In this document: piece after piece, positions 1 through 55,079 of the stretch
Layout: each line of letters begins with the position of its first letter
Numbering within the stretch: position 1 is the stretch's first letter
NCBI GenBank assembly: GCA_031256675.1
Contig: JAIRQC010000060.1
Coordinates: 1 to 55,079, forward strand
DNA length: 55,079 bases
Source: Rikenellaceae bacterium
GTDB taxonomy: Bacteria; Bacteroidota; Bacteroidia; Bacteroidales; Rikenellaceae
Direction: 5' to 3'
Position numbers and translations under genes: made by a program
Notes under the pieces: generated by a model
Databases searched by the model: none
Seen by the model: the letters and a program-made list of their open reading frames with translations, nothing else
What the model was told of the DNA's origin: nothing

Positions 1-1185
1 CTGGTAGAGGAATTTCTGGTAGTCGACGATGCGGCATACCGGGGGTTCGGCCTTCGGGGAGATCTCGACCAGGTCGAGTTCCATCTCCTTGGCCATGGCG
101 ATAGCCTCACGCACCGGCAGGTCGCGGTACGAGCGAGGTTTGAGCCGGTACATCTCGCAGTGGTGCGGGCAGTTCATCGGTTTGAGCAGGAACTCCTCAC
201 CCTCATACGGCGTGTGGATCGGCTGGAACGAATCCTTTCCATACTTCGCATAGTGTCCCGATGTGACGTACAGGTCTTTCATGCCGATATGCGGAGTGAT
301 AACCTGTTCGTAGCCATGCTCTTTCTGCACCTTGCGCAGGAAGTTTTCCAGCCGCTCGCGCAGAGCGGCCCCTTTGGGCAGCCACAGCGGCAGCCCCTGT
401 CCCACGCGCTGCGAGAAGGCAAAGAGTTCCAGCTCGCGCCCCAGCTTGCGGTGGTCGCGCTTTTTGGCCTCTTCCAGCATAAGCAGATACTCGTCGAGCA
501 TCGATTTCTTCGGGAAGGTAATGCCGTAGATCCGCGTGAGCATCTTGTTCTTCTCGCTGCCGCGCCAGTAGGCCCCGGCCACGGCGGTGAGCTTGATCGC
601 CCTGACCATTCCGGTGTTCGGCAGGTGCGGCCCGCGGCACAGATCGGTGAAACAGCCGTTGGTATAGAACGTTATCGTACCGTCCTCCAACTCGCCGATC
701 AGTTCGAGCTTATACTGGTCGCCCTTATCGGCGAACGTTTTGAGCGCCTCGGCCTTGCTCACCTCTTGGCGCGTCAGCGGCTCGCCGCCACGCGAAAGTT
801 CTGTCATCCGCGCCTCGATAGCGGCCAGATCGCCCTCCGTGATCGGCGTCGGCGAGTCAACATCGTAATAGAATCCGTTCTCGATGCTCGGTCCGATACC
901 GAATTTGATCCCCGGGTAGAGCCCCTCCAGGGCCTCCGCCATCAGGTGCGACGACGTATGCCAGAAAACACGTTTCCCCTCGTCGTCCTCCCATTTATAG
1001 AGTTTCAGCGTCGCGTCCGTCTCTATCGGTCGGCCCAGATCGACGGTCTGCCCATTCACCGACGCCGCCAAGACGCTCTCAGCCAGCCGTGGACTGATCC
1101 CCGCAGCTATCTCCAGCGCCGTCGTCCCCGCCGGATACTCCTTCACATTCCCGTCAGGGAAAGTTATCTTTATCATTTTGTCCAT
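1..1185 (-). CDS. Threonyl-tRNA synthetase N-terminal part fused in frame to translation initiation factor IF-3 sequence; runs off the left edge
   Basis: Reverse complement from ATG 1185 gives [30 protein letters not shown]...[44 protein letters not shown] (ThrS), then [36 protein letters not shown] (IF-3). 395 codons open to position 1. Confidence 0.85.
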
Positions 1186-1302
1186 AATATATTTTTTTCT
1201 TGTTCTTTCTTGAAAGAACCAAAGAACTTTCCGGCGATACTGCGTATCGCATGATTTGGCAGGTGGTTTCTATATATTAGCGGTCAGGCTGCGCCTGCGC
1301 AG

Positions 1303-1393
1303 TTGACCCGTTAAAAGGCCGGCTTGTCCGAAAGCGAGCTTTCGAGCGCCAGCCTTCTTCAACGGGTCAAGTCGCATCACATTGTGATGCGAC
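1303..1393. repeat. Compound inverted-repeat structure: nested long hairpin 1303-1370 plus perfect 11-bp hairpin 1371-1393
   Basis: ttgacccgtt/aacgggtcaa (10 bp), aaggccggc/gccagcctt (1 mismatch), cgaaag/ctttcg nested; then gtcgcatcaca-t-tgtgatgcgac. Confidence 0.8.
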
Positions 1394-1624
1394 CCGCCAA
1401 TATACACTAAATTAAGCCCCTGAGCAATCACATTGCACAGCCCGAAACGCTCTAACAGTAAAAGTTTTTTGCCCTGCTTTCTTTCAACCGACGCCAAGCC
1501 GAGAGCCATCGAGCTTGTTCGAAATGGCCGAGGCGCAAAGGAGGAAAACAAGCGCAGCGAAGTTAACAAAGCGCGGAAACTCAAACACAAAGGCGCGGAA
1601 ACTCAAAGGTGCGGAGACGCAAAC

Positions 1625-2722
1625 CTATCCCACCTCCGGGATCAAATCCCTTACCGACAGGTCTGCGCCGCCGCGTTCGCGTTCGAAGCGTCGCAGTGGG
1701 TTTTTCGTTATAGTTTTGTAGTTGTTTCGGGAGTTGAATATGTCGATGGCGGCGTAGATGGCGTTGCGCATCGACGACGGGTCGGCAATGCCATGTCCGG
1801 CAATATCGTATGCTACGCCGTGGTCGGGGCTGGTGCGTATGGCGGAGAGCCCGGCGGTGAAGTTGACCCCCTCTGGGGAGAGCGATTTGAACGGTATGAG
1901 CCCCTGATCGTGGTACATGGCCAGTATTGCGTCGTACTTGCGATAGCTGCCGGAGGCGAACAGGCCGTCGGCGGCGAATGGGCCGAAAGCTAGTATCTTT
2001 TCGCCGATGGCTTGCTCGACGGCGGGACGAATGGCATGCTGCTCTTCGTCGCCCATCAGTCCGCCGTCGCCCGCGTGTGGGTTGAGCGAGAGCACGGCTA
2101 TGCGCGGCTCCACGATGGAGAAATCCGACGTCAGCGTCTTGCGCAGGGCCCGCAACCGTGATACGACGAGCTCTTTGGTGATCATGCCGCTGACTTTGGC
2201 CACCGGCACGTGGATCGTCGCCAGCCCCACCCTGAGCATATCGCTACACATGACCATCAGCGCCTCGCCGCCGAACTCCGCCGCCAGAAACTCCGTGTGG
2301 CCCGTGTAGCCGAACTCCGGCGACTGCACGTTTTCCTTGTTTATTGGCGCCGTCGCCAGCGCGTCGATCTGTCCGCTTTTCAACTCTGCGACGGCTGCCC
2401 TCAGCGACGCTACGGCCATCAGGCCTGCCTCCGCGGTCGACACGCCCGGCTCGACCTTTATGTTCTCGTCGCCGCAATTCACGACATTAATCCGCTTCGG
2501 ACGCGCCTCGCGTGCCGACGGCACGACGACAAACGAAAAATCGCGGCTCTCTTCGATCCTGTTCTTATGGTAAGCCAGCGCTTTGGACGACCCGTACAGC
2601 ACAGGAGTGAACATTTCGCTCATTCGCCCGTCCGACAGGCTCTTGATGACCACCTCGTAACCCACGCCGTTCATGTCGCCGCACGCAATGCCTACCCTTA
2701 CCCTCTGCTCACCCATAAACAC
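1625..2722 (-). CDS. pdxA: 4-hydroxythreonine-4-phosphate dehydrogenase
   Basis: ORF MFMGEQRVRVGIACGDMNGVGYEVVIKSL...; PdxA family features (GHTEFLA, MYHDQGLIPFK). TAnnTTTG box on the minus strand at 2737-2744. Confidence 0.93.
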   Translation of the reverse strand: MFMGEQRVRVGIACGDMNGVGYEVVIKSLSDGRMSEMFTPVLYGSSKALAYHKNRIEESRDFSFVVVPSAREARPKRINVVNCGDENIKVEPGVSTAEAGLMAVASLRAAVAELKSGQIDALATAPINKENVQSPEFGYTGHTEFLAAEFGGEALMVMCSDMLRVGLATIHVPVAKVSGMITKELVVSRLRALRKTLTSDFSIVEPRIAVLSLNPHAGDGGLMGDEEQHAIRPAVEQAIGEKILAFGPFAADGLFASGSYRKYDAILAMYHDQGLIPFKSLSPEGVNFTAGLSAIRTSPDHGVAYDIAGHGIADPSSMRNAIYAAIDIFNSRNNYKTITKNPLRRFERERGGADLSVRDLIPEVG

Positions 2723-2816
2723 ATCTTTTCAAGGTGCAAAGATAGGAAATTTAGTAAGAAATGAGAAATGAGAAGTTATTAGTGATAAATTAATGAGCAA
2801 TTCCTCACTTCTCACT

Positions 2817-5369
2817 TCACCCGCACTTGCTGTGTCCGCAGGCCATGCAGGTCGGGCAGCCGTTCTGGTAGACGAGGGACGCTTCGCCGCACTGGGGACA
2901 CTTTTGTTTGACCGTGACGCCGTCTTCGATGTACTGTTTCATGGCCCTGGCGACGCCGTTCTTCCATGTGCTGATGGTCTCGCTGTTGAGCTGGAGCGAC
3001 TCGACAAGGGTCACCACGTCTACTATGGGCATCCCGATGCGCAACACGCCGGAGATGAGCTTGGCGTAGTTCCAGAACTCCTCGTCGAACAGCCGCGAGA
3101 TGCCGCCGATGTTGATCGGGTAGCCGTACTTGTCGATGTAACGGAAGTCGTAACGCTTTGTGCCGTCGGCCTCGCGCACCTTGACTATCGTCCCGCGCCG
3201 TATCTTTTTGGGGATGAACATGGCGTCCTCTTCGATTTTTCCGGTGAAGATCTCGTAGGGACGGCCGTTGTATATGCCGACGAAGGCGATCCAGTCCTGC
3301 TCGCCGTTTTTGAAACGGACAATGTCGGCCTCCAGCTCTTCGGGACGGGTCATGGGGGGCCTGAAACCGGCGACAGCCTCCGCCGCGTCGCCCTTCTTCT
3401 CCTTTTCGATCAAAACCCCCGCCCGCGAACCGTCGCGGTAGACCGTCACCCCCTTGCAGCCGCACTGCCATGCGGTGAGGTAGACCTGCGCCACGAGCTC
3501 CTCGGAGGCGTCGTTCGGCAGGTTGACCGTCACGGAGATCGAATGGTCGACCCACTTCTGCACCGCCCCCTGCATCCGCACCTTCGACACCCAGTCGACG
3601 TCGCCGGCCGTGGCCTTCGAGTAGGGCGACCGCTCGACCAGACGGTCGAGCTCGTCGTCGGATATGTCTTTCAGTCCGGCGGTCGGATAGCCGTTGACCT
3701 CGAGCCACGTTACAAAGTGGTGGTGATAGACGTTGTACTCCTCCCACGAGTCGCCCACCTCGTCGACGAAGGTCACGCGAACATCCTTGTCGCTCGGGTT
3801 GACCTTGCGCCGCCGCTTGTATACCGGACGAAACACCGGCTCGATGCCCGATGTGGTCTGCGACATGAGGCTCGTCGTGCCGGTGGGGGCTATGGTGAGC
3901 ATCGCCACGTTGCGCCGGCCATACTGCGCCATCTCTTCGTACAGCGCAGGGTCGGCTTCGCGGATGCGTGCGATCATCGGGTTATTAGCTTCGCGGGCAG
4001 TGTCGTACATCTTGAACGGCCCTCTCTCGCGGGCCATCGCCACCGACGTCCGGTAGGCCTCCAGCGCGAGCGTCTTCTGTATCTCAACCGCAAAGTCCAC
4101 CGCCATGTCCGTGCCGTAGCGCAGCCCGAGCGCGGCGAGCATGTCACCCTCGGCGGTGATACCAAGCCCCGTGCGGCGGCCCATAAGGGCCTTTTCGCGA
4201 ATCTTTTTCCACAGGTTGAGCTCGACGGTGCGAATGTCCTCGTCTTCGGGGTCGCCGCCGATCTTTTCGATTATGGCCTCGATTTTTTCGAGCTCGAGGT
4301 CGATGATGTCGTCCATCATCCGCATCGCCATCCCCACGTGCGTCCTGAACTTGTCGAAATTGAAGACTGCCTCGGTGGTGAACGGCCTGTCCACATAGCT
4401 GTACAGGTTCAGCGCCAGCAGTCGGCAGCTGTCGTAGGGGCACAGCGGTATCTCGCCGCAGGGGTTGGTCGACACGGTGGCAAAGCCCAGATCGGCATAG
4501 CAGTCGGGGATCGACTCGCGCAGAATGGTGTCCCAGAACAGTACCCCCGGCTCGGCGGACTTCCATGCGTTGTGGATGATTTTGTTCCAGAGCGTCGTTG
4601 CGTCTATCGTTTTCTCGTACATCGGCCTGTCGGAGTCGATCGGGAACTTCTGCACATATTTCCCGCCCCTGACCACGCACTGCATGAACTCGTCGTCGAT
4701 CTTGATCGAGACGTTGGCCCCGGTCACCTTGCCGGTCTCTACTTTGGCGTCGATGAAATTCTCCGCGTCGGGGTGTTTGATCGACAGCGAGAGCATCAGC
4801 GCGCCGCGCCGACCGTCCTGGGCCACCTCGCGCGTCGAGTTGGAGTAGCGCTCCATGAACGGGACTATCCCCGTCGAGGTCAGCGCGCTGTTGAGCACCG
4901 GCGAGCCCGTGGGACGTATATGCGACAGGTCGTGCCCCACGCCGCCGCGCCGCTTCATAAGCTGCACCTGCTCCTCGTCGATGCGGATTATGCCGCCATA
5001 GGAGTCGGCAGGATTTTTATGCCCGATGACGAAGCAGTTCGACAGCGAGGCCACCTGCAAGTTGTTGCCTATGCCGGTCATCGGCCCCCCCTGGGGTATG
5101 GCGTACTTGAAATCCTTGAGCAGCGCATAGACCTCGTCGCTGCCCATCGGGTTGGGATATTTGGCCTCGATGCGGGCGATCTCCTCCGCTATCCGGCGGT
5201 GCATCTGTTCGGGCGAGCCCTCGTAAATGTGTCCGTGCGAATCTTTCAGCGCATACTTGCTCACCCATACCGTAGCGGCCAGCTCGTCGCCGTCGAAATA
5301 CTCTTTGGCCCCCTCGACCGCCTCGGCATACTGATATTCCCGCAGTTTTTTCTGTTTTGGTTCAGACAT
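2817..5369 (-). CDS. nrdJ: Adenosylcobalamin-dependent (class II) ribonucleoside-diphosphate reductase
   Basis: 850 aa; NCFVIGHKNPADSYGGI, NPCGEIPLCPYDSC and C-terminal CPQCGEASLVYQNGCPTCMACGHSKCG. Confidence 0.92.
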   Translation of the reverse strand: MSEPKQKKLREYQYAEAVEGAKEYFDGDELAATVWVSKYALKDSHGHIYEGSPEQMHRRIAEEIARIEAKYPNPMGSDEVYALLKDFKYAIPQGGPMTGIGNNLQVASLSNCFVIGHKNPADSYGGIIRIDEEQVQLMKRRGGVGHDLSHIRPTGSPVLNSALTSTGIVPFMERYSNSTREVAQDGRRGALMLSLSIKHPDAENFIDAKVETGKVTGANVSIKIDDEFMQCVVRGGKYVQKFPIDSDRPMYEKTIDATTLWNKIIHNAWKSAEPGVLFWDTILRESIPDCYADLGFATVSTNPCGEIPLCPYDSCRLLALNLYSYVDRPFTTEAVFNFDKFRTHVGMAMRMMDDIIDLELEKIEAIIEKIGGDPEDEDIRTVELNLWKKIREKALMGRRTGLGITAEGDMLAALGLRYGTDMAVDFAVEIQKTLALEAYRTSVAMARERGPFKMYDTAREANNPMIARIREADPALYEEMAQYGRRNVAMLTIAPTGTTSLMSQTTSGIEPVFRPVYKRRRKVNPSDKDVRVTFVDEVGDSWEEYNVYHHHFVTWLEVNGYPTAGLKDISDDELDRLVERSPYSKATAGDVDWVSKVRMQGAVQKWVDHSISVTVNLPNDASEELVAQVYLTAWQCGCKGVTVYRDGSRAGVLIEKEKKGDAAEAVAGFRPPMTRPEELEADIVRFKNGEQDWIAFVGIYNGRPYEIFTGKIEEDAMFIPKKIRRGTIVKVREADGTKRYDFRYIDKYGYPINIGGISRLFDEEFWNYAKLISGVLRIGMPIVDVVTLVESLQLNSETISTWKNGVARAMKQYIEDGVTVKQKCPQCGEASLVYQNGCPTCMACGHSKCG

Positions 5370-5507
5370 GATTTCGTGAAATGAGATTTGGCTCCGGCAG
5401 TCGGCTGTCGCTTGACAGCCACCTCCGGATTGCGAAGCGCAAGTTACTCACTAATCACGAAACACGGGGGGAGTTGCATTTTATACTTAGTAACACTTTA
5501 CTAACAA

Positions 5508-5861
5508 TCACCGCGATATGACCACCGTCGCCCGACCTGCCTTGCCTCCGAGCGCGGGGGCTATCTTGGAGAGGCGCACCTCGACCGAGATCACCGTCGG
5601 GAATTTTGCCCGCACGGCGTCGGCTATCCTCAGCGCCGCGTTCTCGATGGTGCGCGACGGGAGCTCCATCTCACCTCTGACTATCTCGTACACGGTCTGA
5701 TAGTTGACCGTCCCGTCGAGATCGTCGCGCAGGGCGGCGTCGCCCGTCTCGGCCTCGATCCTGAGGTCGACGACAAAGCGCATACCCACCCGCCGCTCCA
5801 GATCGTAGCAGCCGTGGTGGGCATAGAACTCCAGTTGTTCAAGAAGGATCGTAGTGCGCAT
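5508..5861 (-). CDS. folB: Dihydroneopterin aldolase
   Basis: MRTTILLEQLEFYAHHGCYDLERRVGMRFVVDLRIE...ALGGKAGRATVVISR; FolB signature. Confidence 0.9.
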   Translation of the reverse strand: MRTTILLEQLEFYAHHGCYDLERRVGMRFVVDLRIEAETGDAALRDDLDGTVNYQTVYEIVRGEMELPSRTIENAALRIADAVRAKFPTVISVEVRLSKIAPALGGKAGRATVVISR

Positions 5862-6975
5862 TATTTGTATATGGTTAAATAGCCCTTGAAAACATAACAT
5901 TTGCCGCGTTTGCCGCCCGTAATCTCGACCAGGATGTTCAACCGCGCCAGATCTTCTATCAATTTATATGCCGAAGCGGGGGTTTTCCCTGTAATTTCAG
6001 CAACGTCGAAAGCTGTTACGAATGGCTGCTTATAGAGGGAGACAGTTCTCGCGCTGTAAGCCTTGCCCCTGAGCGAATTGATTTTGTCTTCGCACTCGCG
6101 TTGCAATTTCAGTATTGCGTCGAAAGTTTCTGCGCCCTTTTGGGCCGCCTCGACAATTCCGACAAGAAAGAACCTGATCCACTGACGCAGATTGCTGTCC
6201 GTCCTGACCGAGGTCAGATTGTCGTAATAGAGCTTTCGGTTGCGCTCGAAGAAGTCGTAGATATAGAGCGCAGGCCGCTTCAACAGCCCCTTCTCGACAA
6301 GATAGATCGGTATAAGAAGCCTGTCCACACGTCCGTTGCCGTCGCAAAAGGGGTGTATCGTCTCGAACTGATAGTGAATTATGGCTATGCGAAGCAGTTC
6401 GGGCAGCGCAACGCGATCGTTATGGGCGAATTTCTCCATGTCGCCGACAAGCTCCGGCACCAAAGTATGGGCAGGAGGGATGAACGTCGCATCGCCGAGC
6501 GACGCCCCGCCTATCCAGTTGGCTGGTGCGGAACTCTCCCTGGAACCTGTGCTCGCCGCGCACCCCCTGCAACAGGGTTTTATGTATGGTTTTTATAAGC
6601 CGGCCCGAAAAAGGCAGCTCGTCCATCTTTTCCATCGCGAGCCACAACGCCCGAATATAGTTCTGTACCTCGTCCCAGTCGTCGCGTTTATCTTGCGGAA
6701 TCTCGTCGCGGCTTCTGAGCGCCTCCTCCAGGTTTGTCTGAGTTCCCTCTATTTTGGCGCTCTGGGTCGCCTCCTTGATCACATGCATCCTGATAAAGAG
6801 GTCGATATTCGGAACATATTCCGAGAACATGTCCAGCTTCCCGATCGCCCTCTCGGCCTTGCCCAGCAGATTTATTATCTCAACGTCGTCCAGGGCCCAT
6901 TGCCTGTCGATCGGTTCGGGGACGAAACAGGAGTAATAGCCCTGATGACAGCCATCCGGCAATAAAATCTTTCAT
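5861..6975 (-). pseudogene. Fic/DOC family protein, frameshifted
   Basis: N-terminal ORF 6420-6962 (QGYYSCFVPEPIDRQW...GEFRTSQ) and C-terminal ORF 5861-6463 (...HPFCDGNGRVDRLLIP...) lie in different frames and join near 6515. The ATG at 6975 (MKDFIAG) is in a third frame. Confidence 0.85.
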
Positions 6976-6979
6976 GCCC

Positions 6980-7062
6980 CTTATTTTAGTTTTCTAAAAC
7001 AAAGGTAAGGCTTATTTTAGAATTTTCAAAAAAACTAAAATAAGCCGCATTGCTATTTTAGT
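6980..7062. promoter_or_regulatory. Cluster of TTATTTTAG-type repeats with a perfect 10-bp inverted repeat (operator-like)
   Basis: cttattttag 7011-7020 and ctaaaataag 7035-7044 are perfect inverse copies; further copies ttattttag 6981-6989 and ctattttag ~7053-7061. Confidence 0.6.
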
Positions 7063-7104
7063 TTTTTGAAATTATTATCAAAACGGGGCCGGTTGCCGAT
7101 CTCG

Positions 7105-8109
7105 TCAAAACAGATACTGCTCCGTTTTCACGTGTTTTATAAGGATCGCTATCTCGTTCCAGGCGTCCTGCCCGAAGGTGGTGCCGACAACCTCGATAAC
7201 CTTGCCCGCCGCTATGGCCCCTATCGTGCCGCACTGCCTGATAGACAGCCCATTGCAGAGGCCGTACATGAACCCTGCGGCATAGAAATCGCCTGCCCCC
7301 GTGGTGTCGACCCTGCTGGCAGCGGACATGATGCCGACGTGAACGACAGGATCATACGTAAGTTTGATATACGTCCCGCGCGTGCCTATCTTCACCACCG
7401 CCATGCGACACTTCCCTGCGATGAGCTCCGCGGCTTTCAGCGGGTCGGACTCGCCCGTGAAAGCCGTCGCCTCGTCCTGATTGGCAAAGACAATATCCAC
7501 ATAGTCAGCCACGAGCGCATGCAGGAAGTCGATATTTTCGTTCACCACGTTGAAGCTCGACAGGTCGATGGCCACCTCCAGCCCGAACTGCTTGGCCTGT
7601 ATGGCTATGTTGCGTATAAGGTCGTGGTTCTGCACGAGATAGCCCTCCAGATAGAGGTAATCGTACCCCGCGAAAAACTCACCCCTAATCTCTTCGGCGC
7701 TCATCTCCACCGCCGCGCCGAGGAACGTGGCCATCGTCCGCTCGCCGTCGGGCGAGATAAGCGAGATGCAACGCCCGGAATGCTCCTGCCCGCGCAGTAT
7801 CGTCGGCCTAACACCAAGATTTTCAAGGGCTCTCTCGTAGAAATCGCCCGTGGTATCCGCCCCAACCTTGCCGATAAACCCCGTCGGAACGCCCAGCGAA
7901 GCCATCGCCCTGATCGTATTGCCCGCCGAACCGCCCAGCGACAACGCCCGCGGCAGGTCGGCCGTATGTTTCGAGATTGCCAGCTGCGTCTCGGCCTCCA
8001 CCAGCGACATGCTCCCCCTCGGCAGCTCCATACGCCTCAGCAACTCGTCCGAAGGCAGGTTCACTAGGATGTCTGTCAACGCATTACCGATGCCAATAAC
8101 CTTTTTCAT
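7105..8109 (-). CDS. PfkB-family carbohydrate/nucleoside kinase (adenosine kinase-like)
   Basis: MKKVIGIGNALTDILVNLPSDELLRRM...GGSAGNTIRAMASLG...RVDTTGAGDFYAAGF; PfkB signature DTTGAGD. Confidence 0.9.
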   Translation of the reverse strand: MKKVIGIGNALTDILVNLPSDELLRRMELPRGSMSLVEAETQLAISKHTADLPRALSLGGSAGNTIRAMASLGVPTGFIGKVGADTTGDFYERALENLGVRPTILRGQEHSGRCISLISPDGERTMATFLGAAVEMSAEEIRGEFFAGYDYLYLEGYLVQNHDLIRNIAIQAKQFGLEVAIDLSSFNVVNENIDFLHALVADYVDIVFANQDEATAFTGESDPLKAAELIAGKCRMAVVKIGTRGTYIKLTYDPVVHVGIMSAASRVDTTGAGDFYAAGFMYGLCNGLSIRQCGTIGAIAAGKVIEVVGTTFGQDAWNEIAILIKHVKTEQYLF

Positions 8110-8207
8110 ATCACAAATCCGAATTGAAACAACAAATGTAGTTTTTTATATTGGCTTTCCCGCGCTTTTGGCGAAAAAAGCTACCTTTGTCGGGTAATTA
8201 TTCAGCT

Positions 8208-8900
8208 ATGGCGACAATTTTGTGTATCGAGACGGCGACAGGGCGGTGTTCGGCGGCGTTGGCGCGCGACGGGGCGGTCGTGGCGGTCAGGGAGAGCGAC
8301 GGAGGGCGCGACCACGCCCGCGATCTGGCCGTGTATGTCGACGAACTGCTGAGAGATGCAGGCAAACTGTCGTCCGTGGCGGTAAGTATGGGGCCCGGAT
8401 CCTATACGGGGCTCAGGATCGGCGTGTCGCTGGCCAAAGGATTGTGCTATGCGCTTGGCGTTCCTCTCATTGCGGTAGATTCGCTGCTGTCGCTGGCGGC
8501 GGTGGCGCTCGAAGATGGGGTGGGGGCGGCGTTCGAAGAGGGAGCGCTGCTATGCCCGATGATTGATGCGCGGCGGATGGAGGTCTACACCGCGGTGTTC
8601 GATAGTTCGCTGCGGAGGCTGACCCCTACGGCGGCGCATATTATTGACAGGGGCAGTTTTGCGGAGTTCGCCGCCACGGGCCGCCTGACCGTTTTCGGCG
8701 ACGGGGCGGCCAAGTGCGCGGGGGTACTGCCCGCGTCGGTGCGCTATATGGAGGTCAAGGCCTCGGCCCGCGGGCTGGCTAAGGCTTCGCAGGAGGCGTT
8801 CGACGCCGGACGGTTCGAGGACGCGGCCTATTTCGAACCACTCTACCTCAAAGAGTTCGTAGCCATAGCCTCGAAGAAGAACCCGTTTCTGAACAGATAG
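8208..8900 (+). CDS. tsaB: tRNA threonylcarbamoyladenosine biosynthesis protein TsaB
   Basis: MATILCIETATGRCSAALARDGAVVAVRES...SVAVSMGPGSYTGLRIGVSLAKGLCYAL; TsaB signature. Confidence 0.9.
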   Translation: MATILCIETATGRCSAALARDGAVVAVRESDGGRDHARDLAVYVDELLRDAGKLSSVAVSMGPGSYTGLRIGVSLAKGLCYALGVPLIAVDSLLSLAAVALEDGVGAAFEEGALLCPMIDARRMEVYTAVFDSSLRRLTPTAAHIIDRGSFAEFAATGRLTVFGDGAAKCAGVLPASVRYMEVKASARGLAKASQEAFDAGRFEDAAYFEPLYLKEFVAIASKKNPFLNR

Positions 8901-8963
8901 CGTTGTTTTGCCGTGGGGCCGGCCGGTGAACGGCGGCCATGCGAAAACCTCCTGCACGGGGCT

Positions 8964-9010
8964 AAAAAAAAGAGGCTTCCGAAAAATGATTTTTCGGAAG
9001 CCTCTTTTTT
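8964..9010. terminator. Bidirectional intrinsic terminator-like hairpin
   Basis: aaaaaagaggcttccgaaaaat-g-atttttcggaagcctctttttt, almost perfect, between convergent genes. Confidence 0.85.
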
Positions 9011-9014
9011 GCCG

Positions 9015-9051
9015 GACAGTCGGGAAATGCACCCTGCATTTCCCGACTGTC
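9015..9051. repeat. Perfect 17-bp inverted repeat with 3-nt loop
   Basis: gacagtcgggaaatgca-ccc-tgcatttcccgactgtc. Confidence 0.9.
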
Positions 9052-9053
9052 GA

Positions 9054-12000
9054 TTACCTGCCACCCCGCATTGCAGCTTCGCGGGCCACGATCTGGTCGT
9101 AGTTGGCTTTGGCGGTGGTGCTGCCGTAGTTGGTCATGGCAGCCTGGAAGAACTCTTTGGCCTTCTCGAAGTTGTTGAGCATCATGTAGCAGACGCCGAT
9201 AGTGTTGTACGAGCGCACGTCGGTCGACACCTGGGCCAGCACGTGCAGCGCGCCGTTGTAGTCGCCGCGTTTAACCAGATCCTGGGCGCGGTTGATGGCG
9301 TCGGCCGTCGGGTCGAGCGGCGAGAGGCTCTCGTAGTAGACTTTCAGGTAGGTGGCGTTACGCAGGTCGGGGAAGAAGCGCGAGTACATGTAACGGTAGG
9401 GCTCGCCGCCACCTATCGACTTGAGTTTCTGCTCCTTGATTGCGCTGCTCGCGTTGTCCCATACCGGCACGTTGTCGATCAGTCGCAGGATCTCGTTGCG
9501 ATAGCCGATGCTGGAGGCCGCAACCTGATCGCGCAGTCCGTCCCAGTCCTCGCCGCCGCCATAGATATGTATGGCGTTGGGGCTGATGCCGGTGTTGTTG
9601 ATCACGAAGCTCTTCAATGCCGCCGCACGGTCGCGCGAGAGTTGGTCGTTGTAGTTGTATGTGCCTTCGGGCGAGGCGAAACCCGCTATGACGACCCCCG
9701 AGACCCGCGAGTTGCCGGAGTTTTCGATTGCGCGGATCGAGGCGATGAACTCGGCCAGCGTGCGGTCGTTGTTGCGGAACGGATGCTCGATAACCCTCTG
9801 GTTCTGGCGGAAATACACCACCAGCGCGTTGCGTTTGGCCTCTTTGCCCGGCATGTTGCCGTCCACTGCGCCGTAGCTGTATTCGAGGAACGGGAACCTT
9901 TCGGCCAGCGCCTCGGCAAGGCTGCCTGAGGAGGTCATCGGGGCGTACTTGGGCACGATGTATGGCATCCAGCCGGATATGCCGCTGTTGACCGGCGCCA
10001 GTGCGTATGTCGGCGTTGCGGTAGAGTATATCGACGCAGGGCCGGTGTAGCCCGAGCCGCCGACAGAGGGCGTGGTCGCCGGAGAGTAGCCGTAGGGCAG
10101 GGTCGGTACCACGTCGGTACGTCCGCTGAAGGTCTGTGCGTGGGCGTAAGGCGACTGGGTATAGTATGGCTGGCCGGCAGCCCCCTGCGGAGGATAGGCA
10201 GCCCCCTGCGGAGAATATGCAGTCTGCTGTGGAGGATAGGCGGTCAGGCCTGGGCCCTCAATGGGATAAACACCGGGGCCTGTGGCGGTGAGCGCACGCG
10301 GAGAATAGGTCGGAGCGCCGTTGATCCCCCTGGTATAGGCAGGGCCGAACTTCTGTGCCGCGCTGGCCGGGGTATAGGCATAGACCGGCCCCTTGTCGAC
10401 AGTGACCCTGAAAGCGTTGGCCGGAGTGTATGCGTCGACGGGCTTCAGCGTGAACACCGGAGCATCCTTCGGCGTGGCGGCCGTCACCGGAACAAGCGCG
10501 TAGGAGGGGGTGGTGGAACCCGGAGCGTATGTCGGCATGAGCGTGTACTTCGGCTCGTTCGGCGGGGTGTTCGGGCCTGCGGGCTCGAGGGTATACTGGT
10601 TCGCGCCCTTCGGGGTGTTGGCGTCGACAGGTCGCGCCACCCCTTCCGGGGCCGAGGCATACTGTGCGTATTCCGGAGAAATGATGGTGAAGGTCTTGGC
10701 GTCCCGTGGCGTCGAAGCGTCGACGGGCTTCAGCGTGAAGCGCGGAGCGTCGGGCGGGGTCGATGCGTTTTCCGGGGTGAGCACGTATGAGGGTTCGCCG
10801 GAGGTAGAGCCCGGGGCGTAGACCGGAGTGAGGGTATACTTCTGCACTCCCGGGGGCGTGTCGGGGCCTGCCGGTTCGAGGGTGTATTTCTGCGCTCCGG
10901 GAGGGGTGTTGAGGTCGGTCGGCGAAACCATTATGTCGCCCTGCGGCACCAGACCTCCCCTCGAGGGCAGCGTCATCGTCCTGAAACCGCTGTCCACAAC
11001 GCTTGCCGGTTCGGCGGCGAAGCCCTGCGCATAGCCGTGGATGGTGCCCAGTCTGGTCGGGGCGGGGGTGTAGGTATACTGTCGGGCGTCGGGCGGAGTG
11101 TTGGCATCGACGGGCTTCAATGTGAAGCGCGGCGCGCTGGCCGGCGTCGAGCCGTCGACGGGGATGAGCGCATAGGCCGGATCGTCTGCCGAGACGCCCT
11201 TCGTATGTACAGGGGCCAGTGTATATTGCAGCTCGCCGGGGCTGGTGTTAGGGCCTACCGGTTCGAGGGTGTATCTCTTGGCGCCTGCCGGAGTGTTGCC
11301 GTCGACGGGGGCTGCGAGGCCCGACGGGGCGGCGCTGTAAACGGCCTTGTCCGGATCAATAACGGTATAGCGCAGCGCGTCGGCAGGGGTCGAAGCATCG
11401 ACCGGTTTCATCCTGTACTTCGGCGCGTCGGCAGGGGTCGATGCGTCGACCGGCGTGATGATATACGACGGCGCGCTCTTCTCTGCGCCAGGGGCGTAAA
11501 CCGGCGTGAGAGTGAACAGCGGTTCGTTCGGATCCGCATCGGGGCCTGCCGGTTCGAGGGTGTACCTTGATGCGCCTGCCGGTGTTTTGGAATCCTCGGG
11601 CGACACGAGGTAGCTCGACGAGGGCACTACCCGACCTGCTCCCAGTATGCCCTTGCCCAGGTCCGAAGGCGCGGCAGTGGCGGCAGGCATGGCAGCCTCG
11701 CCCGGAGCATATCCGAATATCCTGCCCAACCCTTTGGGGGCGGTGGAATAGGTGAACTGCTTGACGTTTTTCGGGGTCAGCGCGTCGGCCTGTTTCAGCA
11801 CGAACTGCGGAGCGTCGGGCGGAGTGGCCGTGGTGACCGGAGTGAGCGCGTATGCGGGCTCCTCCTCGCTCACACCTTTTGTATATACGGGCGCGAGGGT
11901 ATAGCGCGGCACGTCGGCGGGAGTGGAGGCGTCGACGGGCGCAAGGGTATAGCGCGGCGCGCCTGCCGGGGTTGCGGAGGTGACGGGCGAGATCTGCGCG

Positions 12001-12968
12001 GAGGGGGCTGCATTGTAGACAGCCTCGTCGGGATCCACGACGGTGAACCGCGGCATACTTGCCGGAGTGGCGGCCGTAGCCTTGCTCAGCACATAGCGCG
12101 GCGCGTCGGGCGGGGTTTGCGGCCCTACGGGAGTGATGACATACGACGGCTGCGCCTCGGTTGCGCCGGGGGTGAAGACCGGCGTGAGCGTATAGCGCGG
12201 TTCGGACTTCGGCACGGTCGGGTCGTCGGGCATGAGCACGTAACGCTGCGCGTCGTCAGGCGTGTTGGCCGATTCGGGATCGATCAGCAGGCTCGATGCT
12301 GGCACCGTCAGGGCGTCCATCACCCGCGGGGGATAATATTCGCCGTTCGGGCCGAGCGGATTGGTCTGGCCAATGGGCGTATAGAGCGGGGCCTTCTCAA
12401 ACTTGGGAGAGGCGCTTACCGGAGGGGCCGGAGCAGGCTCTATCTCCTGCGGCGGGGTCGGTTCGGTGGTGACGTCGAGTTCGGGGGATGTAACCCTGGC
12501 CGATGTGTCGATCCTGGCGGAGAGCTCCGCCGAGCCGAGGTTCTGAATGGTGCAGCAGCCCTTCGAGGTCTTTTCGAGCCTTACCGAGGCTTTGTCCATC
12601 CACGGGCTGTAGGGCACCGTGGCGACATAGTCTATCGTCTTGCCGTTGGGCACCACGATAGCGTCGTTGGGATACTCTACCGTACCCGACATTTCGCGCC
12701 GCTGGTTGGAGATGATGGCGCGCGTTCCCTCGACGACGATCGCCGTGAGCCGCTCGGCGTCGAGGCCGTTGTATAGCACCGGCGTGGCTGTCAGGGTGTA
12801 GTCGCTGCGGGTGGCCTTTTTGTCGACTATCGCCTTGAAGCTCACCTCCATGGTGTTGTTCTCTTTTCTGCGCACAACCAGGTCGTTCACCTGAATGTCT
12901 TCCGCCGCCACGACCGGCGCAGTCCAGCAGGCGAGCAGTGCGAGCGAAGCTATAATCAATTTTTTCAT
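9054..12968 (-). CDS. DUF3868-type N-terminus, long PADAPRYTL-type repeat region, OmpA-like domain and C-terminal TPR
   Basis: 1304 aa: signal peptide, DUF3868-like EDIQVNDLVVRRKENNTMEVSFKAIV; three super-repeats; OmpA-like VVIAGFASPEGTYNYNDQLSRDRAAALKSFV; TPR-like tail YNTIGVCYMMLNNFEKAKEFFQAAM. Confidence 0.85.
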   Translation of the reverse strand: MKKLIIASLALLACWTAPVVAAEDIQVNDLVVRRKENNTMEVSFKAIVDKKATRSDYTLTATPVLYNGLDAERLTAIVVEGTRAIISNQRREMSGTVEYPNDAIVVPNGKTIDYVATVPYSPWMDKASVRLEKTSKGCCTIQNLGSAELSARIDTSARVTSPELDVTTEPTPPQEIEPAPAPPVSASPKFEKAPLYTPIGQTNPLGPNGEYYPPRVMDALTVPASSLLIDPESANTPDDAQRYVLMPDDPTVPKSEPRYTLTPVFTPGATEAQPSYVITPVGPQTPPDAPRYVLSKATAATPASMPRFTVVDPDEAVYNAAPSAQISPVTSATPAGAPRYTLAPVDASTPADVPRYTLAPVYTKGVSEEEPAYALTPVTTATPPDAPQFVLKQADALTPKNVKQFTYSTAPKGLGRIFGYAPGEAAMPAATAAPSDLGKGILGAGRVVPSSSYLVSPEDSKTPAGASRYTLEPAGPDADPNEPLFTLTPVYAPGAEKSAPSYIITPVDASTPADAPKYRMKPVDASTPADALRYTVIDPDKAVYSAAPSGLAAPVDGNTPAGAKRYTLEPVGPNTSPGELQYTLAPVHTKGVSADDPAYALIPVDGSTPASAPRFTLKPVDANTPPDARQYTYTPAPTRLGTIHGYAQGFAAEPASVVDSGFRTMTLPSRGGLVPQGDIMVSPTDLNTPPGAQKYTLEPAGPDTPPGVQKYTLTPVYAPGSTSGEPSYVLTPENASTPPDAPRFTLKPVDASTPRDAKTFTIISPEYAQYASAPEGVARPVDANTPKGANQYTLEPAGPNTPPNEPKYTLMPTYAPGSTTPSYALVPVTAATPKDAPVFTLKPVDAYTPANAFRVTVDKGPVYAYTPASAAQKFGPAYTRGINGAPTYSPRALTATGPGVYPIEGPGLTAYPPQQTAYSPQGAAYPPQGAAGQPYYTQSPYAHAQTFSGRTDVVPTLPYGYSPATTPSVGGSGYTGPASIYSTATPTYALAPVNSGISGWMPYIVPKYAPMTSSGSLAEALAERFPFLEYSYGAVDGNMPGKEAKRNALVVYFRQNQRVIEHPFRNNDRTLAEFIASIRAIENSGNSRVSGVVIAGFASPEGTYNYNDQLSRDRAAALKSFVINNTGISPNAIHIYGGGEDWDGLRDQVAASSIGYRNEILRLIDNVPVWDNASSAIKEQKLKSIGGGEPYRYMYSRFFPDLRNATYLKVYYESLSPLDPTADAINRAQDLVKRGDYNGALHVLAQVSTDVRSYNTIGVCYMMLNNFEKAKEFFQAAMTNYGSTTAKANYDQIVAREAAMRGGR
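10360..12290 (-). repeat. Coding repeat array: ~16-17 aa units nested in three ~225 aa super-repeats
   Basis: Units such as VDASTPADAPRYTLAP / VYAPGSTSGEPSYVLTP. The second and third super-units begin VSPEDSKTPAGASRYTLEPAGPD and VSPTDLNTPPGAQKYTLEPAGPD; the first starts more divergently (LIDPESANTPDDAQRYVLMP). Confidence 0.85.
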
Positions 12969-12975
12969 AGGGCAC

Positions 12976-13548
12976 TTATTTTATAAGGTAAACAAGCGAG
13001 ATGGATGCGGTCGTGGGGCCAAAGTAGAATCTGGTGAAGTCGCCTATCATCGATCCGCACCGGGGGCAGTTGTATTTCGTGTAGCCCATGTATATGCCGC
13101 CGATGCCGATGCTGCCCTCAAGCCCCCAGCGTTTCGAGAGCATGTAGTGGTAGCCGTATGCGACGCCGCCGCCGACGCCCCAGCCCTCGTAGCGGTATGC
13201 CTTTTCGAACAGCAGGGGTACGTTGTGCTGGCTCACGTTGTATTTTGATCCCAGCAGGTGCACGCCTATGAAATGGCCGTTGAACCGCTCGCAGAACCAG
13301 TAGCGGTATTCCGGCATTATTATCCAGTGCACCAGTTTTTTGTTATTTGTTTCGGAGCCGCTCAGGTTCCACGAATTATAGCCGCCCCACAACAGGAAAG
13401 TCGATTTGGGCGACAGCCCTACTTCGAATCCCAGATTAGGGGTAAGCGTCCCCCAATAGAGAAGGTTTGTCTTCACTGCCAAATCCTGCGCGCCCAGCCT
13501 CGAGCCCAGCAGGAGCAATGGAACGATTAAAACCAGTAATCTCTTCAT
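12976..13548 (-). CDS. DUF3575-type outer-membrane protein
   Basis: 190 aa MKRLLVLIVPLLLLGSRLGAQDLAVKTNLLYWGTLTPNLGFEVGLSPKSTFLLWGGYN...PEYRYWFCERFNGHFIGVHLLG. Confidence 0.8.
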   Translation of the reverse strand: MKRLLVLIVPLLLLGSRLGAQDLAVKTNLLYWGTLTPNLGFEVGLSPKSTFLLWGGYNSWNLSGSETNNKKLVHWIIMPEYRYWFCERFNGHFIGVHLLGSKYNVSQHNVPLLFEKAYRYEGWGVGGGVAYGYHYMLSKRWGLEGSIGIGGIYMGYTKYNCPRCGSMIGDFTRFYFGPTTASISLVYLIK

Positions 13549-14147
13549 ATCCCCACAAATTTATAATTTCCCTGTTTTTCGGCCGCTCGCCGGACGCTGC
13601 CGCTGTTTTCCGGCGACCGTGCTGTTTTTCGGCCCTTCGCAACATGTTTTCAATGTCGCTTCCGGCGTTTTTCCGCCGTTTTTCGCCGTTCCGTAACGCT
13701 ATGCCGCAACAACCGGAAGCGTGCAAAAAACGTTCCGGTCGAGCTATTGTAAGCCACATTACGATATTTACAATGCAAAACTACTTATAAAATAGGGCGA
13801 TAGCTGCGTTTTTCGACAATTGTATCAACATTTTATTAACATAATCTTGTTTTTATGTGTAGAAACTATTCTAAAACGCCTTTTTTTGTGCGCATAAAGA
13901 CGAGAAAATGCTCTATTCGGCTTTTGCCTTCTGCCGGCCGCATGTTTTCCGGCGTTTTTGAGATGGGCTTTCTGTTGACAGCTGTTAATAAACAGGTTAA
14001 ACATACAGGATTATGAACAGAAATATCAACATGTCCGCCGTTCCCGAAAGGGGTGTTTCCGCCTCCCGCAGAGCTCTTGCCAGAGGCCTTGCAGGGGTTG
14101 CGTTTGAAAATAATTGCGCGAGGTTTTGCAGTTATCATATTTATGAT

Positions 14148-14155
14148 TACATTTG
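14148..14155 (+). promoter_or_regulatory. Bacteroidota-type -7 box (TACATTTG) upstream of rpmI
   Basis: TAnnTTTG match with TTTG 23 bp upstream (14125-14128). Confidence 0.5.
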
Positions 14156-14200
14156 CAGTCCACAAATTTTCACTCCACAAAACCTAAACCTGAGGTAAAA

Positions 14201-14395
14201 ATGCCGAAAATGAAGTCCAATTCCGGGGCTAAAAAGCGTTTCACGCTCACCGGAACAGGAAAAGTGAAACGGAAACACGCTTTCCACAGTCACATCCTGA
14301 CAAAGAAAACCACCAAACAGAAACGGAACCTCACCTATGCAGGGCTCGTTTCTCCGGCCGACGAGGCCAACGTAAAGCTACTGCTGGTGAAGTAG
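14201..14395 (+). CDS. rpmI: 50S ribosomal protein L35
   Basis: [44 protein letters not shown]. Confidence 0.97.
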
Positions 14396-14476
14396 CCAAA
14401 TGTAAAACCAAGAGCCGCTCAGCCCCAAAGAGACGGGGAGAACTCGCCCGCTGACCGCTCGTAAAACTCAAAAGCA

Positions 14477-14824
14477 ATGCCCAGATCAGTCAACGCGGTA
14501 GCCTCGCGCGCCCGCAGAAAAAGAGTCCTGAAACTGGCCAAAGGAAACTTCGGCTCACGGGGAAATGTCTGGACGGTAGCCAAAAACACCGTCGAAAAAG
14601 GTCTTACCTACGCCTACCGCGATCGCAAGAACAAAAAACGCACATTCCGCGGCCTGTGGATCCAGCGTATCAACGCCGCTGCACGCCTCAACGGCCTCAC
14701 ATACTCCCAGCTCATGGGACGTCTGGCCGCCAAAGGGGTCGCGCTCAACCGCAAAGTACTTGCCGACCTGGCAATGAACAACCCAAAAGCGTTCGAAAAG
14801 GTCGTCAAAACGGTAGCAAAGTAG
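14477..14824 (+). CDS. rplT: 50S ribosomal protein L20
   Basis: [55 protein letters not shown]. Confidence 0.97.
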
Positions 14825-14861
14825 CAGAAATATTGTTCGGTTTCACCCGGGAAGGCTGTCA

Positions 14862-14895
14862 GTACATGGCGGCCTCTCTTTTTGCCGCCATGTAC
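14862..14895 (+). terminator. Hairpin downstream of rplT
   Basis: gtacatggcggc...gccgccatgtac, 12-bp perfect stem. Confidence 0.65.
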
Positions 14896-15145
14896 GCTGT
14901 TTCGTCACAATGAATGCGGCCGGCCTGACTTTTTTTGTCCCGAACGCGGCAGTTTTTTATGCCCTGAACACAGCAGTTTTTTATGCCCCGGGCGCAGCCT
15001 GATGGCCCGACATGTTGTGCGACAGACGCCCCGCTAGGCATGACGTAATAAAATTATGTTGCGGCGTTTGTTTTTTTACGACAAATTCCTTAGCTTTGGA
15101 GAGTTTTTCTGCCTCTGAGAGAAACAAACTAAAAACCGAACAGTT

Positions 15146-15652
15146 ATGGTTAACAAGGTTATTTTGATCGGCAATGTCGGCGCAGACCCCGATGTGCGGT
15201 CTTTGGAGGGCGGGGTCAAGGTTGCGCGGATACGCCTTGCGACAACCGAGCGCTCCTACAACCGCCAGACACAGGAGACCAAAGAGTTCACCGAGTGGCA
15301 CAGCGTTACGTTGTGGCGCAGTCTGGCCGACGTTGCCGACCGATTTGTGAAAAAGGGTAGCCAGATATATATCGAGGGTTCGATCCGCAGCCGCGAGTGG
15401 AGCGACGAGACGGGGGTCAAACGATATGCCGTCGAGATCGTTGCCAATGAGATGAAACTGCTCGGCCGCCGTCCGGACGGGGCGCAGACAGCTTCGGGCG
15501 CGTCGGTCCCTGCCCCTGCCCCTGCTCCAGTCTCCGCCCAGGCCTCGGCGCCGGCAGGAGGCCATTCGTATGCCGCCACGGCACAAACCCCTGCTCCTGC
15601 GCCGGCTGTCTCGTCCGCCCCGCAAGACGATCCGGACGATCTCCCATTCTAA
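15146..15652 (+). CDS. ssb: Single-stranded DNA-binding protein
   Basis: [37 protein letters not shown]...; acidic C-terminus DDPDDLPF. Confidence 0.95.
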
Positions 15653-15665
15653 GCCGGCAGTCAGG

Positions 15666-16271
15666 ATGGAAGAGATATACAGCAGGGAGGAGGCGTTCGA
15701 CCCGAAGGCGTTGGAGACGCTCATGGAGGCCTACGGCATGATACTCGGCGCGATAGGCGAGGACGTCGGGCGCGAGGGGCTTTTGAAAACCCCCGAACGG
15801 GTGGCCAAAGCGATGGCTTTCATGACGCAGGGTTACGCCGCCGACCCCCGCGAAATCCTCCTCTCGGCCAAGTTCAGGGAGAATTACAAACAGATGGTGC
15901 TGGTCAAGGAGATTGATTTCCACTCGCTCTGCGAGCATCACATGCTACCGTTTTACGGCAAGGCCCACGTGGCATACATCCCCAACGGCTACATCACGGG
16001 CCTGTCCAAGATCGCCCGGGTGGTGGACTGCTATGCCCGCCGGTTGCAGGTGCAGGAGCGCCTCACGGTACAGATCCGCGACTGCATTCAGCAGGCCCTC
16101 AATCCGTTGGGCGTGGCTGTCGTCATCGAGGCAAGCCACATGTGTATGCAGATCCGTGGCGTCCAGAAGCTGAACTCCGTCACGACGACCTCCGCATTCA
16201 CGGGAATCTTTCTCTCGGAGTTCAAAACCCGCGAAGAGTTCATACACCTGATAGGCAGTAAATTAAAGTGA
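15666..16271 (+). CDS. folE: GTP cyclohydrolase I
   Basis: [13 protein letters not shown]..., [35 protein letters not shown]. Confidence 0.95.
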
Positions 16272-16319
16272 TTTTTGCAGCGTCGCCACCCTACCCTCGC
16301 GGCGCAAAAAAAGAAAAAC

Positions 16320-16766
16320 ATGGGCAGTTACAGCGACGAGAAGCAGCGGCAGCTGGATATACGGTATATCAGGATGGCCCGAATCTGGGCCGAAAATTCC
16401 TATTGCGTTCGGCGCAAGGTGGGTGCGTTGCTGGTCAAGGACAAGATGATCATCTCGGACGGGTATAACGGCACGCCGTCGGGTTTCGAAAATGTTTGCG
16501 AGGACGGCGAGGGAAAGACAAAGCCGTATGTGCTTCATGCAGAGGCAAATGCAATAACAAAAGTGGCCAAGAGCGCCAACAGCAGCCTCGGGGCGACGCT
16601 TTACATCACCGCCTCGCCGTGTATCGAGTGCGCCAAGTTGATCATCCAGGCGGGGATCAGGCGGGTTGTCTATTGCGACAGCTACCACTCCACGGAGGGG
16701 CTCGAACTGCTGGCCCGCGTGGGGATCGAGGTGCTGCAGATCGACCATAGCGAGGTCGCAGGATAG
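16320..16766 (+). CDS. dCMP deaminase family protein
   Basis: MGSYSDEKQRQLDIRYIRMARIWAENSYCVRRKVGALLVKD...HAEANAI...SPCIECAKLIIQAGI; zinc deaminase motifs. Confidence 0.93.
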   Translation: MGSYSDEKQRQLDIRYIRMARIWAENSYCVRRKVGALLVKDKMIISDGYNGTPSGFENVCEDGEGKTKPYVLHAEANAITKVAKSANSSLGATLYITASPCIECAKLIIQAGIRRVVYCDSYHSTEGLELLARVGIEVLQIDHSEVAG

Positions 16767-16849
16767 CCGTTCAAGACCGCCTCAAAAGCCAGTCTCAACA
16801 TCATTGCAAACGGCGACATTTATTTATTGTGTGCAAAGTGTCTTTATCA

Positions 16850-16985
16850 TTGCGAGTGCAGCGAAGCAATCCGGCGCATTAACAGCTAATGGATTGTTTG
16901 CGCTTCGGCTGGTTTTCCCAAGTTGTCCCTCGGGGTTGCCTGCGGCTTCCTCGAAAGGCAACGTGACGTATGCTTCTTTTCTTCC
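16850..16985 (+). repeat. Dispersed repeat copy 1
   Basis: cattgcgagtgcagcgaagcaatccgg...atggattgtttgcgcttcggctggttttccc...cctcggggttgcctgcggcttcctcg; aligns to the reverse complement of 23070-23300. Confidence 0.65.
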
Positions 16986-17205
16986 GACAAACACATTTAA
17001 AATATGACAGACCATCCGGCTGCGCTTGCGCTGTGCTCATGGTGACATATATAATAATGTCGCATTGCTGTAAAACAATTGAATATTATTTTCAACCCAC
17101 GATTCGCATGTATCATAATGCCGTTTGCGTCTGCAATTTAGGCAAACTATTACCAATTTATTATAAAGCATTTAACAAACAATCGTTTCGGATTACTTAA
17201 TTCCG

Positions 17206-17213
17206 TATCTTTG
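17206..17213 (+). promoter_or_regulatory. -7 box TATCTTTG
   Basis: TAnnTTTG match 20 bp upstream of ATG 17233. Confidence 0.5.
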
Positions 17214-17232
17214 CCAAAATATATTTTTAGTC

Positions 17233-17343
17233 ATGAAGCGAGCTGTTCTTTTGCCGTTTTTGCTTTTTGCAGCCGTCGGCAGAGCGACGCAGTCGCCACT
17301 GTGTTATGACTTTGCCTGTTACGTACCATGCCACGCGAAGTAA
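17233..17343 (+). CDS. Possible 36-aa microprotein with hydrophobic N-terminus and several Cys; overlaps the downstream gene
   Basis: MKRAVLLPFLLFAAVGRATQSPLCYDFACYVPCHAK*, directly downstream of a -7 box; shares 16 nt with the next CDS. Confidence 0.35.
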   Translation: MKRAVLLPFLLFAAVGRATQSPLCYDFACYVPCHAK

Positions 17344-18887
17344 CCCTCACGCTGTCGCCCAAACAGGCCTCCGATAGCGGGATTTACCTGCCCGTTGCGG
17401 CCCGCATGGCGGGTGTGACCGTGTCGCAAATCGCCCTGGCACGGGTCGTACGCCGCTCGATCGACGCCCGCCGCTCGCCGAAGATCGTCCTGACGCTCGA
17501 GTTGTTCATCGACGACGAACCCGCCCCGCCGCCGTTGCAATTTGATTATCCCTACGTGTCCCACGCGACCGAGGTCGTGGTCGCAGGCTCCGGCCCGGCG
17601 GGACTGTTCGCCGCGCTGAGACTTGTCGAGCTGGGTTACAGGCCGATAGTACTGGAACGCGGACGCGAGGTTTCGGCACGCAAAAGGGACGTGGCGACCA
17701 TCAACCACAACGGGCCGGTCGACCCCGACTCGAATTACGCCTTCGGCGAGGGAGGAGCGGGTACGTTTTCGGACGGCAAACTGTTCACCCGCTCCAAAAA
17801 ACGCGGCGACTACCACCGCGCCCTCAGCCGCCTGGTCTTCCACGGCGCCGATCCTGAGATACTTGTCGACGCCCACCCGCATATCGGCACCGACCGCCTG
17901 CCGCAGATCATAACCGCTCTGCGCCGGACGATTATTGCCGCCGGAGGCATGGTGCTGTTCGGTCGCCGCGTCGACGATCTGCTTCTGGACGGAGGCCGCC
18001 TGCGCGGGGTCTGCTGCGGCGACGAACGCATCGAAGGGGCGGCGGTCGTCCTTGCTTCGGGCCACTCGGCAGGCGACATTTACGAGCTGCTGCACCGCCG
18101 CGGGGTGGCCCTCGAAGCCAAACCGTTTGCGATGGGGGTGCGCGTGGAACATCCGCAGGAGCTGATCGACAGCATTCAATATCATATGCCGGCGCGCGGC
18201 GAATACCTTCCGGCAGCCGCCTACCAGCTTGTGGCTCAGGTGGCAGGGCGCGGGGTCTACTCGTTCTGCATGTGCCCCGGGGGCTTTATCGTCCCGGCCA
18301 TGACCTCCCCGCGCGAGAGCGTCGTCAACGGCATGTCCACATCGGGGCGCAACTCGGTTTTCGCCAATTCGGGCGTCGTTATCGAGGTGCGCCCGTCCGA
18401 TTTTGCCCGCCTGACCGAGGCCCACGGGCCGTTGGCGGGGCTGGTTTTTCAGCGCGAGCTGGAACAGGCGGCGAAGGCCCGCGGCGGCGAGGGACAAATA
18501 GCTCCTGCCCAACGGCTTACCGACTTTGTGCGACGACGGCGGTCGACTTCGCTGCCCGCTACCTCCTATCGCCCGGGGTTGGCCCCGACGCAGTTCGAAC
18601 GATGGCTGCCTCCGTTTATCGACCAGGCGCTGCGGGGCGGGTTCGCGGCGTTCGATCGTAAGATACGCGGCTTTTTGACCGATGAGGCACAGATAGTTGG
18701 CGTCGAATCGCGCACCTCGTCGCCCGTGCGCATCCCGCGTTCGGCCCAAACGCTTATGCACCCCGCGCTGCCCGGACTTTTTCCGGCGGGCGAAGGGGCT
18801 GGATATGCCGGTGGGATCATCTCGGCTGCCCTCGACGGCGAACGGGTTGCCGAAGCTGTGGTTAAATATCTTTCGCAAAATGAATAA
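17328..18887 (+). CDS. FAD-dependent dehydrogenase (COG2509-like)
   Basis: EVVVAGSGPAGLFAALRLVELGYRPIVLERGREVSARKRDV...FGEGGAGTFSDGKLFTR...PAGEGAGYAGGIISAALDG. Confidence 0.9.
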   Translation: MPREVTLTLSPKQASDSGIYLPVAARMAGVTVSQIALARVVRRSIDARRSPKIVLTLELFIDDEPAPPPLQFDYPYVSHATEVVVAGSGPAGLFAALRLVELGYRPIVLERGREVSARKRDVATINHNGPVDPDSNYAFGEGGAGTFSDGKLFTRSKKRGDYHRALSRLVFHGADPEILVDAHPHIGTDRLPQIITALRRTIIAAGGMVLFGRRVDDLLLDGGRLRGVCCGDERIEGAAVVLASGHSAGDIYELLHRRGVALEAKPFAMGVRVEHPQELIDSIQYHMPARGEYLPAAAYQLVAQVAGRGVYSFCMCPGGFIVPAMTSPRESVVNGMSTSGRNSVFANSGVVIEVRPSDFARLTEAHGPLAGLVFQRELEQAAKARGGEGQIAPAQRLTDFVRRRRSTSLPATSYRPGLAPTQFERWLPPFIDQALRGGFAAFDRKIRGFLTDEAQIVGVESRTSSPVRIPRSAQTLMHPALPGLFPAGEGAGYAGGIISAALDGERVAEAVVKYLSQNE

Positions 18888-19560
18888 TATTATTTTAACT
18901 CCCACAGGCGGAGAGGAATACGTGATCGAGGGTGGCGATTTCGGTCGCGCGCTCGTCCGGTCGACCGCCCTCGAAACAGCGGGAAAATTCGAAGAGGCGT
19001 GCCGGATACGCTTCGAGGCGTTTCAGCAACTGATGGCCGTTGTGCCTGAGAATGAGGAATGTAACCTTTCGTGGGAGGATGGCCCGACGCGCGACGGGCT
19101 GACGCTGGTGAAATTTTCGGCCATTGACCATTTTCTGGTGGGCGACATGGAGATGGCGGCCGGAATGCTGGAGCTGCTGCTCGACCTCGACCCGGAAGAT
19201 CATCTCGATGCAACCACCACGCTCGCATACTGTTACGTCGCGCTCGGCGAAGACGAACTGTTCGACGAGGCCGTTGCCGATCTCCCCGAACAGTCGGCTG
19301 ACCGCGCCCTGCTGATGCTGTGGAGCGCATTTCGCCGCACAGGATCGCTGCCTCCCGACGGGCTGGAGTGGCTCGGGCGCGATTTCCCTGCGCTCCTGGC
19401 CGAATTTCGCGCCGACAACCACCCTGCCGACGAGCTCTATCTTGCCGACATAGAGGCTGCACATCCGTCGCAACAGGCCCGTGCTCGCGAACTGTGGCTC
19501 CGCACCGAGCACCTGTGGCGGCGGTTTCACGGCTTTGTCGAGGCGTTAAAGGCACGGTAA
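18880..19560 (+). CDS. Tetratricopeptide-like hypothetical protein
   Basis: MNNIILTPTGGEEYVIEGGDFGRALVRSTALETAGKFEEACRIRFEAF...; overlaps the preceding stop codon. Confidence 0.75.
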   Translation: MNNIILTPTGGEEYVIEGGDFGRALVRSTALETAGKFEEACRIRFEAFQQLMAVVPENEECNLSWEDGPTRDGLTLVKFSAIDHFLVGDMEMAAGMLELLLDLDPEDHLDATTTLAYCYVALGEDELFDEAVADLPEQSADRALLMLWSAFRRTGSLPPDGLEWLGRDFPALLAEFRADNHPADELYLADIEAAHPSQQARARELWLRTEHLWRRFHGFVEALKAR

Positions 19561-20513
19561 TGTATCCCTGGGGCGACGAGCGGCGGTTCAACAGCTATTC
19601 GGGCCACTTTCGGCGGCTGTTCGGCTCCCGCGTTCAGAAAGTTGCGCTCAACGCGGGCTTTACCTGCCCCAACCGCGACGGCACGCTGGGCGTCGGCGGC
19701 TGCACGTTCTGCAACAACGACGCCTTCACTCCGTCGTATTGCAGCCCGACGAAAAGCATAACAGAACAGATCGACGAGGGGATCGAGTTCCACTCACGCC
19801 GCTATCGCCGCGCAGAGCGATTTCTGGCCTATTTCCAATCGTTTTCAAACACTTACGCTCCGGTAGAACGCCTGCGCGAACTTTACGAGGAGGCGCTCTC
19901 CCACCCTTCCGTCGCCGGGATCATCGTCGCCACGCGCCCCGACACGGTCGACGAGGCAAAGCTCGATTTGCTTGCACGGCTTGCCGCAACGCGCTATGTG
20001 GCAGTGGAATACGGCGTGGAATCGTGCTGCGACGCAACGCTGCGGGCCGTCAACCGTGGTCACGACTTCGCCTGCGCCCGTCGCGCCATAGAGTTCACGG
20101 CGGCAAAGGGTATTCGCATCGGGGCCCACTTTATCCTCGGGCTGCCTGGCGAAGACGAGCAGATGCTCCTCGACCGGTGCGCAATCATCAACAGCCTGCC
20201 GATCAACACTATAAAGTTTCATCAGCTGCAAATCATACGCGGCACGGCAATGGCCGACGAGTATCGGCGCGACCCGCAACGCTTTCGGCTGTGGGATCTC
20301 GCCGAGTATGTCGACCTGTTCGTCGAGATCGCCCGCCGTCTGCGCCCCGAGATCGTCATCGAACGTTTCGCCGGCGAAGCCCCGCCGCGTTTCCACGTCA
20401 ACCACAGGTGGGGGCTGGTGCGCAACGAGACCCTGATGGCCATGTTCGAGCGCCGCCTCGCCGAACGGAACGCCTATCAGGGCGAGAACTATTTGTCGCT
20501 CCGCGACGAATAA
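19560..20513 (+). CDS. TIGR01212/YhcC-like radical SAM protein
   Basis: MYPWGDERRFNSYSGHFRRLFGSRVQKVALNAGFTCPNRDGTLGVGGCTFCNNDAF...HFILGLPGEDEQMLL. Confidence 0.9.
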   Translation: MYPWGDERRFNSYSGHFRRLFGSRVQKVALNAGFTCPNRDGTLGVGGCTFCNNDAFTPSYCSPTKSITEQIDEGIEFHSRRYRRAERFLAYFQSFSNTYAPVERLRELYEEALSHPSVAGIIVATRPDTVDEAKLDLLARLAATRYVAVEYGVESCCDATLRAVNRGHDFACARRAIEFTAAKGIRIGAHFILGLPGEDEQMLLDRCAIINSLPINTIKFHQLQIIRGTAMADEYRRDPQRFRLWDLAEYVDLFVEIARRLRPEIVIERFAGEAPPRFHVNHRWGLVRNETLMAMFERRLAERNAYQGENYLSLRDE

Positions 20514-20953
20514 TCACCGACCGGAGCAGCTTGGTCGCCCGCGAGGCGGCGCAGTCACCGCGAGGCGGCAAGCGAGCAGCGAAGGAAGGTAACTGGGAAA
20601 TGAGAAACGAGAATTGCTCTGAGCGGAGAATAATCACAGGCCTAAGCAGCCAGGTTGCTGATAGGCACTAAGGTCTTGGCTAAAAAACTTTTGGCCTTGC
20701 TCCGCAAGGTCGGCAGCCCTCCGCGAGGCACGGATGCGGAGGGCTGCCCGCTCTGCCTGTGGCGTTGCGAACATCCTCCGCCGTCTGCGAGCCGAAAATT
20801 GCATCGCAGTAACGCCGCAGGACTGGCAAGTTACTAACGACAAGTAAGAAATGAGTGGTGAAAATTATCCGGAGCGCAGCGAAGAATAACCACCGACCGG
20901 AGCAGCCAGGTCGCCAGCGCGGCGACGGACGGTCAGCGCAGTGAGGTAACTAA
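20508..20953. repeat. Degenerate intergenic direct repeats (three copies) with a 13-bp hairpin
   Basis: cgaataatcaccgaccggagcagcttggtcgcc (~20508) and agaataaccaccgaccggagcagccaggtcgcc (~20883), weaker copy at ~20625; hairpin ggcagccctccgc/gcggagggctgcc 20712-20748. Confidence 0.7.
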
Positions 20954-21001
20954 TTGAAAATTGAAAATTAAAAATTATCTTTGCGCTGTAATGGTTGCGA
21001 T

Positions 21002-21721
21002 ATGAAAAAGATCGTTATAATTCCCACATACAACGAGCGGGAGAACATTGCGGCGATGATCGACAAGGTCTTCTCGCTGCCGGAGCCGTTCGACCTGCTG
21101 GTGATCGACGACGGGTCGCCCGACGGCACCGCCGGTATCGTCCGCGCGCATCAGGCCAACCACCCGAACAGCCTCCACCTGATAGAGCGCAGCGGCAAGC
21201 TGGGGCTCGGCACGGCCTATCTTGCAGGGTTCCGATGGGCGCTGGAACAGGGTTACGACTATGTTTTCGAGATGGACTGCGACTTTTCGCACAACCCGGA
21301 CGATCTGCTGCGGCTCCACTCGGCGATGCGCGACGACGGGGCCGACTGCGCCGTCGGGTCGCGCTACGTGAGCGGCGTGAACGTGGTCAACTGGCCCATG
21401 AAACGGCTGATAATGTCCTACTTCGCCTCGCGTTACGTGCGCATCGCCACCGGAATGCCCGTACACGACGCTACGGCGGGCTTCATGGGCTATTCGCGCC
21501 GCGTGCTGGAGCGTATCGACCTCGACGCCATCCGCATGAAAGGCTACGGTTTCCAGATCGAGATGAAATACAACGCATGGAAGCTGGGGTTCAGGATCAG
21601 GGAGGTGTTGATCGTCTTCACCGAGCGTGTCGTCGGCAGCTCGAAGATGAGCAGCGGCATCTTCGGCGAAGCATTCTGGGGCGTGATGGCCCTCAGGCTG
21701 CGTAAGGTCCGCGGGCGATGA
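21002..21721 (+). CDS. Polyprenol monophosphomannose synthase-like GT2 glycosyltransferase
   Basis: MKKIVIIPTYNERENIAAMIDKVF...LLVIDDGSPDGTAGIV...GLGTAYLAGFRWAL...FEMDCDFSHNPDDL. Confidence 0.9.
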   Translation: MKKIVIIPTYNERENIAAMIDKVFSLPEPFDLLVIDDGSPDGTAGIVRAHQANHPNSLHLIERSGKLGLGTAYLAGFRWALEQGYDYVFEMDCDFSHNPDDLLRLHSAMRDDGADCAVGSRYVSGVNVVNWPMKRLIMSYFASRYVRIATGMPVHDATAGFMGYSRRVLERIDLDAIRMKGYGFQIEMKYNAWKLGFRIREVLIVFTERVVGSSKMSSGIFGEAFWGVMALRLRKVRGR

Positions 21722-23049
21722 TACTTATCGAGAACGGCCTGACGGTCAACGAGGGCGAAACGTTTGTGGGTTACCTGCTCGTCGACGGGCAGAGGATCCT
21801 TGATGTCGGGCGCGGCGAGTTTCGCGGCATGTGCGGCGGAGCCTTCGCAGGCGAGCGCATCGACGCGACAGGGATGCTTGTCATCCCCGGCGCGATTGAC
21901 GACCATGTGCATTTCCGCGAGCCGGGGCTGGTTCACAAGGGGGACATTTTTCACGAATCGCGCGCGGCGGTGGCCGGCGGGGTGACCTCGTTCATGGAGA
22001 TGCCCAACACCGTTCCGTCAACCGTTTCCGCCGCCGAGCTGGAGCGAAAATACGATCTTGCCGCCGAACATTCCCTGACCAACTACTCCTTCTATTTGGG
22101 CGCGACCAGCGACAACATTCGCGAGATCGCCCGGCTCGACCCGCGGCATGTGTGTGGCGTCAAGATCTTTATGGGTTCCTCGACGGGCGACATGCTCCTC
22201 GACGACAATCGGGCGCTATCGGCCGTTTTCGACCAGAGCCCCGTTCCGGTGGCCGCCCACTGCGAGGATGAGGGGCTGGTAAGAAGGGCCGCCGTTGCGG
22301 AGTATCGCGCGCGGTATGGCGACGAGGCGGCGGCGGAGCTGCACCCGCTGGTACGCAGCGCCGAGGCGTGCTACCGGTCGACGGCGCAGGCGGTGGAGCT
22401 GGCCGATCGCTATGGAGCCGACCTTCACGTGCTTCACATCAGTACGGCCCGCGAACTCGGTCTGTTCGAGGCGCGTCCGTTGCGCGAAAAACGCATCACC
22501 GCCGAGGCCTGCGTGCATCACCTGTGGTTTTCGGACGAGGATTACGCGCGGCTGGGCAATCTGATCAAGATAAATCCCTCTGTCAAAAGTATTTACGACC
22601 GTGAGGCCCTGCGCGGCGGGCTGGCGGACGGCCGTATCGACGTCGTGGCCACCGACCACGCGCCGCACACTCTCGAAGAGAAGCTTCGTCCCTACTGGAA
22701 CGCCCCCCCCGGCGCGCCGATGGTGCAGCACTCGCTCGCGGCGATGCTCTCCATGTTTCCGGCGGAAATGGCCGTCGAGAAGATGTGCCACGCCCCCGCT
22801 GTGCGTTTCGGCCTGAGCGACAGGGGTTTCCTGCGGCAGGGTATGTATGCCGACATTGCGATTGTCGACCCTTCGTCGCCGTGGACAGTTTCGCGCGAGG
22901 ATATACTATACAAGTGCGGCTGGTCGCCTCTCGAAGGGGTTACGCTAAGCCACAGGGTTGTCTGCACGCTCGTTAACGGGCGCATCGTCAACCGTGGCGG
23001 AGTGATCGACGAGAATTTCCGGGGAGCGAGGCTGGAGTTTTCGAGATAA
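21718..23049 (+). CDS. pyrC: Dihydroorotase
   Basis: VIPGAIDDHVHFREPGLVHKGDIFHESRAAVAGGVTSFMEMPNTVP...VVATDHAPHTLEEK; ATGA overlap with the upstream gene. Confidence 0.9.
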   Translation: MILIENGLTVNEGETFVGYLLVDGQRILDVGRGEFRGMCGGAFAGERIDATGMLVIPGAIDDHVHFREPGLVHKGDIFHESRAAVAGGVTSFMEMPNTVPSTVSAAELERKYDLAAEHSLTNYSFYLGATSDNIREIARLDPRHVCGVKIFMGSSTGDMLLDDNRALSAVFDQSPVPVAAHCEDEGLVRRAAVAEYRARYGDEAAAELHPLVRSAEACYRSTAQAVELADRYGADLHVLHISTARELGLFEARPLREKRITAEACVHHLWFSDEDYARLGNLIKINPSVKSIYDREALRGGLADGRIDVVATDHAPHTLEEKLRPYWNAPPGAPMVQHSLAAMLSMFPAEMAVEKMCHAPAVRFGLSDRGFLRQGMYADIAIVDPSSPWTVSREDILYKCGWSPLEGVTLSHRVVCTLVNGRIVNRGGVIDENFRGARLEFSR

Positions 23050-23069
23050 GTGTTTGTACTCGTCATTGC

Positions 23070-23300
23070 AAAAGCCCTTGTCCGAAGCAACAGATAACAA
23101 GCCGAGGCAGAGGCTTACCAACTATGCCGGAGTAGCGCGAGGAAGCCGAAGAAACCCCGAAGGGTAATTTGAAGGAATCGGACGAAGCGCAGGTAATCCA
23201 TCATTACGAGGGCTTTTGTCCAAAGCAATCAGGTGAGGTATAGCCTATTTCTCCGGATTGCTTCGTTCCGCGCGCAATGACTAGGCGCTCGCAATGACGG
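23070..23300 (-). repeat. Dispersed repeat copy 2 (inverted relative to copy 1)
   Basis: Reverse complement contains tcattgcgcgcggaacgaagcaatccgg and atggattacctgcgcttcgtccgattcc...ccttcggggtttcttcggcttcctcg. Confidence 0.65.
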
Positions 23301-23467
23301 AAAAGACATGGTTCGCGAAGACAGAAAGGGTTTGCAATGACAGCATAATGGCTGGCTGGCCGCTCTTCGCAAACTTTCAATCACAATAAGGAGAAAATTG
23401 AGGTATGTTTTTTCAATAAAAAATTTACTGGCTTCAATAAATAACATCATTAACTTTAACGCAAAAA

Positions 23468-23764
23468 ATCAAAAACATTAAAAAGATTTTTCTTGCCCCG
23501 GCGGGCGCAATTGTCGCCGCCGCCGGTGTGTATTTCGGAGTAACAACATCCGCTAAGTCCGACCCGATGGCCGACCTGCTGATGGCAAACGTAGAGGCGC
23601 TGGCACAGGATGAAAATGGGATTGGCGGAACTTTAATTGATCCTTGCTGCCAGTGGGAAAGAAATGGCTATTATGCGGGATTGAGATGTAGCGAGACTCA
23701 TTCTATCTGTGTTAATACGACCCGACATAATGGCGGCTACAAGAGTACGTGCCGGTATTACTAA
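23468..23764 (+). pseudogene. NVEALA family protein without a standard start codon at the expected N-terminus
   Basis: Frame reads (ATC)KNIKKIFLAPAGAIVAAAGVYFGVTTSAKSDPMADLLMANVEALAQDENG...CRYY*. No ATG/GTG/TTG between the in-frame stop at 23438 and GTG 23528. Confidence 0.7.
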
Positions 23765-23782
23765 TCTCAGAGCGACCACTCT

Positions 23783-24884
23783 ATGAATAAAGTAATCGCA
23801 TTTTTGTTTGTCGTATTCACAGCGGTGGCATGTCGGGATAAACATGTAATCACCGACATGTCCACTCCTGAGGAGATAACTGCAATCGCGTCGGCCAGGA
23901 TCGACGACTATTGCGTGTCCGACTGTTTTGTCGCGGATTCTATATTGGCGCTGGTCAATGGATGCGGCAAGGAGTGGTTCTCGCTTTACAGCCTCAAAAC
24001 GCTCTCGCACATATCGGATTTCGGCGTTAAGGGGGCCAACCCCGGCGAGCTGCTTCGTCCGCAGATATTCAAAGATACGGATCATGATTCGGGTGTGGTG
24101 ACAATTTATGACGTCGACAAATTAAAATCCTATTCGTTGAACCTGCATGACATTGTTTCCGGCGAGAATCAGTTCTCGTTGTTAATGAAAACTCCCGAAA
24201 CCGTTGCTGAACACGTTAGACCTCTCTTATGCCGGCGCCAATATCATTGCAGGATTTGAGGCGTCCATGAATGACTCTGTTCCCATGCTGTTCGTTTATG
24301 ATGCAAAAACCGAGGTTAAGAGACCGATAAACTTTGATTATAAATACAGCTTTCGTCATTACAATATGCGCTTGTCTGCCTATTCGAATATGATTTATGC
24401 CAACAAAGACAATGGGGTGATCGTTGTGGCATTCGTATGTTTGGACATGATAAACTTTTATGACAGGGCTGGCGTTCAGATCAAGAGCGTCAGGTTCAGT
24501 AAGGTTGTCTCTCCAAAGGAGTCCGACAATCATTCCATGGTCAGCTTCGACGCCAGATTATTTAGTGGTTTCGTTTACGGAACAAAAAATTATCTGTATG
24601 TTCAGCGTCCTGAGGCTTCGATGACGGATATAAGACAGGGCAGGGTGAAAGAGGTAAAGATATTAAAGTTCGACTGGAGTGGCAATCTACTGACTGTCTA
24701 TAAAATCAACTCATACATAAAAGAGTTTTGTGTAAACGAAAATACGGATCGACTTTATACGGTCATTAAAACCGATGACCCGGAATTTGCCAAGATAGTG
24801 GTTTTCGATTTAAGTACGCATGATGACGCCTCGCCGAACTCTATGAGAAATAATACTATTTCAATGTATAATTTAAGGATTTGA
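23783..24884 (+). pseudogene. BF3874-like / TolB-like 6-bladed beta-propeller protein, one frameshift
   Basis: ORF 23783-24259 (lipoprotein-like N-terminus, ISDFGVKGANPGELLRP) continues in another frame as 24204-24884 (LDLSYAGANIIAGFEAS...); break near 24200. Confidence 0.7.
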
Positions 24885-24895
24885 TAAAAATATTT

Positions 24896-25540
24896 TTATG
24901 GTTTTTTCAATATCAGAGTAATAAATGTTAGGTGAGCCATGTTTTTAGCGGATATTACGCTCTTTTCATAGTCTTTGGCCGGTTTGCGGAGATTCTTGAA
25001 CCACGCAAATGCTTGTTCGACCGCCCAACGTTCGGGCAAAGGTTCAAAGTGTTTCGAGGAATCGCTCCGAAGCAATATCTATATTCCAATCATATTCATA
25101 TCGTTATTTCACATTTTCAATAAGGTTGCCGCTATAACCGCCGTCGGCATAAATCACCCGCATCCGATCAAGCCACCTCTCAAACCCTCCGACTACATCT
25201 TGCTATTGTGTCCGTTGGCCACGTGAACTCTGAGAGCCAAAAGCAAACCCTGCTACGTAACTATCACGATATGTCGTTGCAGCCGTTAAAACCGCAAGTT
25301 TTGCCACCTGTTTTCGTTGTCCTGACACTCTGTGAATCAATGACGCCGACGCTTCTGAAAGGGGGTAACATACGCCACTCACTGCCTATCTTTAACAGAT
25401 ATAAAATGACATCTAAAATTCCGTTCAATGATCTTAGTCTTTTGCGTTTGTCGCAAATTATCGCTAATATTGTCCTGTATTGACCATCAGGCAGATTGGT
25501 TGAATAGTAGTTAAATTACCTTTATATGTTTGGCAACCAT
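24896..25540 (-). mobile_element. Degraded IS5-family transposase remnant
   Basis: Reverse-strand fragments RKRLRSLNGILDVILYLLKIGSEWRMLPPF, GVIDSQSVRTTKTGGK, VIYADGGYSGNLIENVK, WAVEQAFAWFKNLRKPAKDYEKSVISAKNMAHLTFITLILKKP*; frameshifts and an internal deletion. Confidence 0.8.
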
Positions 25541-25835
25541 AAATATATGACAAAAAATACGACCAAACAACTGACAGCCACTACTTCATTGCAAATACCC
25601 TTAAACAAACTCAGAGATAGTTGCAATCACAAGTTCCATACGTTATTAATACCCACAATAGTAACCCACTACATATATTGATGTCGGCTCGAAGTTGATT
25701 ATCATCTCTCTGTTGTAGTCGAAACGATCAGTATAAAAAGATTGCTTCCCGTTTGTCGCGAACTCGCGTTTACTGTGACGGTGATGTAAGATCGGACTTT
25801 TGGCGCAACCCACGTCAACGTCCACTTCCCTGACT

Positions 25836-26489
25836 TTACAGCTTTTCGCCGAAGGCCAGGTCGCCAGCGTCGCCGATGCCGGGCACGATGTACGAACGCA
25901 CCGTAAGTTCCTGATCGACGGCGCCGCACCAGATGTGGGTGCTCTGCTTGGGCATGTGTTTGCGGGTGTACTCGACTCCCTCCTCGCTGGCGACGATAGC
26001 CGCGACGTGCGTGCGCCTGGGCTTGCCGTTGTGTTCGACCAGAGCGTTGTAGGTCAGCACCAGCGACGCACCGGTGGCGAGCATCGGGTCGACCAGTATC
26101 AGCGTCTTGTCCGTCAGGTCGCAGCACGAGATGTACTCCACCTTCACCGTGAACGTGCCGTCCTTGCCGTACTTCCTGTACGCCGACACAAAGCCGTTCT
26201 CCGCCCTGTCGAAGTAGTTCAGGAAGCCCTGATGGAACGGGATCCCCGCCCTGAGGATCGACACGACCACCACCTCGTCTGTCGGCAACGCCACCTCCGC
26301 CTCGCCCAGCGGCGTCTCGACGGTCGTGTCGGCATAGTCGAGCGTCTTGCTCAACTCGTAGGCCATCACCTCCCCTACTCGCTCCAGATTGCGCCGAAAC
26401 CGCATCCGGTCGCGCTGTACCGCAGCATCGCGCAACTCTGCAATAAAGCTGTTAAGCAGCGTCTTCTCCCTGTTAAGTATCGTGATCAT
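25836..26489 (-). CDS. upp: Uracil phosphoribosyltransferase
   Basis: VVVVSILRAGIPFHQGFLNYFDRAENGFVSAYRK...LILVDPMLATGASLVL. Confidence 0.92.
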   Translation of the reverse strand: MITILNREKTLLNSFIAELRDAAVQRDRMRFRRNLERVGEVMAYELSKTLDYADTTVETPLGEAEVALPTDEVVVVSILRAGIPFHQGFLNYFDRAENGFVSAYRKYGKDGTFTVKVEYISCCDLTDKTLILVDPMLATGASLVLTYNALVEHNGKPRRTHVAAIVASEEGVEYTRKHMPKQSTHIWCGAVDQELTVRSYIVPGIGDAGDLAFGEKL

Positions 26490-26494
26490 AATTT

Positions 26495-27682
26495 TTAATA
26501 TAAGAAATTGTTGAACGGGTATCTGCCTTCGTGTATCTCGCGCACCATTGTGTAGAGCTGGCTGCGGAGTGCGTCGATATTTGTGCGCAGGGCGGCGGAG
26601 ATGAATATCGCGGGAGAGGAGGAGCCGCGGGCCATCCAGCTGCGACGGAGCTCGTCGAGCGAGATGTTCTCGCGGGTGGCGGGGGTGAGGTCGTCGGCAT
26701 CCTTGCGGATGTATGTATAGGCGTCTATCTTGTTGAAGACCATGAAGACGGGCTTGTCTGCGGCCCCGATCTCGGCGAGGGTTTGCCTTACGACCTCTAT
26801 CTGCTCTTCGAAGCCCGGATGCGATATGTCGACCACGTGCAGGAGCAGATCGGCCTCGCGCACCTCGTCGAGGGTCGACTTGAACGACTCGACCAGCTGA
26901 TGCGGCAGCTTGCGGATGAACCCGACGGTATCGGCCAGCAGGAATGGCAGGTTGTCGAGCACGACCTTGCGGACGGTGGTGTCAAGCGTGGCGAAGAGTT
27001 TGTTCTCGGCAAATACGTCACTCTTACTCAGCAGGTTCATGATCGTCGACTTGCCGACATTGGTGTAGCCCACCAGCCCCACGCGCACCATGCCGCCGCG
27101 GTTGCCGCGCTGGGTGGCCATCTGGCGGTCGATGCGCGTGAGCTCCTCTTTGAGCAGGGTTATGCGGTGGCGGATGACGCGGCGGTCGGTCTCGATCTCG
27201 CGCTCGCCCGCCCCGCCGCGGGTACCGGTGCCGCCGCGCTGCCGTTCGAGGTGCGTCCATAGGCCGGTCAGCCGCGGCAGCATGTACTGATAGTTGGCCA
27301 GCTCGACCTGCGTCTTGGCGTATGCCGTGGTCGCCCGCTGCAAAAATATATCGAGGATGAGTTTGGTGCGGTCGATGATCCTCACCGGCAGCTCCTTACC
27401 GATATTGCGCGTCTGCGACGGGCTCAGTTCGTCGTCGAAGATGACCACGCCCGCCTCCATTTCGCGGGCCATAGCCGCTATCTCCTCCAACTTGCCGGGC
27501 CCGACGTAGATCTTCGGGTTGGGCGAGTCCATCTTCTGCGTCACCCGTCCGACAGTGACGATACCGGCCGTCTCGGCCAGAAATTCCAGCTCGTCCAGCC
27601 ACTCCGCAACCAGATCCTCCTCCTGCCGGTTACGGATAACCGCCACAAGCAATGCGCGCTCAGCCATCATATTGTTTTCCAT
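26495..27682 (-). CDS. hflX: GTPase HflX
   Basis: QTRNIGKELPVRIIDRTKLILDIFLQRATT...GLVGYTNVGKSTIMNLLSKSDVFAENKLFATLDTTVRK. Confidence 0.95.
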   Translation of the reverse strand: MENNMMAERALLVAVIRNRQEEDLVAEWLDELEFLAETAGIVTVGRVTQKMDSPNPKIYVGPGKLEEIAAMAREMEAGVVIFDDELSPSQTRNIGKELPVRIIDRTKLILDIFLQRATTAYAKTQVELANYQYMLPRLTGLWTHLERQRGGTGTRGGAGEREIETDRRVIRHRITLLKEELTRIDRQMATQRGNRGGMVRVGLVGYTNVGKSTIMNLLSKSDVFAENKLFATLDTTVRKVVLDNLPFLLADTVGFIRKLPHQLVESFKSTLDEVREADLLLHVVDISHPGFEEQIEVVRQTLAEIGAADKPVFMVFNKIDAYTYIRKDADDLTPATRENISLDELRRSWMARGSSSPAIFISAALRTNIDALRSQLYTMVREIHEGRYPFNNFLY

Positions 27683-27703
27683 ATATTTTTTTGCATCGGC
27701 GGG

Positions 27704-28441
27704 TCATTTCTTTGCCAGCCCGAACTCTATCGGCTGTATGTATCTCATCTTTATCGGTTCCCCGTTCCGTTTGGCGGGCTCCCAAGGTGGAGATAGCCTT
27801 ACCACGCGGAGGGCTTCGGCGCTCAGGGCGGGGTCGGCGGAGAAGATGGCTTCGTGGCCGGTGAGCGTGCCGTCGACCTCGATTATGAAGGCTACGACGA
27901 CCACGCCGGCAATCCTCTTAACGGCTGCCGCCGAGGGATATGCGAGCCTGCCGAGCGTCCACTTGCGGAAGGTCTCGGAGGGATCGCCGCCCATGAACCG
28001 TGGTATCTCGTCGACCACCACCGCCTCTGTCGACGAGGCCTCTCCCTGCTGCCCTTCGTCCGTGGTTTTCAACGCCTGCTCGACCACCGCCAGCGGACGC
28101 AGGTCTGCCTCTGCGAGCGACAGGCCGGCTGCAATATCCTCCTCTTCGCGCGCCGCAGCGTTGTCTTCCACGATTTTGAGCTCGTCCGACGAACCCTCTA
28201 CCGGCGGCAGCGCAACCTCCTGCATGGCTATCGGCTTGACGTTCAGCTGCTCCTGCCATGGCGCGTCGACGATCTGCTCGCCGGCGAGCATCGCCTGCCA
28301 GTCGACGACCTCCACCGGCCGCCGCTCGTAATTCCAGTTGAAAGCCGCGACGATAATCCCAAGCGCCACCACGAGCCCCGCCTCGAAAAACACCACCCGC
28401 CACGGCCCGAGATCGACCCCGGGATTCTTTTTCGGTTCCAT
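27704..28441 (-). CDS. Energy transducer TonB-like protein
   Basis: MEPKKNPGVDLGPWRVVFFEAGLVVALGIIVAAFNW...PRFMGGDPSETFRKWTLGRLAYPSAA...VRLSPPWEPAKRNGEPIKMRYIQPIEF. Confidence 0.85.
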   Translation of the reverse strand: MEPKKNPGVDLGPWRVVFFEAGLVVALGIIVAAFNWNYERRPVEVVDWQAMLAGEQIVDAPWQEQLNVKPIAMQEVALPPVEGSSDELKIVEDNAAAREEEDIAAGLSLAEADLRPLAVVEQALKTTDEGQQGEASSTEAVVVDEIPRFMGGDPSETFRKWTLGRLAYPSAAAVKRIAGVVVVAFIIEVDGTLTGHEAIFSADPALSAEALRVVRLSPPWEPAKRNGEPIKMRYIQPIEFGLAKK

Positions 28442-28530
28442 CGTCACAACAAAAAGCGCTGCATATCACACAAAAATACGCAAAAAATTTTTTCCGTCAT
28501 AATTTTTTTTGTATATTTGCCGAACCATTC

Positions 28531-28604
<74 letters not shown>

Positions 28605-28606
28605 CC

Positions 28607-28634
28607 GAGGCCCTGACAAGGGGCCTTTTTTATT
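28607..28634 (+). terminator. Hairpin plus T-tract between tRNA-Ala and rlmN
   Basis: gaggccctgacaaggggccttttttattt. Confidence 0.65.
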
Positions 28635-28642
28635 TGTGGCGC

Positions 28643-29692
28643 ATGGATAGAAAATGGTTGTATGGGCTGACTTTGAGACAGTTGAGCGAGACGGTCGCCT
28701 CGCTTGGACTGCCTGCGTTCACCGCCCGGCAAATCGCTTCGTGGATATATAATAAAGGTGTGGCGCAGATCGAGGCCATGACCGACATTTCGCTCAGGGG
28801 GCGCGAGCTGTTAGGGCGCGACCACTGCGTCGGGCGGACAGCCCCCTCGGCGGTCGAAACCTCTGTCGACGGCACAAAAAAATACCTTTTCCGCACGTCG
28901 GGCGGCAACCATATAGAAACGGCGTACATCACCGACGGCGATCGCGCAACGCTTTGCGTGTCATCGCAATGCGGCTGCCGCATGGGGTGCCGCTTCTGCA
29001 TGACGGCACGCGGCGGGTTCGGCGGCAATCTCTCTGCCGGCGAGATACTCAACCAGATACGCTCGATACCCGAAAGCGACGCCCTGACCAACGTCGTATA
29101 CATGGGCATGGGCGAACCGCTCGACAATCTCGACGCTGTGCTTGCCTCGCTCGAGGTTCTCACCTCCGACTGGGGTTACGGCTGGAGCCCGACACGCATA
29201 ACTGTCTCCACCATAGGCGTTCTGCCTGTCTTGAATCGGTTGCTCGACGACAGCCGCGCCCACGTCGCCGTCAGTCTGCACAACCCTTTCCCCGACCAGC
29301 GGGCCTCTGTCATGCCGGTAGAAAAGGTCTGGCCCGTTGCCGAGGTCGTGAGGCTGTTGCGGCGGTACGATTTCTCACACCAGCGGCGCATCAGCTTCGA
29401 ATACATTATGTTCGAGGGATTTAACGACTCTCCCGCCCACATCAGAGAGCTCGCCCGACTGCTCGACGGCCTCAAATGCCGCATCAATCTGATCCGTTTC
29501 CACGCCATTCCCGATTCGCCATTCGTTTCGCCCTCGCCGGAGCGCATGGTCGCCTTTCGCGACGCGCTCACGGCCAAAGGGATAATCACCACCATTCGCG
29601 CCTCGTGCGGCGAAGATATTCGCGCGGCCTGCGGGCTGCTCTCCATCAGGCAGGCTGTCGGTTATGGGCTGTCGGCGCCGAACAGGCCCTAA
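28643..29692 (+). CDS. rlmN: 23S rRNA/tRNA adenine C2-methyltransferase RlmN
   Basis: CGCRMGCRFCMTARGGFGGNLSAGEILNQI..., VVYMGMGEPLDNLD; RlmN motifs. Confidence 0.93.
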   Translation: MDRKWLYGLTLRQLSETVASLGLPAFTARQIASWIYNKGVAQIEAMTDISLRGRELLGRDHCVGRTAPSAVETSVDGTKKYLFRTSGGNHIETAYITDGDRATLCVSSQCGCRMGCRFCMTARGGFGGNLSAGEILNQIRSIPESDALTNVVYMGMGEPLDNLDAVLASLEVLTSDWGYGWSPTRITVSTIGVLPVLNRLLDDSRAHVAVSLHNPFPDQRASVMPVEKVWPVAEVVRLLRRYDFSHQRRISFEYIMFEGFNDSPAHIRELARLLDGLKCRINLIRFHAIPDSPFVSPSPERMVAFRDALTAKGIITTIRASCGEDIRAACGLLSIRQAVGYGLSAPNRP

Positions 29693-31077
29693 TATCCGAG
29701 TATTCTCATCATCGATCGGTAGCTCTGTTCCTTTGCGAACAGGCGTGTGTAGTATTCGTTGTCGCCCTTTTCGCGGTCGATTATGATGTGTTTGGGCGAT
29801 GGGGTGAGGCAGTGCTGAATGCCGCCGAAGCCGCCGAGGGACTCCTGGTAGGCGCCGGTGTGGAAGAAGCCGATGTACTGAGGGTCGCCGTTGAGCTTGG
29901 GGAGGAAGATGGCGTTGGCGTGGGTTTCGCTGCTGTAATAATCTTCGCTGTCGCAGGTGAGGCCGCCGAGGAAAACGCGCTGGTACTCCTTGTCCCAGTT
30001 GTTGATGGCCAGTTGGATGTAACGCTGATTGATGCCCCACGTGTCGGGCAGCGTGGTCATGAACGAACTGTCGATCATGTACCAGCACTCGCGGTCGTTC
30101 TGCTGCTTCTGGTTGATGATCGAAAAGAGGGCCGCGCCGCTCTCGCCGACGGTGAACGATCCGAACTCGGTGAAGATGTGAGGCTCGGTGATCTCCATCT
30201 GCACGCAGAAGTTTTTGATCTGGGCGACGATCTCCTCGGTCATGTACTCGTAGTCGTAGTCGAAGGCCAGCGAGTTCTTGATCGGGAACCCGCCGCCGAT
30301 GTTGAGCGAATCGAGCTCCGGACAGACCTTTTTCAACTCGTAATAGATGCCGAGGCACTTGTTTAGCTCGTTCCAGTAGTAGGCGGTGTCCTTGATGCCG
30401 GTGTTGATGAAAAAGTGGAGCATTTTGAGCTCGAACCGCTTGTTTCCCTTGATCTTGGCCTTGTAGAAGTCGACTATGTCGTTGTAGCGGATGCCGAGGC
30501 GCGAGGTGTAGAAGTCGAACTTGGGCTCCTCCTCGGCGGCGATGCGCAGGCCGAGCTTGCACCGTTTGTTCATACCGTCGAACAGGTCGAGCTCCTCCTT
30601 GTTGTCGAGCACGGGTATGGTGTTGACGAAGCCGCTGTTGACCAGGTTGACGATGTTCTCGACGTAGGCCGGACGCTTGAAACCGTTGCAGACAATGTAA
30701 CAGTCCCTGTCTATCAACCCGCTGTCGTACAGTGCATTGATTATGTGAATGTCGTATGCCGACGAGGTTTCGAGGTGGATGTCGTTTTTGAGCGCCTCTT
30801 CGAGCACGAACGAGAAGTGGGAGCTCTTGGTGCAGTAGCAGTAGTTGTAACTGCTTTTGTAGTCGACCTTTGCCATCGCGACGTTGAACATTCGCTTGGC
30901 GCGGTTGATCTGCGAGGAAATTTTGGGCAGGTAAGTCACTTTGAGCGGCGTGCCGTACTGTTTGATGATGTCCATCAGCGGCACGTCGTGAAAGTTGAGC
31001 TCGTTGTCGATCACAGTAAACTCATCCTGCGGAAACTCGAAGGTCTGCTCGATCAGGTCGATGTACTTGTTTTTCAT
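29689..31077 (-). CDS. Arginine decarboxylase-like fold-III PLP enzyme (~460 aa type)
   Basis: YCTKSSHFSFVLEEALKNDIHLETSSAYDI..., LNIGGGFPIKNSLAFDYDYEYM..., EFGSFTVGESGA. Confidence 0.8.
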   Translation of the reverse strand: MKNKYIDLIEQTFEFPQDEFTVIDNELNFHDVPLMDIIKQYGTPLKVTYLPKISSQINRAKRMFNVAMAKVDYKSSYNYCYCTKSSHFSFVLEEALKNDIHLETSSAYDIHIINALYDSGLIDRDCYIVCNGFKRPAYVENIVNLVNSGFVNTIPVLDNKEELDLFDGMNKRCKLGLRIAAEEEPKFDFYTSRLGIRYNDIVDFYKAKIKGNKRFELKMLHFFINTGIKDTAYYWNELNKCLGIYYELKKVCPELDSLNIGGGFPIKNSLAFDYDYEYMTEEIVAQIKNFCVQMEITEPHIFTEFGSFTVGESGAALFSIINQKQQNDRECWYMIDSSFMTTLPDTWGINQRYIQLAINNWDKEYQRVFLGGLTCDSEDYYSSETHANAIFLPKLNGDPQYIGFFHTGAYQESLGGFGGIQHCLTPSPKHIIIDREKGDNEYYTRLFAKEQSYRSMMRILGY

Positions 31078-31226
31078 TCTATTTTATTGTTGCAATCCGT
31101 CTGTTCTACTTCTGCGATTTTCGTCGAAAGTAGCTCGTTTGGATTCGGCAGGTTTTTTCGGAGTGCAAAGTATGCAAATCTTTTTCGTATAATCAAATTT
31201 TTAGTCGGTTGCGTGCATTTTTTTTA

Positions 31227-31234
31227 TAATTTTG
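31227..31234 (+). promoter_or_regulatory. -7 box TAATTTTG upstream of the HU-like gene
   Basis: TAnnTTTG match, TTG at 31209, ATG at 31254. Confidence 0.5.
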
Positions 31235-31253
31235 CGCGGAAGATCTCTTCGGC

Positions 31254-31976
31254 ATGGAAAATCACAGTATTGTAGGTCGGACGCTGGTCGGTTCGCTGGA
31301 GAGCCACCGCAGGGTCGTGCTGCCAGGTTTTGGGGCCTTTATCCGCAAGCATGAGGGGGGCGAGGTGGCCTTTGTAGAGTTCGTGAGGACAGACGACGGC
31401 GTTATACGTTCGCGGCTCGTCGAACAGACCGGTTTTGCTGACAGCGCGGCTGCGCTGGCTATCGAAAATTATGTCGAACGGCTGCGCAGGGAGCTTGCCG
31501 AGCATGGCTTTTCGCTCATCCCTGGGCTCGGCAGGCTGATCGCCGAGACAGGAGGGGGTTGCCGGTTCGAATATGAGCCCGCCGAGGGTAAGGGAACCTC
31601 TGCGCCCGCCAAAGCCCTCCCCGTTCAGCCCAAATCGCCGCCCGCGCCTGGTGTTTCGGGCTTGGCCAAGCCGACGCCTGTGTCCGGAACCAAGCCGACG
31701 ATTGTGCAGGGAGCGGCTAAACCAATACCTTTATCCGGCTCGACCCCGTCGACGATTGTGCAGGGATTGGCCAAACCTGTGCCTGAATCTGTTTCGGGTG
31801 CACATTACGGGAAACCGAACGAGCCGGAGGTGGTGCTCGAAATGCGGCGGGACCGCAGGCGGCGCCGTGGCGACGCTTTTCTGATAATAGCCGTCATCGC
31901 CGCCCTGATCGCCATCGGGGCCATGATATACGGAATACTCAACAACGCCCCGCACAGGATGCCACTACTTAATTAA
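31254..31976 (+). CDS. HU-CCDC81-type domain protein with Pro-rich repeats and C-terminal TM segment
   Basis: SHRRVVLPGFGAFIRKHEGGEVAFVEFVRTDDGVI...FSLIPGLGRL; KPTPVSGTKPTIVQGAAKPIPL; TM FLIIAVIAALIAIGAMIYGIL. Confidence 0.75.
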   Translation: MENHSIVGRTLVGSLESHRRVVLPGFGAFIRKHEGGEVAFVEFVRTDDGVIRSRLVEQTGFADSAAALAIENYVERLRRELAEHGFSLIPGLGRLIAETGGGCRFEYEPAEGKGTSAPAKALPVQPKSPPAPGVSGLAKPTPVSGTKPTIVQGAAKPIPLSGSTPSTIVQGLAKPVPESVSGAHYGKPNEPEVVLEMRRDRRRRRGDAFLIIAVIAALIAIGAMIYGILNNAPHRMPLLN

Positions 31977-32389
31977 GGGCTTGTTAAAAAATTATATATA
32001 CCTGCAAATACCATCAAAATCGCCCTGCCATAATATATAACCTGCTTAAAATCAATAAACGAGTTATTTGGCGTCAATGCAGGCATTCGTTAAAATTTAT
32101 TTATTGAAAATCTTATATTTTTTAGCTTCGCCTTACCTCAATGTTGGATCGCAAAGGGACGCTCGTCGTTCTTTTCCTCGTCGTTCGGCAGGGTTTCCAT
32201 GCAGGATTGGCCCGCACGCGCTTTCGTTGATTCGCGCCCAGACCATTTTCGAGCAGGCTCAATGATGCTCGGCTTGTCTGTCGTAACTTGCTGCGCTTTC
32301 CGTTGCATAGAATGCCGTTATGCGCATCGTCAGGGGCGAAAAATGAGCTGTAATCTTGTTTGCCAATAAAAAAACACAGCTGTTCAAAG

Positions 32390-32794
32390 ATGACGATTTA
32401 CGAATTTTTTCGAAACGACCGCTTTGCCGCCCTTGCAGGGGTGGAGTTGAGTGATGTGCGCCCGGGTTACGCCCGCGCGACGATGACCGTCACCCCCGAC
32501 CATCTCAACGCAGGCGGGACGGTACAGGGCGGGGCGATATTTACGCTGGCCGATCTGGCGTTCGCCGCCGCCGTCAATGCATACGGCAACCTCGCTGTCT
32601 CGATCCAGAGCAGCATATATTTCCATCGGGGATTGTCCTCGGGCGTGCTTGCGGCCGAGGCGAAGGCGATCAAAGTCGGCGCCAGCATAGCTTCATTCGA
32701 GGCTACGGTCACCGACGAAGCTGGCGAAACGGTGGCGACATTCGTAGCGTCGGCTTACAGAAAAGATGTGACGCTGCCGTTCGCCAAGCCTTAG
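32390..32794 (+). CDS. PaaI-family hotdog thioesterase
   Basis: MTIYEFFRNDRFAALAGVELSDVRPGYARATMTVTPDHLNAGGTVQGGAIFTLADLAFAAAVN. Confidence 0.9.
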   Translation: MTIYEFFRNDRFAALAGVELSDVRPGYARATMTVTPDHLNAGGTVQGGAIFTLADLAFAAAVNAYGNLAVSIQSSIYFHRGLSSGVLAAEAKAIKVGASIASFEATVTDEAGETVATFVASAYRKDVTLPFAKP

Positions 32795-33159
32795 GATCAT
32801 CATCAAAACCGGCCTCCCCGATAGGATAGACCTCGGCTGCGACAAAAGTGAACGTCGCTTTCGTCCGGACGAAAAGGACCGAAAAAAGAGTTCTCAATCG
32901 ACCAGGTGATTGTCACTGAACAGCAGACGACAGCAAACCTCATAAGGATTGCTGTCGTCTTGCGTTTCGGAACATGATCAAAATCCTGCTGCGCGCATAT
33001 CTGCAAGTGCCAGAATGTAGTCGCGTTCGGTGGCGAGCAGATCGTCGACGGCGACTATCTCGAGGAGGGATGCCGCACGACTCTTTCCATTACGGTAGAT
33101 ATGAAACGGCATAATACCCGACATGTCATGATTGAACCGCCGGATGCAGTTATGCATAG

Positions 33160-33376
33160 AAAAACGATTGGCACAGCTACTATAAAACGCACTATGAATA
33201 TTTCAAGGATCGCCGTGCGATCTTTTACGAAAGCCTGCCGGAGAGATGTCATGTGTTCATCGTCAAACTGCTGCCACGCTTCAGCGGAAGCTGCGCACTC
33301 AATCCAGCCAATGTCGAGATGATGTATTTTTCCTGTGGCGAACACTAACAACTTTGTCCGCCGCGTAAATATATGA
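33160..33376 (+). pseudogene. C-terminal remnant of an alpha-2-macroglobulin family protein
   Basis: KNDWHSYYKTHYEYFKDRRAIFYESLPERCHVFIVKLLPRFSGSCALNPANVEMMYF(P)VANTNNFVRRVNI*; upstream stop and one frameshift. Confidence 0.5.
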
Positions 33377-33657
33377 CAAAGAAACGAATAACAAATTATC
33401 TGGACGGCGTCCAGACTGATACTCTTTTCTTGTCGTTTCCCGTGACGGCAGCTATTTCAGGATATACAACTCGTTGGTCGGCGCGTTGATATTGACGCCT
33501 TTGTCCAGCGAACGGTCGACAGAGAAGAGTATCTAAACAATGCCCTGCGATCGAGACTGCTTTCGCCGAAAACGTTTGCTGTCCGGCGCGAAAGTTCTCA
33601 TCATAGAAAAGAATAACCGTTTGACGCGGCGAGCCAGTCTTACCAGTTACGGACGCA

Positions 33658-34953
33658 TTAGATACTGTCCGTGTTATCATTTTCTTCAACACTTTGTTCT
33701 TTGTTAAACGGCACGAACCACGATGCAAGAAAGGCGGGTATGGTGGCGATGGCTACAAATATGAAGAAATTGCGGTATCCAATCCAGTCGCTCAGGTAGC
33801 CGCTCGCCATACCAGGCAACGATACTCCGAGGTTGGCCAGGCTCGATGCGAAGGCATAATGCGCCATCCTGTGGGCGCCAGGAGCGACCTGCTGCATAAT
33901 GAAGATCATCAGCCCTACGAAACCGAATCCGTAACCGAAATATTCGAACACCACAGCCGAGCCGATCGTCCAGAACGACATCGGCTGAAAAACGGACAGC
34001 AAAAGATAGACCAGAAACGGGATATTGAAACAGCAGCAGAGCGTAAAGAGTGTCCGTCGCAGTCCCCGTGCCGAGACGAAGTGCCCTGCGAGGATCGACC
34101 CCAGAATGAACGCTCCGGTTCCGAACGTGCCGACGATGAGGCCTATATCTTCCGTCGAGAGTCCTAATCCCCCGTCGGCAACCGGCGAATTGAGGAACAG
34201 GGGCACGATCTTAATGGCGAACCCCTCGGCCAGACGATAGAACAGTATGAACAGCAGGTACCAGCCGATGTGTCTCTTTTGAAAGAATGTAGTGAAGACG
34301 TTGCCCACTGCGCGCAGCCCATCGTTGAAGTTGTTTATTCGGCTCGCGGCTTCGCCTCCTGACGGCAACATTCTGGCATGGTAAAGGCTCAGCAACAGCA
34401 TCAATCCTGCCGTGATGGCCATGATCGCCATCCAAGCCTGAGCCGGAGATACCGTATTTTTTAACATTCCTGCCAGATAGACCAGTCCGCCTGCGGCCAG
34501 CAGTTTTCCTGTGTTGTAGAAGGCTCCCTGCCATCCCGCATAACGAGCCTGGGCTTTAAGGTCGAGTTCGGTGATGTAGATGCCATCGGTGGCTATGTCG
34601 TGTGTGGAGCCACTGAAAGCGATTACAGCCATCAGCGCGACGGCCCACGGAAAGAAACCTGGCAGCGGCAACGACAAGGCGATCAGTGCAAAGCAGACGC
34701 CGGTAATCATCTGGGTGGTTACGACGAAAAACTTCTTCGTCCGGAACATCTCCATGAAAGGGCTCCACAGCGGTTTGAGCGACCACGGTAGGATGATGAG
34801 CGAAGTCCAAAAAGCGATCTGCGCGTCGGTGATCTGCATGTCGCGCAACATGAGTGCCGAAGCCTGATTGAGCATTACGAATGGCAGCCCCATTGCCATG
34901 TAAACCGTCGGCACCCATAGCAGGGGGGTAATTTTTGCATTTTTATCTTTCAT
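33658..34953 (-). CDS. AmpG-like MFS transporter
   Basis: MKDKNAKITPLLWVPTVYMAMGLPFVMLNQASALMLRDMQITDAQIAFWTSLIILPWSLKPLWSPFME...; many TM segments; ATG overlaps the upstream stop. Confidence 0.85.
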   Translation of the reverse strand: MKDKNAKITPLLWVPTVYMAMGLPFVMLNQASALMLRDMQITDAQIAFWTSLIILPWSLKPLWSPFMEMFRTKKFFVVTTQMITGVCFALIALSLPLPGFFPWAVALMAVIAFSGSTHDIATDGIYITELDLKAQARYAGWQGAFYNTGKLLAAGGLVYLAGMLKNTVSPAQAWMAIMAITAGLMLLLSLYHARMLPSGGEAASRINNFNDGLRAVGNVFTTFFQKRHIGWYLLFILFYRLAEGFAIKIVPLFLNSPVADGGLGLSTEDIGLIVGTFGTGAFILGSILAGHFVSARGLRRTLFTLCCCFNIPFLVYLLLSVFQPMSFWTIGSAVVFEYFGYGFGFVGLMIFIMQQVAPGAHRMAHYAFASSLANLGVSLPGMASGYLSDWIGYRNFFIFVAIATIPAFLASWFVPFNKEQSVEENDNTDSI

Positions 34954-36268
34954 GGCGAGCAGTCTGTTCATATTCTTTTATTGCAGTGGCGAGCATCTCC
35001 CACCATCCATTGTTGATTATATGTACTATGTCGAAGATCATCAATCCGTCCGACCGTTCGAGGTTCATTTTCACCGCGCGCGCAAATCTCGACGCATCTC
35101 CCTTGTAATCTTCGACATACAGTCCGCCCAGAAAAGGGCGTCCGCACAGCAGTTCGCGCGAGTAGTTGCATGCCCCCTCGACACAGAGGTGGTCGCCGTA
35201 AGAGGCCTTGCTGTCTGTTTCGTTGCGGTGACCTCCCGTCGAGGCACGATACTCTTTGACGGTAATATTGCGATAATAGTTGCCGTTGGTATAAACGTCG
35301 AGCAGTTCGGCATAACCGTAGTTTTTGTACTCCGGCGTAGCCCAATCAAAATGGCGCGACGGATCGTAATCGCGACTGGCCCAGTTCACTCCCGCCTCGT
35401 AGTATGACGGATACCATGCCCCTGTGTAGGCGCCGAATCGAATCGAAGGATTGGCCTTTTTCACCTCGGCGCGGGCGCGCTCGAAGAAGCGGTATATGAC
35501 CGAAGCGCGCCATTCTATCCATTTTTTGAACCACGGCCCCTCGATGCGCACGTAGCCGCCGTTGCCGTCTGCCGCCCATTCGTAAATATCTTCGGGGAAA
35601 CGTTCCAACTGCCTGCCGATATATTTCTCGAACTGCGTGCGGGAGAAGTCGGAGAAGTCGGACTGTATGTTGTCGTAGCGTGCGCGGTCAAGGATTAGGC
35701 CGTCGAATGCGAATTTGACGGCCACCTCCCTGAAAAGATCGATTTCGTGCTGCTGCACCTCCGGCAGGGCTGGATTGGCAAAGAGTACTAATTTATCCTT
35801 AATATCGAGTTGCCTGACAAGTCCTTGTTCCGGAACGTAATTTACTGCCTGCCATTCGGGATGGGACGAGTAGAGAATGCCGCGTTTCAGGAGGCCTGTC
35901 CCCTCGGCGAAAGTATTTAGCGAGGCATAGATCTCCAAGCCCTGTTCGTGAGCGCGGGCGATGAATGTATTCACGTAATCGAAATCGGGCCGACGCGCCA
36001 CCCCTTTCCATTCCGTGAGCTGCGAAGTATGTTCGCTCGGATAGACTACCTCACCGGAGGTACCTTTCACATCCAGCACAAGGGCCGTAATGCCCGCCTG
36101 CCTACACCTGTTCACATAATAGCGAATCGAATCTGAGCAGGATAACCGCTCCCAGTTGGCCGAAAGGTCGATCCACATCCATTTGGGTTTGGCACTTTTT
36201 GTCTCCGCATGCATACAGCCTGCGCCGAAGAGCAGGATGGCGGTCATAACGACAAGTATTCTTTTCAT
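34943..36268 (-). CDS. GHL10-like (family 10 glycosylhydrolase-like) protein, paralogue 1
   Basis: WMWIDLSANWERLSCSDSIRYYV...LVLDVKGTSGEVVYPS...DGLILDRARYDNIQSDFSDFSRTQFEKYIG...GAYTGAWYPSYYEAGVNWASRDYDPS. Confidence 0.8.
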   Translation of the reverse strand: MKRILVVMTAILLFGAGCMHAETKSAKPKWMWIDLSANWERLSCSDSIRYYVNRCRQAGITALVLDVKGTSGEVVYPSEHTSQLTEWKGVARRPDFDYVNTFIARAHEQGLEIYASLNTFAEGTGLLKRGILYSSHPEWQAVNYVPEQGLVRQLDIKDKLVLFANPALPEVQQHEIDLFREVAVKFAFDGLILDRARYDNIQSDFSDFSRTQFEKYIGRQLERFPEDIYEWAADGNGGYVRIEGPWFKKWIEWRASVIYRFFERARAEVKKANPSIRFGAYTGAWYPSYYEAGVNWASRDYDPSRHFDWATPEYKNYGYAELLDVYTNGNYYRNITVKEYRASTGGHRNETDSKASYGDHLCVEGACNYSRELLCGRPFLGGLYVEDYKGDASRFARAVKMNLERSDGLMIFDIVHIINNGWWEMLATAIKEYEQTARHER

Positions 36269-38109
36269 CTTATTTCATATTTACCTTCTATCGTAACTTC
36301 ATGGTCGAACGGGGCGAGCAGCGCGTCGATCAGTACGGCACACTCTCCCCTGTTCAATTCGCGCCCTGACCGCACGTCGGCCATATCGAGCGAGGCGCAT
36401 GTCAACCCTTCGCTTCTCTGCCTGACGGAGCTGTTGCACAAGGAGAGCAACGCCACGAGTTTATTCCACGTAACGTTGCCAGGCACGTTGGAAACAGCTT
36501 CAGGATAAAGTTCTCTCAGCCCTTCGGCCAGCAATGCGCATGGGAACGGCTTGTCAGCATCGAACCAGGTTTGGTTTTCCCAGCCCGCATTGGCCCCGCG
36601 TCCCTTGATTATGCCTGTTGCGCCGATGCGCTGCATGGCTTTGAAATGGGGATGAGAAGGTTCTACGTCGAGATACGGCAGCAGGTAGCCGCCCCGTTCC
36701 AGTATCTCGCGTTGCACCTCGCGCACGCACGTTCTGCTCACCGGCCTGTCATGTTGCACGGAGAGTGCAGCCATGATTCCCGCCGCTTGGCCGAGTTGCA
36801 GGACGACAGGTTGCAGCCTGGTGGAGCCGTTTACCAAATTGGTAACCGAGATCGACTTTTCGGCCACGATCAACCCTTCGCAATTTATAGGAAGCATAAC
36901 CCCCATCGGCACGCCATAGGAAGGTACCGGATGAAAATAAAGATCGGGAAGTTCGCTCCACTTCGGATAACGCATATGGTGCTGGTCGACTGGATAGTCG
37001 CCCACGGCGATGCAGGTACGGTAAAGCGGTTGTGGCTGGCAATACGGGTCGGTTATGTGGCCCAGCGTCATGCGCACTGCTCCGTGGATGCGGCGCGACT
37101 CGCGATGGTAGGGGATAAAGGGTAGCATGTCGTCCGTAGGGAATTCATCGTCCGCAAGGCCGTATGTCGAAAAGCCGAGTTCGGTCTGCATGAAGTAAAG
37201 AAAGCCAAGCGAGTGCATCTTGGCCTTTTCTGCGAGAGCCTCCCTTTCGAAGGGTGAGACATTCGTCATATCGGCGTAAAAATCATTACCTTCGATGGGC
37301 CAGTTGATCATGTACCTGCCGCCAGGCAGCCTGCCATACGTGATCATCTTCTCTCTACTCCACAAACGCCCCTTCTCTTTCGGCGCGATGCATGACGGAC
37401 TGTCGCAACAGCACAGATATAGCGAACGGTCGTAACCTTCGGGCCTATCAATAGTCATGTTTATGCCGTAATCGCGCAGTATCATCACGTATGTAAGATC
37501 TTGAATTACGGCGTTAGCCTGTTCGGAAGCTATCTCCTCGCCAGTCGCGTAGCGCGAATCCATTCCAACATCGCAGGCCACGCCCAAGGCTGCGGCCACG
37601 TCGCCGAGTTCCGTCGCGTCGATCAGCACTTTGGCCCAAACCGTTATCTCTGCGCCGTCCCGACGGAGCATAACGCGCCACTTTCCGTCTTCCCATTCTG
37701 CGTTTTTGAAAGTTGTGCGGCGCCATACGGTGAGTTGCGGGCAGGCGGCGGCGATATTGTCAAATATCGCCGCTCCTACCGACGGCTCGAACATAACGTT
37801 ACTCACCCAGCCGGTTTTAAGCGCTTCCGTGCCTCCGTAACGTGACTCGAGCGAGTCGCGAAACTCGGCCCAGAAGCCGCCGCGCAACTTGTAACAGCCG
37901 TCGGTCGCGCTTACGCCCGCCGAAGTGAGCATCCCTCCGAGCCATTCGAACTCTTCGGCGATCAGGGTTTTTGCTCCCATGCGTGCAGACTGTATGCCTG
38001 CCGCCGCTCCGCTTGTGCCGCCGCCCACGACTATCACGTCGTAGCGCTCCTCAGTCCGTGTGCAGGCCAACGCACAAAGACAGCAAAGCGCGATTAACAG
38101 CCTTTTCAC
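36265..38109 (-). CDS. FAD-dependent oxidoreductase, secreted/lipoprotein
   Basis: GTG start at 38109: MKRLLIALCCLCALACTRTEERYDVIVVGGGTSGAAAGIQSARMGAKTLIAEEFEWLGGMLTSAGVS; the longer ORF to 38397 reads antiparallel-to-none extra N-terminus inside the upstream gene. Confidence 0.85.
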   Translation of the reverse strand: MKRLLIALCCLCALACTRTEERYDVIVVGGGTSGAAAGIQSARMGAKTLIAEEFEWLGGMLTSAGVSATDGCYKLRGGFWAEFRDSLESRYGGTEALKTGWVSNVMFEPSVGAAIFDNIAAACPQLTVWRRTTFKNAEWEDGKWRVMLRRDGAEITVWAKVLIDATELGDVAAALGVACDVGMDSRYATGEEIASEQANAVIQDLTYVMILRDYGINMTIDRPEGYDRSLYLCCCDSPSCIAPKEKGRLWSREKMITYGRLPGGRYMINWPIEGNDFYADMTNVSPFEREALAEKAKMHSLGFLYFMQTELGFSTYGLADDEFPTDDMLPFIPYHRESRRIHGAVRMTLGHITDPYCQPQPLYRTCIAVGDYPVDQHHMRYPKWSELPDLYFHPVPSYGVPMGVMLPINCEGLIVAEKSISVTNLVNGSTRLQPVVLQLGQAAGIMAALSVQHDRPVSRTCVREVQREILERGGYLLPYLDVEPSHPHFKAMQRIGATGIIKGRGANAGWENQTWFDADKPFPCALLAEGLRELYPEAVSNVPGNVTWNKLVALLSLCNSSVRQRSEGLTCASLDMADVRSGRELNRGECAVLIDALLAPFDHEVTIEGKYEIR

Positions 38110-39284
38110 AGCGATGGAGATTGAACGATCTGCTCGAGCGTCTGCCAGCACTGGAACAGTCCTCGCGGAATATGGAAACATCCTTTCCATTTGCCGCCTT
38201 TCAGGCTGAGCAGCGGTTCTCCTCTTCGGTCGAGATAGCCGAACCACTCGCCGTGGAACTCGTCGCGAAAGTGTGTCCATGTGTAGTTGTGTACCTTTTC
38301 GAACCATTGCAGGCATCTCTTCGAACCAGTTAGTCGATAGCCTTTGAGCAGTGTGATGAGCGTCTCGATATGCACCCACCACAGTTTTTGATCCCACTCC
38401 AACTGTTGCGGGGGACGACCGAGGCGGTCCATGAAGTAAAATATCCCACCGAACTTTTCGTCCCAGCCATACTGCACTGTGTTCAGAGCGATCGCAACGG
38501 CCTTGTCAATCAGTTCGGGCCGCGAAAGCCTCACGCCGAGATCCATGATGAACCACATCGCCTCCAGAGCGTGTCCCGGGTTTAGCAGTCGTCCTTCGAA
38601 AGTGTCGGCAAGCCTGCCGTCAAGAGTGACGTTCTCCACTATCAATCCCAGTTCCGGACGGTAGAAGACCTCCATCACCTCGTGCAGGCACTCTTCGATC
38701 GTTCTGTCGAATAGCGCCATGTCTATCATAGGTTCGATCTCCAAAGCGAGGTTCGAGAGTATCATCGGCAGCGAGAAGCCCTTCATGGGGCGGGTTTCGG
38801 GGACAGATTTCTCCCACTGCCCTTTCGGGGCGGCCTGTTTTTCGAGAATACGCTCGAAAGTCTGCCTTGCTATCTGTCCGTACTCCGCATTCCCTGTCGC
38901 AATGCTTGCCTGTGCAAAGGCCATCGTTGCAAAAGTGTATGAGAAAATGTTGTACGGCTGTACGAGAGGCAGTCCCTCGCGCGTTACGGAGAAATACCAA
39001 TTCAGATTGCCGTCATGACAATATTTACGGAGAAATTCGGCCCCGTCCACGGCACATTCCAACCACTCGTCCCTTATGTCGAGCCGGTTGCACAGCATGG
39101 AAAACATCCACACCTGACGCGCCTGCAACCAGACGAACTTGTCGGTGTCGAACACGCTGCCGTCGCGCTCCAGACAGGTCAGGTACCCTCCATATTCCCT
39201 ATCGCGCGAGTGATTCAGCCAAAACGGAAGCACATTTTCCAGCAGTTCGCTTTTATATTGCTCTGCAAGATGCACAAAATCCAT
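38106..39284 (-). CDS. AGE-family (N-acylglucosamine 2-epimerase-like) epimerase
   Basis: MDFVHLAEQYKSELLENVLPFWLNHSRDREYGGYLTCLERDGSVFDTDKFVWLQARQVWMFSMLCN...LNPGHALEAMWF. Confidence 0.88.
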   Translation of the reverse strand: MDFVHLAEQYKSELLENVLPFWLNHSRDREYGGYLTCLERDGSVFDTDKFVWLQARQVWMFSMLCNRLDIRDEWLECAVDGAEFLRKYCHDGNLNWYFSVTREGLPLVQPYNIFSYTFATMAFAQASIATGNAEYGQIARQTFERILEKQAAPKGQWEKSVPETRPMKGFSLPMILSNLALEIEPMIDMALFDRTIEECLHEVMEVFYRPELGLIVENVTLDGRLADTFEGRLLNPGHALEAMWFIMDLGVRLSRPELIDKAVAIALNTVQYGWDEKFGGIFYFMDRLGRPPQQLEWDQKLWWVHIETLITLLKGYRLTGSKRCLQWFEKVHNYTWTHFRDEFHGEWFGYLDRRGEPLLSLKGGKWKGCFHIPRGLFQCWQTLEQIVQSPSL

Positions 39285-39285
39285 A

Positions 39286-40227
39286 TTATTTCAATTTAAG
39301 ATATTCAATATAACGATCGTACAGATGTCCCGCCTGACGGTAAGCGGACTGAGGGGACATGAAGTGCGAGAACTCGAAAGTAATGGCGTTTTCGATTCCT
39401 GCCTCGGCGGCCAACGACATCTTGAGTCGCAGTTTTTCCCACTTGATCGGCAGGAACTTGATTGGCATGTCCCTGTCGAAAGTCTCGGTATTCGTCCAGC
39501 ATTCCAGTCCGTACCTGTCGGCCAGCCGTTTGTTCACCCTCAGAAAATCGGCCAGCTCGTCGTAATCTACATGGCCATCCTGAAACGCCACTATGTCCAC
39601 CGCACCGCTGATACCTGCAAAAATAGCATCCCACTCCTTCTCGTGACTATCGAGCGTCACCGAATCCTCTCTCGCGGTAGAAGCGTCGTATTGGCTAAGG
39701 TTCTTGCGTCCGTCGATATAGGGCGAGATCATGGTGGGCAGGCCGCCCGAAGCCTCCTTGCAGTGACGCCCAAGTTCTGCGTACAGTTCAACGATCTGCC
39801 CCGTGCGGCGACTGCATTCCTGAGAAATGTACCAGCCTCCGAACGAACGGTAATGGCCGTAGCGTCTCCATGCCTCGTCGACGACCAGTTTGTTTATCTC
39901 GACCTCGGCGACATAATCTCCCATGTCCCAGTATTTTCCCGAGTCGTAGAGCCCGAACCAAAACATCATGCCCCACTTGTCGCTCAGGCGCAGGAACATG
40001 TCAACCAGATCCACCGGCGGCACGTAACATCCTTCGCGAGCAGTGAGAACCTCGCATGGAAATGTTTGCCAGCGTCGATAACCGCACCGGATAAGTATCA
40101 CGTTCTCTATGTCCGCCGCGCGCATGTAGCCGAAATCGCGATCCCACTCCTCTTCGCCCCAGTTCTGGTGGGGAATGTCGTGGCTTATCTCGTCAAGAAA
40201 AGTACCTTTGATCATCATGTTCTCCAA
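39286..40227 (-). CDS. DUF4434-like glycosidase-type protein
   Basis: MENMMIKGTFLDEISHDIPHQNWGEEEWDRDFGYMRAADIENVILIRCGY...RSFGGWYISQE...VDIVAFQDGHVDY. Confidence 0.75.
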   Translation of the reverse strand: MENMMIKGTFLDEISHDIPHQNWGEEEWDRDFGYMRAADIENVILIRCGYRRWQTFPCEVLTAREGCYVPPVDLVDMFLRLSDKWGMMFWFGLYDSGKYWDMGDYVAEVEINKLVVDEAWRRYGHYRSFGGWYISQECSRRTGQIVELYAELGRHCKEASGGLPTMISPYIDGRKNLSQYDASTAREDSVTLDSHEKEWDAIFAGISGAVDIVAFQDGHVDYDELADFLRVNKRLADRYGLECWTNTETFDRDMPIKFLPIKWEKLRLKMSLAAEAGIENAITFEFSHFMSPQSAYRQAGHLYDRYIEYLKLK

Positions 40228-41615
40228 AATATTTTTTTATTTGTAAATAAAATTGCAACGATAGCCACAATTGCCGTAACGATTGCCCCGCGCAACACTC
40301 CAAACCACGGTCCCATAGCGGCAAGGTCGACAAGCAGAGGGGCCGCCCCGACGAGCGTAAGCAGAGGCATGATAATGTAGCCCGCCGCCGTGTAGGCCAT
40401 CATCGGATTTTGCCCGCACCTGACGGTTGTCCTCATTTTCAGGCCGAATATGTCGATCATTACCGAAGCGACAACTATCGTAAACGAGGCCAATCCGGAT
40501 GTTATAAAAAAGTAGCCGATCGTGGCAGGATCCTTTTTGATCCCGCCCTCGAACGGCTCAAACGCCAGACCGAGCAGAAGCCAGAAAAAGCCCCACGTCA
40601 GCAGCCGGTAAAACAGTCTGCCATCCGCCGAACGGGCTCGACGGGCAATGAGCAGAGCCGTCGCACCAAGGAACAGTGTGCCAATAACATTAATAGTCGT
40701 GTGGCGAGTAAATAGCCCCCACATGTTGAGAATTATGACCGTCAAGGCCAGCAGTGTGATCGTGAAGACTTTGCTGCGATCGTCCGATTTGTCGTCCTCC
40801 CGCCCGTCGCACATCCTGCGCCGGACGAGATCGCCGACGATGCTACCAGGCAGAACAATGCAGAGGTATTTCAGAAATTCTGCCCTGTAAAGCCATGGAA
40901 CGGGAGAGAAATTCCATACCGCCGCCGTCCACGACCCTTCGACCGAAGAGGATATTTTCAACGCGACAATTATGGCCACGACGGCGAGCCGTGCCGACAG
41001 GCAGTCGCGAGTGAACCACCATGCGAGCGTGCCGAACAATACCATGTTGGCAAGAACAAGTATGATTATGTCGCTGCGCCGAATACTTACATTCATTCCA
41101 TGCACATAATGTCCGAACAACAGCACGGCTACAATTCCCGCTACCCCGCAGATGTTTAGCAAATTGTTTGCCCGCCGTCCGAGCGACGGCAGGCGGACGA
41201 ACATGCAGAAAAACACTCCCCATACGCAGAGCGATACGACCGACTTAACGCATGGGCTCCATTGCTCAGGCAGCGCGTGAGAGCGAGTATTGGCCAACGC
41301 AACGGCGAACAGCACCAGTAACGCCCACCGCTTTACGCTTTGTGTGGCGATCTGCTTCAATCCTGCGCCGTGCTCGATCCTGCCACGCAGGGACAGAGGA
41401 AAAGCTGCGCCCATAGAAAAAAGGAAGAACGGGAAGACCAGATCGACCCATGTAATGCCCGCAACCGTCGGGTCGAATTTGAAACCAGGCGGCGGCGTCT
41501 GTGCATGAAACATCCATGCAGGCAACTCAGCGCTCCATATCATCTGTCCCGAAAGCACCATGCCGAGAATGGCAAGGCCACGCAAGATGTCTATCGAATA
41601 TGCTCTCTCTTTCAT
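40215..41615 (-). CDS. DUF5009 / heparan-alpha-glucosaminide N-acetyltransferase-like membrane protein
   Basis: MKERAYSIDILRGLAILGMVLSGQMIWSAELPAWMFHAQTPPPGFKFDPTVAGITWVDLVFPFFLFSMGAAFPLSL; ATGA overlap with the upstream gene. Confidence 0.85.
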   Translation of the reverse strand: MKERAYSIDILRGLAILGMVLSGQMIWSAELPAWMFHAQTPPPGFKFDPTVAGITWVDLVFPFFLFSMGAAFPLSLRGRIEHGAGLKQIATQSVKRWALLVLFAVALANTRSHALPEQWSPCVKSVVSLCVWGVFFCMFVRLPSLGRRANNLLNICGVAGIVAVLLFGHYVHGMNVSIRRSDIIILVLANMVLFGTLAWWFTRDCLSARLAVVAIIVALKISSSVEGSWTAAVWNFSPVPWLYRAEFLKYLCIVLPGSIVGDLVRRRMCDGREDDKSDDRSKVFTITLLALTVIILNMWGLFTRHTTINVIGTLFLGATALLIARRARSADGRLFYRLLTWGFFWLLLGLAFEPFEGGIKKDPATIGYFFITSGLASFTIVVASVMIDIFGLKMRTTVRCGQNPMMAYTAAGYIIMPLLTLVGAAPLLVDLAAMGPWFGVLRGAIVTAIVAIVAILFTNKKIFWRT

Positions 41616-42994
41616 TGCATCGCCAATCTTATACCTTCTTTGGCGTACTGCCATTTAGCCCCACCGTTCTGTTTGAGATGGATCATGTCGAAGAGGAAAT
41701 ATCCACCGCAAGCATCCATGCAGGCCTTGACCGAATTGACGATCGACTGATTCTGCTGCGCCTCTGTGAAACCAGTCGGAACGCTCCAATTGCCGACGTC
41801 CGGGCCTCCGACCAGAATGGGAACGACGCCCGCCGTGTATTGCATTGCTTTGGCACAAAATCCCTGCATGGTCCATTCGGTCGTGCCGTACACCTTATCG
41901 GCAGCGGCGTATGCCCCGATGAGCATCTGGTCCATCTGGTCGGCGTAGCCGAATGTCCTGTAATTGTCCGTAACCCAGTCTGTGACGCTCTTCGTATCGA
42001 ACGACGGGGCGGCCCAGTTAACCCCCACGCCGTAGTAGGAGGAGTACCAGCCTCCGACGTATACTCCGAATTTTATATCCGGATTCTGCGCCTTGACCAC
42101 TGCGCGGGCCTTGACCATGAAGTCGTGGATAACTTTGGCACGGAACTCGAACCATTTAGCCATCAGCGCCGGACGCTGCCCCGCTACCGGCAGCGAACCC
42201 GTTCCCGCAGGCAATGCGTCGCCCGGCCAGTCAGTCAGGGTATAACCGATATAGGCCTCGAATTTTTGACGTGTCGTTGTCGAAAAGTCGCTTTTCATCT
42301 CATCGAACCGCCCGCGGTCGAGGATTATGCCATCCACGTTGTATTTGGCCAGATCGGAGAGCAGTCCACAGAGATAATCCTGCACCTCGTCGTGCGCCGG
42401 ATTGAAGAATTTGACGCCGCTGCCCATGTCAAGCGTATTTAATATTCCGTCCGAGGTGTTGAGATATGTGGCCCATTCGCGTTTGGTGTTGTCGCGAAAC
42501 AAAACTCCCGTCGAGCCGAGTGCATTGGTATTGCCGCCGACCATGGTGTTGAACGCCGCATGTATTCTCAGTCCGAGCGAATGGCCTGTGTCGATGAAGG
42601 CTTGCAAATAGTCCCACGTTGCCGTGCGAGTGATTTTTACGAAGCCCTGCCCTGTTACCCACGCCCCCAGCCACTCGACTTGCGGGCAGAGTGGTGTGTC
42701 GAACAGCACATCGCCGTTGGTCGGACGCACGTCGACCACAATATCCGTAAAACCTGCATCTTTGGCCAGCGTCAGGTCGCGTTCGATACAGGCTTTGCTG
42801 TCTGCGAAGTCTGGGAAGTTGGCCGCCGCATCCACCCAGAGATAGCGCGGCTTCACCGTTGAATCGGGCTCATCGGGCTTCTCTTCATGCCACTCCCATT
42901 CGGGTGTAGCATGCTTTTCACCGCAGGAAACTGCTGTCAACCCTGCGGTGAGAGCAATCGCACAGATCTCGAAACGAAAAAACTTCTTATTCAT
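41612..42994 (-). CDS. GHL10-like lipoprotein, paralogue 2
   Basis: Signal peptide ending in Cys (TAVSCGEK); PRYLWVDAAANFPDFADSKACIERDL...DGIILDRGRFDEMKSDFSTTTRQKFEAYIG...GVYVGGWYSSYYGVGVNWAAPSFD. Confidence 0.8.
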   Translation of the reverse strand: MNKKFFRFEICAIALTAGLTAVSCGEKHATPEWEWHEEKPDEPDSTVKPRYLWVDAAANFPDFADSKACIERDLTLAKDAGFTDIVVDVRPTNGDVLFDTPLCPQVEWLGAWVTGQGFVKITRTATWDYLQAFIDTGHSLGLRIHAAFNTMVGGNTNALGSTGVLFRDNTKREWATYLNTSDGILNTLDMGSGVKFFNPAHDEVQDYLCGLLSDLAKYNVDGIILDRGRFDEMKSDFSTTTRQKFEAYIGYTLTDWPGDALPAGTGSLPVAGQRPALMAKWFEFRAKVIHDFMVKARAVVKAQNPDIKFGVYVGGWYSSYYGVGVNWAAPSFDTKSVTDWVTDNYRTFGYADQMDQMLIGAYAAADKVYGTTEWTMQGFCAKAMQYTAGVVPILVGGPDVGNWSVPTGFTEAQQNQSIVNSVKACMDACGGYFLFDMIHLKQNGGAKWQYAKEGIRLAMQ

Positions 42995-43048
42995 TATTGC
43001 CGGTTGTTGCGCAGGTACGCCCTTGAACGGGCGTACCTGCCAGTGGCG

Positions 43049-44770
43049 TTAATTGCTGTCGTCTACGCAGTCCATCTGGTAGCAGACAACATAACCGTTC
43101 GAGAACATGAAATAGACATAGAGGAAGAACCCGTCGTCGGAGGCCTTGAACAGGATGTCGCCAGTTCCATTGCCGTTTCCGGCGGCGTAGTAACTTGCTG
43201 TTTTGAGGATGCTGACATTGTTCGGCAAACCGGCGAATCCGCTTGGCAAACCGATCTCCGTTACCCATGCGCAATTGGCATCCGGCCCGTTGTAACCGTT
43301 TCCGGCGGTAGTATAGCCGATGAACTTCGAATTGTTGAACTCGATGTAGTCGATGGGATTGAATGTGCAGGCGGCTCCTACATTCGGATTGGACAGGCTG
43401 GCTTTCACCTTGTTGGTGGCCCCGTCGACCCAGAAGACACAGTTGGGTTGGGACTGAGAGCCCTGTCCTGCCACGAAATAGTCGGCTGAGAGTGATATGG
43501 ACGATGTGCTTACAGCGTCGGCCGATTGGGTCCATGCCGCGCTGCCAGAGGGCATGTCGGTCACACTGACTATTGTGGGCGTTTCGCTTTGCAACGTTCC
43601 GCCTGTCACCTGCCAGCGCGCTATCGAATAATTGCCGCCACTGTAAACGGGGGCCATAATGACAGCGTCGCTTTCAAGCGAGCCGGTGATTGATATTTTG
43701 CGCCCTATAGCCGTCGAACCGCTCGCGCTCCAGTCGATGTAGGGCGTTGTCGATATGGAAGATACAGGAGGCAGGCTCTTATCTATAAACCAGACCTTGA
43801 ACGTTCCGTCGTTGGACGCCAGATTGCACAGCAGCATGTTGCCGTCGTAATCGTTGGTTATAAAGAAATTGCGCAGATTGCCCTTTATTGCCGACGGAAG
43901 GTCAAGCGTCCCTGCCGACGTGCCCGTCCAGCGGTTGAGCTTGACCGGATCGGCGGCGCGGGTATTGACCAACAAGTAGTCGCCCGATATGGCGAAACTG
44001 GTAGTATTGGCGCTGGCGTTGCCTGCCGCAGCCCCCTGAGCCGCCCACAACAACTTGCCGCTACCGACCCTCAATCCGACCGGCAATTTGAGCGGGGCAC
44101 GTTTCAGAACGGTATAGACGGCTTGTGTCACGCCGTCGTGGGCGGTAATGGTGAAAGTTTGATCGCTGTTCTCGTAGTTGCGTGCCGTAGCAGGGTCGGG
44201 CGATACGGCGGCATGCGGCGAGACGGTCATTGACAGTACGGAGGCGGACATGTCTTCGACAGAATAGAAAGTTATGGTCTTCGCCTCATTGTCTACCATC
44301 CCAGTCACCGAGGCGGGAGCGGTCATGGCGCACGAAGAGACGATGCAGTCTGTCAACTTGTCGATCGAGGCCGAGATTGTGTATATTTTTTTAGTGCCGT
44401 CGTTGTTGGTGACCGTTATCGTGTGGCTTTTTCCTTCGCTGAGATCCCATGTGCCCAGCGCCGGTTCGATATAGCAGTTGGCATCGATGTTGCCCGTGAC
44501 CCTCATGTTTTTCAACATTTCGTCGCTCAGCACGTTGTCGCTGTTACGGGGATAGAACCACGGTATTGACACTACGACGTCGGTGGTCGAGCTACCTATC
44601 TCGGCTGTGAAAACGGCCTGCGGGTCGGCGGCGAGTTGCCCCTCGGCAAAACGGACGGATATAGAGTTCAACCCCTGTTTAACCTCGGTCGGGGCTATCG
44701 GTTCCGGTTGTCGACAGCCTGCGACGACGGACGCGAAGGCAATTGCTATTGCAAATATTCTGTTTTTCAT
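43049..44770 (-). CDS. DUF5018-type SusE/F-position surface lipoprotein
   Basis: MKNRIFAIAIAFASVVAGCRQPEPIAPTEV...WDLSEGKSHTITVTNNDGTKKIYTISAS. Confidence 0.8.
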   Translation of the reverse strand: MKNRIFAIAIAFASVVAGCRQPEPIAPTEVKQGLNSISVRFAEGQLAADPQAVFTAEIGSSTTDVVVSIPWFYPRNSDNVLSDEMLKNMRVTGNIDANCYIEPALGTWDLSEGKSHTITVTNNDGTKKIYTISASIDKLTDCIVSSCAMTAPASVTGMVDNEAKTITFYSVEDMSASVLSMTVSPHAAVSPDPATARNYENSDQTFTITAHDGVTQAVYTVLKRAPLKLPVGLRVGSGKLLWAAQGAAAGNASANTTSFAISGDYLLVNTRAADPVKLNRWTGTSAGTLDLPSAIKGNLRNFFITNDYDGNMLLCNLASNDGTFKVWFIDKSLPPVSSISTTPYIDWSASGSTAIGRKISITGSLESDAVIMAPVYSGGNYSIARWQVTGGTLQSETPTIVSVTDMPSGSAAWTQSADAVSTSSISLSADYFVAGQGSQSQPNCVFWVDGATNKVKASLSNPNVGAACTFNPIDYIEFNNSKFIGYTTAGNGYNGPDANCAWVTEIGLPSGFAGLPNNVSILKTASYYAAGNGNGTGDILFKASDDGFFLYVYFMFSNGYVVCYQMDCVDDSN

Positions 44771-44791
44771 GGCAGTTTACTTGTTTGCGGG

Positions 44792-46474
44792 TTATAGCCA
44801 TTCGGAAAACTGACTGACAGCCTTGTTGTTGTCAAGCTCCGTCACCGGCAGTGGAATACGGTAAAGTTTCTGATCGAAGATACGGTCGCGTAGATCGCAA
44901 TCTACATATTCATAGCGGAACGCTCCGCCGCTCTCCTGCGTGATCTTGAAACCGTGCACGCGGATGCCCGTATAGGCCGTATGGGCAAGTTCCCAGCGGC
45001 GCATGTCCCAATATAGCTGTCCCTCAAAAGCGAGTTCGATCTTGCGTTCGGTGCGGATCGCCTCCGTCAGCGCCGTGCCGCTCTTGTCTGTATAGGGCAA
45101 CGACACACGGGCGCGGACTGCCCTCACATCGGCATTGGCTTGCGTGGCGTTATTGAGTCTGTCGCACGCCTCGGCACGGTTCAGGTAGACCTCCGGCAGG
45201 CGAATGGCGATCCACGGTTGGGTGCATTTCAGGCCATCACCGAGGTTATGGGCAGGGTCAAGCAGTTTGCATATGAAATATCCTGTACAGGTCGATCCCG
45301 TAGGGAACGAGGCGTCGAGAACAAAAGGCGCCCAGCCCTCGTTCCCTCCCTGATATGTCTGAATCGTGCGGCCTTTCCAGCTTGCGCCGTTGTATAACAC
45401 CGTCGCGCCGAAGCGGGGTTCCAGCAGACTGTATGGCGGATTTGCCATTGAACCTCCCGCTGCGTGCCACTGGTTCCAGTCGGGACGTCCCGTTCCGTCG
45501 GCTTTCTCATACAGCTCCACCAACTCCTGTGTCGGCGAGCCATAGCCAAGCGCGCGGGCGTCGTCGCCTTTTGGGGCGAATGAGAAGTCGAAACTGTGGT
45601 TTGGGCCGGTGGTTGCGGTGACGTATGCGTACCACAGCACCGATTCGCTGCTCGTTGTGGAGAAAATATTACGGTAGTCGGCGGCCGTGGTTACAGGCGC
45701 AATCAGGGCGTAGCCTGCATGTGCTGCACCGAGTTCGATCACCGAGTCGGCGGCGACTTTGGCCACTTCCCACCGTTTGGCGTAGAGCATGGCGCGCGAA
45801 AGCAGCGCGTAGGCGGCACCCTTGGTCACGCGCCCCGCATCTGCGGCATTGTATTTCCACGGAAGATTGGCCGCTGCAGCTTTCAGATCGTTCTCTACCA
45901 TGTTCCAACCGCTATCTTCATCGCTGAGCGGAGAATTGCTCTGATACTTGGCCATATCCTCGTCGTAGAGGATAACATTTTTGTGACGTTTGATAAGTTC
46001 AAAATAGAGCATTCCCCTGAAAAACAATGCTTCCGACCGCAGGCGTGCATTTATGGCGGCATCCAGCGCCGAATACTCCTTCTGCGTGTAGAGGAATTCG
46101 TTCACCTGAGCGATACGTTTGTAGATATTCGTCCACAATCCCAACTGATAGGAGGCGTTGTCGGCATTCACCCCGTTGTACAATGCAAGGTTGTTGGGTT
46201 GGCCCGCATTGGGAAGCACCTGCATCGAGTTGAACTTCATTACGTCGGTCAGGCCGTCGGTCAAACCAATGTTCGTGCCCGCGTTGCCGTACTGCCCGAA
46301 GTAGTCGAGGGTCGTGTAGAGACTGTTGGCATACTGGGTGGCGGCGGCGAGGTCTTTCCATGCGGCTTTGGCGCTCGGTTTGTCGTGGGGCATGGTATCG
46401 AGAAAGTCCTTGCATCCGGTGAGAGCCAACATAATGACGGCAATGGCTGTCGGATATATCCTTGATGTTTTCAT
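44792..46474 (-). CDS. SusD-like RagB outer-membrane lipoprotein
   Basis: MKTSRIYPTAIAVIMLALTGCKDFLDTMPHDKPSAKAAWKDLAAATQYANSLYTTL...RLPEVYLNRAEACDRLN. Confidence 0.93.
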   Translation of the reverse strand: MKTSRIYPTAIAVIMLALTGCKDFLDTMPHDKPSAKAAWKDLAAATQYANSLYTTLDYFGQYGNAGTNIGLTDGLTDVMKFNSMQVLPNAGQPNNLALYNGVNADNASYQLGLWTNIYKRIAQVNEFLYTQKEYSALDAAINARLRSEALFFRGMLYFELIKRHKNVILYDEDMAKYQSNSPLSDEDSGWNMVENDLKAAAANLPWKYNAADAGRVTKGAAYALLSRAMLYAKRWEVAKVAADSVIELGAAHAGYALIAPVTTAADYRNIFSTTSSESVLWYAYVTATTGPNHSFDFSFAPKGDDARALGYGSPTQELVELYEKADGTGRPDWNQWHAAGGSMANPPYSLLEPRFGATVLYNGASWKGRTIQTYQGGNEGWAPFVLDASFPTGSTCTGYFICKLLDPAHNLGDGLKCTQPWIAIRLPEVYLNRAEACDRLNNATQANADVRAVRARVSLPYTDKSGTALTEAIRTERKIELAFEGQLYWDMRRWELAHTAYTGIRVHGFKITQESGGAFRYEYVDCDLRDRIFDQKLYRIPLPVTELDNNKAVSQFSEWL

Positions 46475-46486
46475 CGCTTTCCTAAA

Positions 46487-49400
46487 TTATAAGGTTATGG
46501 TCAATCCGCCCATTATTACCCTCTGTTGCGGATAGTAGCCCTGAGTTACGCCCGGACGTTCGGGATCGACGCCTTTCGGCAGTCCCGACACTGTGAACAG
46601 GTTGCTGCCTTCGACGTAGATGCGCACGCTGCCAACACCAATTTTTGTCATCCACTCTTTTGGGAACGTGTAGCCCAGTTGAGCCGATTTCAGGCGGATA
46701 TACTTACCGTCGCGCGCCCAGAACGTAGAGGCGTAGCCGTTGTAGTTCGAACCGTCGGGCGTGGCGATCGACAGGCGCGGGAATTCGCCTCCTGTATTGT
46801 CAGTTCTCCACGAGCCTTCGACCAGATAGCGCGGGGCATTGGCGCTGCCCTTGAACGGACGGGTGAATACCGAGGTGTCATCGTTGCCGTTGGCGTATGT
46901 ACCGGTCAAATATACGTCGAATATGGCCGCGCCGGTAAAGGTCAGGTCGACGTCGAAGCCCTTCCAGCTCGCCCACACTCCGAAGCCGCCCATCAGTTTG
47001 GGCATCGTCGGACGTCCTGCCACTGCGCGGTCGGCCTCACTGATAATGCCGTCGCCATTGAGGTCTTTGTACTTGACGTCGCCCGGACGCGGGGTCTTGC
47101 CTGCGAAATATGGCGAATGTTGCACATCGTACTCGTCGCGGAACAGGCCGTCGGCGATCATGATGCGGCGCGTATTGACCGCCTTGCCCGTATTCTGCTG
47201 ATAAGCATAGGTGTTGGGGGAGTCGGCGTATTGCAGCCAGCGGTTGTAAGCGTAGCTCATGTTGAAGCGCGCCCCGTAGGAAAACTCCTTGCCGATGGTG
47301 TTACGATGGCTGAGCGTTGTTTCGAAGCCCTTGATGTCGCGCTTGTTGGCGTTCATGTATGTCGGATAGTATCCGCCCATTGAGGGCGGGTAGCCTGCGG
47401 CGGCGGAGATAATGTCGTAATTGTAGTTGTAGAATGCATCGAACTCGACCCCCAACAAGCCCTTCCACAGAGTGGCGTCGAAGCCGATATTGTAGCTGTC
47501 GGTGGTGTTCCACGTAAGTTCCATGTTGGGCTCCGTTCCGACCTGGAGGCCTGTCTGGGACGTGCCATCCGTAACCAGAGGATTGGCGGTACTGTTCAGC
47601 AAAGCGAGATAGGCATACGATACCGGCACGTAGTCGTTGGCCGTCCGCCCTGCCGAAGCCCTGATTTTAAGGTTATCCATCACGCTTTTAGCCTTTTCGA
47701 AGAAACTCGCTTCGGAAATCCTCCATCCCAGCGAAACAGCCGGAGCGAAGAGCCAGCGCTTGCCCTTGACATTGCCGCTGAAACTGTCCGAACCGTCATA
47801 GCGTCCGCTGAATTCCAGCAGATAGCGCGACATGTAGCTGTAATTGCCTCTCCACACAAGGCTTGCCTTGCGGCGCAGCGAACTGTTGCCTCCCACGACT
47901 GAACGGTCGATAGCCCCTGAAGCGACGTCCAACTCCACCAGGTCGGGGGTCATGAAGCCCTCTTGCCCAGCCCTGATGTTGCTGCGGTTGCGTGACTGCG
48001 TTTCCAGCAATGCCATAGCCGAGTAATCGTGTTTGCCCATGCTGCCGATATAGTTGAGGCTGGTTTGCGACACGGTGAAACTTTCCTTCGAGGCGCTCTC
48101 CGTATCCCTAATTACGGTGTTGCCACGCACATCAACGGTTTCACTGAAAGTGCCGAGGCGCAGGTTTTCAAGCATCACCCGATAGGGTGTGCTGACCGAC
48201 TTGCCGAAAGTTGTCGAGAGGTCGTAAGAGCCGACGAACTTCGCGCTCAGTCCCTTGACCCACGGCACATCCCATTTCAGCGAAAGGTTCGACTGCACGG
48301 AGTAAGTCTGGTTGACGCTGTGCCCTGACTGTTCGACGGCGGCGATGGGACTGTATCTTTGTCCGCTCGACAGACCTACACTTGCGACAGGCAATCCGTT
48401 GAACGTTTTCGGCAAATATGGGTGGGCATAAATTGCCTGTTCGGCGATGCTCATCCACGGCATGTCAGAGGCGGCAATGCTGGTGTCGGAGGCGCCTCCC
48501 GCGCTGAAGCCGGGAGAGGTGCGCCTGCCTGCCTGTCCTGCCACGCCCAGCGAGAAGGTCAGATTCTTGCCCAGCCTGGTTTCGAGGTTTGTACGCAGGT
48601 TATAGCGGTCGTAGTTGAAATTTTTGATGTTGCCCGTCTGATCCATGTAGCCCAGCGATGCGAAATAGCTGCTGTTGTCGCTGCCGCCTGCGACGGAGAC
48701 GCTGTGTTGCTGGTTGCGTCCGACGCCGAACGTTTCGCCTATCCAGTCCGTATTGCCCCAACCGTCCGAGTCGTCGTTGTTGAGCATCTTGTCGACCATC
48801 GCTTTGGTGAACGGATACTGTGCGGCCGTGGGGATGTTGCCCAGATACTGTTGGTCGAGTTCCCATGCCTTGTTATACCAGTAGGCATAGCCCGGCCCGT
48901 CGAGAAACTCGGGAAAACTGGCATTGACGGAAACACCGCAGGCACCCCTGTAATTGATTTTCGGGGCCGATTTGGCCCCCTTCTTGGTGGTGATGATCAC
49001 CACGCCGTTCGCCCCGCCCAAACCGTAGATCGAGGTTGCCGAAGCATCTTTGAGTATCGAGACGGTCTCGATCTCGCTTGGGTCAATGTCGTTGATTGGG
49101 CGATAGATACCATCGACAATGTAGACGGGTGTGGAGGTCGAACCGCGAATACTGAGCGTGGCCTGATCGGCGCCGGGCTGTCCGCTCATCTGCGAAGAAC
49201 TGAGGCCGGTTATACGTCCGCCAAGCACGCTGGAGATGTTCGATGAGGGACTTTTGAGCAGTTCGGCTCCGCTGATCTGTGAGATAGAAGCCGTCAGCGA
49301 CGATCTCTTCTGTGTTCCGTATCCCACCACGACCACCTCCTCCACCTCGGCTTCATTCTCTTTGAGCACCACGTCGATGGTAGCCTGTCCCGTGTATGTA

Positions 49401-49681
49401 GCTTCATGGGAGGGCAGACCGATAAACGAAAAAACGAGTGCGTCGCCCAACTGTACAGCGATGGAATATTCGCCGTTCTGAGAGGTTGTCGCGCCGCCGC
49501 CGCCTTTCACGGTGACGGCTGCTCCGGCAAGCGGAACTCCAGCCCCGTCGGTTACTTTGCCGCGCAGGGTGTTTTGGGCCAATGCGCCCACCGTGCCCGC
49601 AAGAAACATCGACAGTGCGAGCATTCCAGCCCGCAACATCGACATTCTCCTCCGGATTTTTGCAGAGTTGTAAATTTTCAT
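46487..49681 (-). CDS. SusC/RagA-like TonB-dependent transporter
   Basis: LRGKVTDGAGVPLAGAAVTVKGGGGATTSQNGEYSI...EVVVVGYGTQKRSSLTASISQISGAELLKS...SIRGSTSTPVYIVDGIYRPINDIDPSEIETVSILKDASATSIYGLGGANGVVIITTKKG. Confidence 0.97.
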   Translation of the reverse strand: MKIYNSAKIRRRMSMLRAGMLALSMFLAGTVGALAQNTLRGKVTDGAGVPLAGAAVTVKGGGGATTSQNGEYSIAVQLGDALVFSFIGLPSHEATYTGQATIDVVLKENEAEVEEVVVVGYGTQKRSSLTASISQISGAELLKSPSSNISSVLGGRITGLSSSQMSGQPGADQATLSIRGSTSTPVYIVDGIYRPINDIDPSEIETVSILKDASATSIYGLGGANGVVIITTKKGAKSAPKINYRGACGVSVNASFPEFLDGPGYAYWYNKAWELDQQYLGNIPTAAQYPFTKAMVDKMLNNDDSDGWGNTDWIGETFGVGRNQQHSVSVAGGSDNSSYFASLGYMDQTGNIKNFNYDRYNLRTNLETRLGKNLTFSLGVAGQAGRRTSPGFSAGGASDTSIAASDMPWMSIAEQAIYAHPYLPKTFNGLPVASVGLSSGQRYSPIAAVEQSGHSVNQTYSVQSNLSLKWDVPWVKGLSAKFVGSYDLSTTFGKSVSTPYRVMLENLRLGTFSETVDVRGNTVIRDTESASKESFTVSQTSLNYIGSMGKHDYSAMALLETQSRNRSNIRAGQEGFMTPDLVELDVASGAIDRSVVGGNSSLRRKASLVWRGNYSYMSRYLLEFSGRYDGSDSFSGNVKGKRWLFAPAVSLGWRISEASFFEKAKSVMDNLKIRASAGRTANDYVPVSYAYLALLNSTANPLVTDGTSQTGLQVGTEPNMELTWNTTDSYNIGFDATLWKGLLGVEFDAFYNYNYDIISAAAGYPPSMGGYYPTYMNANKRDIKGFETTLSHRNTIGKEFSYGARFNMSYAYNRWLQYADSPNTYAYQQNTGKAVNTRRIMIADGLFRDEYDVQHSPYFAGKTPRPGDVKYKDLNGDGIISEADRAVAGRPTMPKLMGGFGVWASWKGFDVDLTFTGAAIFDVYLTGTYANGNDDTSVFTRPFKGSANAPRYLVEGSWRTDNTGGEFPRLSIATPDGSNYNGYASTFWARDGKYIRLKSAQLGYTFPKEWMTKIGVGSVRIYVEGSNLFTVSGLPKGVDPERPGVTQGYYPQQRVIMGGLTITL

Positions 49682-49767
49682 GGCAAACAGGGTTATTCGT
49701 TAAAATTAATCATATTGTATAGACGTTGCGCGCAAATATTACACGGCATGGTTTCAGATATTTATAG

Positions 49768-51084
49768 TTATTTAATCGGGTTCTTGATCGCCTCGGCCAC
49801 GATCTTCCACCAACCGCGCGAGACAATGTGCGAAATGTCGAAAACCATCACTCCGTCGCAGGCTGACATAACCATGCGTATCGCCAGGGAAAACTCTTCG
49901 GGATGGTTGGCGTACTGCTCTACGTAGATGCTGCCGATAAGCGGCGCGGCACCGCGGGTCAACTCCCGTGCATGTTTTGCCCCCCCCTCGACCGTATACC
50001 AGTCGTCCTCGGCTTCCGACATTGCCGCTTCTGTGCGTTTTGCGACCGCCGCGCGACGACGTTTGCCGTCGTCCGTCGTAATGTCTGTGTAGTACAGTCC
50101 TGTCATATAAATGTCGAACAGTTCGGCACAGCCCCATTTTCGGTATTCCGACGTGGCCCAGTCGTAATCGCGCGACGGGTCGTAATCGCGGCTGGCCCAG
50201 TTCACTCCGACCTCGTAATAGGTCGGGTACCATGCTCCCGTATAGGTTCCGAATTCTACCTCCGGAGCGGCCTGCCTTATCGTCCGGCGCGCCTCTTCGA
50301 AAAAAGTATATATAACCCCGGCGCGCCACTCGACCCACTTCTTGAAAAGCGGCCCGCGCCGCCATCTCATTTTGTCGCTATCTTCCTCCCAATAGAGTAT
50401 ATCTTCGGGAAAATTACCGACCGTGATTCCTGCGTAACGTTCGAACTCGCGGCGAGAGAGGTCGGAGAAGTCGCCGGTTATGCCATCGTAACGCACGCGA
50501 TCGAGGATGATGCCGTCGAGATGCGGGTAGCGTCCGGCAAATTCGGCAAGCACGTCCAACTGGTAGCGACGCACCTCCGGATCGGCAGGGTTGAGCATCC
50601 CGTTGTAAGTTGTTTTGATCTTCTCGATCGGCGTCATCACGCCATTATTATATATGAGCGACTGCCACTGCGGATATTGTTTATAAATAATGCCTCGCCC
50701 AAAGAAGTTGTGACCACCACAGAAAATGTTGAGCGATGCGCTGATCCGCATACCTATGCGGTGACACTCATTTATCATGATGGCCGTCAGGTCATAATCC
50801 TGATCGCGGTACCATCCTTCCCATTCTCCCATGAATGGAGCTATGCGGCTGTGCCAGCATACCTCGCCCATGATCGACTTCACATCAAGCACAACGTCGG
50901 TAAATCCTGTATCTTTGGCCAGTTGCAGGTAATGACGCACCGAGTCGGGCGAGGAGAGCCGCCGGTAATTGGCCTCACAATCAAACCAGAGGCAGGCCTG
51001 TTTCTGATTTACCGCAGAATCACGCGCTGCGAACGATGCACCGCAGAACGACAGAAACATTATGACAGGCAGGGCATTTCGCAT
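49768..51084 (-). CDS. GHL10-like secreted protein, paralogue 3
   Basis: MRNALPVIMFLSFCGASFAARDSAVNQKQACLWFDCEANYRRLSSPDSVRHYLQL...DGIILDRVRYDGITGDFSDLSRREFERYAG...GTYTGAWYPTYYEVGVNWASRDYDPSRDYDWA. Confidence 0.8.
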   Translation of the reverse strand: MRNALPVIMFLSFCGASFAARDSAVNQKQACLWFDCEANYRRLSSPDSVRHYLQLAKDTGFTDVVLDVKSIMGEVCWHSRIAPFMGEWEGWYRDQDYDLTAIMINECHRIGMRISASLNIFCGGHNFFGRGIIYKQYPQWQSLIYNNGVMTPIEKIKTTYNGMLNPADPEVRRYQLDVLAEFAGRYPHLDGIILDRVRYDGITGDFSDLSRREFERYAGITVGNFPEDILYWEEDSDKMRWRRGPLFKKWVEWRAGVIYTFFEEARRTIRQAAPEVEFGTYTGAWYPTYYEVGVNWASRDYDPSRDYDWATSEYRKWGCAELFDIYMTGLYYTDITTDDGKRRRAAVAKRTEAAMSEAEDDWYTVEGGAKHARELTRGAAPLIGSIYVEQYANHPEEFSLAIRMVMSACDGVMVFDISHIVSRGWWKIVAEAIKNPIK

Positions 51085-51114
51085 AGCGGTATTCGGTTGA
51101 TGGATATTCGACAG

Positions 51115-51122
51115 CAAATATA
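51115..51122 (-). promoter_or_regulatory. -7 box (TATATTTG on minus) upstream of GHL10-like paralogue 3
   Basis: caaatata on the plus strand, ~30 bp upstream of ATG 51084. Confidence 0.45.
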
Positions 51123-51168
51123 GAAAAATATTTTCTATTGCGCGACTTGAAAATAAAATAATTTATTT

Positions 51169-52224
51169 CTACGGAACGCATGAGATCACCACTGCCGTAG
51201 GAACCTTGCGTTCGACTATTGTCACGCCGCTACCCGTATCGCTCGGGCGGTTAAGGACGCTCCCTTCGCATCCGACAATGGTCGATGAGCCTCCACCGTC
51301 GAGATTGATCGCATCGACAACACCTTTCGAGATGAGTTTACTGGCAAGCTCGTCGAGTGTAAAGCCCGACGAACCGTTCATGTTGCGCCCGTCGCAGACT
51401 ATCAGCACAATCTTGTCATCAGATGTCGCTCCAATCGCCGTGCGCGGCTGGCGCGATGTTCCGGCGATGCCGCCGCCGTCGAAAACCTCTTTCCAGTAGC
51501 TCTCTACAGCTACGTTTATTCCGCCCCGCACCAGCGACGGGCCGCCTCCGACAGCTTCGCGCGGACTCCACAGTGCAGCTCCGACGGTCGCCACGGTGGG
51601 CGGCGAGGCCATGAAGGTTTTGGTGCGTTCGTCGTTATCCAGTGGCGATAGGAAACCGTATGGTTTGCTGCCGTCGGAGGTCATGCAATATATCCACTGT
51701 GCCTCGAAAGCCCCCGAAGCCATTTGTCCGAAAGCGGAACGCACAGGATAGACCGTCACATTGTTGTCGGATGCATCCTTGCGCGTAAGAGACAGTATAT
51801 TGATGGCTTTTAGAACGTTGCTCGTTATGAGCAGGCTTTGCGAAGCGCCGCCGGAGAAGTAGCCGCCGTTGACCGTTATGAACGGCATGCCTTTGCCCTC
51901 CGAAGCAAACTCGGCATGAATCGCCGAGGGCTCTTTTGCCGGAGAGACATATACGGCGTTGAATCTCAGTTTGGGATTGGCGTGCAGATCGGCCACGGCG
52001 ACATAGCCTTTGCAAACGCTTCCATTTCCCAGATCGTCCTCGAACGGCGTTACCGTGAGCCCGTCGGGATAGCCGGTCGGTTCAGGTTGAGGTTGAGGTT
52101 GCTCTGCGTCAGGGTCAGGGAATTCGTAATGCGGCTTTTCCCCGTTGCCGCATGAAGCGATGAGAAGAAGCAGCGTTACTGCTGCCAGAAATGTTGTAAA
52201 GGAATGCTGTTTCATAGTCGACAA
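51169..52224 (-). CDS. Phosphodiester glycosidase (NAGPA-like) lipoprotein
   Basis: Lipobox LLIASCGNG; FITVNGGYFSGGASQSLLI...AVGGGPSLVRGG...RQPRTAIGATSDDKIVLIVCDGRN...VDAINLDGGGSSTIV. Confidence 0.85.
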   Translation of the reverse strand: MSTMKQHSFTTFLAAVTLLLLIASCGNGEKPHYEFPDPDAEQPQPQPEPTGYPDGLTVTPFEDDLGNGSVCKGYVAVADLHANPKLRFNAVYVSPAKEPSAIHAEFASEGKGMPFITVNGGYFSGGASQSLLITSNVLKAINILSLTRKDASDNNVTVYPVRSAFGQMASGAFEAQWIYCMTSDGSKPYGFLSPLDNDERTKTFMASPPTVATVGAALWSPREAVGGGPSLVRGGINVAVESYWKEVFDGGGIAGTSRQPRTAIGATSDDKIVLIVCDGRNMNGSSGFTLDELASKLISKGVVDAINLDGGGSSTIVGCEGSVLNRPSDTGSGVTIVERKVPTAVVISCVP

Positions 52225-52340
52225 GTTTTTTGTGCGATTTTATTTTGTACTATTGCCAGCAAAGATAATTATTTTTATAATAAACAACGTTGATTGCGAA
52301 AAATATATTTATGAATATAGAAAAACTATAATGAGGGTTT

Positions 52341-52369
52341 ATTTGTTGCAGCAAATTTTCGTATCTTTG
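52341..52369 (+). promoter_or_regulatory. ROK gene promoter (TTTG ... TATCTTTG) overlapping a near-palindrome ATTTGTTGCAGCAAAT
   Basis: TTTG 52342-52345, TATCTTTG 52362-52369, ATG at 52389; near-palindrome 52341-52356. Confidence 0.6.
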
Positions 52370-52388
52370 ACACAAATATATCTCCACC

Positions 52389-53597
52389 ATGAACAACTCA
52401 TTCCTGCAACAGGCCAGCGAAGGTAACAGGAGCGCGCTCCTGAAAAAAGAGATCATTCGTCAATGTATCACGGGTGGCTATTATACGATTCCGGAACTGA
52501 GTCGCGAAATGAATATCAGCGTGCCCACCGTAACCAAACTCATCGGAGAATTGAAAGACGAGGGGTTTGTCTACGACTTCGGCAAGCATGGAGCCAACGG
52601 CGGGCGCAAACCAAGCATTTACGGGCTCAATCCCGATGCGGGCTATTTCGTCGGCGTCGACCTGAAAAATGACCGTATGGATATGGGGGTGATCGATTTC
52701 AAGGGAAATTTTACCGAATATCAGACTTTCCGCAACTTCTTGCTCGAGAATTCGCAACAGTCTTTCGACGAACTATGCTCCATAATCAACTCCTTTCTGG
52801 ATGGTCTGCCTGTTTCGCGACAAAAGATACTCGCCGTGGGGATTAATCTTTCGGGGCGCGTGAATTCCGAAAGCGGATACAGTTACAGTTTTTATTTCGT
52901 CGAGGAGAAGCCCATCGCCATGTTGCTCGAAGAGAAGCTCGGCTGCAACGTGTACATAGAAAACGATTCTCGCGCCATGGCTTACGGCGAATATATGATG
53001 GGTGCGGCACATAACGAACGCGATATGCTCTTTGTCAATGCAAGTTGGGGATTGGGTATCGGAATCGTGATCGACGGCAGGCTGTGTTATGGCAAATCGG
53101 GCTTTTCGGGTGAATTCGGCCATTTCCCGTTTTTCGAGAACGAGATTATCTGTCGTTGCGGCAAACGGGGGTGCCTGGAAACCGGAGTTTCGGGTTCGGC
53201 CGTCCATCGCATGTTTCTCGAAAAACTTGGCGAGGGTCGCGCTTCGATGCTGTCTGGCAGATACAAAAAAGGCGAACCGATCACTCTGGACGACATCATG
53301 CTGGCCGTAACGAAAGAGGATGTACTGGCCATAGAGATTACCGAAGAGGTTGGCAATCTTATGGGACGAGCCATATCAGGACTGGTCAACCTGTTCAACC
53401 CCGAGCTTATAGTCATTGGCGGCACGCTGGCCACGGCGCGCGACTACCTGATGCTGCCCATCAAGAGCGCCATAAATAAACACTCTCTGCTGCTCGTGAG
53501 CAAAGACACCACAATCAAATTCTCGAAACTGGGCGAAAAGGCCGGCGTGGCAGGAGCCTGTATGCTTTCGCGCGGCAAGCTGCTCAGGCTGCTTTAA
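52389..53597 (+). CDS. ROK family transcriptional regulator (NagC/XylR-like)
   Basis: N-terminal HTH TIPELSREMNISVPTVTKLIGELKDEGFV; ROK domain VGVDLKNDRMDMGVIDFKG..., CRCGKRGCLETGVSGSAV. Confidence 0.93.
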   Translation: MNNSFLQQASEGNRSALLKKEIIRQCITGGYYTIPELSREMNISVPTVTKLIGELKDEGFVYDFGKHGANGGRKPSIYGLNPDAGYFVGVDLKNDRMDMGVIDFKGNFTEYQTFRNFLLENSQQSFDELCSIINSFLDGLPVSRQKILAVGINLSGRVNSESGYSYSFYFVEEKPIAMLLEEKLGCNVYIENDSRAMAYGEYMMGAAHNERDMLFVNASWGLGIGIVIDGRLCYGKSGFSGEFGHFPFFENEIICRCGKRGCLETGVSGSAVHRMFLEKLGEGRASMLSGRYKKGEPITLDDIMLAVTKEDVLAIEITEEVGNLMGRAISGLVNLFNPELIVIGGTLATARDYLMLPIKSAINKHSLLLVSKDTTIKFSKLGEKAGVAGACMLSRGKLLRLL

Positions 53598-53676
53598 GTT
53601 TCGATATGGCATTAGATTTTTTGCTGAATTATTGTGTTGGCTTTGGTTTATTGTCAAATTTTATATAATTTTGATT

Positions 53677-53886
53677 ATGGTACGCACGGTTCGAAATATT
53701 ATCCGGTTCTATGTCGACGGGTTCCGCGGGATGAGCCGCGTGGGGCGCACTCTGTGGATCATTATTATCGTCAAACTGTTCATAATGTTCGCCGTGTTGA
53801 AAGTTTTCTTTTTTCCCGACTTCATGGCCGGCAAAAACCCCGAGGAACGCAGCCACCACGTGATGCAGGAACTGATAGCCAGATAA
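53677..53886 (+). CDS. DUF4492 family small membrane protein
   Basis: MVRTVRNIIRFYVDGFRGMSRVGRTLWIIIIVKLFIMFAVLKVFFFPDFMAG...; -7 box TAATTTTG 53666-53673. Confidence 0.8.
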   Translation: MVRTVRNIIRFYVDGFRGMSRVGRTLWIIIIVKLFIMFAVLKVFFFPDFMAGKNPEERSHHVMQELIAR

Positions 53887-54179
53887 ATGTGGCTGCACCG
53901 GGCGGAGCACGCTGTCGCGTGTTTCTGGCAGGCGAAACCTACGGCAGACGTCTTTTTTAGGGCTGCAGTCGTCGATCGCCGCTCTCCTGACCGCAGGGGA
54001 GGCGATAAGCATGGCCGTTCGAACGCACAGAGATAAAATATTTGTCACACGGATACTTTTTGTTTCGCAAAATTCGCAAGGCTCACGCTAAACAAAAACG
54101 ACAGATGCTTCAACCGCGCTGAACATTACATTCGGCTCGCATGGTTCTTTTTCGATGATCTCTTTGCCGCAGCCGGCGA

Positions 54180-54415
54180 GCATTGCGACGTTCCATGTGA
54201 CGGGGCGACGACAAAATGTTGCATGCAACGGGGCGGCACAAAAGCAGCCGTAGAACATGGCTATGTTGCATATAACGTGGCAACGACAAAAAGTATTGCG
54301 ACGTTCCATGTGACGGAGCAACGACAAAATGTTGCATGCAACGGGGCGGCACAAAAGCAGCCGTAGAGCATGGCTATGTTACATGTAGCAGGGCAACGAT
54401 AAAAAGCATTGCGAC
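54180..54415. repeat. Two 113-bp tandem repeats plus partial third, with internal sub-repeats
   Basis: (g)cattgcgacgttccatgtgacgg..gcaacgacaaaatgttgcatgcaacggggcggcacaaaagcagccgtag.. at 54180 and 54293; third copy starts at 54406. Confidence 0.9.
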
Positions 54416-54460
54416 ATCCCTAACAGATCAGCACAAAACGTGGCGACGACAGAAAAAAAC

Positions 54461-54555
54461 GCAGAAAGGAGCATGGGGATAAAGTGCGGAAAAGACATGG
54501 GGATAAGACGCAGGAAAGAACATGATGATAAGGGGCGAAAAGGACATGGAGCGAA
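54461..54555. repeat. Imperfect ~24-bp tandem repeat, four units
   Basis: gcagaaaggagcatggggataaagt / gcggaaaagacatggggataaga / gcaggaaagaacatgatgataagg / gcgaaaaggacatggagcg; starts at 54461, 54486, 54510, 54535. Confidence 0.8.
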
Positions 54556-54602
54556 TTTTAGACAAACCCTGACTACTGGTCAAACTTTATTATATTAATA
54601 TT

Positions 54603-55079
54603 ATGGATTATTTACAAACCGTCGACTGGTCGCGTGCGCAGTTTGCCATGACGGCCATTTACCACTGGCTTTTCGTGCCGCTCACGCTGGGACTGGGCTT
54701 CATCATCGCCATCATGGAGACCCTCTACTATCGCACGCGCGACGAGTTCTGGAAGCGTACCACAAAATTCTGGATGCGGCTCTTCGGCATCAACTTCGCC
54801 ATCGGCGTTGCTTCGGGCCTCATTCTCGAATTTGAGTTCGGCACCAACTGGTCGAACTATTCCCACTTCGTTGGCGACATTTTCGGCGCCCCGCTGGCCG
54901 TGGAGGGTATCATGGCCTTTTTCATGGAGAGCACCTTCATCGCCGTGATGTTCTTCGGCTGGAACAAGGTGAGCCGCGGCTTCCACCTCGCCTCGACATG
55001 GCTGACCGCTATCGGGGCCAACCTGTCGGCGGTGTGGATACTGGTGGCCAACTCGTGGATGCAGCACCCGGTGGGCTGT
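54603..55079 (+). CDS. cydA: Cytochrome bd ubiquinol oxidase subunit I, partial (runs off right edge)
   Basis: [116 protein letters not shown]. Confidence 0.95.

Follow-up and report, generated by a model that had tools for sequence, protein, structure and literature searches.

A SusCD-type locus with a divergent ROK regulator in a Rikenellaceae bacterium, probably for the utilization of an N-acetylated amino-sugar glycan

A 12-gene SusCD-type locus of a Rikenellaceae bacterium, which is flanked by a divergent ROK regulator, is best explained as a PUL that probably serves the utilization of an N-acetylated amino-sugar glycan, the cytosolic end of which would proceed via ManNAc and GlcNAc. The evidence comprises the gene identities, a neighbourhood conserved across Bacteroidota, an AGE protein of a well-defined family, inner-membrane permeases that replace one another among related loci, and the absence of NanL and of a BNR_2 sialidase from the host genome and from that of a more complete family member. 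The lyase/sialidase exclusion test, the permease replacement, an FAD-phosphoesterase fusion and a testable substrate class are the new elements of this analysis.

Results and discussion

Organization of the locus

The window, i.e. the whole stretch of 55,079 nucleotides that was analysed, belongs to a Rikenellaceae assembly of 2.38 Mb in 140 contigs, which is 82% complete. Pfam and NCBIfam assignments confirmed the single minus-strand block (12 tightly packed genes, 52224 down to 33658) and the divergent ROK regulator described in an earlier, sequence-only reading of this DNA, and agreed with all 13 gene identities proposed therein. Neighbouring genes in the block are separated by -43 to +86 bp, indicative of an operon-like arrangement. 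The features are as follows:

52389..53597, + strand: ROK-family regulator of the NagC/NanR type with an N-terminal HTH (PF00480, 8e-55; HTH_24)
52225..52388, no strand: divergent promoter/putative operator region
51169..52224, - strand: NAGPA-like phosphodiester glycosidase with a lipoprotein signal (PF09992, 7.6e-30)
49768..51117, - strand: GHL10/DUF4985 putative glycosidase a, exported (Pfam)
46487..49681, - strand: SusC TonB-dependent transporter (Pfam)
44792..46474, - strand: SusD lipoprotein (Pfam, lipobox)
43049..44770, - strand: DUF5018 lipoprotein (PF16410, 8.4e-91; lipobox)
41612..42994, - strand: GHL10/DUF4985 putative glycosidase b, lipoprotein (Pfam, lipobox)
40215..41654, - strand: DUF5009, putative HGSNAT-like membrane acetyltransferase (PF16401, 4.5e-64, full-length match)
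39286..40227, - strand: DUF4434 putative cytosolic glycosidase, BT_0435 orthologue (PF14488, 2.8e-74)
38106..39284, - strand: AGE N-acylglucosamine 2-epimerase of the NanE-II type, cytosolic (NF052547)
36265..38109, - strand: FAD-dependent oxidoreductase, exported and lipoprotein-like, with corrected start (PF12831, 5.7e-86)
34943..36268, - strand: GHL10/DUF4985 putative glycosidase c, exported (Pfam)
33658..34971, - strand: MFS inner-membrane permease, AmpG-related but under the AmpG cut-offs (Pfam, NCBIfam)

The susC and susD genes form an adjacent pair with 12 bp between them. The SusC protein was shown by Pfam to contain Plug and CarboxypepD_reg domains only, and the lack of an STN domain is in keeping with that of an ECF/anti-sigma pair, as no HTCS or ECF partner was detected in the block (Pfam/NCBIfam) and the regulator beside the locus is the divergent ROK protein. 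Lipoboxes are present in the NAGPA, GHL10 b, DUF5018 and SusD proteins, while no signal peptide was seen in AGE or DUF4434; DUF5018 is presumed, from the position of its gene, to be a surface glycan-binding protein. The start of the FAD oxidoreductase gene in the ORF list (38397) is over-extended, since a GTG at 38109, overlapping the AGE stop codon, opens a lipoprotein-like signal (VKRLLIALCCLCALAC). No recognised Pfam GH, PL or sulfatase family occurs in the block, where the only GH-like members are GHL10/DUF4985, DUF4434 and NAGPA, in support of the earlier description of a SusCD glycan-utilisation locus devoid of such families and of HTCS or ECF control.

Conservation of the locus among Bacteroidota

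DUF4434 relatives are present in named genomes in at least 582 instances, of which the best 80 loci were compared; gene content was counted in the 55 of these that are longer than 19 kb. Among the named-genome matches listed, Alistipes assemblies provide the nearest relatives of the host protein. A strong DUF4434 match was found in only 16 of 297 sampled Bacteroidota genomes. Most of the best 80 loci retain AGE together with varying mixes of the remaining genes. Among the 55 long loci, AGE accompanies DUF4434 in 43, followed by the FAD oxidoreductase (32), GDSL esterase (30), GHL10/DUF4985 (29), SSF symporter (29), DUF5009 (25; a single copy in the host genome), SusC (25), DUF5018 (22), ROK (18), calcineurin phosphoesterase (15) and NAGPA (3). 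The recurrence of the same neighbours in many of the 80 loci indicates an association beyond chance. Close relatives (loci L006-L014) keep the order GHL10-SusC-SusD-DUF5018-GHL10-DUF4434-AGE-FAD within contig reach, and two others (L015 and L016) keep a divergent MFS and ROK beside DUF4434-AGE-SusC-SusD-DUF5018-NAGPA-GHL10.

Families added in relatives are GH20, GH92, GH97, GH31, CE2, GDSL and calcineurin phosphoesterase. GH92 and GH20 are carried by some neighbours, and GH97 or GH31 occurs in two related loci (GH97 in genome G004; GH31 in G044, which belongs to the same taxonomic order), suggesting that the wider family acts on more than one substrate.

The gene set is not unique to the host, as close versions exist throughout the phylum, including Bacteroides thetaiotaomicron. 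The BT0433-BT0454 region of the latter shares with the window the DUF4434 protein BT_0435 (structure 4H41, 60% identity) and the ROK regulator BT0433, and a published gene listing of BT0446-BT0454 includes DUF5009, two 'family 10 glycosylhydrolase' genes, a calcineurin phosphoesterase and SusCD. Unlike in the window, these genes are distributed over several operons (including BT0449-BT0453) and are accompanied by GH89 and a sugar-porter MFS. The window block unites all 12 genes, including those for three GHL10s, for NAGPA and for a different MFS, but has no phosphoesterase gene. The sequence-only reading had put the system forward as a candidate uncharacterised one. This holds for the substrate, for which no paper was found that names one, either for the locus or for its already published B. 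thetaiotaomicron counterpart (BT0446-BT0454, BT_0435, BT0433), but not for the gene set, the parts of which are present in B. thetaiotaomicron and across Bacteroidota.

The AGE epimerase and the sialic-acid alternative

The AGE protein scored 684.6 bits against the NF052547 equivalog (cut-off 600), and its nearest solved N-acetylglucosamine 2-epimerases are 2gz6 and 6f04 (~500 bits), which by sequence clearly identifies it as an N-acylglucosamine 2-epimerase. Since a NanE-II of the AGE type is characteristic of the Neu5Ac pathway in Bacteroidota (PMC5583593) and BT0433 was predicted to be a ROK-type NanR for sialic acid/GlcNAc genes (PMC3878776), the locus might be a PUL for sialylated glycans, with ROK as NanR, AGE as NanE-II and the lyase located elsewhere. 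Bacteroidota nan operons (NanL, AGE-type NanE-II, NanT, NanOU, NanR) indeed share AGE, an MFS, SusCD and an adjoining regulator with the window (PMC3969230, PMC5583593), yet no NanL-type lyase and no BNR_2 sialidase was found either in the host, whose genome is 82% complete, or in G004 (99% complete), a family member with a ROK-AGE-GHL10-FAD-phosphoesterase locus. Both genomes encode one DHDPS-family protein, which in the host is dapA (285 bits, cut-off 206), and NanL-like proteins of relatives had no match within 84 sampled loci. The host's absences are weak when taken alone, given its incomplete genome; together with those in G004 and in the 84 loci, they disfavour the sialic-acid assignment, which we consider very unlikely, and the occurrence of an AGE/ROK module without lyase or BNR_2 sialidase speaks against labelling it simply as 'NanR, sialic acid'. 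NagB was found in both genomes, and in the host nagB adjoins a gene for a PIG-L/NagB two-domain protein; NagA did not exceed the TIGR00221 cut-off in either.

The ROK regulator and its promoter region

The window regulator contains both the HTH and the ROK domain, and its best NCBIfam match is NagC (178 bits, under the cut-off). Orthologues with 51-70% identity are present in G004, G018, G044 and G055. AGE is present in all 21 of the ROK-bearing DUF4434 loci, and the ROK-AGE pair is constant in family members with a ROK orthologue, while SusCD and other genes vary; ROK therefore most likely reports on an amino sugar rather than on the polymer. The prediction of BT0433 as NanR dates from 2013 (PMC3878776), and the ROK-type sensing mode that had been proposed from sequence is thus not new.

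The divergent region contains TATCTTTG -7-like boxes in both directions (52362-52369, +; 52260-52267, -), as well as palindromes at ~52341-52356 and 52286-52293. In several relatives, a promoter alignment revealed a AAAATATTTT-type palindrome 5' of the -7 box. No shared ROK operator emerged: no gapped palindrome in 14 regions clearly exceeded shuffles, and a matrix derived from the relatives' sites yielded no window site scoring above shuffles.

Permeases, the FAD oxidoreductase and phosphate

One of four unrelated permease families is present in 45 of the 55 long loci, with a single overlap (SSF in 29 loci, sugar MFS in 8, MFS14 in 5 and the window-type MFS in 4). These four inner-membrane permeases replace one another, and import is thus a required step that can be filled by different proteins. 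In eight relative loci, a calcineurin-type phosphoesterase is fused in-frame to the FAD oxidoreductase, and their union in one reading frame suggests that both probably act on one substrate. The phosphoesterase gene is missing from the window operon, having been either lost or never present.

The window NAGPA protein was matched to solved NAGPA structures by phmmer. Its best PF09992 stretch covers positions 60-168 of the 169 of the profile. The conserved Arg and LDGGGS motif are present, R261 and D309-GGGS being invariant in alignment A4. NAGPA in the window, the conserved phosphoesterase (FAD-fused in close relatives) and the esterases of relatives would also suit a capsular or secreted phosphoglycan, i.e. 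a HexNAc-1-phosphate polymer other than a wall polymer. The lack of the phosphoesterase from the window operon and the rarity of NAGPA in the wider set (7 of 80 loci) weigh against this substrate, to which we assign a low probability.

GHL10 and DUF4434 proteins, and peptidoglycan as a substrate

The predicted model of GHL10 a (pLDDT 88.8) has Cwp19 as its top PDB match, followed by PgaB, a beta-1,6-GlcNAc hydrolase. DigH of Escherichia coli is also a GHL10 protein, consistent with the E. coli control match. Cwp19 is a lytic transglycosylase active on peptidoglycan glycans (PMC6016235), and the substrate broken down by DigH is denuded strands of peptidoglycan (PMC12288456). The window GHL10s have their fold and family in common with these peptidoglycan glycosidases, but represent a DUF4985-type subfamily in which the proposed catalytic Asp196 of Cwp19, itself of conjectural role (PMC5765458), aligns with an Arg (FDD versus LDR), so that Cwp19 activity cannot safely be transferred to them. 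Starch use has been reported for another GHL10 protein, DogH (PMC9967864). No paper was found joining GHL10 with polysaccharide utilization.

The Cwp19 match and a weak AmpG score of the MFS would allow peptidoglycan proper to be the substrate, in which case the GHL10s would be lytic transglycosylases and the MFS would import muropeptides as an AmpG permease. However, the 'AmpG-like' label given to the MFS by the sequence-only reading had to be withdrawn: the protein fails AmpG membership at 143 bits versus an NCBIfam cut-off of 350, and a paralogue (62%) in the same genome adjoins GH92-GH20-GH92. MurQ was not above the cut-off in the host or G004, NamZ was not found in the host genome, the DUF4434 loci showed neither MurNAc-specific nor peptide-handling genes, and no peptidoglycan-peptide family was among the first 25 of 96 Pfam families listed for 73 neighbour proteins. 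The MFS score and paralogue, the MurQ result and the altered Asp196 position make peptidoglycan proper an improbable substrate.

DUF4434 matched structure 4H41 (BT_0435) with 448 bits. Its predicted model (pLDDT 89) has Cwp19 and a GH164 beta-mannosidase as nearest structures after 4H41, a broad clan-A result that leaves the specificity of the putative glycosidase unfixed.

DUF5009 and the nature of the glycan

DUF5009 has been grouped with HGSNAT (PMC12423673), and the window protein, a full-length PF16401 match and as such a putative member of these TmAT acetyltransferases, may transfer acetyl groups to glucosamine. This grouping, together with the GH89 protein BT_0438 in the same chromosomal region of B. 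thetaiotaomicron, raises the possibility of host-type alpha-GlcNAc/GlcN glycans (heparosan/heparan-like, or mucin alpha-GlcNAc caps), of which DUF5009 would acetylate terminal alpha-GlcN, to be removed by NAGPA or a GH89-like enzyme. This seems unlikely, as the window block lacks GH89, GAG lyase, GH88 and sulfatase, many relatives of the locus are environmental, and AGE would be left unexplained.

The esterases (GDSL and CE2) and the calcineurin-type phosphoesterases of relatives fit O-acetyl and phosphate substituents, and in combination with the locus enzymes suggest a glycan that carries O-acetyl and phosphate in addition to N-acetyl/free amino groups. Groups of this kind occur in the linkage units of teichoic acids (ManNAc-GlcNAc-1-P) and in wall polymers built with ManNAc. 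By inference from the enzymes, our favoured substrate, albeit one of low probability, is a bacterial wall glycan containing ManNAc and phosphodiesters, such as the linkage unit of a teichoic acid or a secondary wall polymer.

Proposed pathway

For the amino-sugar PUL proposed here, the lipoproteins DUF5018, SusD, NAGPA and GHL10 b would serve on the cell surface to bind the polymer and trim it, after which SusC would import it. The exported GHL10 a and c and the FAD enzyme may act in the periplasm, while DUF5009 could re-N-acetylate glucosamine with cytosolic acetyl-CoA as donor, and the MFS would carry a small product across the inner membrane. DUF4434 would cleave this product in the cytosol, where AGE would convert ManNAc to GlcNAc, which would proceed to NagB. 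The ROK protein, as a NagC/NanR-type repressor, would release the operon on sensing an amino sugar.

A more specific and similarly doubtful proposal is that the PUL is dedicated to the Gram-positive wall linkage region, with either peptidoglycan-bound ManNAc-GlcNAc-1-phosphate or secondary wall polymers of ManNAc as its target. In that case, NAGPA would split the sugar-phosphate bond, the phosphoesterase/FAD enzyme and esterases would remove substituents, DUF5009 would re-acetylate GlcN, and cytosolic DUF4434 and AGE would process ManNAc disaccharides. The absence of MurNAc and peptide genes, the Arg at the Cwp19 Asp196 position, the reported use of starch by DogH, the scarcity of NAGPA and the GH97/GH31 relatives count against our explanation.

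With an AGE/ROK module that lacks NanL and BNR_2 sialidase, the search for the substrate can be narrowed to glycans giving rise to ManNAc/GlcNAc, and the pathway provides candidate activities for five families: DUF4434, GHL10/DUF4985, DUF5009, DUF5018 and the exported FAD oxidoreductases. The same parts are present in the model gut species B. thetaiotaomicron, in a strain with genetics. If the wall-linkage proposal is true, the locus would represent a wall-feeding system that is present throughout Bacteroidota, gut species included.

Long proteins of the putative glycosidase family DUF4434, with a signal-like N-terminus, are encoded at L115 (16812-18251) and L116 (17016-18422), which are ROK-AGE (regulator and N-acylglucosamine 2-epimerase) loci with other SusCD pairs. 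These proteins exhibited about 24% identity and carry an extra domain at the N-terminus. At L006 (12130-15357), a single reading frame joins a calcineurin-type phosphoesterase to the FAD oxidoreductase; the same in-frame fusion was observed in L008, L009, L010, L011, L012, L013 and L014, while in L004 and L005 these are separate genes located side by side.

In the ROK-operon intergenic regions of L021, L015, L016, L023 and L114, a AAAATATTTT-type palindrome lies immediately upstream of the operon promoter's TAnnTTTG box and represents a candidate ROK operator.

In the window organism's own genome, a 62% paralogue of the window MFS permease was located amid GH92, GH20 and GH92 genes, N-glycan-like surroundings (around 4620-12336 of L122, contig C133). 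No TIGR00221 (NagA) match was identified in this genome, nor any NagA above the cut-off in the 99%-complete family member G004. A two-domain PIG-L/NagB-like protein adjoining nagB in the window organism (L132, 3402-5390 and 5490-6293, on contig C51) is possibly an alternative GlcNAc-6-P deacetylase.
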